Shown: in pieces, positions 1-64,000 of the stretch | How positions within the stretch are numbered: position 1 is the first letter of the stretch | How the letters are laid out: each line of letters starts with the position of its first letter | NCBI GenBank assembly: GCA_030407315.1 | Contig: JALQPE010001681.1 | Coordinates: forward strand, 1 to 64,000 | Reading direction: 5' to 3' | DNA from: Asparagopsis taxiformis | Lineage: Eukaryota > Rhodophyta > Florideophyceae > Bonnemaisoniales > Bonnemaisoniaceae | DNA: 64,000 nt | The notes under the pieces: model-generated | The model's database searches: none | What the model saw: the letters and a program-made list of their open reading frames with translations, nothing else | Told to the model about the DNA's origin: nothing | Translations under genes and position numbers: made by a program

Positions 1-4
1 TTCT

Positions 5-112
5 ATGGCTCAAGCGTCATCCGCAAGCGCTCCGACACCCGCGGCAACGAGTGCTCATAATACGAATGGCGTTTTGGCACGTCCCCGGCGTCGTCGCGAC
101 GGTGAGACGTGA
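5..112 (+). CDS. Possible first exon or short reading frame of a host gene, left of element E1
   Basis: An ATG at position 5 opens a 35-codon frame rich in Ala, Ser, Thr and Pro followed by an Arg-rich stretch, ending in TGA at 110. The sequence CGACGGTGAGACG near its end could instead be a splice donor, which would make this a first exon. The whole flank 1-391 is clearly more GC- and CpG-rich than the mobile DNA to its right, so it may be ordinary genic DNA interrupted by E1 at 392. I recognise no domain. The rest of the flank, 113-391, holds no reading frame I can assign. Confidence 0.25.
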   Translation: MAQASSASAPTPAATSAHNTNGVLARPRRRRDGET

Positions 113-522
113 CTACCACTCCCGCATCCGCGTCTGGGAGTCGCGCGAACGTCTGTGTGTTCCCCTGCGGTCTAATTCCTGTTCCTTCTTCGGTTTCCTA
201 AAAAATCCCTTCGGCTGCGCAACATGTACCCGTCGTCGCTCCGCGTGCGCGTTACGAAAGACCCTTCTGCATTACTTTCCCGTGCCGCGCGCAATGCCGA
301 CTTGGTCTGAAATTTATGCCGCTTCGCAATATTTCCCGCGACGCTTTCAGTGGGTGCGTATTGTCCGATGTCATAACCACTACGCGGTATCGTCTGTGTT
401 TTTTCGGAAGTGGACGCGGACGTCCAGTCTCTCTAGTACGGGTCCTAGTCGGCCCCGAGATTTACTAGAACAAATGAACGTCCGCGTCCGAAAAAAAATA
501 AAAATTTTTGGATGCGGACGTC

Positions 523-826
523 CACTTTCTCTAGTACGTTCGGCGGAATACTAGGACCCGACATCCACTTTCTCTAGTACGTTCGGCGGAATACTAGGAC
601 CCGACATCCAATTTCTCTAGTACATTCAGCGGAATACTAGGACCCGACATCCAATTTCTCTAGTACATTCAGCGGGATCCTAGGACCCGACATCCACTTT
701 CTCTAGTACGTTCGGCGGAATACTAGGACCCGACATCCACTTTCTCTAGTACGTTTGGCGGAGTACTAGGACCCGACATCCAGTTTTTCTAGTACGTTTG
801 GCCGGATACTAGGACCCGACATCCAG
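523..826. repeat. 43-bp tandem repeat near the left end of E1, about 7 copies
   Basis: Seven consecutive units share the core TTTCTCTAGTACGTTCGGCG and the trailer CTAGGACCCGACATCC. Single-base variants (GTACATTCAGC, GTACGTTTGGC) are shared by neighbouring units, which suggests stepwise duplication. The related element at 54927 has only two or three units (55049-55143), so copy number varies. Subterminal arrays of this kind are commonly transposase-binding regions in large DNA transposons; that role here is inferred. Confidence 0.8.
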
Positions 827-949
827 TATACAATATATCAGCAAAAACCCGGAGGGAAGAAATTACAGCGGATGGTAAATTAAGGGCCCATATCGGACCG
901 TATTTTATTCTCTCATTTACGAAACTGCTCGTATACAATACGTCTCTCT

Positions 950-1092
950 AGAATAGGAAATACATATCTGGTCAGAATAGGAAATAAATACCCGGTTAGA
1001 ATAGGAAATACGTATCAAGCCAGGATACGGAATATGTATCCAGCTAGAATATGGAATACGTATCCAGCCAGAATACAAAATACCTGTCAGCA
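950..1092. repeat. 24-bp tandem repeat, about 6 copies
   Basis: Units of the form AGAATAGGAAATACGTATCC plus AGCC repeat head to tail. Because 24 is divisible by three, all units stay open in several frames on both strands and give artefactual eight-residue peptide repeats. The homologous array in E3 (55270-55445) has about eight units. Confidence 0.75.
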
Positions 1093-1099
1093 TACCGTC

Positions 1100-2860
1100 G
1101 ATCACCCATCTCCCTCACTATCGCGTTCTCCCTACCATCCGAACGCCATGCACCACCATCCGCACATACTTCAAGAACCCTCACGACCTAGATTACAAAA
1201 AATCTGCTCCTTCCCAATACCATCCCCGCTTTCCTCGACACCACCCCAGCCCATTAAATCATCAAGACATGAAACACGAACATGGTCAGCAAAATCTTAC
1301 ACGACTTGAAACCCACTCTTACTTCTATCGTATGCCTGAAAATATACACATACCAGAAACACCTCACAGCTTCATTCCCCATCTTCCTAGATCCCTTCTT
1401 CACTCTCCCTGAGTCCTGCCATTCCTGCTTCACCACTCCTGCATCACATACACAACATCAACCCCAACAGTCAGATTCAAAAGCAACGCTTACCACGCCA
1501 GATATCTTAGAAAATCCCTTACTTACCTCTCATCCATCCTACACACAATACAAACCATGATCCAAAAACCTTGCAATGAATAATCAAAGTCAGCAGTCCA
1601 TATCTTCGCAAAACAAGTCTTGGCGCTCAATGAAACTTACCTTCTGTCATCACCATTCCAGCATCACCTGCATAAAATCGAAATCAACCACAACAGTCGG
1701 ACTCAAAACCCACATGTCCCTCTCAGCATACTCTCAAAACTTCCGCACTTTCCTTCGCTCGACACAATACGCACCATGACTGGATAAGCTTCCAATGAAT
1801 AAATATCGCATTAACTGCAATAGTCAGATTCGAAACAAACACTTCTCTCGATGCATACCCTCAGAACTCACTTACTCTCGTTTCATTCTACACACAATAC
1901 ATACCAAAAGTCGAAAATCTCACAACCAACAAATGAAGTCAACATTCCGCATCTTCGCACCACCGGACTGCGCGCTAAATGCAACTTACCTTCCGTCATC
2001 ACCATTCCTGCATCACCTACAAAAAATCGAAATCAACAACAACAGTCGGACTGAAAACCCATGCTTCCCTCGCTGCATACCCTCAGAACTCACTTACCCT
2101 CGTTGTATCCTGCACACAATAGAAACCATAAGTCAAAAATTGTACAAAAAAATGTAGTCAGCATTCCATATCTTCGCGCAACTTAACTAGGCGCTCAATG
2201 TAACTTACCTTCCGTCATCACCATTCCAGAATCACCTACACAAAATCAACATCAACCACAGCAGTCAGACTCAAAACCCACATTCCACTCACTGCACCCC
2301 TCAAATGCTCACCTACCTCCTTTCCACCCTTCAGCAAATATGCACCATGACTCACTAAGCTCCCAATAAATAAATATTGCATAAAAGACGACAGTCACAT
2401 TTAAAACAAACACTTCCCTCGCTTCATACCCTCAGGACGCACTTAACCTCTTCATCTCGTTGCATCATACAAACAATACAACCAATAATTCACAAATCGT
2501 GCAACGAAAAAATGTAGTCAGCATTCCATTTCATCGCGAAACCCGTCTTTCAGCTCAATGAAACTTACCTTACTTCATCACTATTCCTGCACCACCTATA
2601 CAACATCAAAATGAACCAGAACAGTCAGACTAAAAACCCATGCATCCCTTATTGCACACCCGCGAGACTCACTTACTTACCTGCCTCCCATGGTTCACAA
2701 CATGCAAACCATGACTCACGAAGCTTCTAATGAATCAATATCGCATCAACGACAACAGTACGACTCAAAACACACGCTTCCCTCGCTGCATACTCTCCAA
2801 ACTGGCATACTCACCGTCGTTCTATCCTCTACACCAAACAAAGGAAACACGACCAAAGAA
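1100..2860. repeat. Degenerate tandem repeats in the E1 left arm, composite period about 350 bp
   Basis: The word CAGTCAGACTCAAAACC and close variants recur near 1468, 1693, 1829, 2041, 2261, 2391, 2616 and 2756. Spacings alternate between about 220 and 135 bases, so the higher-order unit is about 350 bp. Copies are diverged. The same array occurs in E3 at about 55480-56830. One strand is very poor in G, which opens long spurious reading frames. I find no coding signal here. Confidence 0.7.
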
Positions 2861-2869
2861 CCTCAGCCA

Positions 2870-3376
2870 GTGACGGCGGAGAAGTGGAATTCCACAGGTT
2901 AACCTGCGGCGTCGACTGGACAGCTTTCAACGTCAGCTTAAGTCCTGCTGTGCATACTCCATATCATCGCCGGTATTGAGATTAATAATGGCCCAAGCCA
3001 TGGTCTCTGAACTCCCGAATGATGAGATCCGGATCGAGAACATCGGAATGGTATAATCATATATATCACAATCCATTTGCTTCCCTTAAATGATCCCTGT
3101 AATATCCACTGTAAAGCACAAACTTATTCCATGAAGTTCGCAATTAATATAATTTTATTATTTCAAATGAATTAATTGAAAATCCATCTCCCACGGCGGT
3201 CATTCATCCTTCCAAGCGCACGTTGCCAGCAAAATGTGTGACCTAGCGGTGATGATTGATCGCTCAGGCACATTCCACCATTGGGCTGCCAGAAGTGAGC
3301 ACAAAACTGATACCCACAAAACCACGAGAACATTACAAACGAGGTCTCGAACGCACATTTGGAGTACAATATAAAT
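2870..3376. promoter_or_regulatory. Leader region homologous to the sequence upstream of the E3 transposase gene
   Basis: This stretch aligns with about 56880-57400, the sequence immediately before the ATG of the E3 transposase at 57451. In E1 the coding sequence that should follow is gone and the alignment stops at about 3350, where the palindrome arm begins. By position it probably contains the transposase promoter and 5' leader. The motif ATATAAATA near 3370 is TATA-like but unproven. Confidence 0.45.
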
Positions 3377-5543
3377 ACTATACAACAAACTCTACTCGCT
3401 ATCTCAGACGACGCGGCTCACAAGTGGCGTAGTCCCAATTTTCCGTAACGCCTTTCCTGATGCTTAAAAGTAAAAAACACGTCAAAACGTATATCAGAAA
3501 TGAGTGCGAGAGTTTTCTGCACAGGAGATGCTGAGCCACCAAATTGATTTTTCGGAAATTTTAGAATTTCTGGGCTGGCCAGCAATGCAATCGAGCTGGA
3601 CATCCACCGGACGTCCATTTCAGGTTGATCGTGAGAGAGTAGGGCGGGACCATGATGAAACAAGGACCAAGACCTGTCCCTGACGTGTTGAGCCTGAAAT
3701 CGACCCTTCGTAAGACGCGATTTTGGCTTACAGTTAGTGCTTACAGAAGCCAGTGATGACCCCGGTCGGGGCAGCAGCCGGTTCCTGGGGCCGTTGTGGC
3801 CAAATTAGACACCTTGATTTGAATTGAAATTTGGGCTATTCTCAAAAACATGCACATGTGAACATGTTTTTGAGATGGGGGTCTGCCGTACGGCACAATC
3901 GACCCGCCCAAATCGATGATTTTTCACAATTTTTTTCTGCCCGAAATTTTAGAATTTCTGGGCTGGCCAGCAGTGCAATCGAGCTGGACATCCACAGGAC
4001 GTCCATTTCAGGTTGGTCGTGTGCTGCCCACATCCATGCATTGCAGCAACTAAGCAGGCGGGCTCACTACTCATACAAAGTGCACGGAATATGAGTAACG
4101 TGATGTGTGAGTGTTGTTTGTCGTGAGGATGTAAGGTGGGACCATGATGAAACAGGGAAAAAGATGTCTCCCTAGCATAACTTGGGCTTGAAGCCTGGAA
4201 TCGACCCTTCGTGAGATGTGGCTTTGCTTACAGTTGGTGCTTACAGAAGCCAGTGACGGCCCCGGCCGGGGCAGCAGCCGGTTCCTGGGGCCGTTGTGGC
4301 CAAATTAGACACCTTGATTTGAATTGAAATTTGGGCTATTCTCAAAAACATGCACATGTGAACATGTTTTTGAGATGGGGGTGTGCCGTACGGCACTTTC
4401 GACCGCCCAAATCGATATAATTTTGCAATTTTTTTCTGACTGAAATTTTAGAATTTCTGGGCTCGCCAGCAATGCAATTGAGCTGGACATTCACCGGACG
4501 TCCATTTCAGGTTGGTCGAGTATTGCACATGGATACAGTTTTGCAGCTATTTCTCAGCCCAACATTTTAGAATTTCAGGGCTGACCAGCAATGTAACCGA
4601 GCCGGACTTCCACTGGACGTCCATTTCAAGTTAGGCTAGTGCTGCACATTTGCTCGCATCGCAGCAACTAAGCAAGTGTTGACAGCACCGAGATGCCATG
4701 CAGACAAGGGGGAATCGGCTGCAAACGGCTTCCCTGGTCGGCGGCTGGATGTCTGGATGTGAATGGCTGCAAGCATGGAAATCTTGCTACCGCACAGCGC
4801 ATACACACTGCAGCAGCACATCACTGACGCATGCGAAAGTTGGGTGCTGCAGTGCGTGGTTGTTTGTGTGTTTGTGTGTTTGTGTGTGTATGACGAACCT
4901 TGTGGTATCCCTAGGCGTGCACTGGTTCAAAAAGTTTGGACTGCCCCATCGGTCGTACTTTGGCGCATTTACATGCATCGGAGAACGACCAAGGAGGTAG
5001 AGCAGCAATCGCTGTTGGCTGAGCGTCCAAACTGGAGGGCTTGGGGCAATGGTTCTATAGCAGTCATTTATAGGACGCCCACCGTTGATGACTGAGATCC
5101 ACGGTGGGTTTAGTATTCATGGTGTTGTCCTGCATTGGCGGACGTCGAAGACGAGTACTTCCAGTGAGCGTCCAAGGTGAACAGCTCAGCAGAGGATTAT
5201 GATGTGGATGTGAAGGCATGGATGAGGCCAGCAGGAACGTTTCTGCAAGATGGGCGTGAGTGGGTAAGTGAGCGGGGAGGGGCCGCTCGGGGCGCTTGGT
5301 AGCTTCTGGGGCCGTTGTGGCCAAATTAGAATCAAGCCTATGTCCGGCGGACGTCCTGAATTGCTTTATTTTTTGGGCTATTCTCAAAAACATGCACATG
5401 TGAACATGTTTTTGAGATGGGGGTGTGCCGTACGGCACTTTCGACCGCCCAAATCGATGTATTTTTGCATTTTTTTTCTGACTGAAATTTTAGAATTTCT
5501 GGGCTCGCCAGCAATGCAATTGCGCTGGTCATTCACCGGACGT
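3377..5543. repeat. Left arm of the giant E1 palindrome
   Basis: This arm is matched in inverted orientation by 8170-11850. Landmarks in outward-to-inward order are the ACTATACAACAAAC edge, several copies of a unit with the 14-bp palindrome GTGCCGTACGGCAC, a GT-rich microsatellite at 4855-4890, and the inner edge at ATTCACCGGACGT (5531-5543). The arm has three copies of the hairpin CTCAAAAACATG...CATGTTTTTGAG (near 3840, 4338 and 5380). The arms are similar but not identical, and reading frames across them mirror each other, so I call no genes here. Confidence 0.85.
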
Positions 5544-8169
5544 CCATTTCCATTTCAGATCTACTGGTTGCACTAGGCCTGAAAGTGTTTCTGGATAGGG
5601 CCGAATAACGACCTGGGCAGCACGCACTGCGTAAGATGATCTGTGTGATGCAGACTGCAAGGATTTCTATGGTGATTCTGGCTGGGGAATGTGGTAAGCT
5701 TGATTGTTGCGTGGCTTTGTATCTCCTTGCCTGCCATTTTGCTTGGATATTTACACGAGCGATCAAACCGAAGACGCCGACTCGGCACAACTACCAACTC
5801 TCCTAGCTTCGAGTCAGCGCCATCTAATTGCAACTTGTGACACTCAAGACGAATACGTTGTGCTGATCTCTGCAATGAAAATTGAGTTAGTGCTGCAGTT
5901 CTTTTGGTCGATGCCAATATGCAGGGATACTGTTTACACCTTTTGGGAGTCAAGAAGTTCTCAGATTGCAAATCAAATCAGATCATGGTAGAATATCTGA
6001 CTTTTCTCTCTTCCCTTCACCACATCTGCATCCGGAGCTGAGCCAAGCTGAGCTGGAGGGAACCCGGCCGCTGACCCCTGTCATTCTCATAAAAATCTTT
6101 AATGCAATACTATTCGTGTATGGTAATGTAAGTGCTAATGAAAATGTATACAAGTCTAGAATAAACGTTGCAGTGGTTCTTTGTAGCTATCGATACTTGC
6201 TAAAAATCTGTAGCTTTTGCTTCTCGCATGGACGAGTTGCAGTCTTTGTGTTTGTTTCATTTCTGCCACAAACGAGAGGCAATCAGGGTCTGTGTGCACA
6301 TAGAGAATGATTTAATATATGCGCTCATTGCCGTCGTAGATACTTTTAACAATGGCCAGTACGTTTCTCTCGGCCGCCGCCGGGTACGGTCGGACTGAAA
6401 GATCGGGGAGATGTGTGGAGAGTAGTGTTTGGATAGAGACGAACGTTGTGATGGATGGAATGGTGATGATTTCATGCTGAAGCGATGGGAGATGGATGGA
6501 TATGGTTGAATGAAATCTAGTATTCCGAAGGAGGCCTTTTCTCGAGGAAGAGGCATTATATTCTCACAAAGCATGTAGATACTGGTTTCCAGTTTGGTAT
6601 GCTATTGTAGCTCAATTCACATCTTATCTACACGTACGTATGGAGAGAGATCCAAGTGTGCGTGGCACAAGTCCAACGGTGAAACAACGCAGTATGAAAC
6701 TACCACAGATAAGGCGGCGTACAAAATCCTCGACTCAAGGCAGCTCTCAGGCTTTCGTGAGCACCGACTTCGTTCCACCAAGATGTTGCGGAAATATGTG
6801 CTGGTCTAACTTGATACGACCATTGGACAGTTTTGCTCTCTAAGCAATGAGCGAAAAATCAATGATTGCGCGTGTCGTCGGTACGGTCTTGTAATGTTGG
6901 CTCAACCAATAACATCTAACGTTGAGTTATCCACCCTCCGCCGTGTCGTGTCGTAAATTTGCACAGAAAATTTGTTTCAAATCTTTGCTCCAATTATCAG
7001 CTCAAATACGGCATTGATCTCCAGCTTCATCTGGACAGAAACACCGATCGCTCGATGTCTGTCTCAGATAAACCGCAGTCAAACGCCATGCGGAAAGTTT
7101 CATCGCTTCCCGTTGCGACTGAATCTGCAAACGCCACACAAAAATTTGCCCTTTCCGCGTCCGGAACGAACGCCGACTACATGTCGTCAGGTTCCTGATC
7201 GACTGGATCGATGGAGCTTGCTCTGCAGGAGAGCAGGACAGGCGGTTTGTTATGCCTGGACAATTTCCATACCGATCTCCCTTCTTGAGTGCAAAATTAC
7301 GAGTCTAGAAATTGACCTGCATCGGCTGCTGTATCACATCTGTGCTAAGGATTGATGATACCCGTACCGCTGAGAAATTGCAGCTCTGGTAACGTGGGGA
7401 TGATGTGCTGAACACGCAGAACGCTGATCCATAACGGGACTGCTTCATAGGCATAGTACGGAATGTATTGAGACAGCCCAAGCGAATTCAGGAGGGAGCA
7501 CCAGGGCAGTGCGCGGTGACTCAGCAGATACCAGTGGTGAGTGGTCTAAATGGGGCTACACACGAGTTTGTCAATGAACAGTCTAGTTTAGTTTGGAAAT
7601 GTGTCGGATGGATGGTATGTTGTAAATGTCGACAGATTTGAGGAAGCGATAGAAGCAATCAGCACCGTGTAGTTGCATCAAGGCTTTAGTGGCCATTGCT
7701 AGAGAACTTTCTCCAATGCCCTTATTGCAGGATGGGCAGAAAACCCGGCCGGTTTCGAGATTGAAGAATTCATTGCGCAGATTGAATGAATGCAATTGAC
7801 GGAGAATGCAGAAGTATACAATGGTATCGTTTTGCAGGGTGACGTAGGGGAAACATGTTGGGCTTGTTGGAAATGCTGAGAGCGATGATGAGATCCAGTC
7901 GTTTCCGTCGTAGATGGCAGTGCTTATTTTCTGCACGGCTAGCTTGTCTGCTGGGCGACTGGGCGGTATTGGCGTACGATGAAGCGGGACTGGTGGTGTT
8001 TAAATGACATTTTTTGTTTGAAGATGGATGTATGTGTGCGACTAGAATGTAGTAAGAGCATGAAAATGTTTATGTTTGATGGGCGTCGCATGTTGGGGGA
8101 CTTTATGTCGTGTGGGGCAATAATGTATCAGGTATTTGAAGCAGACAGCAATCGCTTGAGCGCATATAG
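5544..8169. other. Unique spacer at the centre of the E1 palindrome
   Basis: About 2.6 kb without inverted match in the window. The longest plausible frame is on the minus strand at 7583-7936: 117 residues with a Cys-x-x-Cys pair in a GRVFCPSCNKG context. That could be a zinc-binding remnant of a gene captured by the element. I do not recognise the protein, and no other frame here looks convincing. Confidence 0.4.
7583..7936 (-). pseudogene. Unrecognised 117-residue frame with a CPSC pair, possible gene remnant
   Basis: The predicted peptide has ordinary amino-acid composition, unlike the low-complexity frames nearby, and contains FCPSCNKGIGESS, which could be half of a zinc site. There is no matching second Cys/His pair, no recognisable domain, and the frame lies in the palindrome spacer. 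I treat it as a possible remnant of a captured host gene and do not assign a function. Confidence 0.2.
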
Positions 8170-11100
8170 ACGTCCGGTGAATGACCAGCGCAATTGCATT
8201 GCTGGCGAGCCCAGAAATTCTAAAATTTCAGTCAGAAAAAAAATGCAAAAATACATCGATTTGGGCGGTCGAAAGTGCCGTACGGCACACCCCCATCTCA
8301 AAAACATGTTCACATGTGCATGTTTTTGAGAATAGCCCAAAAAATAAAGCAATTCAGGACGTCTGCCGGACATAGGCTTGATTCTAATTTGGCCACAACG
8401 GCCCCAGAAGCTACCAAGCGCCCCGAGCGGCCCCTCCCCGCTCACTTACCCACTCACGCCCATCTTGCAGAAACGTTCCTGCTGGCCTCATCCATGCCTT
8501 CACATCCACATCATAATCCTCTGCTGAGCTGTTCACCTTGGACGCTCACTGGAAGTACTCGTCTTCGACGTCCGCCAATGCAGGACAACACCATGAATAC
8601 TAAACCCACCGTGGATCTCAGTCATCAACGGTGGGCGTCCTATAAATGACTGCTATAGAACCATTGCCCCAAGCCCTCCAGTTTGGACGCTCAGCCAACA
8701 GTGATTGCTGCTCTACCTCCTTGGTCGTTCTCCGATGCATGTAAATGCGCCAAAGTACGACCGATGGGGCAGTCCAAACTTTTTGTACCAGTGCACGCCT
8801 AGGGATACCACAAGGTTCGTCATACACACACAAAGACACAAAGACACACAAACACACAAACACACAAACACGCACTGCAGCACCCAACTTTCGCATGCGT
8901 CAGTGATGTGCTGCTGCAGTGTGTATGCGCTGTGCGGTAGCAAGATTTCCATGCTTGCAGCCATTCACATCCAGACATCCAGCCGCCGACCAGGGAAGCC
9001 GTTTGCAGCCGATTCTCCCTTGTCTGCATGGCATCTCGGTGCTGTCAACACTTGCTTAGTTGCTGCGATGCGAGCAAATGTGCAGCACTAGCCTAACTTG
9101 AAATGGACGTCCAGTAGAAGTCCGGCTCGGTTACATTGCTGGTCAGCCCTGAAATTCTAAAATGTTGGGCTGAGAAATAGCTGCAAAACTGTATCCATGT
9201 GCAATACTCGACCAACCTGAAATGGACGTCCGGTGAATGTCCAGCTCAATTGCATTGCTGGCGAGCCCAGAAATTCTAAAATTTCAGTCAGAAAAAAATT
9301 GCAAAATTATATCGATTTGGGCGGTCGAAAGTGCCGTACGGCACACCCCCATCTCAAAAACATGTTCACATGTGCATGTTTTTGAGAATAGCCCAAATTT
9401 CAATTCAAATCAAGGTGTCTAATTTGGCCACAACGGCCCCAGGAACCGGCTGCTGCCCCGGCCGGGGCCGTCACTGGCTTCTGTAAGCACCAACTGTAAG
9501 CAAAGCCACATCTCACGAAGGGTCGATTCCAGGCTCAGGCTCAATACGCCAGGGCGAAGTTTTGGTCCTTGTTTCGACATGCTCCCACCCCACTTTCTCA
9601 CGACAAACACTGCTCATCCATCATGCTGCACATGCTACGTGCACTTCGTATGAGCAGTGGGCCCGCCTGCGTGGTTGCTGTAATGCGTAGATGTGAGCAG
9701 CATACGAACAACCCAGAATGGACGTCTGGTGGATGTCCGGCTCAATTGCATTGCTGGCGAGCCCAGAAATTCTAAAATTTCGGGCAGAAAAAAATTGTGA
9801 AAAATCATCGATTTGGGCGGGTCGATTGTGCCGTACGGCAGACCCCCATCTCAAAAACATGTTCACATGTGCATGTTTTTGAGAATAGCCCAAATTTCAA
9901 TTCAAATCAAGGTGTCTAATTTGGCCACAACGGCCCCAGGAACCGGCTGCCGCCCCGACCGGGGCCGTCACTGGCTTCGGTAAGCACTAACTGTAAGCCA
10001 AAATCGCGTCTTACGAAGGGTCGATTCCAGGCTTCAAGCCCAAGTTATGCTAGGGAGACATCTTTTTCCCTGTTTCATCATGGTCCCACCTTACATCCTC
10101 ACGACAAACAACACTCACACATCACGTTACTCATATTCCGTGCACTTTGTATGAGCAGTGGGCCCGCCTGCGTGGTTGCTGCAATGCGTAGATGTGAGCA
10201 GCATACGACCAACCTGAATGGACGTCTGGTGGATGTCCGGCTCAATTGCATTGCTGGCGAGCCCAGAAATTCTAAAATTTCGGGCAGAAAAAAATTGTGA
10301 AAAATCATCGATTTGGGCGGGTCGATTGTGCCGTACGGCAGACCCCCATCTCAAAAACATGTTCACATGTGCATGTTTTTGAGAATAGCCCAAATTTCAA
10401 TTCAAATCAAGGTGTCTAATTTGGCCACAACGGCCCCAGGAACCGGCTGCCGCCCCGACCGGGGCCGTCACTGGCTTCGGTAAGCACTAACTGTAAGCCA
10501 AAATCGCGTCTTACGAAGGGTCGATTCCAGGCTTCAAGCCCAAGTTATGCTAGGGAGACATCTTTTTCCCTGTTTCATCATGGTCCCACCTTACATCCTC
10601 ACGACAAACAACACTCACACATCACGTTACTCATATTCCGTGCACTTTGTATGAGCAGTGGGCCCGCCTGCGTGGTTGCTGTAATGCGTAGATGTGAGCA
10701 GCATACGACCAACCCAGAATGGACGTCTGGTGGATGTCCGGCTCAATTGCATTGCTGGCGAGCCCAGAAATTCTAAAATTTCGGGCAGAAAAAAATTGTG
10801 AAAAATCATCGATTTGGGCGGGTCGATTGTGCCGTACGGCAGACCCCCATCTCAAAAACATGTTCACATGTGCATGTTTTTGAGAATAGCCCAAATTTCA
10901 ATTCAAATCAAGGTGTCTAATTTGGCCACAACGGCCCCAGGAACCGGCTGCCGCCCCGACCGGGGCCGTCACTGGCTTCGGTAAGCACTAACTGTAAGCC
11001 AAAATCGCGTCTTACGAAGGGTCGATTCCAGGCTTCAAGCCCAAGTTATGCTAGGGAGACATCTTTTTCCCTGTTTCATCATGGTCCCACCTTACATCCT

Positions 11101-11850
11101 CACGACAAACAACACTCACACATCACGTTACTCATATTCCGTGCACTTTGTATGAGTAGTGAGCCCGCCTGCTTAGTTGCTGCAATGCATGGATGTGGGC
11201 AGCACACGACCAACCTGAAATGGACGTCCGGTGGATGTCCGGCTCAATTGCATTGCTGGCGAGCCCAGAAATTCTAAAATTTCGGGCAGAAAAAAATTGT
11301 GAAAAATCATCGATTTGGGCGGGTCGATTGTGCCGTACGGCAGACCCCCATCTCAAAAACATGTTCACATGTGCATGTTTTTGAGAATAGCCCAAATTTC
11401 AATTCAAATCAAGGTGTCTAATTTGGCCACAACGGCCCCAGGAACCGGCTGCCGCCCCGACCGGGGTCATCACTGGCTTCTGTAAGCACCAACTGTAAGC
11501 CAAAATCGCGTCTTACGAAGGGTCGATTTCAGGCTCAACACGTCAGGGACAGGTCTTGGTCCTTGTTTCATCATGGTCCCGCCCTACTCTCTCACGATCA
11601 ACCTGAAATGGACGTCCGGTGGATGTCCAGCTCGATTGCATTGCTGGCCAGCCCAGAAATTCTAAAATTTCCGAAAAATCAATTTGGTGGCCCAGCATCT
11701 CCTGTGCCGAAAATTCCCGCGCTCACTTGTGATATACGTCTAGACGTGTTTCGCACTTGTACGCATCAGGGAAGGCGTCACGGAAGGTTGAGACTACGCT
11801 ACTTGTGTACCGCGTCGTCTGAAATAGCGAGTAGTGTTTGTTGTATAGTT
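8170..11850. repeat. Right arm of the giant E1 palindrome
   Basis: This is the inverted counterpart of 3377-5543, longer by about 1.5 kb because the outer unit has been amplified. It includes a CA-rich microsatellite at 8819-8873 that mirrors 4855-4890 with a different length. Six copies of the CTCAAAAACATG hairpin fall in this arm (near 8300, 9353, 9853, 10353, 10853 and 11353). Confidence 0.85.
9620..11640. repeat. About 500-bp tandem array, four near-identical copies
   Basis: The block running from the GTGCCGTACGGCA palindrome through TCATGGTCCCACCTTACATCC repeats with a period of almost exactly 500 bases (equivalent points at 9851, 10351, 10851 and 11351). The inner copies differ at only a few positions. 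The left palindrome arm has a single equivalent unit (about 3832-4330), so the array arose after the palindrome by unequal exchange or replication slippage. Confidence 0.85.
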
Positions 11851-12052
11851 GTGGAGTATGCGTCTGGTGGTTTGTAAAGCTTGCAGAACGGGATAGGGAT
11901 GTGGGTGGCTCCATTTTATGAATACATGAATACAAATATTCAGGGTTGACGAAGCGGAAAGGCATACGCTCATACATGTATGAGTTTGCATAGTGGAGAA
12001 AATATTTACATCGAAATTTACATGGAAGAGATGGAGGTTTTAAGGATGAGGT

Positions 12053-12370
12053 ATGAGAGGAAGAAAATTCTTCTGTGGTATGAGGATGTGTTCTGTGGGG
12101 GGTGGATGGAATCTTGGGATGGGATGGTACAGGGGGAAGTGGAAATGTACGGAGTGCGGGTTTAGATTGGAGTGTGATTCGGAGAGGAGTGCCGACAAGC
12201 ATATTATGGGGATTGGGGAGACGCTGCGGGGTGTTGGGGTAGTGAGGGCGGAGGAGGTGTTTAGGTGGGACCGTAGGAGGGTGCGGTTGAAGGCCCCGAG
12301 AGGAGGGGGTTTTAGGAAAGTGAGGAGAAAGAGGTGGGAAGGGGGGTGGCGTCTGTTCTGGCTGTGGTGA
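12053..12370 (+). pseudogene. Short frame with a C-x2-C zinc-finger-like segment, right end of E1
   Basis: The plus-strand frame contains KWKCTECGFRLECDS followed by a Lys-His about 12 residues later, resembling a C2H2-type finger that lacks its second His. It continues into a basic segment with repeated Arg. The same frame is present at 52169-52423 with mostly conservative changes, which hints that it once encoded protein. The strand is strongly purine-rich, so the Pro/His-rich frames on the opposite strand are probably artefacts. Function unknown. Confidence 0.3.
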
Positions 12371-13368
12371 GTGGGGATGTGATGGGGAAGAAGAGGGTTA
12401 TTGTATTTGGGGAGGGAGGGGAGTGGGAGGATGGGTGCGAAGTGGGGGGTTGATATGTGTTTCAGAGCGGGGAGGTTTCTGGGGAGACGGCGGGGGAGCG
12501 GGAGCGTGGGCCGGTGGTGGTGGTGGTGGTGTATACGGTATCGAAGATGCGGATGGCGTGGGGGCATGGAGCAGGTGAGGGAGGGAGGGGTGGAGCAGGT
12601 CGAAGAGTAAGCTGCAGGGGAAGTTTGTGGAGAGGGCGAAGGAGAGGGGTTGAAGGTAGAGGAGAGAGGGTATTGAAGAACAATACGTTGCAAAGGTGAT
12701 GGGGGAGAGCATGGTCGAGGGGATAGGGGATGTTTTTCCCTATTCTGAGGTAGTATGAGGACTGGTTATAAGAAATCTGTACGGTAGAGCAGAAAAGTAG
12801 GTATGGAATGGAGGTGTGCACCGTGGAAGCGGGGATAGGTAGCTGAAAATGCGTTCTAGAGTGGTATTGGGGGTGTTTGAGGTACAGTACGGGGGAGGTG
12901 AGCACCAAATGGAAGGGGGTGTGAGCGAGAGGATGAAAAAATTAAAGACAAAATTGGAGTCGACCGACAAGGAAAAATAGAGTGGTCGCCGTGATGGATG
13001 CGGACATCCATGTCGAGCAAGGCGGCAGAAATTTCTGGGGTCGAAATTTTTGAATTTCTGAACCGGCGCCCGTCCTAGGTTGACATAGACATGGCGGAAG
13101 TCCATCCCGAGGGGGACATCCGTGGTACTAGAAACAATGAATGTCGTCCTAGTAATACTAGACGTACTAGACCGCATGGACGTCCGGATCTAGGCGGACA
13201 TCCAAAAATACTGGAGAACATGGACGTCCGCCTAGTAATACTAGGTGTACTAGAGGTTGTGGACGTCCGCGTCCATTTCCGAGAACACAGACGAAGTTCC
13301 TTTCCACAGGAAAACTAGTCGGTCCTCCTAAAAACAAGTTATACGCTCAGGATGGACCTGAAAGGAGT

Positions 13369-16203
13369 GTGAATGTTCGATGCGCTGATGCGCAAGTTAA
13401 GAGACCAGAAAAGCCAGGAAGGGCTGTTCCAAGGCAGGAGAAGGGCCGTGTAGAGCCGAGAGTCTTGGAAGCTGAATCAAATACTATTGTTGGGAAAGAA
13501 AGCATCACTACTGATGACCCTATACCAGTAGATCCATTATTGGTTTTCCATGGAAAGTTGAACGGATTACCAGTCAAAGTATTGAAAGATGATGGATGCA
13601 ATACCAACGTAGTCGGGGCCGAGTTTCTGAGGAAGCAGAAATATCGAGGAAATTTCATGATTCAGAAAGAGAAAATACAAGTCTCACACTCTCGAAAAGG
13701 TTCCACGGAAGAAGCATCTGAAGTAATCATCAAAGGAACATTGAATATGGGTTCACATACCTATACATCAAATTGGGTTGTTGCCAATTGTAGGTATGAT
13801 GTTCTTTTGGGGATGCCATGGCATGTCGCCCACAATCCAGTTATCGATTACAGAAAAAGGATTGTGAAATGGGGCCATCAGTTGCTTCACGCCTGTAAAG
13901 ATCCTGATGATCCAAGGATTCACGTGACGAATCTTGGAGTGAGAAAATTCAGAAGAATGTTACGGAACAGGAAGAACAGTAATGACTTTGAAGTGTATCA
14001 AGTGTTCGAAAAGGAAAATATTCAGGGAATGAAAGGTTCCAAACACAGTGAGAGGTTGGGGAAGTTACAGACAAAGTACCAGGAAGTGTTCAGAAGTGAT
14101 CTTCCAGATGGACTTCCTCCCAAGCGAACAGTAGATCACGCGATCGATGTTCAGAAAGATGCTAAACCTCCACTGAGACCTCTATTTCAGCTGTCTCCCG
14201 CGGAACTAAGAGCAGCTAAGGAATATGTCGAGGAACTGCTGAAGAAAGGAAAAATAAGATCAAGTAAGTCACCTTATGGAGCTCCTCTGTTCTTTGTCAA
14301 AGAGAAAGACAAGCTTCGTGGAGTAGTCGATTATCGAGCTTTGAATCGAATCACGAAGAGGAACAACGCTCCATTGCCGAGATCTGATGAAATGTTTGAT
14401 CGCCTTGGGGGATCAAAATATTTTTCAAAACTAGACCTCAAGACGGGGTTCCATCAGATCAGGGTGAAGCCGGAAGACATCGAGAAAACAGCGTTTAATA
14501 CAAAATATGGGCAGTTCGAATATCTTGTCATGCCTATGGGTCTGTGTAACGCTCCTGCAACGTTTCAGACCTTGATGAACCAGATTTTCTATGACTGCAT
14601 TGATGTTTTCTTGGTTGTTTACATGGATGATCTACTAGTATTCAGCAAGACGGAAGAGGAACATTTTCGGAATTTGGAAACTGTATTGGAAAGTCTGAAA
14701 AGAAATGAATTGTACGTTTCTCCAAAGAAATGTGAATTCTTTCAGACAGAGATCGACTTCTTGGGATTTTTGGTTGGTAGAGACGGCATCAGGGTTAATC
14801 CAGAAAAGGTTAACGTCCTTAAAACCTGGCCAAAACCAAAATCATTGACAGAGTTGAGAAGTTTCCTTGGTCTCTTACAGTTTTTCCGAAGGTTCATTCC
14901 GAAATTCTCTGGGATTGCGGCTCCATTGACGGATCTAACGAAGAAAGAAAAGGGTATTGGACAATGGGATGAAATCTGTGATGAAGCTTTCCAAAAGTTG
15001 AAAGATGCAATGATTCAGACTCCAATATTAGTTGCACCTGATTGGAGAAAGGCCTTCCGAGGTCATGTTGATGCATCTCAGCTCGCTGTTGGTGGTACTC
15101 TAACTCAGCTGGACGAGAATGGGAAGGATCGTGTTATTGCCTTCTACTCAAAGAAGTTATCATCCACTGAGGCAGATTATACAGCGAATGACCGAGAACT
15201 TTTGGCTTTGATTTGTTTCTTGGAAAGATTTCGATGTTACCTCGAAGGAGTTAAATTTGAAATATTCACAGACAACCAAGTGCTAAAGAGTTTCTTTTCG
15301 AAAGCCAAGTTGAGTCGAAAAGAAGCGAGATGGTTGGAAACTCTAGGTAACTTTGGTATATTCCCGATAACCCTCAAACCTGGAAAGATTCATGTATTGG
15401 GTGATGTTTTATCAAGGGCTCCTCACGTTATAACTGGGCGAAATGCTTCATTTAGCAATATTGAAGTACCTGAAATCAATTTTGAGGATATTGTAACCCG
15501 ATATGATGATGACCAGTTCTTCGGACCAGTGGTAAGAGCCATGGAAGGAGATTTTCCTGAAGATGATATTCAGAAACGGAAACTGGAAAAGATCATACCA
15601 TTGTTTTGTCGTGAACGGGCGAGGCTATTTTACAATGGAAAGTTGTGTGTACCGAGAAGGTCTGTGTCCAGTATTTTGCAAATGGCACATGACTCTAGGA
15701 TAAGCGGTCATTTCAAGTTCTTGAAGACGCTAGCAAGACTTGAAAAATTCCATTGGAAACACAAAGCCCGAGATGTCCGGAAGTATGTGGAGGGATGCAT
15801 GAAGTGTCAGCAATACAAAGACTCTAATCAGAAGAAGTTGACTGATCCAACTTCTTTAGAGATTCCTGAGAGAAGATGGGGATCTCTAGCAACCGACTTT
15901 ATCGTAAGTCTACCCAAGACAAAAGACGGTTATGATGCCATAACTACCTGGGTAGACCGGTTGACGAGAAGAGTTCATTTTATCAAGTCAAGAGGTACTG
16001 ACACTGCTGAGGATGTTGCGAATGCATTCTTCTCCAACATATTCAAGCTTCATGGACTTCCTGACAATGTGGTATCGGATCGAGATAGAAAGTTTACATC
16101 CAAGTTTTGGGATTGTTTGATGGAACTATGTGGCGTTAAGCTCAAGATGTCTACGAGCAGGCACCCACAGACAGAGATGGCACGAAGACTGGAATATGGT
16201 TAG
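13369..16203 (+). pseudogene. Ty3/gypsy polyprotein: protease, reverse transcriptase, RNase H, partial integrase
   Basis: The frame is open upstream to about 13294 and the first in-frame codon shown as a start is GTG, so there is no true start. An aspartic-protease-like DDGCNTN lies near residue 75. The reverse transcriptase has FSKLDLKTGFHQI and the catalytic YMDD (Asp 420-421), followed by RNase H (FTDNQ). The integrase has a zinc-binding segment and catalytic Asp near 843 and 904. It stops right after HPQTE, before the expected catalytic Glu. Downstream, another frame reads ILPEYHDE then stop (about 16205-16250), which looks like the original C-terminus. An internal deletion with frame change therefore inactivated the integrase. 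Confidence 0.88.
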
Positions 16204-16290
16204 AATACATCCGGAAGAAGAATATTTTACCGGAATATCATGATGAATAACTAAGTTGATGAGGACATCAACTGTGTGAGGGGGGAATAG

Positions 16291-16650
16291 TGTAACGAAC
16301 TAAAGCTGATGCCAGCAATGGCCAGCATAAACTAATGTATTCTAGACACTACAAGTTACACTAAGTTTACTCATATACTATAGGCTGCTAGAAAGTAACT
16401 TGCTGTTACGCCTAGTAGTATCTAGTTGGCTATGTCATCGAGTGATGTCATGATGGCATCATGTTAGATTTATTTTGATGACATAATTTTATTTTGATTA
16501 GTATTTTCTAGAATTAGTTCGACATCGAACTACAATTCTATGGTGGGTATAAAAAGGCATGGTCAACTCCGGTCTTGGGGGATCGGAGGCATCATCGATC
16601 ATTCAACGAAAACAACTACCACTCAGCTATCCCGTATACACATTCGTTTC
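16291..16650 (+). repeat. 3' LTR of Ty3 copy 1 (end uncertain)
   Basis: The LTR starts TGTAACGAAC directly after the purine-rich tract. It includes a TATA-like box at about 16547. Without a 5' LTR for comparison the end is a guess. Confidence 0.55.
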
Positions 16651-16810
16651 ACGAGCGCATCTTGCATACGTCATCCATGAAATGATGACTGTTGACGAGG
16701 TGTCATGTGAGGGAAATATCTCCAAAACTCGCATGTATACTAATCATATTTGGATTTTTCCTCTGTTTCCACTGAATTTGTGCACAAGAGAGGGTGTCAC
16801 TGACTTTTAA

Positions 16811-17570
16811 TATCCAACTTCGTGCCGCTAAGCTAGAGCGCCTCCTCAGGAGCAGGACCAGCAATGAAGCTGCCAAACGCCCAGAAGGGCCTTGGAACAA
16901 GGCGCATATTTCTTAGACCATCTTCGCTCGAGATTGCTCAGCCATTACGCTCTTGGAGCTAGTGGAATGACGCGTGGGAAAGTGTGGGGATGTCTTGCTG
17001 TATCATTGATGTGGGCTGATACTTTCGGAGCCCTTGACTCCCTCCGATGTTGCGTTGGTCACTGCGGTCAGCATTAACAGACTCAGCTATGTACGTTTGT
17101 GTCTCAGGAACTATAGACCCACTAGCGGCAGTCTGCCCTTTGTGCGTGGTAGTCCCGACAGGCTTGCTATAAGCGTAGTGGCATGGGCCACAGATACCCG
17201 CTGGATCACAGCCACAATGTTAGATTTGGATCAAGGATCCTTTCCACGCCGAAGCACGCTTGGGTAAGGTGTATCAGTTGTGTTGAAGTGATAATTTCGA
17301 GCCGTGATCAGTGATGGGCTTAATGGCAGCGGCATTTGGGCAGCTGGTGCAACTAGAACAGTGATCGAACATATTCCGTTGTGGGTGTATGAGGGATATC
17401 TTCAAAATGCGAGACGTTGTTATTCAACGTGGTGCTTGTGGCGATCATTGAGGCATCGAGGCATTGATGTCTTGGTGGATGAGTGGCGGAAGGTGTGAAA
17501 TATGGATAGAAGGATTGTTTATTAACAATCTATTGTTCTGGGTCTATGTACAGATGTGAGCGACATTAAG
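16811..17570. other. Gene-free stretch
   Basis: About 760 bases between Ty3 copy 1 and the inverted duplication. The frames here are 60-80 residues at most, overlap one another, and show no recognisable motif. I see no repeat matching elsewhere in the window. Confidence 0.5.
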
Positions 17571-17571
17571 C

Positions 17572-17732
17572 TAAGAAAAGTGTGTGCGCTGCGCTACGCG
17601 GGGTGCCGAAGGCCTTCAATGTTGGGCAGCAGGCGCTTCGTACTGCCGACATAGCTGGGCGACAGGCACTGCGCCGAAGCGCTCGGACCCCAGCGCAGGC
17701 TGAGCGTCTAGCCAGGCCAGCACGCTGGCATG
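17572..17732. repeat. Inverted duplication, copy B, outer part
   Basis: The sequence is the reverse complement of about 27216-27390, with a few substitutions. It ends in CATG at 17729-17732, the target duplication of the Ty3 element inserted here. The homology resumes beyond that element at 23108. Confidence 0.85.
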
Positions 17733-18033
17733 TGTAACCATTTGAAGCACTTCAAGCTGAACGGATGTTCAGATTGAAATAATTTAGTTCAAGCACTTGA
17801 ACGAACGGTGCATAGACTGAAATTTTTAGATACGAAATGCCTTCAGATACCAGTATATAACATAGATAGAATTGATATCAGTGGAGGAACAGCTACGAGA
17901 CAAGCCGAGATAAGACAAAAAAGGAGCACGAGGTTCTAACCTGTGCAACACCACTACCAACATCTTCATCCCCTGATCTGTTTATTTCTGGAACCAAAAG
18001 TATCAGTAACAAGTCCACCCTGGAGTTGTTATA
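17733..18033 (+). repeat. 5' LTR of Ty3 copy 2
   Basis: 301 bp, TGTAACC to GTTATA. A TATA-like CAGTATATAACATAG lies near 17850. The sequence directly after the LTR (GATATATATCTATATTGC) is not an obvious tRNA-complementary primer site. Confidence 0.92.
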
Positions 18034-18089
18034 GATATATATCTATATTGCTAACCAGCTGGAGCAAATCCAGGAAGTTCCGTGAATAA

Positions 18090-21000
18090 ATGGAGAGAAA
18101 CATGGGATCTGTTGAACAACAAGGAGGAATGCACAGACAATCGAGAAGCAAGACATGTCCACCACCAATGTTTGAGACCATAGCTCATCCAATTCTGGAC
18201 ACTGTTGACCCAAGTGACGCTGTAAAATTCGTACGTGAACGCAACCGATATGAGATGATGATATCTCAGAAGATACAAGAAGGACATGCCATAGCTGCCG
18301 CTTCCTATCGCATCTCAGTCGAGCCAACAGTACTCTCGTCAATGTATGAATTTGGCTTCTTCGATTCAATTGCTCCTGGAGTGGAATTACGATATATCAC
18401 CGATGATAATATCAAGAAATGCATCGAGGCACTTGCAGTATCACAACTGTCTAAAACAGTTGACTCCAACGCCATCAACAAAGCTATAATGCTCATCCGA
18501 ATGAACACGAAAATCAGAAGTGCCAGATCCAGAGTTTATCAACTTGCTGTAGACTTCACAAGACAGCTCGAGGACATTGGATATGGAACTTTTAAATCAC
18601 ACAACACTAATATGGCAACAAAACTATTTGCACAACGATTATACCCGCGAGCCCTCAGACTACAAATTCAAAGTGATTTTGAATACATACCCGAACTGAA
18701 AACATCGTGGAAAGAATTCCTCAGGCATGTATCAGAACAAGCCGAGATAATTGAAAGAGGTCAAGAATGCCTCACAAAGAGCCACCATAGTGACTCAACG
18801 ACCTCGGTAAATAACCGTGGAGACCGTGTAACAACACAGAAAAAATCCGACAAGCGACAAAATGGCCGCCAGACCAAGGAGCTGCCACCATGCATCAATC
18901 CCGCGTGTTCTATGCGACATTACTTACGCGACTGCCACAATACACCTGATGAAGACAAGGCCAGACTCATGAGAGAATGGAGAGCTGGTAAGAAAAAAGG
19001 AACGCAGGGAGCAGAAAGATCTGCGAATAGACAAGTCAGACGAATCCATTCGAATGACGACTACATGATCGACACATCATTCGCTGGAGTGTTGAACAGA
19101 CCAGCATGTGCAGACATAGGAAGCTGCATAAACCTTCTACCACCCGATGTATTTTCCGAACTATTGGAAAAGAGTGCAAACATGCGCATCGAACAATTCA
19201 AAACGAACAAAAAATTCGAAATGGCTGTCAGCGAAGATGCTGATGGAAAAAAGGTCTTCATGGAATGTGACAAAACTGCCACAATGGACATACAGATTAA
19301 TGTCAGACATGCGTCAGCACTAATAGTACGCAATGTTACGTGGTATGTAGCAACACGTAACGCCAGTGACCCGCTGATATGCAGAGATCTATTGAAAGGC
19401 TTAGGACTGGATGCCCAAGCCATATTAGCTGCTGCATGTGACAGATTCGGAGGACAAGTCGATGCAAATGAACTATTGTCAGGTGATGGTTACCCTGCAG
19501 GTAGTATTGCTCGTCTGCTCTCCGAAAATGGCGTCTATCACAGTGATAGAGGTGAAATTGATGACAATCTCACAGATGAATCTATATTCCTAGAGATTGG
19601 ACATGACAAAGAAGAAGATGTCAACAATGCCTTCGAAAACATGATTGGAAACGCAGAAAATAATGGAATGACTCGCCAAGGAACTGAACGCCTACGAAAC
19701 ATCCTTCGCGACTATCGAGACGTATTTAGAATCCGTCTGGGAAATGATCCCCCAGCAAAGGTGGAACCTATGAAGGTTGTCCTCCAGCCCAACGCAAACT
19801 CATTTATTGCTAAATCAAGAAGGTATAGCACCGAACAACGTGAATATATGAGCCATTTCCTGAAACGAGCACAACAATATGGATTTATCACTGAGAACAA
19901 ACATGCTACATGGGCTGCAGCGCCACTACTCGTACTCAAACCGAAGTCTAAGAAATTCCGGATTACGTTTGACTACAGACCAGTCAACTCGGCCACCGTA
20001 TCAACTGGCTGGCCGATGCCGCACATTGAAAGCGAATGCGCCGATTTCATTGGAAGTCAATGTTTCGCTTCATTGGACTTTTGTTCTGGCTACTGGCAAT
20101 TGCCACTTGCAAAAGATAGCCAAAATGCTCTCAGTTTCATAACATACGATGGAATATGGAAACCTACGCGTACGCCACAAGGTGCAAAGAATTCAGCATG
20201 CAACTTTCAATCACGTGTCGAACCATGCTTCATTTCTATTCGCCAACACGTCAAGGCTTGGCAAGATGACTTCATCCTTCATCACAAAAACGAACATGGT
20301 TTATTGGACACACTAGAACGCTTCCTGATAATTTGCAGAGATCGGAACTTGAAGATATCCGCCACCAAATCTACACTATACACCAATTCAGTGAAGTGGT
20401 GTGGCAGAGTTATTGACAAAGATGGTGTCGTCTTCGATCCCAATAATTTGTGTGGATTGAAACAAATGGCACAACCACAGACCGCAGGCGAACTATCGCA
20501 GTATATTCACTGCCTACAGTGGATGTCACCATCAATCCCTGATTTTGCTTCTCGAATTCAGGACTTACGACTCATCCTGGATGAAGCATACAAAAAATCC
20601 GGCAAGAGAACCAAACGATCTATCGCAAGCATGCCACTTTCAAGCCTGTCTTGGGGCCGCCAGCATGAAAAACTATTTTCAACACTACAAGACAGCCTTC
20701 GAAACTCCGTCAAGCTTGCCCATCCAGAAAACGGGAAACCAAAATGCATATACACAGATGCATCCAACACCCATTGGGCCGCAGTGGTAACCCAATGCAA
20801 CACTTCCGAGCTCCAGAAGCGGACGGAAGACCAGAAACACCAACCACTGGCATTCCTAAGTGCCGCGTTTAAAGACAGTGAACTGCACTGGTCAACATAT
20901 GAAAAAGAAGGATATTCAATCTATCAAGTATTCCGAAGACTTGACTACCTCCTTCTTGGGAACAGGTGCACACATGTGTACACGGATCACCGCAACTTAT

Positions 21001-22769
21001 TGTTCATTTACAACCCTTTAAGTATGGAACCAGCAATAGGAAGACATGTCGTCAACAAAGTACAACGTTGGGCACTCTACCTATCCCGCTTCCAGTACAC
21101 AATAGAACATGTACCTGGCACAGCTAATGTCATGGCTGACATAATGACAAGATGGCTTGCAGGCTACAGGAATAAGAGATCAGCCTCCAAAATCAGCACT
21201 ATTAAGAGCAAGCATAGTATTGACTGCAATACTGTCCCGTCACCAATGTCCAAGGCGTTTAAATGGCCTTGTACAGATACCATACAACATTCACAGCAAG
21301 AGCGCATATCAGAAAAACCCACTCAAGCAACTGTCACTGACACAGGACTGATTACGATATATGGAAAGATCTGGATACCGCAGTCCGATATTGAGTTACA
21401 AATGAAACTCTTGGTAATATCTCACTTTGGAAACAATGGACACAGAGGAACAGAGTCTACTCTGAGCACTCTCACCGGCAGATATCATTGGAACACGATC
21501 AAAAATGATTGTAAGGTTTTTATCCAGAACTGCATACATTGCATTCTATCAACAACTGGAGAACGCATACCACGACCATTAGGCAACAAAGATGTCGCCA
21601 CACGACCTAATCAGACTCTACATTTTGACTACCTATACATGGGTAGGGGAACAACAAAAGAGCGATACGTTTTAATCTTAAGAGATGGATTCTCCTCTTA
21701 CACATGGCTTTGCCCGAGCAAAGCAGCCGACGCAGAGAATGCTGCATCATCCATATCGAAATGGATAAATACCTTCTCATGCATGGATACTTGGGTATCA
21801 GACCAGGGTTCCCACTTCAAGAATTCTGTAATGAACAAACTTGCCGATGAACATAACATCACACACAAGTTCACAACAGCATATTGCCCATGGAGCAATG
21901 GGGCAGTAGAGCGATGCTGTCGTGAGGTATTACGTGCAACAACTGCACTACTATCTGAGCTAAGATTAGCTCCACAAGATTGGCCAAGCGTAATTCAAGT
22001 GATACAAAGAATTATCAACGAATCACCAATACAGAGATTTGGACGAAGGATCAATAATGGACAATACCGCACTCCATTGGAAGTAATGACTGGAATCAGA
22101 CCAATAAGGAATAATTTACTGAACTGTACAACTTACAAAGACATCTCAAAGACAATGGAACTTTCGAAAGGACAAAAGATCATCGAGATTGACCGCTTAC
22201 AAACTGCGATCGAAGATATGCATAAAGTCATATCAGAAAAGGTTCGCAACAACAGACAAAGGCACATCAAGATACACAACTCAAAGACAAACGTGATTCA
22301 ACCTTCGTTTCACGTTGGAGATTTTGTACTTGTGCGAAGAGCACAGGATAGAGGACACAAGCTGTCTTTTAAATGGCAAGGACCGAAAAGGGTTACAAAA
22401 ATCCTCAATCCCCTGGTGTATGAAATAACAAGCTTGGTTAACAACCACGCTGAAATAGTACATGCAACAAGAATGATACTATACCGCGCAGACCTGGACA
22501 ACAAGCAATTGTCCGATGAAATGATCAAGCATGCAATACACACAGAAACAGTATACGAAGAAATAAGATGTCTCAAAGAAATAAGGAGAGATGGAGACTC
22601 ATTCAAAGTAAGAGTTGAATGGGAAGGACTTCCTGACTCATGCGACAACACATGGGAGCCGATCAGTAACCTGAATGAAGATGTACCGGATCTACTCCGA
22701 GAATATCTATCGAATGATCGTTCTACAATTGCAAAGCATGCAATGAAATATATAACCATGCACAAATGA
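18090..22769 (+). CDS. Gag-pol polyprotein with protease, reverse transcriptase, RNase H, integrase and chromodomain
   Basis: A real ATG at 18090 opens 1559 codons without a stop. The gag part (about 1-300) ends in a variant zinc knuckle, Cys268-x4-Cys-x3-His-x4-Cys282. A protease-like ADIGSCINLLP follows at about 341. The reverse transcriptase has LDFCSGYWQLPL and an unusual catalytic box, AWQDDFIL (Asp 726-727), in place of the usual YxDD. RNase H has YTDAS (Asp 890). The integrase has an HHCC-like segment (about 1115-1155) and a perfect D1180, D1238, 35-residue gap, E1274 triad. Residues about 1490-1540 form a chromodomain (RVEWEG...NTWEP), which in related elements directs insertion to marked chromatin. 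The RT style reminds me of elements known from oomycetes; this is from memory and unverified. Confidence 0.95.
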   Translation: MERNMGSVEQQGGMHRQSRSKTCPPPMFETIAHPILDTVDPSDAVKFVRERNRYEMMISQKIQEGHAIAAASYRISVEPTVLSSMYEFGFFDSIAPGVELRYITDDNIKKCIEALAVSQLSKTVDSNAINKAIMLIRMNTKIRSARSRVYQLAVDFTRQLEDIGYGTFKSHNTNMATKLFAQRLYPRALRLQIQSDFEYIPELKTSWKEFLRHVSEQAEIIERGQECLTKSHHSDSTTSVNNRGDRVTTQKKSDKRQNGRQTKELPPCINPACSMRHYLRDCHNTPDEDKARLMREWRAGKKKGTQGAERSANRQVRRIHSNDDYMIDTSFAGVLNRPACADIGSCINLLPPDVFSELLEKSANMRIEQFKTNKKFEMAVSEDADGKKVFMECDKTATMDIQINVRHASALIVRNVTWYVATRNASDPLICRDLLKGLGLDAQAILAAACDRFGGQVDANELLSGDGYPAGSIARLLSENGVYHSDRGEIDDNLTDESIFLEIGHDKEEDVNNAFENMIGNAENNGMTRQGTERLRNILRDYRDVFRIRLGNDPPAKVEPMKVVLQPNANSFIAKSRRYSTEQREYMSHFLKRAQQYGFITENKHATWAAAPLLVLKPKSKKFRITFDYRPVNSATVSTGWPMPHIESECADFIGSQCFASLDFCSGYWQLPLAKDSQNALSFITYDGIWKPTRTPQGAKNSACNFQSRVEPCFISIRQHVKAWQDDFILHHKNEHGLLDTLERFLIICRDRNLKISATKSTLYTNSVKWCGRVIDKDGVVFDPNNLCGLKQMAQPQTAGELSQYIHCLQWMSPSIPDFASRIQDLRLILDEAYKKSGKRTKRSIASMPLSSLSWGRQHEKLFSTLQDSLRNSVKLAHPENGKPKCIYTDASNTHWAAVVTQCNTSELQKRTEDQKHQPLAFLSAAFKDSELHWSTYEKEGYSIYQVFRRLDYLLLGNRCTHVYTDHRNLLFIYNPLSMEPAIGRHVVNKVQRWALYLSRFQYTIEHVPGTANVMADIMTRWLAGYRNKRSASKISTIKSKHSIDCNTVPSPMSKAFKWPCTDTIQHSQQERISEKPTQATVTDTGLITIYGKIWIPQSDIELQMKLLVISHFGNNGHRGTESTLSTLTGRYHWNTIKNDCKVFIQNCIHCILSTTGERIPRPLGNKDVATRPNQTLHFDYLYMGRGTTKERYVLILRDGFSSYTWLCPSKAADAENAASSISKWINTFSCMDTWVSDQGSHFKNSVMNKLADEHNITHKFTTAYCPWSNGAVERCCREVLRATTALLSELRLAPQDWPSVIQVIQRIINESPIQRFGRRINNGQYRTPLEVMTGIRPIRNNLLNCTTYKDISKTMELSKGQKIIEIDRLQTAIEDMHKVISEKVRNNRQRHIKIHNSKTNVIQPSFHVGDFVLVRRAQDRGHKLSFKWQGPKRVTKILNPLVYEITSLVNNHAEIVHATRMILYRADLDNKQLSDEMIKHAIHTETVYEEIRCLKEIRRDGDSFKVRVEWEGLPDSCDNTWEPISNLNEDVPDLLREYLSNDRSTIAKHAMKYITMHK

Positions 22770-22806
22770 CTTAACGAATGTCCTGTTGAAACAAGACATG
22801 GGGCAG

Positions 22807-23107
22807 TGTAACCATTTGAAGCACTTCAAGCTGAACGGATGTTCAGATTGAAATAATTTAGTTCAAGCACTTGAACGAACGGTGCATAGACTGAAATTTT
22901 TAGATACGAAATGCCTTCAGATACCAGTATATAACATAGATAGAATTGATATCAGTGAAGGAACAGCTACGAGACAAGCCGAGACAAGACAAAAAAGGAG
23001 CACGAGGTTCTAACCTGTGCAACACCACTACCAACATCTTCATCCCCTGATCTGTTTATTTCTGGAACCAAAAGTATCAGTAACAAGTCCACCCTGGAGT
23101 TGTTATA
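22807..23107 (+). repeat. 3' LTR of Ty3 copy 2
   Basis: 301 bp, preceded by a short G-rich tract (ACATGGGGCAG) that would serve as the polypurine tract. It has two differences from the 5' LTR. Confidence 0.92.
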
Positions 23108-24020
23108 CATGTTTGGCGTAATGACCCGCGTCCCCGTGGTGGTGTTGAATGTGTTGGGAGTGCCTGACCCACCGACCATAATGGGAGGTATCGAAATGGA
23201 TTTGGTCATAGTCTGGGAATTGAACGGTCTCAACGGCTTCAACCGCGTGTGTGAGCTGGAATGAGTCAGGCTCATCGAAGGAAATGGGGGTGGACTGAGA
23301 CTTTCCGTTTGGCAGGCAGGCACTCCCAAGGCGCTGTAGGATGGTGAGTAGCGCAACGAAGACACGTACACGGGGACGCTGGGTGTTGTTGGAAGAATCG
23401 GAAGCCATTGTTTCGGCGTTTGTGGCGGTAGTTTTGCTGTTGAGAGGGCTTGTTGGGGTGCTGAGGAAGTGGAATAGAGGATTTGTCTGGTGGTAGGGAC
23501 AGATCTTCTATGGGTTGAGAAGGAGTGGATGGGGGATGTATGGGATGGAATATAAACGATTCATCGCTTCGAATTGGATAACAGAGGATGCGGTATGGTA
23601 AAGGGTTGTGTGCATGACAGGACTATGGTTGGCCTGGCTAGGAGGCTGGAAGTGGGTAATTGGGGAGGAGCTCGAGGTAGGTTGTAATTAATGTGCTATT
23701 GATTCGATGGTACATAGAGAGGAGACCATGATGTTATTACCGGAGCGGTTAGACGTTAGCATTAGGAAGGAATAATTAGAGAAGAGGGGGTGCAGGGGAA
23801 TTGTTTACAGCGATGTGGCTGAGTGTGAATGGAGAGGGGGAAGGGTTGAATTTCGGAGGAATCAATTTGGAAGGAGAGAAGGGACGATGAGACTGTGAAT
23901 GAGAAATGGGATTGATTTGAGGAGGGGGAATTTAACTGGGATGGGTGGATTGGCTGATAGAAGAACAGAGGTAAAGTAAGGGTGACTGATGGTGTGAACG
24001 GAGTAGGAAAATCATTCGGA
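23108..24020. repeat. Inverted duplication, copy B, inner part
   Basis: Reverse complement of about 27220 down to about 26330. The match is near-identical to about 23582 and then diverged and gapped, with recognisable blocks at about 23625-23690 and 23870-23940. Confidence 0.75.
23111..23408 (-). pseudogene. Hypothetical protein, copy B, interrupted by Ty3 copy 2
   Basis: The frame starts with ATG at 23408 and encodes MASDSSNNTQRPRVRV and onwards for about 100 residues until it meets the retrotransposon LTR. It differs from copy A (26924-27337) by one amino-acid change (Thr/Ile) and two silent changes. The competing frame would suffer three replacements. I do not recognise the protein. The C-terminal part was moved to the far side of the insertion (17572-17732). 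Confidence 0.4.
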
Positions 24021-26330
24021 GTCATGAAATCGATGTAGATTCTAGCTCACGTTTAATTGAGAGCGTTGCTAAGCGCTAGACGAAACTTTTAGTAATGTCA
24101 TGTAGGTATTATGTGGATGTAGGTGTTTGGAGATAGCCAGCTCACATCAGTGCACTGAGCTAACCTTATGGAGTCTGTGCTGTCTATGTGTATATACTAC
24201 ACTACAGGTATCTGGTTGAATTCATTGAAATGAGATGATTTCTTCTCGGTAAGTACAGCTCAACGCAACGCAATGATGCAATGCAAACGCAAAGAAATGC
24301 CTTGCATTTCATTGTGTTGCATCGAATAAGACTTCAGCGGTTGGTCGTTGTAAATTACCCAGGAATCGGACTCAATGTGATCGACCAGTAGTAAAACTGT
24401 AGCAAATCTTTGTTCCTCTCTTCGCAATATCCTGTGACCTTTCTTGACAATGTTCGATACACTGTGGAGTTAGTTTAATTTTTGTTTATGACCAGAGTTT
24501 TGATACTGGTCAAGGTTGATCATTTCAGATGATGATCTGATATTGTCTCCTCTGATGATGGCTCTCTCTCTATTAGAGGGCATTTCATCTCCACTTAAAT
24601 GTTGTTTGTGGAGTCAATGTTGATTGTTATCAACATTATCTATCCGTTTGTGTTATGTCTGAAGTATTCTATCTAATTATTTCAACGGTAGTTCAAGTTG
24701 TCTGTTATTTGCATTCTGCAAATATTTTGTAGCTTGTATTGCTTCAAGCCACAAATGGCTACAAAACCTACTCTTACCACTACTACTATCATCACGAGTC
24801 AGATTGCGACGCAAAATCAACATATTCCTGGACAGCGCTACTTTCGAAGAAGATGGGATCCCCAATTTGAGTAGATGAGTGGATAGAGGGGTAAAATGGG
24901 TGTCGCAAGATTTGTTCTTCCCACGGAAACGTTCATGGCATTTTGTTATCAGTTATCCACTTCATACTAGCGAATAATGAGTGCCTGTCAAGCACTACCT
25001 GAACATTGATGAACGCACTTTGTATACAACGAATGATTACTGCAGTGACAGAGCAACAGTTGTTAGTATTCGATCCCTTGACATATGGCCGCCAGTCACA
25101 CCATTAAGCTGCACACCGTTTACACAGGAACGGTGCCTAGATCCGCCGAGTTGGAAACAGACAAGAACACATAGTCCGTCTCACTGACGCACACTTTTTC
25201 ATGAGTCAAGCCCTGTAGGAAACACAGTCGATTAATCCGCTCGCTCGCTTGAGTCGCATTGGTCACCGCTCTCACATCACCGACCCCTTCATGTCTGAAC
25301 AAAATGTGAAACGTGCCCTGCAGTGCATGCGTTGGCAGGTTTCATGTTTTGCTTCGCCTTTGGTTGTGCGCAGATCTCGTGGAGATCAGTCCGGGATGAT
25401 CAGCGGTAAGTTTAGCTCGAGCTGAGCGTCGGCCGACCAGAGCACGGAGCGCACGGCGCTGAAGATGCATACACCGTGGCAGGACGGGACGGCGGTGGCA
25501 AGAAGGCTGCGCAGCTGATAGGTGCAGACGGCCCTTCTGGGTGATTTCAGAAACATGTTCATCAAATAAACACGTAGATAAAGGACAGTCACATCACATG
25601 AGCGTGATCTGATCTTACCCCATTCACGTCATTGTTATGATGCCGTTACACGTCATACACGTCGCAACCACAGATACAGCCAAGACCACCAGCCGACCCG
25701 TTGATTACGGCGGATATGGTAGGACTTCATCACACGTGTCAGATGTGTGAGCTGAAGAGAACCGACCGACGAACTGACCGATCGGGGCGAACTACCGACA
25801 GATACCTTGGCTACTCTGTCAGACGAAAAATTTTCGTTGCACTGCACAGCCCCCCTTCCCGTCATCCATCTTACTCGGATGAATCCGACAGAATACCATC
25901 GAACCATATCCACAAGAAATGTGATTTTTGTGAAACCATGAGAAAGAAGACTTGCTGGTACCCCTCGAAGGGTACGGTGTACATTACATTCGAATGTAGA
26001 CAGCATAGATGATCTATTCGGCGTGTTGGAACTATTCAATTCAACTCAATTGAAACAGCTGCCTCTAGTGCAGCACATCGGAAGACAGGCAGACCGCCAG
26101 GCGCCATAATTTTGATTATACATGGGATGTGATGCAAGCAATCCATCTCCAGACTCATCCATCCATACCATGCTTACATGACACTTTTATAAGTTATGTC
26201 CTGCCCTTCGCGATGCTCTCAATTGAACATCAACTAGGCACTAGATCGATTCCATGACTCGAAATTAAAGATTCCTACCCTGTTTACTCGATCAATGACC
26301 CCTGCCTTGCTCTCTCCATCCATCAATCTA
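24021..26330. other. Spacer between the inverted duplicates, no convincing gene
   Basis: About 2.3 kb of moderately AT-rich sequence. The only frame with suggestive composition is the Cys-rich one at 25716-26012. Otherwise I see nothing recognisable. Confidence 0.45.
25716..26012 (+). pseudogene. Cys/His-rich short frame, possible zinc-binding remnant
   Basis: From the ATG at 25716 the frame contains CQMCELKRTDRRTD, later HKKCDFCETMRKKTCW, and ends FECRQHR. Paired Cys-x-x-Cys sites and a terminal Cys/His resemble the Cys-rich tail found in some DNA transposases such as piggyBac. There is no catalytic domain upstream, so if the resemblance is real this is a fragment. Low confidence. Confidence 0.25.
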
Positions 26331-27392
26331 TCGATCCGTCAAGGGTCAATTCCCCCCTCCTCCAATCAATCCCATTTCTCATTCACTGTCTCATGATCCC
26401 TTCTCTCCCTTTCTGTTCACGACTTCAATTCAAATTATCGCTCACTCTACTCACACGCAGCCCGGTCCATTCACGCAACTAGCTCACACTTCCCTCGTCT
26501 ACTCTACCATATACATCATTCCAACAATTCTTTCTGATGACGACACAGGAACAACAGCACGGTTCCCAATTCGAATCAATGTCATGTTGACTCCATAATC
26601 TTTACCAGAAAATTGTTACCGACTCATAGCTCGTCTCCGTTCCCAATTACTAACTTCCAATATTCCAACGAGGCCAACCACCATCTCATCCTACAAAAAT
26701 TACGCCAAGCAACACTGAATGCTACCCTCGGCTATACTTCGGTCTTGTATCCAATTCGAAGCGATGAATCGTTTATATTCCTTCTCATTCATCCTCCCCC
26801 CATCTACTCCTTCTCAACCCATACAAGATCTGTCCCTACCACCAGACAAATCCTCTATTCCACTTCCTCAGCACCCCAACAAGCCCTCTCAACAGCAAAA
26901 CTACCGCCACAAACGCCGAAACAATGGCTTCCGATTCTTCCAACAACACCCAGCGTCCCCGTGTACGTGTCTTCGTTGCGCTACTCACCATCCTACAGCG
27001 CCTTGGGAGTGCCTGCCTGCCAAACGGAAAGTCTCAGTCCACCCCCACTTCCTTCGATGAGCCTGACTCCTTCCAGCTCACACACGCGGTTGAAGCCGTT
27101 GAGACCGTTCAATTCCCAGACTATGACCAAATCCATTTCGATACCTCCCATTATGGTCGGTGGGTCAGGCACTCCCAACACATTCAACACCACCACGGGG
27201 ACGCCGGTCATTACGCCAAACATGCCAGCGTGCTGGCCTGGCTAGACGCTCAGCCTGCGTTGGGGTCCGAGCGCTTCGGCGCAGTGCCTGTCGCTCAGCT
27301 ATGTCGGCAGTACGAAGCGCCTGCTGCCCGACATTGAAGGCCTTCGGCACCCCGCGTAGCGTAGCGCAGCGCACACACTTTTCTTAGCTTAA
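26330..27392. repeat. Inverted duplication, copy A (uninterrupted)
   Basis: Inverted match to 17572-17732 plus 23108-24020. The point where Ty3 copy 2 sits in copy B reads CCAAACATGCCAGCG here, with a single CATG. The outer edge coincides with the start of the copia LTR at 27393. Confidence 0.85.
26924..27337 (+). CDS. Hypothetical 137-residue protein, copy A
   Basis: ATG at 26924, stop at 27335-27337. The product is polar at the N-terminus (MASDSSNNTQRP) with a short hydrophobic stretch VFVALLTIL, then acidic and His-rich segments. Comparison with the duplicate at 23111-23408 shows mostly silent changes in this frame, which weakly supports coding. An overlapping frame (26613-27245) is Ser/Pro-rich and takes more replacements, so I prefer this one. 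No known domain; not linked to a neighbour. Confidence 0.4.
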   Translation: MASDSSNNTQRPRVRVFVALLTILQRLGSACLPNGKSQSTPTSFDEPDSFQLTHAVEAVETVQFPDYDQIHFDTSHYGRWVRHSQHIQHHHGDAGHYAKHASVLAWLDAQPALGSERFGAVPVAQLCRQYEAPAARH

Positions 27393-27945
27393 TGTGTCGA
27401 AAATGATAGAATATATTAGGTATCAATATAACCTTATATCGATTATACAATACACGTTACAATCACGACACGTGTGTCGAGGAGTGGTCGTCAGTATTGC
27501 AGTTCAATATACGCGATTTCTGGCAAGCCGTAAGAGGTGGGCCTTGGTGTCGGGTATATCGGTTCTCTTACCAATTGTAAGTTGATGCAACCGTATACAG
27601 GGAGGTGCCTGTTGCGGGGTTCTAACAGACTCGTGGTCGAGCTGTAGCGCTTTAGGCTACACTGTCTCCAGCCTTCAACGAAGTAGTTGGACTAGCAAAA
27701 TACCTTGCTAGGATTTAGAAGATGTTGTTCTGTTGTTTTTCGTCTGTGTGTTGCTAACGTATCCTGGATGGCATCTATGATGTCTATATGTACTAAATAT
27801 GAGTACCTCTCCGTTTGAAACTACTACTAAATTATTTCTGAAACCACTCTCCTGATTTCGTGTCAGTCGCATTTTTGCGCCTCGTAATCGTTACGAGATA
27901 ATTTCAAGACATTGTTATGCATCAGTGACTGCAAAGAATTCCACA
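27393..27945 (-). repeat. 3' LTR of the copia element
   Basis: On the minus strand it begins TGTGGAATTC and ends TCGACACA, a TGTG/CACA pair. It is preceded (minus sense) by a purine-rich tract, AAAAAGAAAAACC, at about 27950-27968. The boundary at 27393 agrees with the end of homology to the unoccupied duplicate. Confidence 0.7.
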
Positions 27946-27984
27946 CTCAGAGGTTTTTCTTTTTCACAGTAGAGGCATAAATTG

Positions 27985-29448
27985 CTAATTATCGTCTGTT
28001 TTCGATTCAACCCAGCCACTCGGTTGCAAACTGAGCTTATTTGTTACCATAAGTTTCCATAAAGAATGTGAAGAGTCAATTAAGCCTTTTGTTAGGCCGT
28101 CAGATATGTTTTCGTAACTTGGTATCCATGCCAAGTATCGGAGCTCTCCTCTCTTATGACTCTCACGTATGGCGTGCACATCAATTTGAAGACGTTTCTC
28201 AAGAGTCATACTGCTTTTGGCGACGACATTAAAAACTGTTCGTGAATCCACATACGCATCCAAATCCACTTTTCGACCTATAATGTCTGAAAGTATTTCC
28301 CTTACAACATAGGCTTGATCAAATCCATAAACTAATCCTTGTAATTCAGCTGCCATTACAGATCGAGCAACTCGTTTGCAAGTAGTGCTTCCATAATGAA
28401 GGATATTAGCATTGCCATTGTGATCAGAGATAACCAAAACGAATCCCAGCTGGGATTTGAGCTTGTCGGCATTTGCAAATGATGCGTCTGTGAACAGTGA
28501 AAGTCTAATTGATTCTATATCCAATGGAATATATTTGATACCCACTCCAGCCGTCTCACGACACCAATTAGTAATCGTTTCCATGTCTTTGAACGTCTTT
28601 TCTGAAGGGTTACAGACGTTGGATGCCATCAATTGCACGGGAGAGCAGAGGTCAGGTCTTGTGCATGATCCAATGTATTGAATCTTTGCTCTAGTGCTTA
28701 TCAGATCCTCTTGATTGGTGGGTGGCAGCATTTGTCGAAGTTTCTCTGATTGGGAAATAGTGTAAGCTCCATCCGTGTCCATTGAGATATTACATCCATT
28801 AAAAAGAGCTGAGTCTCCTGGCGATAGTAGTTTGCGCGGCTTACATTGAAATCGTTTTGATTCAGCTTCCTCCTTCTCGAGGAATTCTGCTGTTCCGTGC
28901 CCGAAAGAATCGTCTACTTGTAAGATAGTGACACCCGTGAGTCGACTGTCATCGGTTTTGTACAATACGCATACATCTCCCTTGGATGCCTTCATTCCAA
29001 GTTTTTCAATGTGATGTGATTGGTATGTTGCAAACCAGTGCAATCCACTTTCCGGTATACCATACAACGGCTTCTTCACCAAAAGAATTTCGTTATGAGA
29101 TAAATTCATCTCCTCCGGTGGCTTAATATATATCATGCGTTCCAGGTTGGATTCGGATTGTATGTACGCCTGTGATATGTCCCTCACGTATGATTTGTGA
29201 TGCGGAAACATTGCAGCCGTAGCAATTGCAATCCGCTGGCCCATACGGCTCACTGTAGGTGACTTTGTTGCAATTTCCGTCGCTCCCTTATCTCTGAAGT
29301 TCTGTGCAACCAACCTTGACTTTTTGACAGTCATTCCATTGACTTCCTTCACAGTATCAACCCATCTAGATCCATATATGCGTGTACGTGGTGGTACAGA
29401 GCTCATTGGAACAATTTCAAATGTTTCTCTTGCCTGTAGTCCGTTCAA
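27985..29448 (-). pseudogene. Copia reverse transcriptase and RNase H segment
   Basis: 487 codons, open upstream to a frameshift; the apparent first codon at 29448 is TTG inside a conserved stretch (SELNGLQARETFEIV), so it is not a true start. The reverse transcriptase has GSRWVDTVK at its front, AYIQSES and the catalytic LQVDDSFGHG. RNase H follows with FTDASFA and SRTVFNVV. The frame before it ends at 29445, so a small indel near 29460-29490 separates it from the integrase. Confidence 0.85.
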
Positions 29449-30299
29449 TTCACTTCGTCTACTGGAAGAGAATTCCCGGAATTGTCGCTAATGTGGTATG
29501 CATATTGTATGTAATTCATATCACACCAGGTTTCTCTGTTCTCAGAGCTGTTAGCAGACTTCACTACGTTTGATCGGAATATCTTACGTCCATGAGGTAG
29601 CTGGACAACAACTGTCCGTCCTGATATATGAACGAGGGGATATGGCCCTTCCCATTTCTTTGTACCTTGGCGGTACACAAGAACGGGAGCTCCAGAGGGA
29701 AGAAGAGACAGCTGTTCTTCTTGTTCCTGAGCTTTTGGACTACTGGGGTGCCTTAGGGCAAATGCGATACGCCTCTTAGACTGCTCCTTCAGTACAGCAT
29801 CCATTGCTAAATCCAGTGTCTTAGCTCTTTGGATCTGTGTGTCGGCCGGTGTACGTCGCGGAGGTCTCGGAAGTGTACCATACACCAGAACAGTGGGGCA
29901 CAGGCCCTCTGGTCCAATTGTATCATTAACAGCTTTAACTGCTAGTTGCAGACATTCAGTATCATTCTCAGAACGTGGTAAAGCATCCCTTATCTTGTTG
30001 TAAGCTGCACGGAGAGGTGCATGGTACCTTTCAACGTGGGACATTGTGTTTGGGCATTCGATTGGTGCTTCGAGTATTGAAATTCCATCTGCATCGGCGG
30101 AGTCGCGAAAGTGTTTCGCAACAAAGTTAGATCCCTGGTCAATCCGCAAGTAGTCGGGTGGTCCAAGGTAAACACGGGACCAGCAGCGCAGTAAAGATTT
30201 CCACGTCTCTTCTGCTGTGTTATTCCTCATGAAGGTTGCTGCTGTATAGTGAGTGGCTTCATCTACAGCATGGAGCACATTTTTCCCTGCTAACATCAT
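29445..30299 (-). pseudogene. Copia integrase segment
   Basis: The frame holds the integrase core: HAVDEATHY (first Asp), LRIDQGSNF (second Asp) and MSHVERYHAPLR (catalytic Glu), and then a GPYPLVHI-type C-terminal domain. The real protein would run into it from the previous frame: the codons just upstream in this frame read NDLRFNHIVAIDI, the normal start of the core. A one-base indel near 30345 therefore broke the polyprotein. Confidence 0.85.
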
Positions 30300-31534
30300 G
30301 ATGTCAATTGCAACGATGTGATTAAACCGTAGATCATTAGAACCAACGGATATTTGAAGCGTCGTGGCTTGGATGAAAACCTTTTGCAGGTATTACACAT
30401 GTTGGTTATCTGCTCGATGTTTTTCCTAACTTCTGCTGTGAACTCATTCGGATTGGCATTGCGAAGTAGTTTTCCAAGAGCAGTGACCGTAGGGTGACCA
30501 AAAACACGATGTAGTCTTCGAAGTTCCTTTTCAGTGTATAATGCATAGGATGTATCCTTCGGACTCCACTTGTGTTTGAGGAAATCATTCTCAAAAGTCA
30601 AGCTCTGTATGTTATGTTTGAATGAGATAGTTTTGTCTTGTATGCTTATGTCCAGTCCATTCTCTATCATGTCTTTGAGCGAGAGAAGTGTAGGGCAGTT
30701 GTCACGTAGTATTTTGAATTTGACATCAATGATAATGTTCAGATCAGCAAATGGAATGGGAACTATTGCAGTTCCAATGACGGTAGTAGAACCACCTATT
30801 CCAACAATGCTATGCCTGTCAGAGTAGTCTATCCGCATAGGGACCATAAATTCAGAACAATAGGCGCGGTACTGGTTTAGACACATTGCTGATCTTCTGT
30901 TTGCACCAGTATCCAATATGACACCCTTAAAATTGGAATCTGATTCGCCTGCGAGTAGCAAAGCGTGCATCTCATCCATTCGATAAGCTAGGTCAGATTG
31001 AAATGTCCTGCAAGATATGCCGTGAAGGAATGACTTGTTTGCAAGATATATTTCATGCATATGACCAATATTCTCGTCACTTGTTTCATCAATGATATTA
31101 GCTTCAGACTCGCTGCTATCGCTGTCTGAGTGGACATCATCTGATATAGACATGTATAATGCTTGGATCTCATCAATATCTTCCACAGTAAATAATACTG
31201 ATGGCTTTTTCTTCTTGATATCATTCAAAGCTTTCATAACATCTTCGGATGGGTGATGGTCACGCGCACGGTGTGGCTTTCCACATACCCAACAGCCTTT
31301 GATTGATGCAAGTGATGTTCTTGAATTGTTCTTATTTCTCTTGAAAGAGGATCCCTTCAGGCTCTTACGAGCTTGTCCGCCATATCTATTTCCAAGACCA
31401 TAATTGATTTCATCACGACCTTCGTGGATGCAATTTGCGCCTGCTGACTTCGGCTCGGATGAGAGCAGAGTTGCAATACGTTGCATAGCTTCTTGTGCAG
31501 TTTTAGGTATCTTTTCGATGAGAGAGCGGCGCAA
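30296..31534 (-). pseudogene. Copia gag C-terminus, protease and integrase zinc domain
   Basis: The segment contains a zinc-knuckle-like CWVCGKPHRARDHH, a protease-like VILDTGANRRSAM, and the pre-integrase region LRRLHRVFGHPTVTALGKLL...CNTCKRF, which supplies the HHCC zinc site. It leaves the correct frame after FKYPLV and stops within 15 residues, which marks the frameshift into the integrase segment. Confidence 0.85.
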
Positions 31535-31554
31535 ATGTGGTAGATCAGCTGCAA

Positions 31555-32675
31555 TTAGAAGCTGATCGCGAAGAAAACGGGGGTCGTGGTAAGAGCGGTG
31601 TAATTGGTGCTGGATCTAGTTAGCTGGTCAGTTACATTGCGAAATACCTCAAGTTCACTCTTCTCCGGTTCTTTTTCCATTGATCGGAGCAGTGATGGAC
31701 GCTGCCATGACTGTAGCAAGCGGTATCTCTGTTCTTCACTCGTGTACCAAGCTCTAAATTCATCAAACAAGTTCCGGATACCTTAAGGATTTCTTTGCGT
31801 AGTTCCTTGTGTAATGTGAGAATGCAGACCCTGTAAGCATTATTGGGAATCCTTTGGACATGTCTCTTCACTCAAATCGCATAGAGCTGCGAGTGTTTCG
31901 TACTGTTCTATAGCTCCATCGAAATCATCCGTAAAAGATCCTGCAAACTTAGTACGATGAGCGTAAGCTTTCATCAATGAGTCAATTCCATTTCGATTTT
32001 TGCCATTCTTTCCTTCATTTGCAAGGGATCCACTGGAATTACTCCCCTTTCCATAAGTTGGTACAGTATCCGATAAGGAAACGATATTTTTCAAAGTGAC
32101 AGGCTTCTCATTTGATGCAGGTAATGTATTTCTATTAACATTCGTCTTATCATCTCCATCCTGCACACTGGTCTCTCCCAGCTCTCTTGAGCAGTCGATT
32201 TCATCATTCAGTACCTTCGGTGGACTAGATCCATGTAACGGAATGAAATTTTCTGCCAGTAAACAATTTCGCAGAGTTTTCCACCTTGCTAAGCCCCTCT
32301 TTTGTTCCACAAATACTCCATTTTCTCTGAGGAATCGAGACCAAGCGACGTGCTGAGCGGCTGTCATTACTTTGATTGAGCTCTCACGAAAAGTACAAGT
32401 GAATTCAAGCCATAGTTCCTTCCCTGTGACGTTTGCTTTCTTCAAACATTCCAGCATTTCTGCAGAGTATATTTTCACATCATAGGCATATGCTATTTTA
32501 TCCTCTGTAGATGCATTATTGTTTGGTGGGTTCGGGTCACCCAAACCGATATCATCATTACCAGTACCGTTATAGGCAATATTCTCGTCCATCATCTCTT
32601 GCTCATATTGGAGGTTTGCTGCCTGGCCGATTGTCATCTGATTTATGTTCTCCGGTTCATCCTCGGCACTCGCCA
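31555..32675 (-). pseudogene. Copia gag, frameshifted and 5'-truncated
   Basis: The largest piece (31840-32675) starts at the CACTA junction without an ATG. The gag motif continues in other frames: EFRAWYTSEEQRYRLL (31555-31770) and LLIAADLPHLRRSL joining the next segment at 31534. Frame breaks lie near 31845, 31770 and 31580. The missing N-terminus must have lain beyond 32676, but the sequence there is the terminus of the 19.5-kb element. Confidence 0.8.
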
Positions 32676-33060
32676 CACTACGGTGTTGAGAATGAAAACA
32701 GACAGTAAATTTACTGTCTGAGACAGTAAAAATTACTGTCTGGCCAAGACAGTGCGCGGAGACAGTAAAATTTACTGTCTGGAAATTTCAGAATACTGCT
32801 GCAGCAGTAAACTGGCACGAAATCTGGACAGTACCAAAAACAGTAAAATTTACTGTCCAGAACAGTAAATTTTACTGTCCGGAAGTGTTGCCGCCAGACA
32901 GTATGTGCAGACAGTACATTTTACTGTCTGAGACAATACATTGTACTGTATTACTGCACTGTCTGGGGAAATCTGTAGACAGTAGTGTAGATAGCAAATT
33001 GTATTGTCTGCGGGTAGTACCGTGCATTGTTTGACAACACTGTCTGGTGGAGTGGACTTA
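32676..33060. repeat. Left terminal inverted repeat and subterminal ACAGT array
   Basis: CACTACGGTGTTGA followed by about a dozen ACAGTAAATTTACTGT-like words in both orientations. These would be candidate binding sites for the element's DNA-binding proteins. Confidence 0.8.
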
Positions 33061-33581
33061 GAGGAAATATGGAGCATAGTGTTGGTGTGAAGGTAAATAT
33101 TGGAATGGTGTGTGGTATACGACTATATTAATTGTGATGGTGCTTTACAGATAGTTGGGTGCGGGGAAGCTAGATGCTGAATAGGAAGTTGTAGAAAGGA
33201 AGATTGGGAGAACAGAACATATCTGGTTTGTCTCACCGTAAGGAGAGAATGTACAGAGTAGCTATAATATGTTGAGTTTAGCATTTCAAATTATACCTAT
33301 CTATCTTTGCATTGAAAGTGTCTAGTAGGAGACGTCAGTCTGGTAGCGAGGTGTGGTATGCACAGGACGTGGGTGGTGGCAAAGGAAAGAATACGCACCA
33401 TCCACCACTAAATTATGAAAAATAAACGTTACGGAGCACTGGGAAGCATTATTATTATGTAGAGTAGACCAGGATGGATGCATCCACTGAAATGATATTT
33501 GCTACAACACTGCTGTACTAAGCGTGACATCCTTCCTTCAAAGCAATTCTCCTTTTAGCAAACTCCAATTGCAAGGTCAAG
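33061..33581. promoter_or_regulatory. Upstream region of the coiled-coil gene
   Basis: About 500 bases between the subterminal array and the ATG at 33582. There is a TATA-like CTATAATATG near 33260. No reading frame of interest. Confidence 0.3.
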
Positions 33582-35108
33582 ATGAATCCCGAAACCTCCG
33601 TAAGCATCGCCGCATTTTCCGAAATAACGCGTGAGGGCTTTTCGAACATCACTGCAGAGTTGAAAGCCCTGAGTGATAAAATGGATGCCGTCGAGAAGAG
33701 CACCATTCAATTACGCGAGACTCTCGGAAATGTCGCCAAGACTGTCTCCATGCTAAACACCGATATGCAGGAGGTCAAGAGCATCGTCGATGGGCTTCTG
33801 AGCCAGGGACAAGGACATCCGAAGAAGATCGCCTCCGAGAAGGACAGGGAACGTCTCCGCATTGCGCAGGACGCGGAGAAATCGTTCACGTTCGAAATGG
33901 TGTGTGCTGTGCTGTGTGCTGTTGTTCCAACGTACACGAAGGCAATGGTGGATAAGAGGGATAGGCATTTCAACGGATGCCAGCTAATCAATACGCTGAT
34001 GTTCGCCAGGCAGAGCAATGAGCGAAAGGATGTGTTCAATAGGACGCTTGCCGGCCGGAACCACATTGAATTGCGCTGCCAAGTTGTGACCTCTTTAATC
34101 AAGAATACGTGTCAAAACAATTCTTTCAGACAGGGAGGAGACCGTTCCAGCTCCAATGGAACGTCGGAAGGTATCGAACGGTGGAGGGCGCGGGGGTATG
34201 TGACTACCGGGACCATTGAGGAGACAATTCGCGGAACGGACTCTGCTCGCATGGATGGAATGCATGGGACGTCCGAGGGAAGTGATGGGGCCGCTCGAAA
34301 GCAGAAGCGAAGAAAGGTTGGTGACAATGGGCCGTTGCACAGAAAGGAGGTAGGCATCACTGTGACGAAATCGGCACTGACGGCAGTGACCGGGTTTATG
34401 AACAAGTCCAGAGATCATGTGCGAAACCGGTTCATCCGAGATCTTGGATTCTTTCTATACAGTGGGTTTCAAGGTTCAGTCCGAATGGAGCATCATTTGC
34501 ACGACGGTGGGCTGGACATTGAGTCAGTTCCAAGTCTGTACTCGGCGCAGAGGAAAATGAATGCAGCGGAGCGTGCAGCAATGGATGACAAGAATATGAA
34601 GATTCTTCGCGACTTCATTGCAGTGCGAAAAGAAATGCTATTCAAAGTCGAGTACGAAGTTCAAATAATTGGAGAACCGGACAAGAGGTTTTTGACTAGG
34701 AGGATCAATTTAGTAGAGGTTGCACTGAACTTTGCAGTCGCCTACATGCAATGTTCTGATAAGAACATGTTCCTGCGACGTTCAGAATACTCCTTGCAAT
34801 TCATCTACATACTTGCATACGGGTTCCGAACGATTTTGAAATTTCAAAGTGGAACAGAGGTGGAAGGAGCGCAAATCCGGGAAATCAATGAAGCAGTGAA
34901 ACTGCTTCTTCCCGGGGAGCGGGTGAGTAGTCGGTTCATGAATGAGGAGGTTTTGACTATATCGCGTGATAGATATGAAGAACTGAATGTAGACGATGGG
35001 GGGGAATCAGTGCTGGAGGAGAGCTTCAGGTCTATGGAAGAGGACGGAGGAGATGCAGAATATGTGAAGGTATTCGTCGATGATGAAATCGAGAATGAAG
35101 GGGAGTAG
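33582..35108 (+). CDS. Coiled-coil, nuclear-type protein of unknown function carried by the CACTA-like element
   Basis: ATG at 33582 (AAGATGAAT context), 508 residues. Residues about 5-80 form a heptad-like coiled coil (AELKALSDKMDAVEKS and onwards). About 95-190 is a Cys-containing, mixed helical region. A basic cluster KQKRRKV near 240 could be a nuclear-localisation signal. After it, a region with RDHVRNRFIRDLGFF is followed by a helical middle and a strongly acidic tail. It is the first gene inside the left terminus. By position it could act like the DNA-binding accessory protein (TNPA type) of CACTA elements, but sequence gives no proof. The 761-residue protein in E3 has a similar plan: basic region, coiled coil, and a segment reading RNARDRLFGSLGY. 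Confidence 0.75.
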   Translation: MNPETSVSIAAFSEITREGFSNITAELKALSDKMDAVEKSTIQLRETLGNVAKTVSMLNTDMQEVKSIVDGLLSQGQGHPKKIASEKDRERLRIAQDAEKSFTFEMVCAVLCAVVPTYTKAMVDKRDRHFNGCQLINTLMFARQSNERKDVFNRTLAGRNHIELRCQVVTSLIKNTCQNNSFRQGGDRSSSNGTSEGIERWRARGYVTTGTIEETIRGTDSARMDGMHGTSEGSDGAARKQKRRKVGDNGPLHRKEVGITVTKSALTAVTGFMNKSRDHVRNRFIRDLGFFLYSGFQGSVRMEHHLHDGGLDIESVPSLYSAQRKMNAAERAAMDDKNMKILRDFIAVRKEMLFKVEYEVQIIGEPDKRFLTRRINLVEVALNFAVAYMQCSDKNMFLRRSEYSLQFIYILAYGFRTILKFQSGTEVEGAQIREINEAVKLLLPGERVSSRFMNEEVLTISRDRYEELNVDDGGESVLEESFRSMEEDGGDAEYVKVFVDDEIENEGE

Positions 35109-35383
35109 TATCGGATGAAACCAGTTTCGGTGTAGTAGACGAAGAATGAAGAAATAAAATTTCTGTTGAGTTGAATTTTGTAATAGATGGAAGTAGATAG
35201 ATGCGAGACATCAGGAAACCAGTCAGACGATAGTGTCAAGTCGAAGGAAAAGCGCAGAGACAGGTAGTGGAATAGTCGAAGTAAGAAGGGGCGAGGGTAT
35301 CCGTCTTTACTAGAAATTGATGGCCACAGGAGCTCTAGAATGGAATACCCAGGAACAGGATAACTACGGATAGGTGTGCTTTA

Positions 35384-35736
35384 TCATTTTTGCTCCGGAC
35401 TGCAGGTGGCAGGTGGAGGAGAGGGTGGGTGGGTAGTGTCTGAATCCGCATTGAAGCCAAGACGAGAGATAGCCTCATAGCCAATGTCTTCAAGCTCCTG
35501 GCATATAGTAGTACCACTGAAAATACAGCAAGGTAAGCGTAGATGTAGTGTAGCAAACGTCTCTGCGGTTGATAGAGGCTGGAAAGTGCTGTAACAAGCT
35601 CGGCGCTGAATACGTCTCCACAGTAACGAAAACGTTGCTCCATAAGTAACAGTAGCCTTATCACGTAGGTGGAAAGAGTCCACGATTGGACTACAAAGAT
35701 ACGCTTAGAGATGTTACGGGGCCCAATAAATTGCAT
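35384..35736 (-). pseudogene. Unrecognised frameshifted fragment
   Basis: An ATG at 35736 opens MQFIGPRNISKRIFVVQS. After that the more protein-like continuation lies in another frame (WRRIQRRACYS to ELEDIGYEAISRLGF, ending near 35384). The two halves suggest one short gene broken by an indel, or an exon remnant. It converges on the 33582-35108 gene. I do not recognise it. Confidence 0.25.
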
Positions 35737-35956
35737 GGAAAAATATTTTGAGTATTACTTTAGTATTACATTGATTATTGAGCTAACAGTCGATGTAGTT
35801 ATCTTGTAAAGGTTCGGACAGGGGTGGAAAGGAAACAGCCACCGAAGTGCTACCACTCGCTGACACTTTGTTTTAAACAACCAACTTCTGCTTTGCGCCA
35901 CCCTGGTCAAGCAGCAACCAACTATCCCTTTCTTATAAACTCTACCTTTGTTCGCC

Positions 35957-38900
35957 ATGGAAGGAACGTTCCACAATCACGGTGAAAAGCACGACGGATG
36001 GGTGTTCATCGACCCCAATCAAGTCAGCAAATTCGTATCGATTCGCGATGTTGATGCAAGTCATGTGGAAGCGCTCATGGAGAGCATTCGCAACAGCGGT
36101 TATGACACAGCTCATCCCGTGACTGGCAGGTTTCGAGAAGGCGTTCTGGAGATATTGGATGGAGCGCACCGCTGCATGGCAATTGTACGTGGAATGAAGA
36201 AGGGCGTCTTTCCTCCTGGCGTTACGATTCCTATGCGAGAAGAGTCTATCGTGGCGGACACCAACAGCAGTACTGCTGTTGTGCTGGACCGTGTGAGAGC
36301 GACGACATCCAACGACATTGCAGGCCTGCAAAGGCGCATGATGTTTGTTGAGTATCTGATGATCGCCGTTGATCTCAGAGACGAGTACTGGGTCCAAAAC
36401 GGAAAGGACAAGTACGCTCATATTTCGTCTGTGAGGATGGCCGATGTGTTGGGCTGGATCAAATCCTGCGATACAAGCGGCCAAATTGCTTCAAGCCTGA
36501 GTGGTAAACCGCAGTACAGCTCATGCATGTCTATCCTGGCTGTGCTTCGGCCGTATCACCGAGCAGAAGATTCGAGTTCGATTGATTTGCGTCTGTGGCA
36601 AATGTTTTGTCATGCATGGGGACTCAATGCAGAGATGGGTGATTCTCCGAGGATGGTTGAGTTTCCGAAACAGGTGGGGGTGACTAGTTCTCGTGCCGTC
36701 GAAATGTTTGGCAAGACACCCCGCGGAGAATTGTCCTCTCCACTGAACCGCGAACTGCTTTCGAGCAGGTACTTTCTAGACGGCGCTACATCCGACATGC
36801 AAGATTCTTTGCAGGCTAGCCAGAAGCGGTTCAGGAGGCTGATGGTTATGATGTGCCAGTGTATCTTGGCTATTCGCAGTAAGGAGATGGGCAGTGCGCC
36901 ATCTAGGCGGGCCAGAGCCACATCCGGGGCCATTGGTGGTGGTGGAATGGTTGGAATTGCAACATCCAGTGCGCAAGCCAACGAGCTTGGATTTGTTGTC
37001 GACCGTGTGTTAGCTGCGTGGGATACCGGGGCAAGAGTGTTGGGGTATGAGGATGTTGAATCGATGTGCTGGCCGTTCATGGTATTCGATCCTGCGAGCC
37101 TTTGCTTCAGGTCACTCCCGAATCGGTCTGATGGCTGCGCGGTCGAGGAGCATCGGAAAAACCTGACCATTGTCCCGAAAACTGTAGACAGTGAAAACGG
37201 GTTCTGTGCCGACCTTCCAGTGGCTGTGGATGCAAGGCTGCGATCATTGACAAGCGCCTTCCTGCTGTCGATACGCCAATGTGTCACTGAGGTGAATGTG
37301 TTCGCCGAGCGTGGTCAGCTGATGCAGAGACTTCGAGCCTTGCTTTTCGACACTCCTGACAAGTTCGGATTGAACTCGTTCATGCGAGCCAAGTTGAACA
37401 CGTCTCATGCCCTGGATGGTCAGAGGAGGCTGAAGGCTTGGTTATTGCGAACCCGAGAGCAACGAAAGCTTCCTCTGACCATGGATGAGTTGCACAGTCT
37501 TGAGGATACGCCCGAGCCTGGCATCCTTGAAGGTGTACCTGCGCAGATGGAAATATCCGCAGCAGTGCCAAACAATGGCAGCGAGGATATAGAAGAGGAT
37601 AGTCTGGAGCCACAGAGGAAGAAGGCTAGGCTGGAGCGCGGTGGTGGAGAGGACGATAATGCGGCGGTTGCTAGCGAAACAGCAACAAGAGAAGGTGCGG
37701 CCGAGGATGACGCTATGGAGGTTGACACTGTATCGCCTACAGAAGCACCGCTCGTTGACGTCGGAAAGGAATCCAAGCCGGAATATGTCACCAAGCTGGA
37801 AGCTGTGATGGGGCGTTACATTCACACTGTGAATTGTGACGCTACTGATGTAGCCAAAGAGGTGGAGGACAAAATTAGTTTCCTGGAAGATGGTGTGTTG
37901 GAGGACAGTGTTCAGCTTGTGCTCACTGATCCTCCATTCAACACGAGGCGGGAAGGCGGCAGAGAAAACTCGGAGTACGATATTCTGGAGCCGGAAGAGT
38001 TGGCGAGTGTTGCGTGTGAAATAGTTCGAGTTCTTCGGCCTGGCGGTCATGCTCTAATCTATTCCAGCGTGCGCCAACTCGTGGCATGGATGGATGCAAT
38101 CAGAAATGCCGAGCCTGGCAAGATGATTGTGGACAGTGTTCCAGTCGTGCTATCTCGCCGACCACACAGCTTTACGTCCAATCCATCGACGAAAACGTGC
38201 ACACTTCATAATATGCACGATTTCGTTATCCATGCGTATAAGCGGGGGAAGGGTATGGCTGCATATGATATGGTGGATTACAGGTTGCACAATCCGGACA
38301 TATCGAGGCACCCTGGGTTCACCAACGCGATTGACAACGTTCCGAGGTTGTCGGCTGGTGAAGCTCAATACGATGGGCAGAACAACCGACTGCGCCATGA
38401 GCAGAAGGCGTTGACCACTCTTCGTGAGCTTCTGGAACGATTTTCGAAGCAGAACGATATCGTGATGGATTTCTTCTCGGGAACATACAGCACAGCCATA
38501 GCGTGTATGACGTTGAGGGATGGTACGTATCGTCGGTTCATTGGGTGTGAGAAGGAAAAAAGGTGCCACGATGCATCGCAGGAGTCGATACTGCATGCTT
38601 TCGTCAGTGAGGTGAAAGCCGGGCGATATGGGGGGATCTTGCAGCGTGAGGTGGAGAGTATTCTTGGGGACGAGTCGGTACCGGTCACAGGAAAAGCTCC
38701 AAGGCTTCGTCAGAAGCACATCTCAGATGCACCAGAAGGTTTGCCTGCTGTGACAGCATTGCCGAACCACCTGCTTGTGTTCGTTGCGTCAATGAAGAAG
38801 GACGGGTCGATGCTTCACAGATTGAGCGGGGTGCCTATGGACCAGTGGCCGGCCGAGGACATGCACTCGTTTTGGAGCATAGACCCGGACGCGATTCTGG

Positions 38901-39424
38901 CTGCTGATGCCGCATTCTACGGTGTCTATGTTTCGCAATCGGAGGTAAGAGGTGGTGGGTTTGGCGTATTCGCGGCGAAGAAACTGAAGAAGGGGACGGT
39001 CATTGGCTGGTACAACGGGACGATTTTCTATGCGAAGATTCGAGACTCGGAACCGCAGAGATCAGTGATGTACGGCCCGGAAGGATTTGGGTGCACAGGA
39101 GAGAGGTTCCAGGACTACAACATGGAATTGGAAACCACGTACATAGGGAGGGGTGCACCTGTTCGGAAGGTCTGGCTCGTTCCAGCGGTCTATAATTGTA
39201 CCAGCTACCTCAATGATTGTCGGGTCATTGACGGAACGGAGAAAGCGACCGAGGTGAGTCGAACACAGTCAGCCGAGTTTCGACAAGGCGATGCCATAGA
39301 CAAACCGGACTTTGCTTCGAATATCAAGAATCCCCATGCTGTCAAGGTCGTTCTGACCAGAGACGTTGAAGCTGATGAGGAGATATTTGCTGACTATGGT
39401 AGAAAATATTGGCCAGCTAACTGA
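35957..39424 (+). CDS. Fusion of ParB-like domain, beta-class amino DNA methyltransferase and SET domain
   Basis: I place the start at the ATG at 35957 (CGCCATGG); the frame upstream opens only from a TTG. The product is 1155 residues. Residues about 25-130 match the ParB/Srx-like fold, with EILDGAHRCMAI (Asp68, His71, Arg72) as the signature. About 560-620 is acidic and basic linker. The methyltransferase has TDPPFNTR (Asp658-Phe661), then VLRPGGHALI, and a later FxGxG-like DFFSGTYSTA (Asp838). Motif IV before motif I is the beta-class order of N4-cytosine/N6-adenine enzymes. ParB-methylase fusions are familiar in bacteria and phages. Residues about 985-1152 are a SET domain, with GGGFGVFA, WYNGT, SYLNDCR and the closing ADYG...YW. 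So one protein may methylate both DNA and a protein such as a histone. Activity is inferred. Confidence 0.88.
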   Translation: MEGTFHNHGEKHDGWVFIDPNQVSKFVSIRDVDASHVEALMESIRNSGYDTAHPVTGRFREGVLEILDGAHRCMAIVRGMKKGVFPPGVTIPMREESIVADTNSSTAVVLDRVRATTSNDIAGLQRRMMFVEYLMIAVDLRDEYWVQNGKDKYAHISSVRMADVLGWIKSCDTSGQIASSLSGKPQYSSCMSILAVLRPYHRAEDSSSIDLRLWQMFCHAWGLNAEMGDSPRMVEFPKQVGVTSSRAVEMFGKTPRGELSSPLNRELLSSRYFLDGATSDMQDSLQASQKRFRRLMVMMCQCILAIRSKEMGSAPSRRARATSGAIGGGGMVGIATSSAQANELGFVVDRVLAAWDTGARVLGYEDVESMCWPFMVFDPASLCFRSLPNRSDGCAVEEHRKNLTIVPKTVDSENGFCADLPVAVDARLRSLTSAFLLSIRQCVTEVNVFAERGQLMQRLRALLFDTPDKFGLNSFMRAKLNTSHALDGQRRLKAWLLRTREQRKLPLTMDELHSLEDTPEPGILEGVPAQMEISAAVPNNGSEDIEEDSLEPQRKKARLERGGGEDDNAAVASETATREGAAEDDAMEVDTVSPTEAPLVDVGKESKPEYVTKLEAVMGRYIHTVNCDATDVAKEVEDKISFLEDGVLEDSVQLVLTDPPFNTRREGGRENSEYDILEPEELASVACEIVRVLRPGGHALIYSSVRQLVAWMDAIRNAEPGKMIVDSVPVVLSRRPHSFTSNPSTKTCTLHNMHDFVIHAYKRGKGMAAYDMVDYRLHNPDISRHPGFTNAIDNVPRLSAGEAQYDGQNNRLRHEQKALTTLRELLERFSKQNDIVMDFFSGTYSTAIACMTLRDGTYRRFIGCEKEKRCHDASQESILHAFVSEVKAGRYGGILQREVESILGDESVPVTGKAPRLRQKHISDAPEGLPAVTALPNHLLVFVASMKKDGSMLHRLSGVPMDQWPAEDMHSFWSIDPDAILAADAAFYGVYVSQSEVRGGGFGVFAAKKLKKGTVIGWYNGTIFYAKIRDSEPQRSVMYGPEGFGCTGERFQDYNMELETTYIGRGAPVRKVWLVPAVYNCTSYLNDCRVIDGTEKATEVSRTQSAEFRQGDAIDKPDFASNIKNPHAVKVVLTRDVEADEEIFADYGRKYWPAN

Positions 39425-39699
39425 GCTACTTTGATAGATTTGAGTAAACACGCATTGACAGAGACAATAGACTGTGCATCATCTTCCAAGAGCGCTAGAT
39501 ATTATAGACTACACTACAACAATCGTGACATGACTGCAGGAAGGCATCTGCGGCCTGGAGTGCAAACTATCCACTTTTCCACTGCTATACCTATGGATAC
39601 GAAAGGGAGAGAAACTAGAAAGATGTGAGTGCGAAATTGTGTAGCAACGCAGCATGTAGAACACCAGTAAGAGAGCGATGTAGGAGAAGCAGTCACCCC

Positions 39700-40048
39700 A
39701 TTACAGTGCGGGCCGTTTACCGGGGATGCTGACAGCAAAGTCATCGTTACGATGACTTTGCTGTAAGAAAACAAATCATTACAGCAGCCATGATTTCTTT
39801 ACCGGGTAAAAAAATTGTGGCCGCTGTAATGAAACGTTTTCTTACAGCAAAGTCATCGTAACGATGACTTTGCTGTAAGAAAGCAAATCATTACAGCGGC
39901 CACAATTTTTTACCCGGTAAAATTTCTTGCTGATTTTTTACCCGGTAAAAAATTCTTCGGCCACTGCAAGGAAACGGTTCCTTACAGCAAAGTCATCGTA
40001 ACGATGACTTTGCTGTAAAGAACCCTGGTAAACGGCTTCGGCTGTAAG
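39700..40048. repeat. Palindromic repeat element M1
   Basis: It is bounded by TTACAG...CCGTTTACC on the left and the inverse GGTAAACGG...CTGTAAG on the right. Inside are three copies of a long palindrome centred on GTCATCGTAACGATGAC with TTACAGCAAA arms, and several TTTTACCGGGTAAAA palindromes. It looks like a fold-back or MITE-type element. Confidence 0.75.
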
Positions 40049-40126
40049 CAGCAGGGAGTTTCGTCCTTCTCCCATCTTGGTAAAGGTACCTTTACCAAGA
40101 TCGGAGAAGGAAGAAACTCCCTGCTG
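40049..40126. repeat. 78-bp near-perfect hairpin
   Basis: The centre is the perfect palindrome TGGTAAAGGTACCTTTACCA. The arms extend through CTTCTCC/GGAGAAG to CAGCAGGGAG/CTCCCTGCTG. Confidence 0.85.
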
Positions 40127-40580
40127 TCTCACATGAGAAGCGAAGTGTGAAGTAGGGAACATCACGAGAGGATGGTTTGGACGGCTGTTGGTCGCAAAAT
40201 CTACTCCTTGTGCCGTGAGCCACAGCGACCATATGGTACCTGTGCCTCACGGCATAAAATATATATTTAACCCGCCCGGGCGGGAACCGGCGCCGGTTCC
40301 GGTGCACTATAGTCGTCAATAAGTAGGACTCTAGCTACTCACTATACAACTATAATCGTAAGGTAGGATAGCCTAAGATCGTAGTACGGAAGAGACGGAT
40401 GGGAGGATGTGTGTAGAGGAAAATTAAGGCGGCAGTACGAGTAGCCTATCGTGGTAATAGACGAGTATTTCATTGCGAGAGGGGGCGTGAGGGGGGAAAC
40501 GAAAGGCGTCAGTCGTCACCAGAGAGGCTGGGATGCTGAAGACGGAGTAGAGAAATGGGGGAGAGGGTGCAGCCAGACTG

Positions 40581-41041
40581 CTTACAGCTTTGGCAGTTCC
40601 GGCGGGGTGCTGACAGCAAAGTCATCGTTACGATGACTTTGCTGTAAGAAAACAAATCATTACAGCAGCCATGATTTCTTTACCGGGTAAAAAAATTGTG
40701 GCCGCTGTAATGAAACGTTTTCTTACAGCAAAGTCATCGTAACGATGACTTTGCTGTAAGAAAGCAAATCATTACAGCGGCCACAATTTTTTACCCGGTA
40801 AAATTTCTTGCTGATTTTTTACCCGGTAAAAAATTCTTCGGCCACTGCAAGGAAACGGTTCCTTACAGCAAAGTCATCGTTACGATGACTTTGCTGTAAG
40901 AAAGCAAATCATTACAGCGGCCACAATTTTTTTACCCGGTAAAGAAATCGTGGCTGCTGTAATGATTTGTTTTCTTACAGCAAAGTCATCGTAACGATGA
41001 CTTTGCTGTAAGGAACCCTGGTAAACGGCTTCGGCTGTAAG
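40581..41041. repeat. Palindromic repeat element M2
   Basis: Same family as M1, with four copies of the GTCATCG(T/A)(T/A)ACGATGAC palindrome. The first two-thirds repeat M1 almost exactly and an extra unit is inserted before the right end. Confidence 0.75.
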
Positions 41042-41516
41042 CAGCAGGGAGTTTCGTCCTTCTCTCATCTTTGTAAAGGTAAGAAGCGAAGTTTGAAGTC
41101 GGGTAAATTGCTCAGCAAAGGTCTGTACGGCTGTGAGCAGCTCTCAGGAGTATTTTACCTCACGTGGTCTCTGTTCAGGTTATACCCTGTATATATATAG
41201 GTAGCCTAGTGTAGGTGGGAAGATAGACGAAAATTCTACAAATAATTTATCACAGTGACGGCTCTCGTAGTCGAAATCTGCGCGTTGTCAAGGGTTGAAA
41301 CTAGTCTCCCCCTACGGCCTAGCTAGTAAAATCATATAACGTTGTAGACTAATATTAAAAAGTAGCAAGCAATCTGCTGAGTAGCACTAAACTATGAGAT
41401 GAAGGACAGATGTATAGATGAGAACTGAAAAATGGGCTAAGGTAACAATGTTGAGATGAGAAAGACAGAACTTTATAGCAGGGAACAGTAGTATAGGTTT
41501 TAATACTTCTGATATG

Positions 41517-44500
41517 CTATCTATTGCTCCTATCGTACTTGTAATATTCGACGGTGTGGATGTGGTCCGTGAGGACGTCCTTCTCCGTCTTCAAGTGAAT
41601 GTGGCCGCGCGTGGGCAGGCCATAGACTAGCTTTTCGCCCGCAGGAATATCTCCGCGCTTGAAGCCGACCCCGTAATGGTAAAGGTCACCGCGACCAACC
41701 AATACCGAATAGGGTGGCACATACAGCCTATGAATGGGAACCTTCCACATATCGGCGTCCGGATTGGCCAGGCATACATGACTATAAGGGGCAACTACTA
41801 TAGAGAACCCATCGGCTCCGCTCGACATCATGAAATATGATGGAGACTTGGTAGGACTTCCAACACTATTCGTCGTTACCTTGAAGTCCGTGTGCCCATC
41901 CTGGTCCGCAGCCCCATCTGCTGTAAGAAGCAGCCGCAATCCTGTCTTCGGGAAGAAGACAGGATCCTCACCCTCCATTCCCAGCTTGAGAAACTCCGCA
42001 CAAACACCAAGAGCAAGCTCTGCCACCAACTTGTTCTTATACATATCCAAATTTTCCTCCTCCAACTTGTCGCACAACTCACGCCGCGGCAGAGTGAGGC
42101 GCCCACGACCACCATCTATGCGGTCCTTCGCATCACCCACGTTGTGGATGAACTGCCACGGCGAAGGATCGAAGCTGGGCTTTGCGAAAGCTGGCGGCTC
42201 GTCCTGTGGCTCCCTGTCGTCATCGTTAGAATCAGACTGCTGGGAGGGTTTTTCAACCTCCTCAACCAGCGGGAACTGCCTAGCGAAGTGACCGAACAGC
42301 TCATGCGTCGCACTCCCAGCCGTGGACGATTCCAACAAGCGTTCCAAAACAATAACCCCCAAGTTTTCCAGCAACGCCCGCTTCACCGCAAAGTACTGTT
42401 CCACCACCGTATCCTCAGCACCCGGCGATGCAGCTACCTGGAATGCTGCCGCCCTCATTTCCGCCCGAACCGTCTCCACCGTCGTACTTTCCATATAGTA
42501 CTTCATCCGGCTGCCAGACGCAATTGCGCTGGGGAGAACGGCGGCCACATTCTCATCGACGATACTGTCGGGAATGGGATTCTCCTGGGCGTCGTCGAAC
42601 TGGAGAACCGGCTCCCGAGAGCGACCTCGGGAAGCCGACTTGGATTTCTTTGACGACGACTTTGATGAAGTCTCACCGAGCATTCTCTTTTTGGTAGAAG
42701 GCTCGGGCGTCGCAGAAGGCGCATCCAAGTTACGCTTCCCGAGGATGGAGTTTTCACCCGCATCCTCGGGGGCGCTCTCCAGCTCGACGACCTCCACAGC
42801 ACCACCCGCCGTTCCACCACGACCGGAACGACTCGCTTGCAGGCGGGTACTCCTTCTGGGCATCACTTTCCTCCCAGAAGTTTCCACTCCGGGCGGTGCA
42901 GAATCACTGACTTCAATGACATCCCCGTCAGGATCTGCACCGCCCTTCGCACTGCTGCCCTCGACCACATTCTCGGGAGTAGGGCCCTCCGTCGAAATCC
43001 TCGCAACCGTCTTCTGTCCAACCCCACCGGATGGTGAAGGGACGAAACTGTCATCGCTGGAGCTTCCCGAACTGCTAGCAGATGCAGAACGGGAAGCTTC
43101 GACAGCGGGGGCCGGAGCAGCAGGGTGCTGCTCGGCAGCCGGAGTCGCAGGCTCAGGCTGCGAAGCCGGTGAGACCTGCTCCTGCGCGGCTTGGACAGGA
43201 CGGTTGGGGGTACCAGTCCCGGCGTGGGAAACTGGACCAGACTGTTCACTGCCAGCCTGGGGACCACGCGCAGTCGGCTTGACCGGGGTCACCGCAGGGG
43301 AGGATGCAGACACGGCAGGGGTAGTGAGAGGAACAGGGGCAACCTCGGAATTACTGGAAGATTCCAGTTGAGGTGGTGGGGGCAAAGGGATGGAGGATGA
43401 AGGGATGGGCAAGGAATTGGAAGAGGAAGGGATGGGGGCATCATCACCACATGTGGCTGGGAGCGCAGCATGTGGGATGTCTGGGTACATCGCGTGAAAG
43501 CGTTTCCGCATAATCATGTCGCGGTACCCAGTGACGCACAGGAGCATTTTCCTGGCGTCCTTCCCGAAGACAGACTTCTTACGGGGAAAAATGTTCTCCG
43601 ACTTGTAACCATCGGGGGGGCCTTCCTTGGGACGGAAGTCTGCCCAACACCCCTTCTTGGGGACCATCTGAGCAAGAACTTCGACAACGCGCGAGCGAAT
43701 GTCGAAGCTCTTGCTCGGGTCACCCACGCTGGGAATTGAGCCATCCAGCATCCGCAACACATCCGACACGTTCCAGTACTCGGCCACCTCCTTCACGTAC
43801 CCGAAGATTTCCAACAAACCAGCAATCCATTCCTGCCCAATGGTGCCAACCGAGTACGGTTTCAGCCCGGCCGACCGACGGCTACAAGTGTAGCGCGCCG
43901 TCATCTCCAGGATGAAACACTTCTGCACATCCGGAGCACTCCTGAACGACCCATTGAACAACAAGTTCACCGTACAACCAGCCAGATCCTCGGTCGAAGA
44001 GAACTGCACGAACTCCGGCCTGTTCGGAATACTCGACCAGTACTTGAAAGCAGGGCTTTCAATGGTCTTGAACCCTCGCGCGATCGAGACGTAGCGCATG
44101 AGCTGTCTCGGACGAATCCAGCTCAGCGCTTTCCGTTCTTTGATGTATTGAACGGTCGGCTCGATCTTCTTCTTTCCCAGGCGGTGGATATTGATGAACT
44201 CCATCACAGAGCACACATTGTCAGCAACTGTTACCTCGCTGACATTGTGGGTGTGGAAGTTCATCAGCCGTGAAAGCGGGAGTACTTCTTCGGAGCAGAA
44301 GACATCCCGGCCAAGCCGAGTCGGTGGGAGGAGAAAGTCGACTGGAATAGTTCCAAAGCGACGGTAGATGTCAGACTTGACAAACTCCTCCCACTCTGGA
44401 CTGTCCTTCGCAGGAGCAGGTCCAGCCGACTCGAGAATGGCCTTCAACGCGGTCACTCGGTGAGATCCATCGACGTATTGCAGTCGGACTTTTGCATTGG

Positions 44501-45164
44501 AATCAATCACCTCGCAGACGGACACGCGTGAAGCAATCACGGAAAATCCCTGAGTGAGAAACGTTTTCTTCAACTCATCAACGCGATGCGGCCTGACCAC
44601 CCTGGACACGACTGCCGGAGGAGAAACATCCAGAGGGGAAATGAAGACTGGAATGTTTCGGCAGCTCTCCGGACTTATGTCGTAGTCCACATCCACCGGG
44701 ATGGGCACTGTGCCAGGGTAGGCCAGCCTGGTGCTGCGGAGAGGCTTGTTCGGTACGATGTCACGAGCGTTGTGATCATCGACCTTCTCCGCATCCTCTG
44801 CCAAGTCGCTGCCGGACGCGATGATCATGTCCGGAGCAGGCGAACTAGGCAGAGGAGCACCAGATCCCTCGACGGCTGGCGCCGCTTCGGCAGATTGAGC
44901 CGGAAGCGGAGTTGCGGGAACGCCAGCGTCGATTGTCGGGACAACCGCGGGATCGGAAGCGGAAGGGGGGGAGGGGACGGGCTTAGGTGCTGGGCTGAGC
45001 TGGGTCAGCGCTGCAGCAGCTTCGCAAACGTCCATGGGGACAGGGGGGGCCAGAGAAGGAGAATGAGAGGGAGAAGGAGAGGGAGAAGGAGTGGGAGAAT
45101 CGTTGTCACGGCGGCTGGCAGAGCGCACCTGGCGGTCGAAAGCGTTGGGGGATTGTTGAGCCAT
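41517..45164 (-). CDS. ParB-like domain protein with C-terminal Fe(II)/2OG-dioxygenase-like domain
   Basis: I use the ATG at 45164 (MAQQSPNAFDRQ); the upstream extension starts only at a TTG. 1215 residues. A Ser/Pro-rich N-terminus is followed by a ParB/Srx-like region (about 165-260) with YVDGSHRVTAL (Asp232), the same signature as in the 35957 gene. The middle (about 560-900) is low-complexity Pro/Ser/Ala/Glu with a basic patch (SSKKSKSASRGRSREP), probably disordered and nuclear. The C-terminus (about 1040-1215) has the double-stranded beta-helix pattern: His1091-x-Asp1093 (GHTDF), SYFMMSSGADGF, GDLYHYG (His1163), and Arg1186 in RGHIHL, which would bind iron and 2-oxoglutarate. Candidate substrates are modified DNA bases, as in TET/JBP proteins, but that is inference. 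Repeats M2 and M3 bracket the gene. Confidence 0.85.
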   Translation of the reverse strand: MAQQSPNAFDRQVRSASRRDNDSPTPSPSPSPSHSPSLAPPVPMDVCEAAAALTQLSPAPKPVPSPPSASDPAVVPTIDAGVPATPLPAQSAEAAPAVEGSGAPLPSSPAPDMIIASGSDLAEDAEKVDDHNARDIVPNKPLRSTRLAYPGTVPIPVDVDYDISPESCRNIPVFISPLDVSPPAVVSRVVRPHRVDELKKTFLTQGFSVIASRVSVCEVIDSNAKVRLQYVDGSHRVTALKAILESAGPAPAKDSPEWEEFVKSDIYRRFGTIPVDFLLPPTRLGRDVFCSEEVLPLSRLMNFHTHNVSEVTVADNVCSVMEFINIHRLGKKKIEPTVQYIKERKALSWIRPRQLMRYVSIARGFKTIESPAFKYWSSIPNRPEFVQFSSTEDLAGCTVNLLFNGSFRSAPDVQKCFILEMTARYTCSRRSAGLKPYSVGTIGQEWIAGLLEIFGYVKEVAEYWNVSDVLRMLDGSIPSVGDPSKSFDIRSRVVEVLAQMVPKKGCWADFRPKEGPPDGYKSENIFPRKKSVFGKDARKMLLCVTGYRDMIMRKRFHAMYPDIPHAALPATCGDDAPIPSSSNSLPIPSSSIPLPPPPQLESSSNSEVAPVPLTTPAVSASSPAVTPVKPTARGPQAGSEQSGPVSHAGTGTPNRPVQAAQEQVSPASQPEPATPAAEQHPAAPAPAVEASRSASASSSGSSSDDSFVPSPSGGVGQKTVARISTEGPTPENVVEGSSAKGGADPDGDVIEVSDSAPPGVETSGRKVMPRRSTRLQASRSGRGGTAGGAVEVVELESAPEDAGENSILGKRNLDAPSATPEPSTKKRMLGETSSKSSSKKSKSASRGRSREPVLQFDDAQENPIPDSIVDENVAAVLPSAIASGSRMKYYMESTTVETVRAEMRAAAFQVAASPGAEDTVVEQYFAVKRALLENLGVIVLERLLESSTAGSATHELFGHFARQFPLVEEVEKPSQQSDSNDDDREPQDEPPAFAKPSFDPSPWQFIHNVGDAKDRIDGGRGRLTLPRRELCDKLEEENLDMYKNKLVAELALGVCAEFLKLGMEGEDPVFFPKTGLRLLLTADGAADQDGHTDFKVTTNSVGSPTKSPSYFMMSSGADGFSIVVAPYSHVCLANPDADMWKVPIHRLYVPPYSVLVGRGDLYHYGVGFKRGDIPAGEKLVYGLPTRGHIHLKTEKDVLTDHIHTVEYYKYDRSNR

Positions 45165-45369
45165 TGCTTTGGTGAAGAAATGAGGAAAGAAGAGTGAAAG
45201 ATTGAGAAATAGAGAAGAAGATCTGAACGACAAGCTGTTTTGCTGCGTAAGCTGAGTAAGATAGGCGAAACTTAGAGATCTGACATATTCCTATTAGTAT
45301 ACACCCTGGTAATGATATTCAGCGGTTGACCAATCCGAACCTTCCACATCACTTTTCGTTGTACGACAA

Positions 45370-45692
45370 TTACAGCTCAGGCAGTTTACCAAGGATCCTT
45401 ACAGCAAAGCCATCGTTACGATGACTTTGCTGTAAGGAAACGTTTCATTACAGAGGCCAGGAATTTTTTTACCGGGTAAAGAAATCATGGCCACTGTAAT
45501 GTTTTGTTTCCTGACAGCAAAGTCATCGTTACGATGACTTTGCTGTAAGAAAACGTTTTCATTACAGCGACCAGGAATTTTTTTACCGGGTAAAGAAATC
45601 ATGGCCACTGTAATGAAACCTTTCCTTACAGCAAAGTCATCGTAACGATGACTTTGCTGTAAGCATCCCTGGTAAACTGCTTCATCTGTAAG
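45370..45692. repeat. Palindromic repeat element M3
   Basis: It lies about 200 bp upstream of the start of the ParB-dioxygenase gene. It is bounded by TTACAG...CAGTTTACCA and its inverse TGGTAAACTG...CTGTAAG, and has three internal long palindromes. Confidence 0.75.
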
Positions 45693-46230
45693 CCGTTGGT
45701 CTCAACCCTCGCTCTCGTTTCTGTTGTCCTCCATCATCTCCACCTACCTTCCCCCTACACACCACCTCTCTAATGTCACTCTGCCCACCCTTTGGTGCAT
45801 GAAATATTTTCTTACCACTGCCATAGTCTACACATACTGCTGCCTTCATACTTCTGCATGCCTACCCTTCAATCTTTCTTCCATCTTTCTCTACCGTGCT
45901 AGGCTTAGACCATGCTCTGTGCACATCTGACTTACTTAATATCATTGTATAGTTAGAAACTAGAATAATAATTACATCACTAGAGTACACTGCAAATGTT
46001 AGTAACTATGGTTGGTGTGGTACACAACACCCTACCTCCTTCATGAGTAAACTTTGCGCACAGAACCGTTCAATACCAGGTAGTGCAGCCAGCGCAAACC
46101 AGGCTTGCACGACGCAGAGTGCTCCCCAGAGCCGTCAACAGTCGTCCAAACCATCGTTGTACGATGTTCCCGGCTCCACACTTCCCTTCTCACCCTTCCC
46201 AGGGTGGGAGACGGACGAAACTCCCAACCG
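45693..46230. other. Gene-free stretch with an inverted copy of the M1-adjacent sequence
   Basis: The part at about 46070-46230 is the reverse complement of about 40050-40200 (GTCGTCCAAACCATCG against CGATGGTTTGGACGAC-like words). Nothing else is recognisable. Confidence 0.5.
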
Positions 46231-46516
46231 CTTACAGCCGAAGCCGTTTACCCGGGATGCTTACAGCAAAGTCATCGTTACGATGACTTTGCTGTAAGGA
46301 AAGGTTTGATTACAGTGGTGAGAAAATTTTACCGGGTAAAAAAATCAGCAAGAATTTTTTACCCGGTAAAAAATTGTGGCCGCTGTAATGATTTGATTTC
46401 TTACAGCAAAGTCATCGTTACGATGACTTTGCTGTAAGAAATCAAATCATTACAGCAAAGTCATCGTAACGATGACTTTGCTGTCAGCACCCCAGCGAAA
46501 CTGCATCATCTGTAAG
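46231..46516. repeat. Palindromic repeat element M4
   Basis: It begins CTTACAGCCGAAGCCGTTTA and ends with the inverted CTGTAAG. Three long palindromes are inside. Confidence 0.75.
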
Positions 46517-46675
46517 CCTTCCTCACCTCAATGTTGTAACCAAAGACGACTGCGATATTACCTTGTTCTATTCTAGTAGTGCCCACCATAGTTTCCTCCC
46601 CTTCTCATATTAAATTGAGTATTGTATATCTCCCGACCCGTCTACATACGCAAACGTCATGTACTAGCCTAACTT

Positions 46676-49564
46676 TCATCGTTTACTTGAAGGCGGCCTT
46701 GATGCCTGCCATAGAATGCTATTAAGAACTAATTTCATCAGATATCTAAACGCTCCCAGTAGTTGACATTGAAGGGAGGCTGTAGCAACTTCTCCCTGGA
46801 AGTTCGCAGTGATAGATGGGACCGGATAGGATGCTGGTACCTCACCGAAGAACGACCCTCCGTGATACACGTCCGTTCGGCATACAAGCAGGGAATACGG
46901 TGGGATGCGCACGTTCGTCACTGGCACGCGGTACTTGTCTTTCGCTGGATGACTTAGGCACACATGGCTGAACTTGGCGATACGAATGATGAACCCATCC
47001 GCACCAGCAGCCATCATGAAATATGATGGCGAGTTGAGAGGACCAGTTCCAGTTCCCTCACGGACGGGAACATCGGTATGCATAAGTTGCTCCTGACTAC
47101 CTTCTGCGGTCAAAATCAGACGAAGACCCGTTTCTGGAAAGACCACCGCTTCTTCTCTTCCAAACCCGAGCTTCAGGTTCTCCGCACAAATCGCCTTACC
47201 TAGCTCCAGAATCAGCTTGTTCCTGTACTGCCGCGCGCTTTCTTGCTCAAGGTCATCGCAGATGCTTTTCCGGTCCGTCTTGAATACACCAGTGCTGTCT
47301 TTCGGTCGAAGTGGTTTCCACGGGTTCTTCTGACTTGCACTTGAGCCACTTGTAGTACCTTGGAATGTGCTGGCCATCTGTGTGAATAACTCCTGCACTG
47401 CTTCCAAGGAAGTGCTCAGGACATGAAATGGTAAATCTTCCCCTTCTTCTGCAGCCAGTCCGAGAGTGCGAAGCTGGGTTTCTGTGGCATCCTTACGTGT
47501 CGATGCATTCCGATACTTGCTCCTGGCATGCGTCGATGTTTGCCCGTTCACTACCGAAGTGTATGCATTCTTCGTGCCACCAGTACTGCTCAGGTCATAT
47601 TTGCGGAAACTGCAGATGTGGCACGGAGAGTTTGATGTGTGTCCAAGAACATCCAGGGTATGTGAAACTGCAGGATAGTCTCCAATGCTCCCCACTGGGT
47701 CTAGAAATACCACAATATCTTCTCCCTCTGCATTTTTCGTTGGGAAACCCTCTGTGCTTCCTCGCACTATATCTTGAACGATATATCGCAATACACAATT
47801 TGTGGACACTCCCGGAGGTGGCAAACCAATCACTCGAACCGCTTGGTAGCTTCCCCTTTTCCGAGGCGGTAGATTGAGAGGTAACATATAGCATCCACCA
47901 AAACTTCCCTTCCTGCTTGTGAATGGTTCAAAGTCATCCGTGTAAAGGAGAAATCGGTAAACAAAGTAGTTTCGACCATCCTCCAGCTTTCCCCAACATG
48001 GTGCATCTTCTCGCGGAGACGCTGGGTGCCATTGCGACCTGTGGTCTCCGAAACCATCCGAGAACACCCCTGAAACACGAATTTCTTCATAGTTGGGGCT
48101 TCCTAGTCTATCGGGCGGGTTTCTGGCTTCAGCAAAGCTCGCGCCCGGTGAAAAGCAAAGTAACATGGTGGATGCTTCTCCGACCTGCTCTTTCAAATAC
48201 CTGTTCACCAATACGACGTGTGGAACAATATCACCCTCTTCCATTCCAATTGGTAATAGAACGGTTATCACGTCCCCAGCTCGTGTTACTTTTCCCTTGG
48301 CTCCTGCTCCGATTACACATTGCGATATCGCTCGCAGAGCATGCTGCCTCTCCCATTCCAATAGATGTGACATTCGCGGCTGCAGATATTTTTCGACATG
48401 CACATCATGCTCACCGTCGTGTCGAGCCTCATAGGTAACTATGGTCCTAGCATGAAGTTCCCACAACGACGTAACCGCCACTCTTCTCCTCTTCGGTTTC
48501 CCACCATCTCTGTCATTCTTCCTGAACCCTTTTGCTCTTTCGATGACGGCAACCTGACGAGCTCCTGGATGACATCGGATTCGAATTGCTGTTCCATCAG
48601 GTACATAAATGTGCTTCAAACCCTTTTTCCCATCGCTGTCAATGGGAACAACTGCTGTGCGAACGAATGGGTCGCTCAAAACACCCCTCCTGCACTTTGC
48701 AATGAACGAATCTTCAATGCTGCACTCTGCGGTTGATTTTTCTCCTTCCGAGCTTCGATTGTTCGCATCACTGCGGAATGCTTCAAAGATTGGTCGAGTC
48801 TGGACATCTTTCAGAGCCCATGTGCTTGGGAGTACAATACGAACTTTCGCCATTCCTCCACAATTGTCTCTGTCATCTGTTGTTCCACGGGTTCCTACTC
48901 CATCTCGATGCTGTGCAGCTCTTGCTCCGCTCTTTCGAAGGTCCATCGGAAACTCGATGTCACAGCTCTTTGCATAGCAGTGTTTCCTCAAGAATGGTAG
49001 TATCTTCTGTCGCATCACAGAGTCCGACGGGACGTGCTCACTTGGATCTCTGCGGAAATTCATTCCGAACAGGGTACCTTCATAGTGGGCTCTTGTCATT
49101 CTTTGAGTTCCACTCAGCTGAAGAGCCCCATACATCGCAGGCCATTGTAGTAATGCCTTGAAATCACCACATGCTTCATCCCCAGCATTTCGGTCTATCG
49201 GGCCTCCAGTTGAAATGGAATCAGAACCTCGTCCGGTTGCTTCTTCCGATTCCATTAGCGTGCTCGATGCTACGTAGATGTCACTTCCAGCTTCATCGTT
49301 GTTGCTGTACACATCAATACAACCTTCTATTGTGTCACCCATAGGGATTGGGGACTCCAATAGGTCATCTGTGGTACACTCACGTCGTAGCTCATCACCT
49401 CTCGGGATTTCTTTGTTCATGCAGGCTGCATCACTGCTGCGGATTTCTCCCTGCAGTTTCCCAGGAAGCTGTTTACTGGGACTGGCCACATTGAGTGAAT
49501 CGAATCTCGCCTTTGTCCTACGACTTGTGGTTTTCTTTCGAATAGGAGTCCGTCTCGGAGCCAT
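46676..49564 (-). pseudogene. DDE transposase (CACTA/Plavaka type) truncated and fused to a 2OG-dioxygenase-like domain, frameshifted at the end
   Basis: ATG at 49564, 962 codons, starting with a very basic MAPRRTPIRKKTTSRRTKAR. The middle has the front half of a transposase: LLYTDDFEPF (Asp543-544), GGCYMLPLN, GDYPAVSHTL (Asp629) and CHIC (about 647). The rear half with the third acidic residue is missing. From about 770 it continues as the same dioxygenase-like domain as in the 41517-45164 gene (ETGLRLILTAEG, His829-Thr-Asp831, DVYHGG with His901). The last 55 or so codons are out of frame. In another frame, about 46738-46825, a segment reading RSHLSLRTSREK and ending LDI lines up with RGHIHL...YYKYDRSNR of the intact gene. 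A small indel therefore destroyed the C-terminus, unless an intron or assembly error explains it. Confidence 0.8.
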
Positions 49565-51360
49565 CTTGATGTTTTTGTTCTTTTCTTCTTCGCTCAGTTT
49601 TGTTGCATAGAATACAACTCTAAACTTCTATGACATGACTACTATCTCAATACAGTACTACTACTTTTAACCGTTACGAAACCTTTCCAGGCTTTCATTC
49701 GATCCAATGAACTGGTTCACCACAATGCTTTGCCCTATGCTCATTGCTTTATGCACATTGATTGCTATTTCATCCGGACTCAACATCGTTTTGCTATCTT
49801 GTATCGCATCCCCTAACCACAAACCCAGCCAAGATGTATCCATTTCCGGAAAACGGCCGTTTATTTCGCAGTGATGCTCTAGGCACTAATACTGAATCTG
49901 ATTTTCTCATACACGTACTTCCTACTCGTATACTCTACCATTTTCGGCCCTATTTACAAGTTGAAAGCACAATCTCTCGTTGAATCGTACTCGGTGTGAT
50001 ATCTTAAATTAGCATAAATTTATATATTGCAATGCAGATTCACTGCTCGCTTGCAACATGAAAATTATAAAATTTCTCCCACACTGCTGTTTCCTAGCCG
50101 CCCACATCCACGTGGCCCGCTTTGACTGCCTGCCAAGTGTGCTCAGAGCATGCAATGACGTCATCGATATATACCGTCCAAATCATCACTGGAAGCGCGG
50201 ACTCCTCGTCCAGGAAAGTGCGCCATTTTTCCTACTCTTCACCTCCCCCTTTCCAGTAGGCCCCATATGCTAGTGTTTTTCCTATATTTCTGTAGTGATG
50301 ACGTCATTATAGACTAGAGAAGGCGGTAGAAGATACAATAATTTTGCGCCTGTTCTGCCAGGTCATGTGCTTCAAAGCGTAATTCGCACCCTAGGTATCG
50401 TTTTTCTGGGCCACCCATCGCACCGCTCCGTTTCAAATTCATCACTCTATTGTTCTCCTACACGTCATTTCCGCCCGCAGAGTGCTACTTAAACAACAGA
50501 TTCTGGAGATCCCTGTTTCCATCTTCATATCCGTCGGAAACAAAGCAACAACTCTGGCTGTGGAAGCAGTACAGATCATCTATACTGCTTCCAAAGCGTA
50601 AGTTGTAGATCATCAATACTGCTTCCAAAGCCAAAGTTGTTGCTTTGTCTCCGACGGATATAAACCATGATGGTACGTTTCCACAACTCACGCCACTAAC
50701 CCAGTTTTCTATTCGTTTTCTCTTTCTCAGGTTTCCAGTCGGTGAGTGTTCCACTTCTACTTTCATTTATCTTTCTCTCTTACCACTTCTCCACTACTTT
50801 TCTTTTCTGCCTGTGAGTACATATCTCAATTTGGGATGCAATGGTATTTGTTAAGGTACGTTAGTCTCCTAATCACCATCAATTTCCCTCTCCAATTCAA
50901 CGTCACTAACTTGTTTCCTTTCTCTACATCATTTTTTCTTCTTCTCTTCATTTCCTAGCTTATTCATGCAGCTCAATCAGTTGATAGATTTCTAGACTTT
51001 TCTAGTAGTTTTAGTTTTACTCGTCGGAATAGTGTTAGTTGTAGTAGCATTTTTAACATAGGGATTGTTTATTCGCAATGTAGCCTGCGCAAATAAACAA
51101 ATCCAAAGTGAAGCTTCCCATATCGCACCCTCTTAGATTGCTACCTATCCTACCGCGTATACCTCTCGCTAGCTCATAGTCACTACGAAATAAAAATTCC
51201 TAGCCGTACTATTCTGTCCATTCCCATATGAATACCGTCCATGCCCCATCCTCATAGCGCTAGAACTGCCTTCCTCTACCCCAGAAAGATGCCCACGACA
51301 GCGTGACGCTCCATCTCATCCACCACTCCCAGACACCGAATTTTACTATATCAGGACACT
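49565..51360. other. Gene-free stretch upstream of the transposase fusion
   Basis: About 1.8 kb of AT-rich sequence. It must contain the promoter of the 49564 gene. The only structure I see is a hairpin at 50527-50661. Confidence 0.5.
50527..50661. repeat. 135-bp fold-back hairpin
   Basis: Outer arms ATATCCGTCGGA/TCCGACGGATAT continue through ACAAAGCAACAACT and TGGAAGCAGTA with few mismatches. A further short repeat (ACTGCTTCCAAAGC) lies in the loop. It may be a small MITE or a structured RNA. Confidence 0.75.
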
Positions 51361-51787
51361 ACTTTTACTGTCTCCAGGTGCTGCCCAGGGCAGCACGAAA
51401 TACTGTCTCCAGGTGCTGCCCAGGGCAGCACGAAATACTGTCTCCAGGTGCTGCCCAGGGCAGCACGAAATACTGTCTACAGGTGCTGCCCAGGGCAGCA
51501 CAAAGTACTGTCTACAGGTGCTGCCCAGGGCAGCACAAAGTACTGTCTACAGGTGCTGCCCAGGGCAGCACAAAGTACTGTCTACAGGTACTGCCCAGGG
51601 CAGCACGAAATACTGTCTACAGGTACTGCCCAGGGCAGCACGAAATACTGTCTACAGGTATTGCCCAGGACAGTGAAAATCACTGTCTCCAGGTATTGCC
51701 CAGGACAGTGAAAATCACTGTCTCCAGGTACTGCCCAGGACAGTGAAAATCACTGTCTCCAGGTACTGCCCAGGACAGTGCACCGTG
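51361..51787. repeat. 35-bp tandem array, about 12 copies, right subterminal region
   Basis: Units read ACTGTCT(C/A)CAGGTGCTGCCC then AGGGCAGCACGAAAT. Each unit contains the inverted pair CTGCCC/GGGCAG. Variants drift gradually from GTGCTGCCC to GTATTGCCC along the array. Because 35 is not divisible by three and the units lack stops, three overlapping frames stay open; none is a gene. Confidence 0.9.
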
Positions 51788-52138
51788 TTGGTTCCATCTA
51801 TTGTCCCAGGCAGCGTATTTCACTATCCGGCCATGTTGCCTAGGCCAATACACAACACTATCCGCCAACACTGCCCAGTACAGTAAATTACATCATATCC
51901 AACTATTGAATAAATCATTAATTTTTACTGTCTCCATTCACTGCCTCAGACAGTACTGTGAGACAGTGTTTTTTACTGTCTGCAGACAGTGTTCCGTACT
52001 GTCTGCCAGACAGTGCAAATCACTGTCTCCAAGTGTGGCATTAATTTTCATTTGCCGCATAGTGATTTTTACTGTCTCAGACAGTAAAAATCACTGTCTC
52101 GCAGTACTGTCTGAGGCCCCCTTTTCAACACCGTAGTG
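51788..52138. repeat. Right subterminal ACAGT array and terminal inverted repeat
   Basis: ACAGT/ACTGT words in both orientations lead to TCAACACCGTAGTG at 52125-52138, the inverse of the left terminus. Confidence 0.8.
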
Positions 52139-53424
52139 TGGAGGAGATGGAGGTTTCAAGGATGAGGTATGAGAGGAAGAAAATTCTTCTGTGGTATGAG
52201 GATGTGTTCTAAGGGGGATGGAATCCTGGGATGGTACAGGGGGAGGTGGAAATGTACGGAGTGCGGGTTTAGAATGGAGTGTGATTCGGAGAGGAGTGCC
52301 GAAAAGCATATTATGGGGATTTGGGAGACGCTGCGGGGTGTTGGGGTAGTGAGGGCGGAGGAGGTGTTTAGGTGGGACCGTAGGAGGGTGCGGTTGAAGG
52401 CGCCGAGAGGAGGGGGTTTTTAGGAAAGTGAGGAGAAAGAGGCGGGAAGGGGGGTGGCGTCTGTTCTGGCTGTGGTGAGTGGGGATGTGATGGAGAAGAA
52501 GGGGGTTATTGTATTTGGGGAGGGAGGGGAGTGGGAGGAAGGGTGCGAAGTGGGGGGTTGATATGTGGTTCAGAGCGGGGAGGTTTCTGGGGAGACGGCG
52601 GGGGAGCGGGAGCGTGGGCCAGTTGTGGTGGTGTATACGGTATCGAAGATGCGGATGGCGTGGGGGCATGGAGCAGCTGAGGGAGGGAGGGGTGGAGCAG
52701 GTCGGGTACGGGATGGGGACTGAGAGGTTTTGGAAGAGTAAGCTGCAGGGGAAGTTTGTGGAGAGGGCGAAGGAGAGGGGTTGAAGGTAGAGGAGAGAGG
52801 GTATTGAAGAACAATACGTTGCAAAGGTGATGGGGGAGAGCATGGTCGAGGAGATAGGGGGTGTTTTTGCCCTATTCTGAGGTAGTATGAGGACTGGTTA
52901 TACGAAATCTGTACGGTAGAGCAGAAAAGTAGGTATGGAATGGAGGTGTGCACCGTGGAAGCGGGGATAGGTAGCTAAAAATGCGTGCTAGAGTGGTATT
53001 GGGGGTGTTTGAGGTACAGTACGGAGGAGGTGAGCACCAACTGGAAGGGGGTGTGAGCGAGAGGATGAAAAAATTAAAGACGAAATTGGAGTCGACCGAC
53101 AAGGAAAAATAGAGTGGTCGCCGTGATGGATGCGGACATCCATGTCGAGCACGGCGGCAGAAATTTCTGGGCTCGAAATTTTTGAATTTCTGAACCGGCG
53201 CCCGTCCTAGGTGGACATAGACATGGCGGAAGTCCATCCCGAGGGGGACATCCGTGGTACTAGAAACAATGAATGTCGCCCTAGTAATACTAGACGTACT
53301 AGACCAAATGGACGTCCGGTTCTAGGCGGACATCCAAAAATACTGGAGAACATGGACGTCCGCCTAGTAATACTAGGTGTACTAGAGGTTGTGGACGTCC
53401 GCGTCCATTTCCGAGAACACAGAC
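52139..53424. mobile_element. E2: right end of an E1-family element
   Basis: The sequence aligns with about 12027-13292 with only small indels and ends in GAGAACACAGAC at 53424. The left part is missing: it is cut precisely where the CACTA-like right terminus stands. Confidence 0.85.
52169..52423 (+). pseudogene. Zinc-finger-like short frame in E2
   Basis: Counterpart of 12053-12370, with the same RWKCTECGFRMECDS segment. It stops earlier because of a one-base difference in a G/T run. Function unknown. Confidence 0.28.
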
Positions 53425-54637
53425 AAATCTAGACCTTGAACCTTTGGGTAGAAGCTTGAAGTAGACAAGAATAATTTTGCTACTTGAACACTGCACGATA
53501 TATATACAGTATTTATCCAAGAAACAAAATTTCTGCTCACCGCAGAGCCTTTCAATTAGGTTTGAGGAAAGCAGTGATTACACTCAGAATTACCTGCTTT
53601 GTTTTCTCTGTAAACGTTTCACCTAATTTCCCTTTCTGCAACGTTTCCAAAGCCAGTTTTCTTTGCAACCTTTAATTTCTTTCTATATTCTGAATCACTA
53701 TGAACGTACCAAATCGATAAAAAGATCCTTCTTTCATGGTAATGAAATCGAACACCGATTGTATTACACTTCTATAGTTTCGGAAGAACATCTCCATATT
53801 TCACCTTTCCATATGAGTTTATTAGTAACAAAAATGGTTATCGAGAAAATCCCACCCAGATATATAGATAATAAATAGCGAAGACAGGGCACAGTATAAG
53901 GTTCATATACAGCTTTCAAACAGAATATCACTATGTCTGAAGATCACAATGGTAATGTTCAGATCCATAAGCAAACGGTAATACGGAATACAGACATGCA
54001 TCAAAAGTTTTGCCATAAGTTATGGCAAAAGTATGGTCAAAAGTTTCGAAAATTTTGCGTGATGGTGAATCCAGACCCCGAAAGATTTTCGTTCCTTCGA
54101 CGTCGCAGCAAATTTATCCCAGCATCGTAGACAACCCATTGCATAGTATTCGAATCTGAGTTTTCATGTCTTAATCCCTTATGCAAGCTGAACTTTCGCC
54201 ATCGAAAGATCGAAACTTTTGCCAGAACTTCAAAACTTTTGGATATTTAGAGCCCGAAAGTTTCCCGCTACATAGCTCTTTCTGGTTATCTCTGGTTGGG
54301 AGCCTTGTCTTGATCTATTCTACGAACTATGAAAGGCCAACATGATATCGCCGTTTATAACTTGGACTTTTGGTACCTGAAAGATTCCTCAAAAAAAGTT
54401 TCGAAACTTTCGGCGAAAGTTTTGGAAGCAGCTTTAGAAAATTTCCAGCCCGGCTTGATACATTATCAATCCAATTTTTAAAAGTTCAGTTGCTTTTGAA
54501 ATTGTAATTGTAATTGCAATTGCTTATTTCAGGGATTATTTAATTACAAATTATTTTGGTCATTTAAATTATGAACCTAGATGGGAAGATTTGTTGGCAC
54601 ACTCTTATATGGTGAAGCACCGTTGGATTGCTCCTAG
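53425..54637. other. AT-rich stretch without a clear gene
   Basis: It contains several scattered copies of AAAGTTTCGAAA and ACTTTTGG words (about 53990-54430), which may be a degenerate satellite. A 65-codon frame with a true ATG at 53933 ends at 54130; it has no recognisable motif. The part just before 54638 would belong to the intron or exon structure of the next feature. Confidence 0.4.
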
Positions 54638-54855
54638 AGTGGATCCAGTGCAATAATAGCTCGCCCTCCTCACTTACTCAAGTTGACGAAGAAGTCTCCT
54701 GCCGTTGTCCTCCTCCGGTCTATGCTGGAGAGTGGGGCTATCGGTGAGGAAGACGAGCCTGCTGAAGTACACAGCCCGGAGGAGCTGTTTCACCAGTACT
54801 CACTCTCCAGCTTTCGGACATGCTTCAATAACCACAAAAGTTCTTTTTTGCAAAG
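54638..54855 (+). CDS. Internal exon of an unrecognised gene
   Basis: The 218-nt segment follows a plausible acceptor (GATTGCTCCTAG) and is open in one frame, encoding among others LTKKSPAVVLLRSMLESG and SPEELFHQYSLSSFRT. It ends in CAAAG followed by the consensus donor GTAAGT. The peptide has ordinary globular composition. I do not recognise the protein. The gene would continue after the intron, but element E3 starts 10 bases into the next exon. Confidence 0.45.
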
Positions 54856-54916
54856 GTAAGTGCATTATTTTTTTCATTTACTTTATCCTTTACTAACTTC
54901 CCCAACTCTACACTAG
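54856..54916 (+). other. Probable 61-nt spliceosomal intron
   Basis: GTAAGT donor, a perfect TACTAAC branch-site consensus about 25 bases before the end, a pyrimidine-rich stretch and a CACTAG acceptor. All four signals occur in order with normal spacing. Confidence 0.6.
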
Positions 54917-55048
54917 AATCATCTGCGTCTGTGTTTTCGGAAGTGGACGCGGACGTCCAGTCTCTCTAGTACGGGTCCTAGTCGGCCCCGAGATTTACTA
55001 GAACAAATGAACGTCCGCGTCCGAAAAAAAATAAAATTTTTTTGGATG

Positions 55049-55143
55049 CGGACGTCCACTTTCTCTAGTACGTTCGGCGGAATACTAGGGCCCGACATCC
55101 ACTTTCTCTAGTACATATGGCGGGATCCTAGGACCCGACATCC
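55049..55143. repeat. 43-bp repeat, two to three copies, E3
   Basis: Same unit as 523-826, with far fewer copies. Confidence 0.75.
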
Positions 55144-55269
55144 AGTATACAATATATCAGCAAAAACCGGGAGGGAAGAAATTACAGCGGATGGTAAATT
55201 CAGGGCCCATATCGGACCGTATTTTATTCTCTCATTTACGAAACTGCTCGTATACAATACGTCTCTCTA

Positions 55270-55445
55270 GAATAGGAAATACATATCTGGTCAGAATAGG
55301 AAATAAATACCCGGTTAGAATAGGAAATACGTATCCAGCCAGAATACGGAATACGTATCCAGCCAGAATACGAAATACGTATCCAGCCAGAATACGGAAT
55401 ATGTATCCAGCCAGAATATGAAATACGTATCCAGCCGGAATACAA
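55270..55445. repeat. 24-bp tandem repeat, about 8 copies, E3
   Basis: Same unit as 950-1092 (GAATACGTATCCAGCCA), more homogeneous here. Confidence 0.78.
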
Positions 55446-55479
55446 AATACCTGTCAGCATATCGTCGATCACCCATTCC

Positions 55480-56830
55480 CTCACTATCGCGTTCTCCCTA
55501 CCATCCGAACGCCATGCACCACCATCCGCACATACTTCAAGAACCCTCACGACCTTGATTACAAAAAATCCGCTCCTTCCCAATTCCATCCCGCTTTCCT
55601 CGACACCACCCCAGCCCATTAAATCATCAAGACATCAAACACGAACATGGTCAGCAAAATCTTACACCACTTGAAACCCACTCTCACTTCTATCGTATGC
55701 CCCAAAATATACACATACCAGAAACACCTCACAGCTTCATTCCCCATCTTCCTACATCCCTTCTTCACTCTCCTTCAGTCCTGCCGTTCCTGCTTCACCA
55801 CTCCTGCATCACATACAAAACATCAACCCCAACAGTCAGATTCAAAAGCAACGCTTACTACGACAGATATCCTAGAAACTTCCTTACTTACCTCTCATCC
55901 ATCCTACACAAAATACAAACCATGATCCAAAAACCTTGCAATGAATAATCAAAGTCAGCAGTCCATATCTTTGCAAAACAAGTCTTGGTGCTCAGTGAAA
56001 CTTACCTTCTGTGATCAACATTCCTGCACCATCTACACAACATCGGAATCAACCACAACAGTCAGACCCAAAACCAACCTTCCCTCGCTGCTTACTTTCA
56101 AAACTCGCACACTTACCTTCGCTCCACACAATACACACCATGACTCAATAGGCTTCCAATGAAAAATATCGCATCAACGGAAATAGTCAGACTCAAAACC
56201 AACCTTCCCTCGCTGCTTACTTTCAAAACTCGCACACTTACCTTACCTGTTCCACCCTGCACACAATAAAAACCATAAATCACGTAATCGTGTAGCCAAG
56301 AAAAGTAGTCAGCATTCCGCATCTTCGCACAACCGGTCTGGGCGCCCAATGTGACTTACCTTCCGTCATCACTATTCCTCCATCACCTACGCAACATCGG
56401 AATCAATCGCAACAGTCAGATTGAAAACCAACGTTTCCCTCGCTACATACCCTGAGAACTCGCAAATGTACCTCTCATCCATCCTACACACAATACAAAC
56501 CATGATCCAAAAACCTTGCAATGAATAATAATCATAGTCAGCAGTCCATATCTTCGCAAAGCACATCTTGGCACTCAATGAAACTTACCTTCCGTCATCA
56601 ACATTCCTGCATCACCTACAAAACATCGGAATCAACCACAACAGTCAGACTCAAAACCAACCTTCCCTCGCAGCATACTTTCAGAACTCGCACACTTACC
56701 TTCGCTCCACACAATACACACCATGACTCAATAGGCTTTTAATGAAAAATATCGCATCAACGGAAATAGTCAGACTCAAAACCCACGCTTCCCTCAATGC
56801 ATACCCTCAAGATTCGCGCACGTACCTTCG
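55480..56830. repeat. Degenerate 350-bp composite repeats, E3
   Basis: CAGTCAGACTCAAAACC-type words recur near 55830, 56058, 56183, 56413, 56643 and 56767, corresponding to the E1 array at 1100-2860 with fewer units. Confidence 0.7.
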
Positions 56831-56879
56831 TCCATCCTCTACACTAAACAAAGCAAAGGCGGTCAAAGAATCTCAGTCG

Positions 56880-57450
56880 GTGATGAGGGCGGAGTGGAGC
56901 CTGCGGCGTCGACCGGACAGCTTTCAGCGTCCGCTTAAGTCTTGCTGTGCATACTCGAAATCATCGCCGGCAGTGAGATTGAGTATGGCCCAAGCCATGG
57001 TCACTGATTCCCCGAACAATGAGATCCGGATCGAGAACAACGAATATAAACATATAATCATATATATGAGAATCCATTTGCTTTCCTTACATGATCCGTG
57101 GCATATCCGCTGTAAAGCACATTCAGATTCCACGAAGTTCAGAAATAAAAAAGTTTATTATTACAAATGAATTAATTGAAAATTCATCTCCCAGGGCAGT
57201 CGTTCGTCCTTCCATGCACACGTTGCCAGCACGCAATGTGATGTAACAGTTGGAAATGATTGAACTCTCGGTTAAATTCCACCGTTGGGATGTCAGCTGG
57301 AGTGAGCACAAAACTACTACCCACAAAACTACGAACGAACACGTTACATTCCAAGTCTCGAAAGCACCACAAAAATAAAATTGGTCGCATCTGGACGGCA
57401 CAGTCTCCCCTGTTCAGCTCGCAATCCTCCCCTTTGCGTCAAAACTCGAC
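56880..57450 (+). promoter_or_regulatory. Leader of the E3 transposase gene
   Basis: Conserved with E1 (2870-3350) although E1 lacks the gene, so the region may serve the transposon itself as well as the promoter. It ends directly at the ATG (CTCGACATGG). Confidence 0.45.
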
Positions 57451-60400
57451 ATGGAATGCAAGTATGAAGGGTGCTTCTACTACTGCGTAGATGCTTATGC
57501 GCTCGCGCTGCATGAGCGAACGTGTCGCTACCGTTTCAACCCCTCTCCCCAACATTTCAACAACGCTCGTGTCCCTGCCGTCACCCATGAGCCTGCTCGA
57601 AACGGCGACCATGATTCCCCGCAACCCAGCTCCCCAGACCCAGAATCTGGTCGTGCTTCCTCCAGCGACTCACCCTGTGACGCTCCACTGCCACCAACCT
57701 CAACCCCCTCCCGCGCAGACCTCCTCGTGCAATCCCTCGCCGCCAGTCTCACAACCCTCGAGTACAAGGCCGGCGCTGGCCGCGTGAGCGAAGTCATCAC
57801 CATCCTACAAGACCCCGCATTCTCCCTAGAAAAGTTCAACAGCGCCGTTCGCACCGTAGAAGAATGTCGCCACGTTACCGCTTCCATGGTCGAAACACAT
57901 TTCCGCACCGAAGGTTACAAGAGCCACATCATTCCAGACAAAACTGGTAAGTACTCGGCACAGCTGTACCTCCGCGACCCAGTCGACATGCTCCGCAGGC
58001 AGTTAGCACTGGCTAACGACCAAAATACTCTCTTCCACCCCTCCCCACAGACCGCCCCAGACGGCACCGCAATATTTTCTCATCCCCTACACACAGAATT
58101 CGCGAAAACGCTGCACCAGGTTACTAGACAGCGCGTGCAGCTCTCGGAAGATCCACAGGTCGTATGGGCAGAGGAAACTGATCCCACACCTTCCTCCTTT
58201 GCCGGCCTCCTCCAAGTGTACTCCGACAAGAGCAGCACAAGCCTCAAGAGCTCCGCAATCGTCGCATACCCCATACACGTCACACTGCTCAACTTCTCCG
58301 CCCCCCTCCGTCGCCACTGCATCCGTACCGGCCTCACCATCGTCGGGTATCTTCCGTACATTGTTAACCCTTCGTCCAACGCCTTGTTCGGTGATGAAAT
58401 GCCGACAACCTCTAGTTCTGCTAGTCGCGCTCGCAAAATTGATATTCTTCATAAAGCACTCGAAAAAGTGTTTTCGTCCCTATCCACCGCGTTCTCTTCC
58501 GGGTTCCCCTGCACAGACTCCACTGCAACTGCCCGCCAATGCTTTCCCATCCTAGCCAATTATTGCTGCGACTTTCCAGAGGCCAAAGAGCTGTCATGCA
58601 CTCGCAACAGCACTACCACCACACATCCCTGCCACCGCTGCTACATCCCCGCCACTCAACTTGAATCCAGCGCGCCACACCAGCCCCGCTCCCTCGATGA
58701 TACACGCTCTGCACGCCAAGAGAGCGCTCAGGAGCATACAACTGCTCCGCTCGAAGCTCTCTCCCTCCTCGAACAACACTCTGTCCTCGAATCGACCGCT
58801 CTTTTACCCACCAACAGTCCCCTAGACCCCTACAACATTTTCTCCTTCGAGCCTCTGCACAATCTCCACCTCGGCATCTCAAAGCTCATCAAACAGTGCA
58901 TTGTCCACCGCCTCAGCTCCCCAGACCTCACCACCACCACTGCCTCCCATTCCGGGACACCTCGCACCTTCAAGAAGGTGAAAAAATCCATCCTCGCCGG
59001 CTCAAACAGCATTCTGTCCGCTATCGAACGCGACTACTACATCACCGGTCTTCATGTCGACTTCTCCAAGGGTGAGAAGGGCACCAATTTGAACGGCCTC
59101 TTCACGGAGGACGGCATACGCGGCATGCTCGCAGCCAAAGACTATCACCATGTCGACATGGTGTTCCCTTTCATCGCAGCATTCATTGACACATGCTGTG
59201 ACGAAGTAGATACAGCCCCCCTCACTTCCATCTGCACGCAATACTCTGACCTCGTCGCATGGGTCATGAAACGCGGTCGCATCAAGCACTGGACTGCCGC
59301 CGAACTAGAAAGCCTCCAGAACTCCATTTCCTATTTCAAACAATCAATGCTCTCCACCCTCGGCCCATTCCACACCACAGGTCTCAAAACTTTCAAGTTC
59401 CATCTTCTAGACCATCTTCCCGGTGACTTGCAGAGATATGGCGCCCTGGAACACATTGATGCAGGCCCCTACGAACACTCGCATCTTCTGTTCAAACAGA
59501 GTTATAGGAAAACCTCTCGAAGGCGCTCCACAGCCATGGAAGAGACTATTCGCCACATGGAATTCTCCTTGGCCACTCCAACTGGTCACACCCCATCGAA
59601 CACATTGGGAAACCCACGCATGATATCGCCCACAGACGGTGCAGTACTCGTTCGCGACGGATTCACCGTTGCACTGCACGACTTTGCCTCCCTGCTGCCC
59701 GATGCAACCCTCCTCGTTGCAGATATCGACGGACAGCCCGATCCTGCCACTCTTTTGCCTCTGCACAACTCCTCGTTCCCGTCTGGCACCATAACGCTAT
59801 TCCAGCAACTCGGTGACACAGCTGCACAAGCGTTCCTCACCCTCGCTAGACTGCGCGCCACGGCAGAAGGCCCTCCAATACATGACATGGACATTTCCGT
59901 CACCGTGGTAAAGTCCGCCTACGTCATGGGAGGGTACGTCCCAGATGCCGACGACTTTGACCCGCACAGTGGCATGCTTCGCCCCACAAACGTGTCGAGG
60001 CACAAGCAGCAGCGCGTCTTTGCAACTTCATCATTCGGCCCCGCAAAGAGATCGCAGTACTCCTTTGTCGTCATCTCCGGAACTGCCGATGACTACAGAA
60101 CCATATGGGTAGGGCGCGTCCTGGCACTGGTACGCCTGCAGTCTCCAAACCTGTTTCAACCTGTAGAACTCGCTTTCGTTCAGTATATGACCTGCTTTGC
60201 CCCAAAAACCGCTGTGGAAAAATCACTTGGGTGCATTTGTTTAAAGTGGTCCACATGGGACCCGGACAACGGATCCGTTGACAGCAATGACACTGCATCC
60301 CACAGTGCAGGTGGTCCTTGGTTTGACCTCATTCCTGCATCTACTATATCTGGCACCGTGCACATCGTACGAAGTAACTTTCCAGTCAAGCCATTTACGA

Positions 60401-60492
60401 AACAAATGCACTGGTCGGACCACCGTTTCTATCTCAACCGCTTCTACACCAACACTGATTACCAGTTCACAGATGATAATGAAGAAGAATAA
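57451..60492 (+). CDS. Plavaka-like DDE transposase with N-terminal C2HC finger
   Basis: ATG at 57451, 1013 residues, uninterrupted. The N-terminus is a zinc finger, Cys3-x4-Cys8-x12-His21-x3-Cys25, like the finger that heads fungal Plavaka transposases. A Ser/Pro-rich linker follows to about 90. The RNase-H-like core has VYSDKSSTSL (Asp259) with YPIHVTLLNF, then CCDFPEAK (Asp374) and THPCHRC. The helical insertion has NIFSFEPLHNLHLGISK (about 465). The rear part has KFHLLDHLPGDLQRYG and EHSHLLFKQSYRKTSRR, with Glu675 a likely catalytic acid. The family assignment is by motif recall; the homologous front half in the 46676-49564 fusion supports relatedness. It should move E3 and, in trans, E1 and E2. 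Confidence 0.85.
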   Translation: MECKYEGCFYYCVDAYALALHERTCRYRFNPSPQHFNNARVPAVTHEPARNGDHDSPQPSSPDPESGRASSSDSPCDAPLPPTSTPSRADLLVQSLAASLTTLEYKAGAGRVSEVITILQDPAFSLEKFNSAVRTVEECRHVTASMVETHFRTEGYKSHIIPDKTGKYSAQLYLRDPVDMLRRQLALANDQNTLFHPSPQTAPDGTAIFSHPLHTEFAKTLHQVTRQRVQLSEDPQVVWAEETDPTPSSFAGLLQVYSDKSSTSLKSSAIVAYPIHVTLLNFSAPLRRHCIRTGLTIVGYLPYIVNPSSNALFGDEMPTTSSSASRARKIDILHKALEKVFSSLSTAFSSGFPCTDSTATARQCFPILANYCCDFPEAKELSCTRNSTTTTHPCHRCYIPATQLESSAPHQPRSLDDTRSARQESAQEHTTAPLEALSLLEQHSVLESTALLPTNSPLDPYNIFSFEPLHNLHLGISKLIKQCIVHRLSSPDLTTTTASHSGTPRTFKKVKKSILAGSNSILSAIERDYYITGLHVDFSKGEKGTNLNGLFTEDGIRGMLAAKDYHHVDMVFPFIAAFIDTCCDEVDTAPLTSICTQYSDLVAWVMKRGRIKHWTAAELESLQNSISYFKQSMLSTLGPFHTTGLKTFKFHLLDHLPGDLQRYGALEHIDAGPYEHSHLLFKQSYRKTSRRRSTAMEETIRHMEFSLATPTGHTPSNTLGNPRMISPTDGAVLVRDGFTVALHDFASLLPDATLLVADIDGQPDPATLLPLHNSSFPSGTITLFQQLGDTAAQAFLTLARLRATAEGPPIHDMDISVTVVKSAYVMGGYVPDADDFDPHSGMLRPTNVSRHKQQRVFATSSFGPAKRSQYSFVVISGTADDYRTIWVGRVLALVRLQSPNLFQPVELAFVQYMTCFAPKTAVEKSLGCICLKWSTWDPDNGSVDSNDTASHSAGGPWFDLIPASTISGTVHIVRSNFPVKPFTKQMHWSDHRFYLNRFYTNTDYQFTDDNEEE

Positions 60493-60569
60493 ATCTAAAT
60501 CGCAGCACTCTATTGATAATGTACTACATGATAAGCCTTCTAGCCAACGTCACATTTACTGCACTAATT

Positions 60570-62855
60570 TCAACCATCCTCCATTACGCCAAAACCGTTA
60601 TCAGCAGTTGCTGCATGGCGCCGCTCCATGCCCCCATACTGTGGGGCATTGATTTCGACATTCAGGTTTGCACTCAGGTGTCCAGCATATGGGTCAGTGA
60701 CGAAAAGTTCTGCGCCAATTAGTCCTTGCGCAATCACACAATCCATTACAGCACCGAGGTTTGACGTAATATGCGATTGAATCCAATCCTCGGACACTAG
60801 AACAAGTGATGAGCAGCGGTTTACATCATCAACGACATGAACAATTCCAGACCCCTCTCCGCTTTGCCACACTTCAACAGCCTCTCTCGTCACAGTACGG
60901 CTTGCAAACACATGCCGTGACTGTGCACTAGTCCGCTGTTCGCTCTCGACAACGTCCGTTTCTTCCCTTGCTTGCGAGCCTTGGAGACAAGACATGCAGT
61001 ACACCACCATACCAACTAATTGCTGAAAAGCTACCCCCACATATTGACTGTACCGCCTTGTAAACTCCTTCTGCCGTGCACCTCCTTTCCCCTTCGGTTC
61101 ATCCAAACACTCCACAGTAGTCACTAGCCAAGCATCCAGGCGCGCCAGCGTTAGTATGCTCGTCTCTATGTCCATTACTTGTTCTGGTCGTATCGAATAA
61201 CCCCTGAAGATGTCCAGCACATTCACAGCTACTCGGTTGTTAAACCATGCATCACCATTCACTTCCATTTCGAAGCTGTCAGGAACCATGCCTTTGCTGT
61301 ATCGCAGCTCTGAGAACGGTGCCGTTCGCCACCTCCCCATATCCAAATCACCGTTGCTTTCCCGTTTCAAAAGCTTCTCAGACGCTTCGCGCTTTTGATC
61401 CTCTCGCTCGTCCATCTCAGCTCGCGTCGTCAGCATCGTGCATCTAGACATTAATTTCGTGTACCCCAGCGAACCGAACAATCTGTCCCTCGCATTACGC
61501 TTCCGTGCACTCATCACGTCGGACAGTTTCTGCGTCACCTTCACTTTCAATTCCTTGCTCCCCGCCACAGCCTCTTGACAGCACACACGCTGCTCCTCAT
61601 CGGAAAACACATCACACCACGGACTTTGACGCAGTACGTGTCGCACCAAGTCATTCAGCAGATCACTCTCGTCTCTGTACGAAGGTGTATACCACTGCAG
61701 ATTCTTGATGATATAGCCCGGAGGGGTAGCAATATATCCTACACCGTTTTCGCTCCAAAGTGTCCCTTCTACCGGCTCTACCTCGATGGTACGTCCAGTC
61801 CAACGTCTCTGCGTTTGTTCCGCTATAGGGTCCAGCTCCATAGTCTCGTTCTTGCACCACTTTGTCAGGTTTTCCTCAACCGCCCTAAGAACTCCAAGGT
61901 ATTTCACAGGAATGGCTTTCTGTATTTTCGACTTACCGCCACCGTGATCACTGATTCTACCTGTTCTCGCAATTGCAGTAAGGCTGGCATTTTCCGCCTG
62001 CAGAGTCTTCACCTTAGCCTCCAACGCAACTATCTCCGTGGTGAGCGCCTTGTTTGCTATGTCCTGGCTAAACACTTTTTTTTCCAGCTCCGCGATCTTC
62101 TTCTTCTGCGCATTGATGCGACTCGCCATTAAATCGATGGATTCCGGCGGATGCAACCTCTCTGCCCTCACCGTCCCCCCATCTCCCACGCTATCGGGAA
62201 TATGATGTCCTCCATCGCCAATAGCCTGACGTCGCGGGGGCGTTACGCGCATATTTGGCACCAATGACAGTCTGTTGTGACGAGGCCCGCACTCCGGCTG
62301 CTCTCTCCCCTCAGTACCACCTGACCGCCGATGATAGTTGGCATCCTGTGAACGTTGCTCAGAAACAACATCCCTTGCCGCTATCCTCGGGTCCCTGACT
62401 GCATTACCTGCTGGGGCTGATGTACTCGGCATAGTTGGCGCAGTGGGGGTCACAGCCTCCAGTGTCTCGCGAACCCCCGGCTGGGACTCCGTCTGCAGCA
62501 CCTCCGCATCTGCCAACCCGGGAGGAACTACCTTTGCCATAGCACTCTGCCGCAATTCCAACATGTTTTGAGCCACTATCATGTCATCATCATGATGTTC
62601 ACTGTCCCTGCGAGCACGCTTGCCTCGGTCAAGCCCCATCTCTCTCCGCGCCGTTCCTCCTTCCTCACTTTCTCGCTGCGGATCCCCAGTTCTGCGCCGG
62701 TCCGTCTTGCGACTACCGGACCGCGGTTCAATGCTGCCGGTAGGCCCAGACCGCTTCTTCGCACGGGATTGTCGGGCACTCGATACAGCAGCTGCTGACC
62801 GGGTTTTCTGGAGGCCCGGAGGCTTTGGAGCTTTCTTCGCAATACGCGGCGGCAT
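60570..62855 (-). CDS. Coiled-coil accessory protein of E3, unknown function
   Basis: ATG at 62855, 761 residues, ending 78 bases from the convergent transposase. Residues 1-90 are very basic (MPPRIAKKAPKPPG and RGKRARRDSEHHDDD), suggesting nuclear location and nucleic-acid binding. About 90-245 is low-complexity. About 250-300 is a clear coiled coil (AELEKKVFSQ, ALEAKVKTLQAENASL). The rest is a globular region with PVKYLGVLRAVEENL, SARKRNARDRLFGSLGY and QKEFTRRYSQYVGVAFQQL. I know no family for it. Plan and position parallel the 508-residue protein of the CACTA-like element. Confidence 0.72.
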   Translation of the reverse strand: MPPRIAKKAPKPPGLQKTRSAAAVSSARQSRAKKRSGPTGSIEPRSGSRKTDRRRTGDPQRESEEGGTARREMGLDRGKRARRDSEHHDDDMIVAQNMLELRQSAMAKVVPPGLADAEVLQTESQPGVRETLEAVTPTAPTMPSTSAPAGNAVRDPRIAARDVVSEQRSQDANYHRRSGGTEGREQPECGPRHNRLSLVPNMRVTPPRRQAIGDGGHHIPDSVGDGGTVRAERLHPPESIDLMASRINAQKKKIAELEKKVFSQDIANKALTTEIVALEAKVKTLQAENASLTAIARTGRISDHGGGKSKIQKAIPVKYLGVLRAVEENLTKWCKNETMELDPIAEQTQRRWTGRTIEVEPVEGTLWSENGVGYIATPPGYIIKNLQWYTPSYRDESDLLNDLVRHVLRQSPWCDVFSDEEQRVCCQEAVAGSKELKVKVTQKLSDVMSARKRNARDRLFGSLGYTKLMSRCTMLTTRAEMDEREDQKREASEKLLKRESNGDLDMGRWRTAPFSELRYSKGMVPDSFEMEVNGDAWFNNRVAVNVLDIFRGYSIRPEQVMDIETSILTLARLDAWLVTTVECLDEPKGKGGARQKEFTRRYSQYVGVAFQQLVGMVVYCMSCLQGSQAREETDVVESEQRTSAQSRHVFASRTVTREAVEVWQSGEGSGIVHVVDDVNRCSSLVLVSEDWIQSHITSNLGAVMDCVIAQGLIGAELFVTDPYAGHLSANLNVEINAPQYGGMERRHAATADNGFGVMEDG

Positions 62856-63063
62856 AATGAAGCCTTCCCGGAAGCGATGGAAGGATTGAGTTGCACGAGA
62901 TACAAAAAAGATTGCTGTATAGTGTCGGTAACCACAACGGTCTGCGATGAACGTTCAGGTCAGGTCAAGTACCGGAGAATACGCCAACAGCCCAGATTGT
63001 ATACGGTAGGCAGTCATCAACAGTATTTAATGAGGTACAATTACAGCTGTAGAGCTAGGCCGC

Positions 63064-63300
63064 GAGCACCCCTATGTCCGGAAGACGTCCTGATTTGAAT
63101 TAAAATTTGGGCTATTCTCAAAAACATGCACATGTGAACATGTTTTTGAGATGGGGGTGTGCCGTACGGCACAATCGACCCGCTGAAATCGATGTTTTTT
63201 GCAATATTTTTTTCTGCCCTGAATTGTAGAATTTCTGGGCTGGACAGCAATGCAACTGAGCTGGACATCCACCGGGCGTCCATTTCAACTTGGTCTTGTA
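63064..63300. repeat. Single copy of the E1 palindrome unit between two E3 genes
   Basis: It contains CTCAAAAACATG...CATGTTTTTGAG and GTGCCGTACGGCAC exactly as in the E1 arms. Its location upstream of the 62855 gene suggests the E1 palindrome grew from sequence that lay inside an E3-like ancestor. Confidence 0.85.
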
Positions 63301-63515
63301 TTTTGCATCTGCACGCATAACAGCAACCAAGCAGTCAGGTTCACTGCTCGGACGAAGTGCACCTAGAGTGTGAACGATTGGTTTTTGACAGGCGAGTACT
63401 GCTCAATAGGTTTCACCCTGGACTAATGGTGGCTGGACATGCTGCATTATATGATATACTTCAACTCTGGAACGTAGCTTTATTTGTAGTCGAAATGAAA
63501 ACATCTTTCGTGACC

Positions 63516-64000
63516 CTAATTCCATGCTCTAAACGCTGTCCCATAATGAACGTAGAGCTCCTGCCCCGGACGGATATCGCGGATTGCACGTACTACAATG
63601 ATCTTCGGATTTTCTAGGTCCTTCGCCTTGAGCTTCTTCCCCGTCGAACCGCTGCTGTAGTTCTCGACAAACTCGACGTTGGCCATCCGCCTGGTGTCTT
63701 CCGCCGGAGTGTCCTCACCTCGCAAATACCGCGGGTCGTTGATGAACTGCGCCGAACAGAACGGAGCCGGAACAATCCAAATTGGATGCTCGATGTTTTC
63801 GTCGTCCTCCGCTGTTGCATACAGCTTGATGGCATACATCAAGAATGTTTCCTTCGTTATCGCCATGTGACCCTCTCCGTACGCGAACCTCATCGACTCC
63901 TTGCTCATATCAGAGTACACAACAGTTCCGTAGTATGCACATACTTCGTCGCCAACATTAAATGTCTGTTCAGCGAAGAGCCCTCTTCCTGCATTTGGAT
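63516..64000 (-). CDS. SET-domain protein, C-terminal part (5' end beyond the window)
   Basis: The frame is open to the right edge; internal GTG or ATG codons are not the real start. At the edge it reads NAGRGLFAEQTF, then YYGTVVY, IWIVPAPFCSAQFINDPRY, RRMANVEFV, and closes with RDIRPGQELYVHYG and 5 more residues. These are the beginning, core and final tyrosine-glycine of a SET methyltransferase domain. Block order and spacing match the SET domain that ends the 35957-39424 fusion (WLVPA, YLND, AEF, RDV, DYG). The part outside the window may therefore also contain methylase and ParB-like domains. Substrate unknown. Confidence 0.8.
   Translation of the reverse strand, partial: PNAGRGLFAEQTFNVGDEVCAYYGTVVYSDMSKESMRFAYGEGHMAITKETFLMYAIKLYATAEDDENIEHPIWIVPAPFCSAQFINDPRYLRGEDTPAEDTRRMANVEFVENYSSGSTGKKLKAKDLENPKIIVVRAIRDIRPGQELYVHYGTAFRAWN

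Follow-up and report, generated by a model that had tools for sequence, protein, structure and literature searches.

Enlarged En/Spm (CACTA) elements have been described in the red alga Chondrus crispus, with 16-20 kb and four to five ORFs instead of one or two (Kojima, Bao and Jurka 2013, Repbase Reports, cited in PMC6431247). Fungal TET+ transposons (among them EnSpm, ESTA, Plavaka and KDZ) are CMCT cut-and-paste elements. Their epigenetic enzyme, one TET/JBP-type 5mC dioxygenase, is believed to counteract silencing, and neither a DNA methylase nor a SET protein is named for them (PMC12730594). The same paper names HarbingerS and MuDR elements of Phytophthora, which belong to other superfamilies, as DNA transposons with a SET histone methyltransferase gene, mentioning no methylase-SET fusion, and an anti-silencing protein of plant Vandal (MuDR) elements, a case of element-encoded epigenetic self-control by something other than an enzyme of the kind found here (PMC12730594). 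The element analyzed here lies in a window (the whole stretch of DNA that was analyzed) of 64,000 nucleotides from the red alga Asparagopsis taxiformis, a seaweed studied for lowering cattle methane (PMC12115072). It resembles the Chondrus elements in host group, CACTA label, size and ORF number. With the fungal elements it shares an epigenetic enzyme on a CMCT-like transposon, and with those of Phytophthora a SET gene, but it gives no TET/JBP profile match and combines a predicted writer with a putative eraser. Spm TnpA also provides element-encoded epigenetic self-control, through subterminal repeats, and is likewise no enzyme of this kind. Phage enzymes are known that fuse a ParB-like domain to a DNA methyltransferase. 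DNA methylases of foreign origin have also entered eukaryotic genomes or their elements, as with the N4C methyltransferase of bdelloid rotifers and the cytosine methyltransferases of Copia elements, which differ from the present case in enzyme, host and element class. Among titles and abstract openings of open-licence PMC articles, no transposon with ParB, DNA methylase and SET was found; an earlier description in Repbase Reports is possible.

The ends of the element in the window are as follows.

32676..32689, plus strand: left terminal inverted repeat CACTACGGTGTTGA of the left end type, with GAATGAAAAC next to it
32700..33060, no strand: subterminal array on the left, made up of ACAGT/ACTGT words and in part palindromic
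51366..52115, no strand: right subterminal array, rich in ACAGT/ACTGT, containing 11.8 copies of a 35-bp unit
52125..52138, minus strand: right terminal inverted repeat of the right end type, with AAAGGGGGCC next to it when read on the repeat's strand

The 14-base CACTACGGTGTTGA begins CACTA and is exact at both ends. In the window alone this pair is weak evidence, because 6 of 100 shuffled windows reached two matches at 2 mismatches. However, the 141.5-Mb genome contains 1431 exact copies (722 + 709) against 0 + 0 for the backwards-read control pattern, and the reality of the terminus, as claimed in the earlier note, is therefore settled. That note had also described the subterminal arrays as matched. 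Both are indeed enriched in ACAGT/ACTGT: the first 400 bp of the unit contain 19 such words (mean 0.89 and largest 5 in 1000 single-base shuffles) and its last 800 bp contain 30 (shuffles mean 1.5, largest 6), but the two ends diverge directly after the 14-mer, where GAATGAAA stands on the left and AAAGGGGG on the right. Same-direction ends 6.3-6.5 kb apart were seen as well, and come from a rearranged derivative whose ends are both of the right type.

Four long ORFs were found between the termini, in agreement with the four genes first noticed there.

33582..35108, plus strand: ORF1, 508 aa, with weak coiled-coil-like matches only
35948..39424, plus strand: ORF2, 1158 aa when started at TTG and 1155 aa when started at the ATG at 35957, with ParB-like N-terminus, N6/N4 DNA methylase and SET
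36002..36202, plus strand: ORF2 ParB-like stretch with DGAHR, about residues 19-85
37910..38581, plus strand: ORF2 N6_N4_Mtase domain, residues 655-878 (PF01555, E 2.3e-16)
38957..39400, plus strand: ORF2 SET domain, residues 1004-1151 (PF00856, E 4.5e-6)
39701..41161, no strand: internal repeats, mutually inverted and also inverted relative to 45370-46456
41517..45233, minus strand: ORF3, 1238 aa, with ParB-like N-terminus (YVDGSHR) and 2OG-dioxygenase-like C-terminus
41520..42086, minus strand: 2OG-like part of ORF3 (residues about 1050-1238), in which HTD, YH and R are conserved
45370..46456, no strand: internal inverted repeats, second block
46676..49564, minus strand: ORF4, 962 aa, an in-frame fusion that joins transposase residues 1 to about 725 with the P0003 tail

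The ORF2 product had been read as a ParB-methylase-SET protein. Its last two parts are well founded, as both domains score above their Pfam cut-offs (SET with 27.5 bits against 22.4). In the alignment the methylase motif DPPF precedes DFFSGT, which is the beta-class order, and the domain is adenine-methylase-like, related to CcrM and phage enzymes. The usual NHxC motif was not evident by eye in the SET domain. PHROG 67, the phage ParB-like/DNA methyltransferases, was the best PHROG match of ORF2 and also of L073 and L076; the phage proteins differ in having no SET and no transposon around them. For the ParB part the support is weak: phrog_1033 matched ORF2 at E 0.0025, P0003 at 0.018 and L076 at 0.21, no PHROG ParB profile matched ORF3 or L073, and none of the ParB-like regions had a Pfam ParB match. 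A DG-x-HR motif is present in ORF2, ORF3, P0003, L073 and L076, and hhalign between the ORF2 stretch and ORF3/P0003 was weak (E 0.003, probability 10%). No relatives of ORF2 or of the transposase profile were found in viral contigs, and among the best 8000 word-sharing candidates of 5.8 billion proteins, ORF2 and P0003 had one near-identical match each.

Regarding the dioxygenase-like proteins, ORF3 aligns with P0003 at 34% over the N-terminal region and at 41% over the C-terminal region, and the HxD…H…R motif is conserved between them. The ORF3 C-terminus is on this basis a putative 2OG dioxygenase. Its 2OG-like region had no Pfam, PHROG or PDB support, and Pfam scans up to E 10 of ORF3, of P0003 and of the C-terminal pieces of both gave no TET/JBP or other 2OG profile. 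Since neither ORF3 nor ORF4 has any Pfam match, the name dioxygenase is a motif-level call for both. Thus, of the ParB-2OG protein proposed earlier, the DG-x-HR (here YVDGSHR) and HxD…H…R motifs are there and also present in P0003, but in ORF3 neither has a supporting profile.

A 27.2-kb form of the element is carried by contig C44 and encodes a transposase of 1267 aa, ORF1, a 453-aa protein, the ParB-like/methylase/SET protein and two ParB-like/2OG-like proteins. Relative to it, the window element is evidently an internally deleted form of about 19.5 kb, with two junctions.

35685..35690, no strand: junction of a 1298-bp internal deletion, which removes the 453-aa ORF P0004, with about 5 shared bases
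47385..47395, no strand: junction of a 5439-bp internal deletion, which creates the ORF4 fusion

We considered ORF4 as a purposeful transposase-dioxygenase and rejected this reading: the two are separate genes in C44 and are fused at the 5439-bp deletion. The transposase-2OG protein of the earlier note is accordingly a deletion product, and ORF4 is probably not an active transposase because the conserved H and E are missing. The C44 ends show no target duplication (TA/AA) and its ORF3 frame is broken, so that no fully intact 27.2-kb copy exists among those read. Because of this frame break, C44 gives the full structure, yet is no proven working copy.

The transposase family (24 aligned sequences) shows conserved D, D, C(2)C (CHxC), H and E blocks, with one invariant H (KPN-V/M-H-R) and, in most sequences, a second H 8 residues on, where the CMCT group has H(3-4)H before the E; which of the acidic residues would be catalytic we infer. 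There was no Pfam match for the transposase P0002, no transposase family among the Pfam matches of any of the 24 members scanned and no transposase match to the Plavaka profile PF18759, while hhalign with the Plavaka ORF of the window itself was weak (E 4.7e-4, probability 33%). Solved structures gave no convincing match for the transposase or the dioxygenase-like tail. A second transposase family, P0007, was full length in 38/38 scored copies among 2103 candidates. As for target sites, 2-bp duplications flank 6 of the 10 facing end pairs tested (p 1e-5; 6/11 with C10), and 3-bp duplications none of the 10. The assignment to CACTA elements made from the window is therefore borne out by the CACTA termini and subterminal repeats, but not by the duplication length or the transposase profiles, and En/Spm membership is not established for these two reasons. 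Other CMCT lineages have target duplications of 2-5 bp (PMC12730594).

The window copy itself is not a single clean insertion, a reading that we rejected because its two flanks are halves of different target sites. The left one corresponds to the empty site GCCA|TATTTTC in all 13 other copies holding its last 25 bases, and the right one to TTTACA|TGGAGG in 3/3 examined, among 40 scored matches. These mixed ends would reflect recombination between copies or an assembly join. They also agree with the counter-case raised at the outset, namely that the termini belong to two different smaller elements, and in this respect partly refute the first interpretation; the unit would then be an artefact. 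Against this, a 19.4-kb unit at C1856 has both ends and a 2-bp duplication, and the window's four genes are found again, in unchanged order, in four more contigs (C83, C308, C334 and C64). We thus regard an artefact as very improbable, and for the family it is refuted. The support named in the earlier note, repeated copies with the same gene set and a short duplication, was found at several loci; the C1856 unit holds three of the four genes. We conclude that the element represents a real, young, high-copy CACTA-like family with an unusual putative epigenetic cargo.

The cargo genes are largely open. ORF1 was full length and stop-free in 85/85 scored genomic copies and ORF3 in 37/37, and N6/N4-type methylase genes lay in frames of at least 1135 codons in 50 of 78 scored rows. 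Because the copies are very similar, intact frames could simply mean youth, and the genes could be useless passengers, captured and then spread by recent amplification. Spread by the ends alone is explicable without the 13/13 C19/C104-type and other derivatives, and two 14,445-bp copies retain both ends although no ORF reaches 250 aa in the portion that was read. However, comparison of two copies revealed a synonymous excess in ORF1 (p 0.017), ORF2 (p 0.011) and ORF3 (p 2.5e-7), which is not found in the first 725 residues of ORF4 (p 0.59), and the same kind of gene occurs in several diverged families. Passive carriage seems to us improbable.

We give an even chance to a reading in which the 27.2-kb form is a cut-and-paste DNA transposon whose DDE-type transposase is broadly of the CACTA/Plavaka (CMCT) kind, the window unit is a non-autonomous derivative, and the cargo controls the silencing or movement of the element itself. 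The transposase of the 27.2-kb form would move the derivative in trans through the shared ends. The ParB-like modules would recruit all three activities, methylase, SET and dioxygenase, to the DNA of the element, and the subterminal ACAGT arrays are perhaps where they bind. Element copies would receive a mark on adenine (or N4-cytosine) from the methylase and one on histones from SET, and the dioxygenase-like proteins would take off or edit a mark. As a net result, the element would control its own silencing or the timing of its movement. A complete circuit of its own, with the methylase-SET protein as writer and two dioxygenases as erasers, all aimed by ParB-like modules at the subterminal arrays and working on 6mA (or 4mC), is a bolder proposal that we make tentatively and consider doubtful. 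We detected no C5 DNA methyltransferase in the host, a result that would favour 6mA or 4mC over 5mC. A figure legend on the bromoform gene cluster of the seaweed names DNA methyltransferases on the contig of that cluster (PMC12115072).

The cargo could instead serve the transposition reaction, with end methylation gating the transposase to one replication phase and ParB-like proteins organizing or pairing the ends. Dam methylation gates IS10 and Tn5 in this way. The dense short arrays at both ends, the kinship of the methylase domain with CcrM and the ParB-like modules common to three element proteins agree with such a role, which however leaves the SET and dioxygenase-like proteins unexplained; we think it unlikely. 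Less likely again is that the enzymes act mainly on others, marking or unmarking host genes or rival transposons for the benefit of the host or of the element, with self-control secondary. ParB-like methylase families of the genome fall into at least five score classes, many copies each, with differing C-terminal modules, and the transposon-borne enzymes of fungi are thought to reach beyond their own element (PMC12730594). Yet each element family has its own version, which suggests own use.

If self-control by the cargo is the right reading, its intact genes, which look capable of marking both DNA and histones and perhaps of erasing marks, mean that a transposon may be in charge of its epigenetic state. 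6mA is disputed as a working mark in eukaryotes, and a young high-copy family with many open N6/N4-type methylase genes would be a place to seek it. The mark could be searched for in existing PacBio data if the library was unamplified, the genome having probably been assembled from PacBio reads, for which BioProject PRJNA809757 is given (PMC12115072). If true, writer and putative eraser would travel on one transposon, and the element would represent a route of phage-type DNA methylases into chromatin, fused to SET or zinc-finger-like modules.

The genome assembly searched comprises 141,494,207 bases in 3156 contigs, the window being bases 1-64,000 of contig C1561; the A. taxiformis lineage 6 assembly was published with 142.47 Mb, 3308 contigs and 33.48% DNA transposons (PMC12115072). 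The host is a red alga, as the phycobilisome linker family gave 13 genome matches, all above the cut-off. The exact inverted termini and subterminal ACAGT arrays that the earlier note had described for the unit at 32676-52138 both held: the terminal 14-mer is exact at both ends and has 1431 exact copies genome-wide (722 + 709; control 0 + 0), and ACAGT/ACTGT words are strongly enriched in the subterminal regions. Ends read at 34 loci, some overlapping, fall into two types that diverge directly after the 14-mer, left GAATGAAA and right AAAGGGGG-like. Flanks vary between copies, except for one constant flank common to right-type ends at five places, which lies within a rearranged derivative. Such a derivative of 6.3-6.5 kb, whose two ends are both right-type and mostly point the same way, and which has pieces of the promoter regions of ORF3 and the transposase, was observed on contigs C60, C4, C121 and C35 (loci L009, L010, L015 and L012). 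At C10:78700-85700 (L016) a right-type end lies within the 3' portion of a copy of ORF3, by nested insertion or a break.

The window unit itself is real, and the element family with this gene set is real, young and high-copy. Copies with the same genes recur, which the earlier note had named as support. Contigs C83, C308, C334 and C64 carry all four genes in window order and orientation, with an ORF1-methylase offset of 4328 identical to that of the window and ORF1-ORF4 offsets of 15,933, 15,981, 15,101 and 15,843, respectively, vs 15,982 in the window. Contig C1856 shows the two ends at a distance of 19,428 bp, with ORF1, ORF3 and ORF4 at window offsets; its methylase is absent among the PF01555 matches listed (best 150 of 2605 candidates, all 150 above the cut-off). 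Since scoring was confined to the top candidates, the copy numbers are minimum values. All 85 scored ORF1 matches (best 85 of 1546 candidates) and all 37 of ORF3 (best 37 of 7215) are full length without stops. For ORF4 (best 47 of 5032), 21 are full length, three cover residues 1-912, one covers 1-759, and 22 span only 1-727 or 1-735, 18 of these within a 1288-codon frame. Among the PF01555 matches listed, 78 have the score of the window family, 50 of them in frames of at least 1135 codons. ORF1-methylase pairs less than 8 kb apart in the expected direction number at least 35; at least 23 are spaced by exactly 5630 bp, the form of contig C44, and at least four by exactly 4328 bp, the window form.

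The short target duplication, also named there as support, was found as a 2-bp direct repeat in six of ten facing end pairs (p 1e-5): C1856 (AA), C334 (TG), C3027 (TA), C19 (AG), C104 (GA) and C74 (GC). None of the ten has a 3-bp duplication, and the second C64 pair, C1577, C44 and the window have no 2-bp one; an eleventh pair, at C10, likewise has none. The first C64 pair, which starts two bases from the contig end, was left out, and C83 and C308, without a left flank, fall outside the count. Two elements bearing these ends, at C19:12359-26803 and C104:62353-76797, measure 14,445 bp each; the C104 copy has no ORF of 250 aa in its first 10 kb.

The surroundings of the window copy are as follows.

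13369-16203: Ty3-type pol ORF
18090-22769: Ty3-type ORF with chromodomain
27985-32675: copia element, interrupted by the left terminus
57451-60492, + strand: Plavaka-type transposase gene (PF18759, E 3.3e-24), 5 kb right of the unit
60570-62855: 761-aa ORF, opposite the Plavaka-type gene

The left flank of the unit is the gag region of the copia element. It has 16 genomic matches, 14 of which, the window included, hold its last 25 bases exactly, and the remaining 13 read on as TATTTTCGG. The right flank is a different repeat (best 40 of 1407 candidates scored), preceded by TTTACA in all three copies fetched. A single clean insertion is thereby ruled out for the window copy: since the target sites of its two flanks differ, either two copies recombined or the assembly joined them. 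The possibility that its termini belong to two different elements agrees with these two target sites, but C1856 has both ends on one element. Two distant places, window 517-1083 and 55051-55450, share tandem repeat modules of 43 bp and 24 bp, perhaps LTRs or the termini of a single nested element family.

Contig C44 holds a 27.2-kb element, left end to right end (flanking bases TA/AA), with ORF1, a 453-aa gene, the methylase-SET gene, ORF3 (its frame broken), P0003 (1086 aa) and the P0002 transposase (1267 aa), in this order. Compared with it, the window form lacks 1298 bp and 5439 bp, at junctions sharing about 5 and 2 bases. The 5439-bp deletion joins the transposase, up to residue ~725, in frame to the P0003 tail (97% identity over 187 residues), and the fusion diverges from P0003 directly after the last conserved H. 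The proposed transposase-2OG protein, ORF4, is thus an in-frame fusion, but a deletion product in which the D and C(2)C blocks are retained and the H and E blocks, which sit past residue 900 of P0002, are missing.

P0002 has no Pfam match; a protein search with it returned 24 proteins of 30-100% identity from several sources, itself among them. When aligned, they share conserved blocks with D, D, C(2)C, H and E, and none of the 24 matches a Pfam transposase family. The window Plavaka transposase aligned with the P0002-family profile (E 4.7e-4, probability 33%) around the second D, CHxC and the DPY...P.H.L stretch. By these motifs, P0002 is consistent with the broad CACTA/Plavaka group (CMCT) as described in PMC12730594. 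A second transposase family, P0007 (C764:10788-14486 and at least 37 other places), shows 52% identity to P0002 over the region searched; all 38 scored copies are full length.

Between the window and C44 copies, the two compared for selection, synonymous/non-synonymous changes were 5/3 in ORF1 (synonymous excess, p 0.017), 9/9 in ORF2 (p 0.011), 45/48 in ORF3 (915 residues in frame, p 2.5e-7) and 2/6 in ORF4 residues 1-725 (p 0.59). Constraint is not clear everywhere, because pN/pS among sister methylases was 0.75 (L071/L073), 0.56 (L074/L078) and 0.24 (L076/L078). The C44 ORF3 stands out from the neighbouring genes by greater divergence (pS 0.069 vs 0.004-0.015), which suggests that segments were exchanged between elements.

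Pfam found both methylase and SET domains in ORF2, as the earlier note had it, and the ParB-like N-terminus named there is a tentative assignment. Among PHROG families, ORF2 matches family 67, phage DNA methyltransferases, best, and its matches to NCBIfam adenine-specific models fall far below cut-offs. The sister proteins L073 and L076 have DG-x-HR and DPPY, different C-termini and no SET match; the C-termini of L076 and the C1591 family (L083) look cysteine-rich and zinc-finger-like by eye. L073 (C2077), L076 (C609) and L083 (C1591), together with other PF01555 matches, represent several further ParB-like/DNA-methylase families of this genome, with other C-termini. Two DNA methyltransferases, one site-specific and one adenine-specific, are drawn on the A. 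taxiformis contig that bears the bromoform (mbb) cluster (figure legend, PMC12115072); these may be of the transposon-borne kind found here. ORF3 and P0003 share 34% identity N-terminally and 41% C-terminally, with HTD, YH and R conserved in the C-terminal region. From these residues we read the C-terminus as a putative 2OG oxygenase, but no library searched (Pfam, PHROG, PDB, NCBIfam) names it so.

PF00145, the C5 DNA methyltransferase family, gave neither match nor candidate in the host genome; its control was positive in 10 of 14 genomes, those named all prokaryotes. This absence is not proof, because complete BUSCOs reach 81.6% in the published assembly (PMC12115072) and DNA methylation is reported in another red alga, Gracilariopsis chorda (review, PMC8566409). 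Single parts have precedents in a TET gene carried by fungal transposons and a SET gene by oomycete transposons (both PMC12730594), and in Chondrus EnSpm elements of 4-5 ORFs (PMC6431247). For a one-chain methylase-SET alongside ParB-like/2OG-like genes, searches of open-licence PMC papers, judged by titles and abstract starts, gave no earlier description. Judged from its gene content, the element may serve a self-directed epigenetic function.
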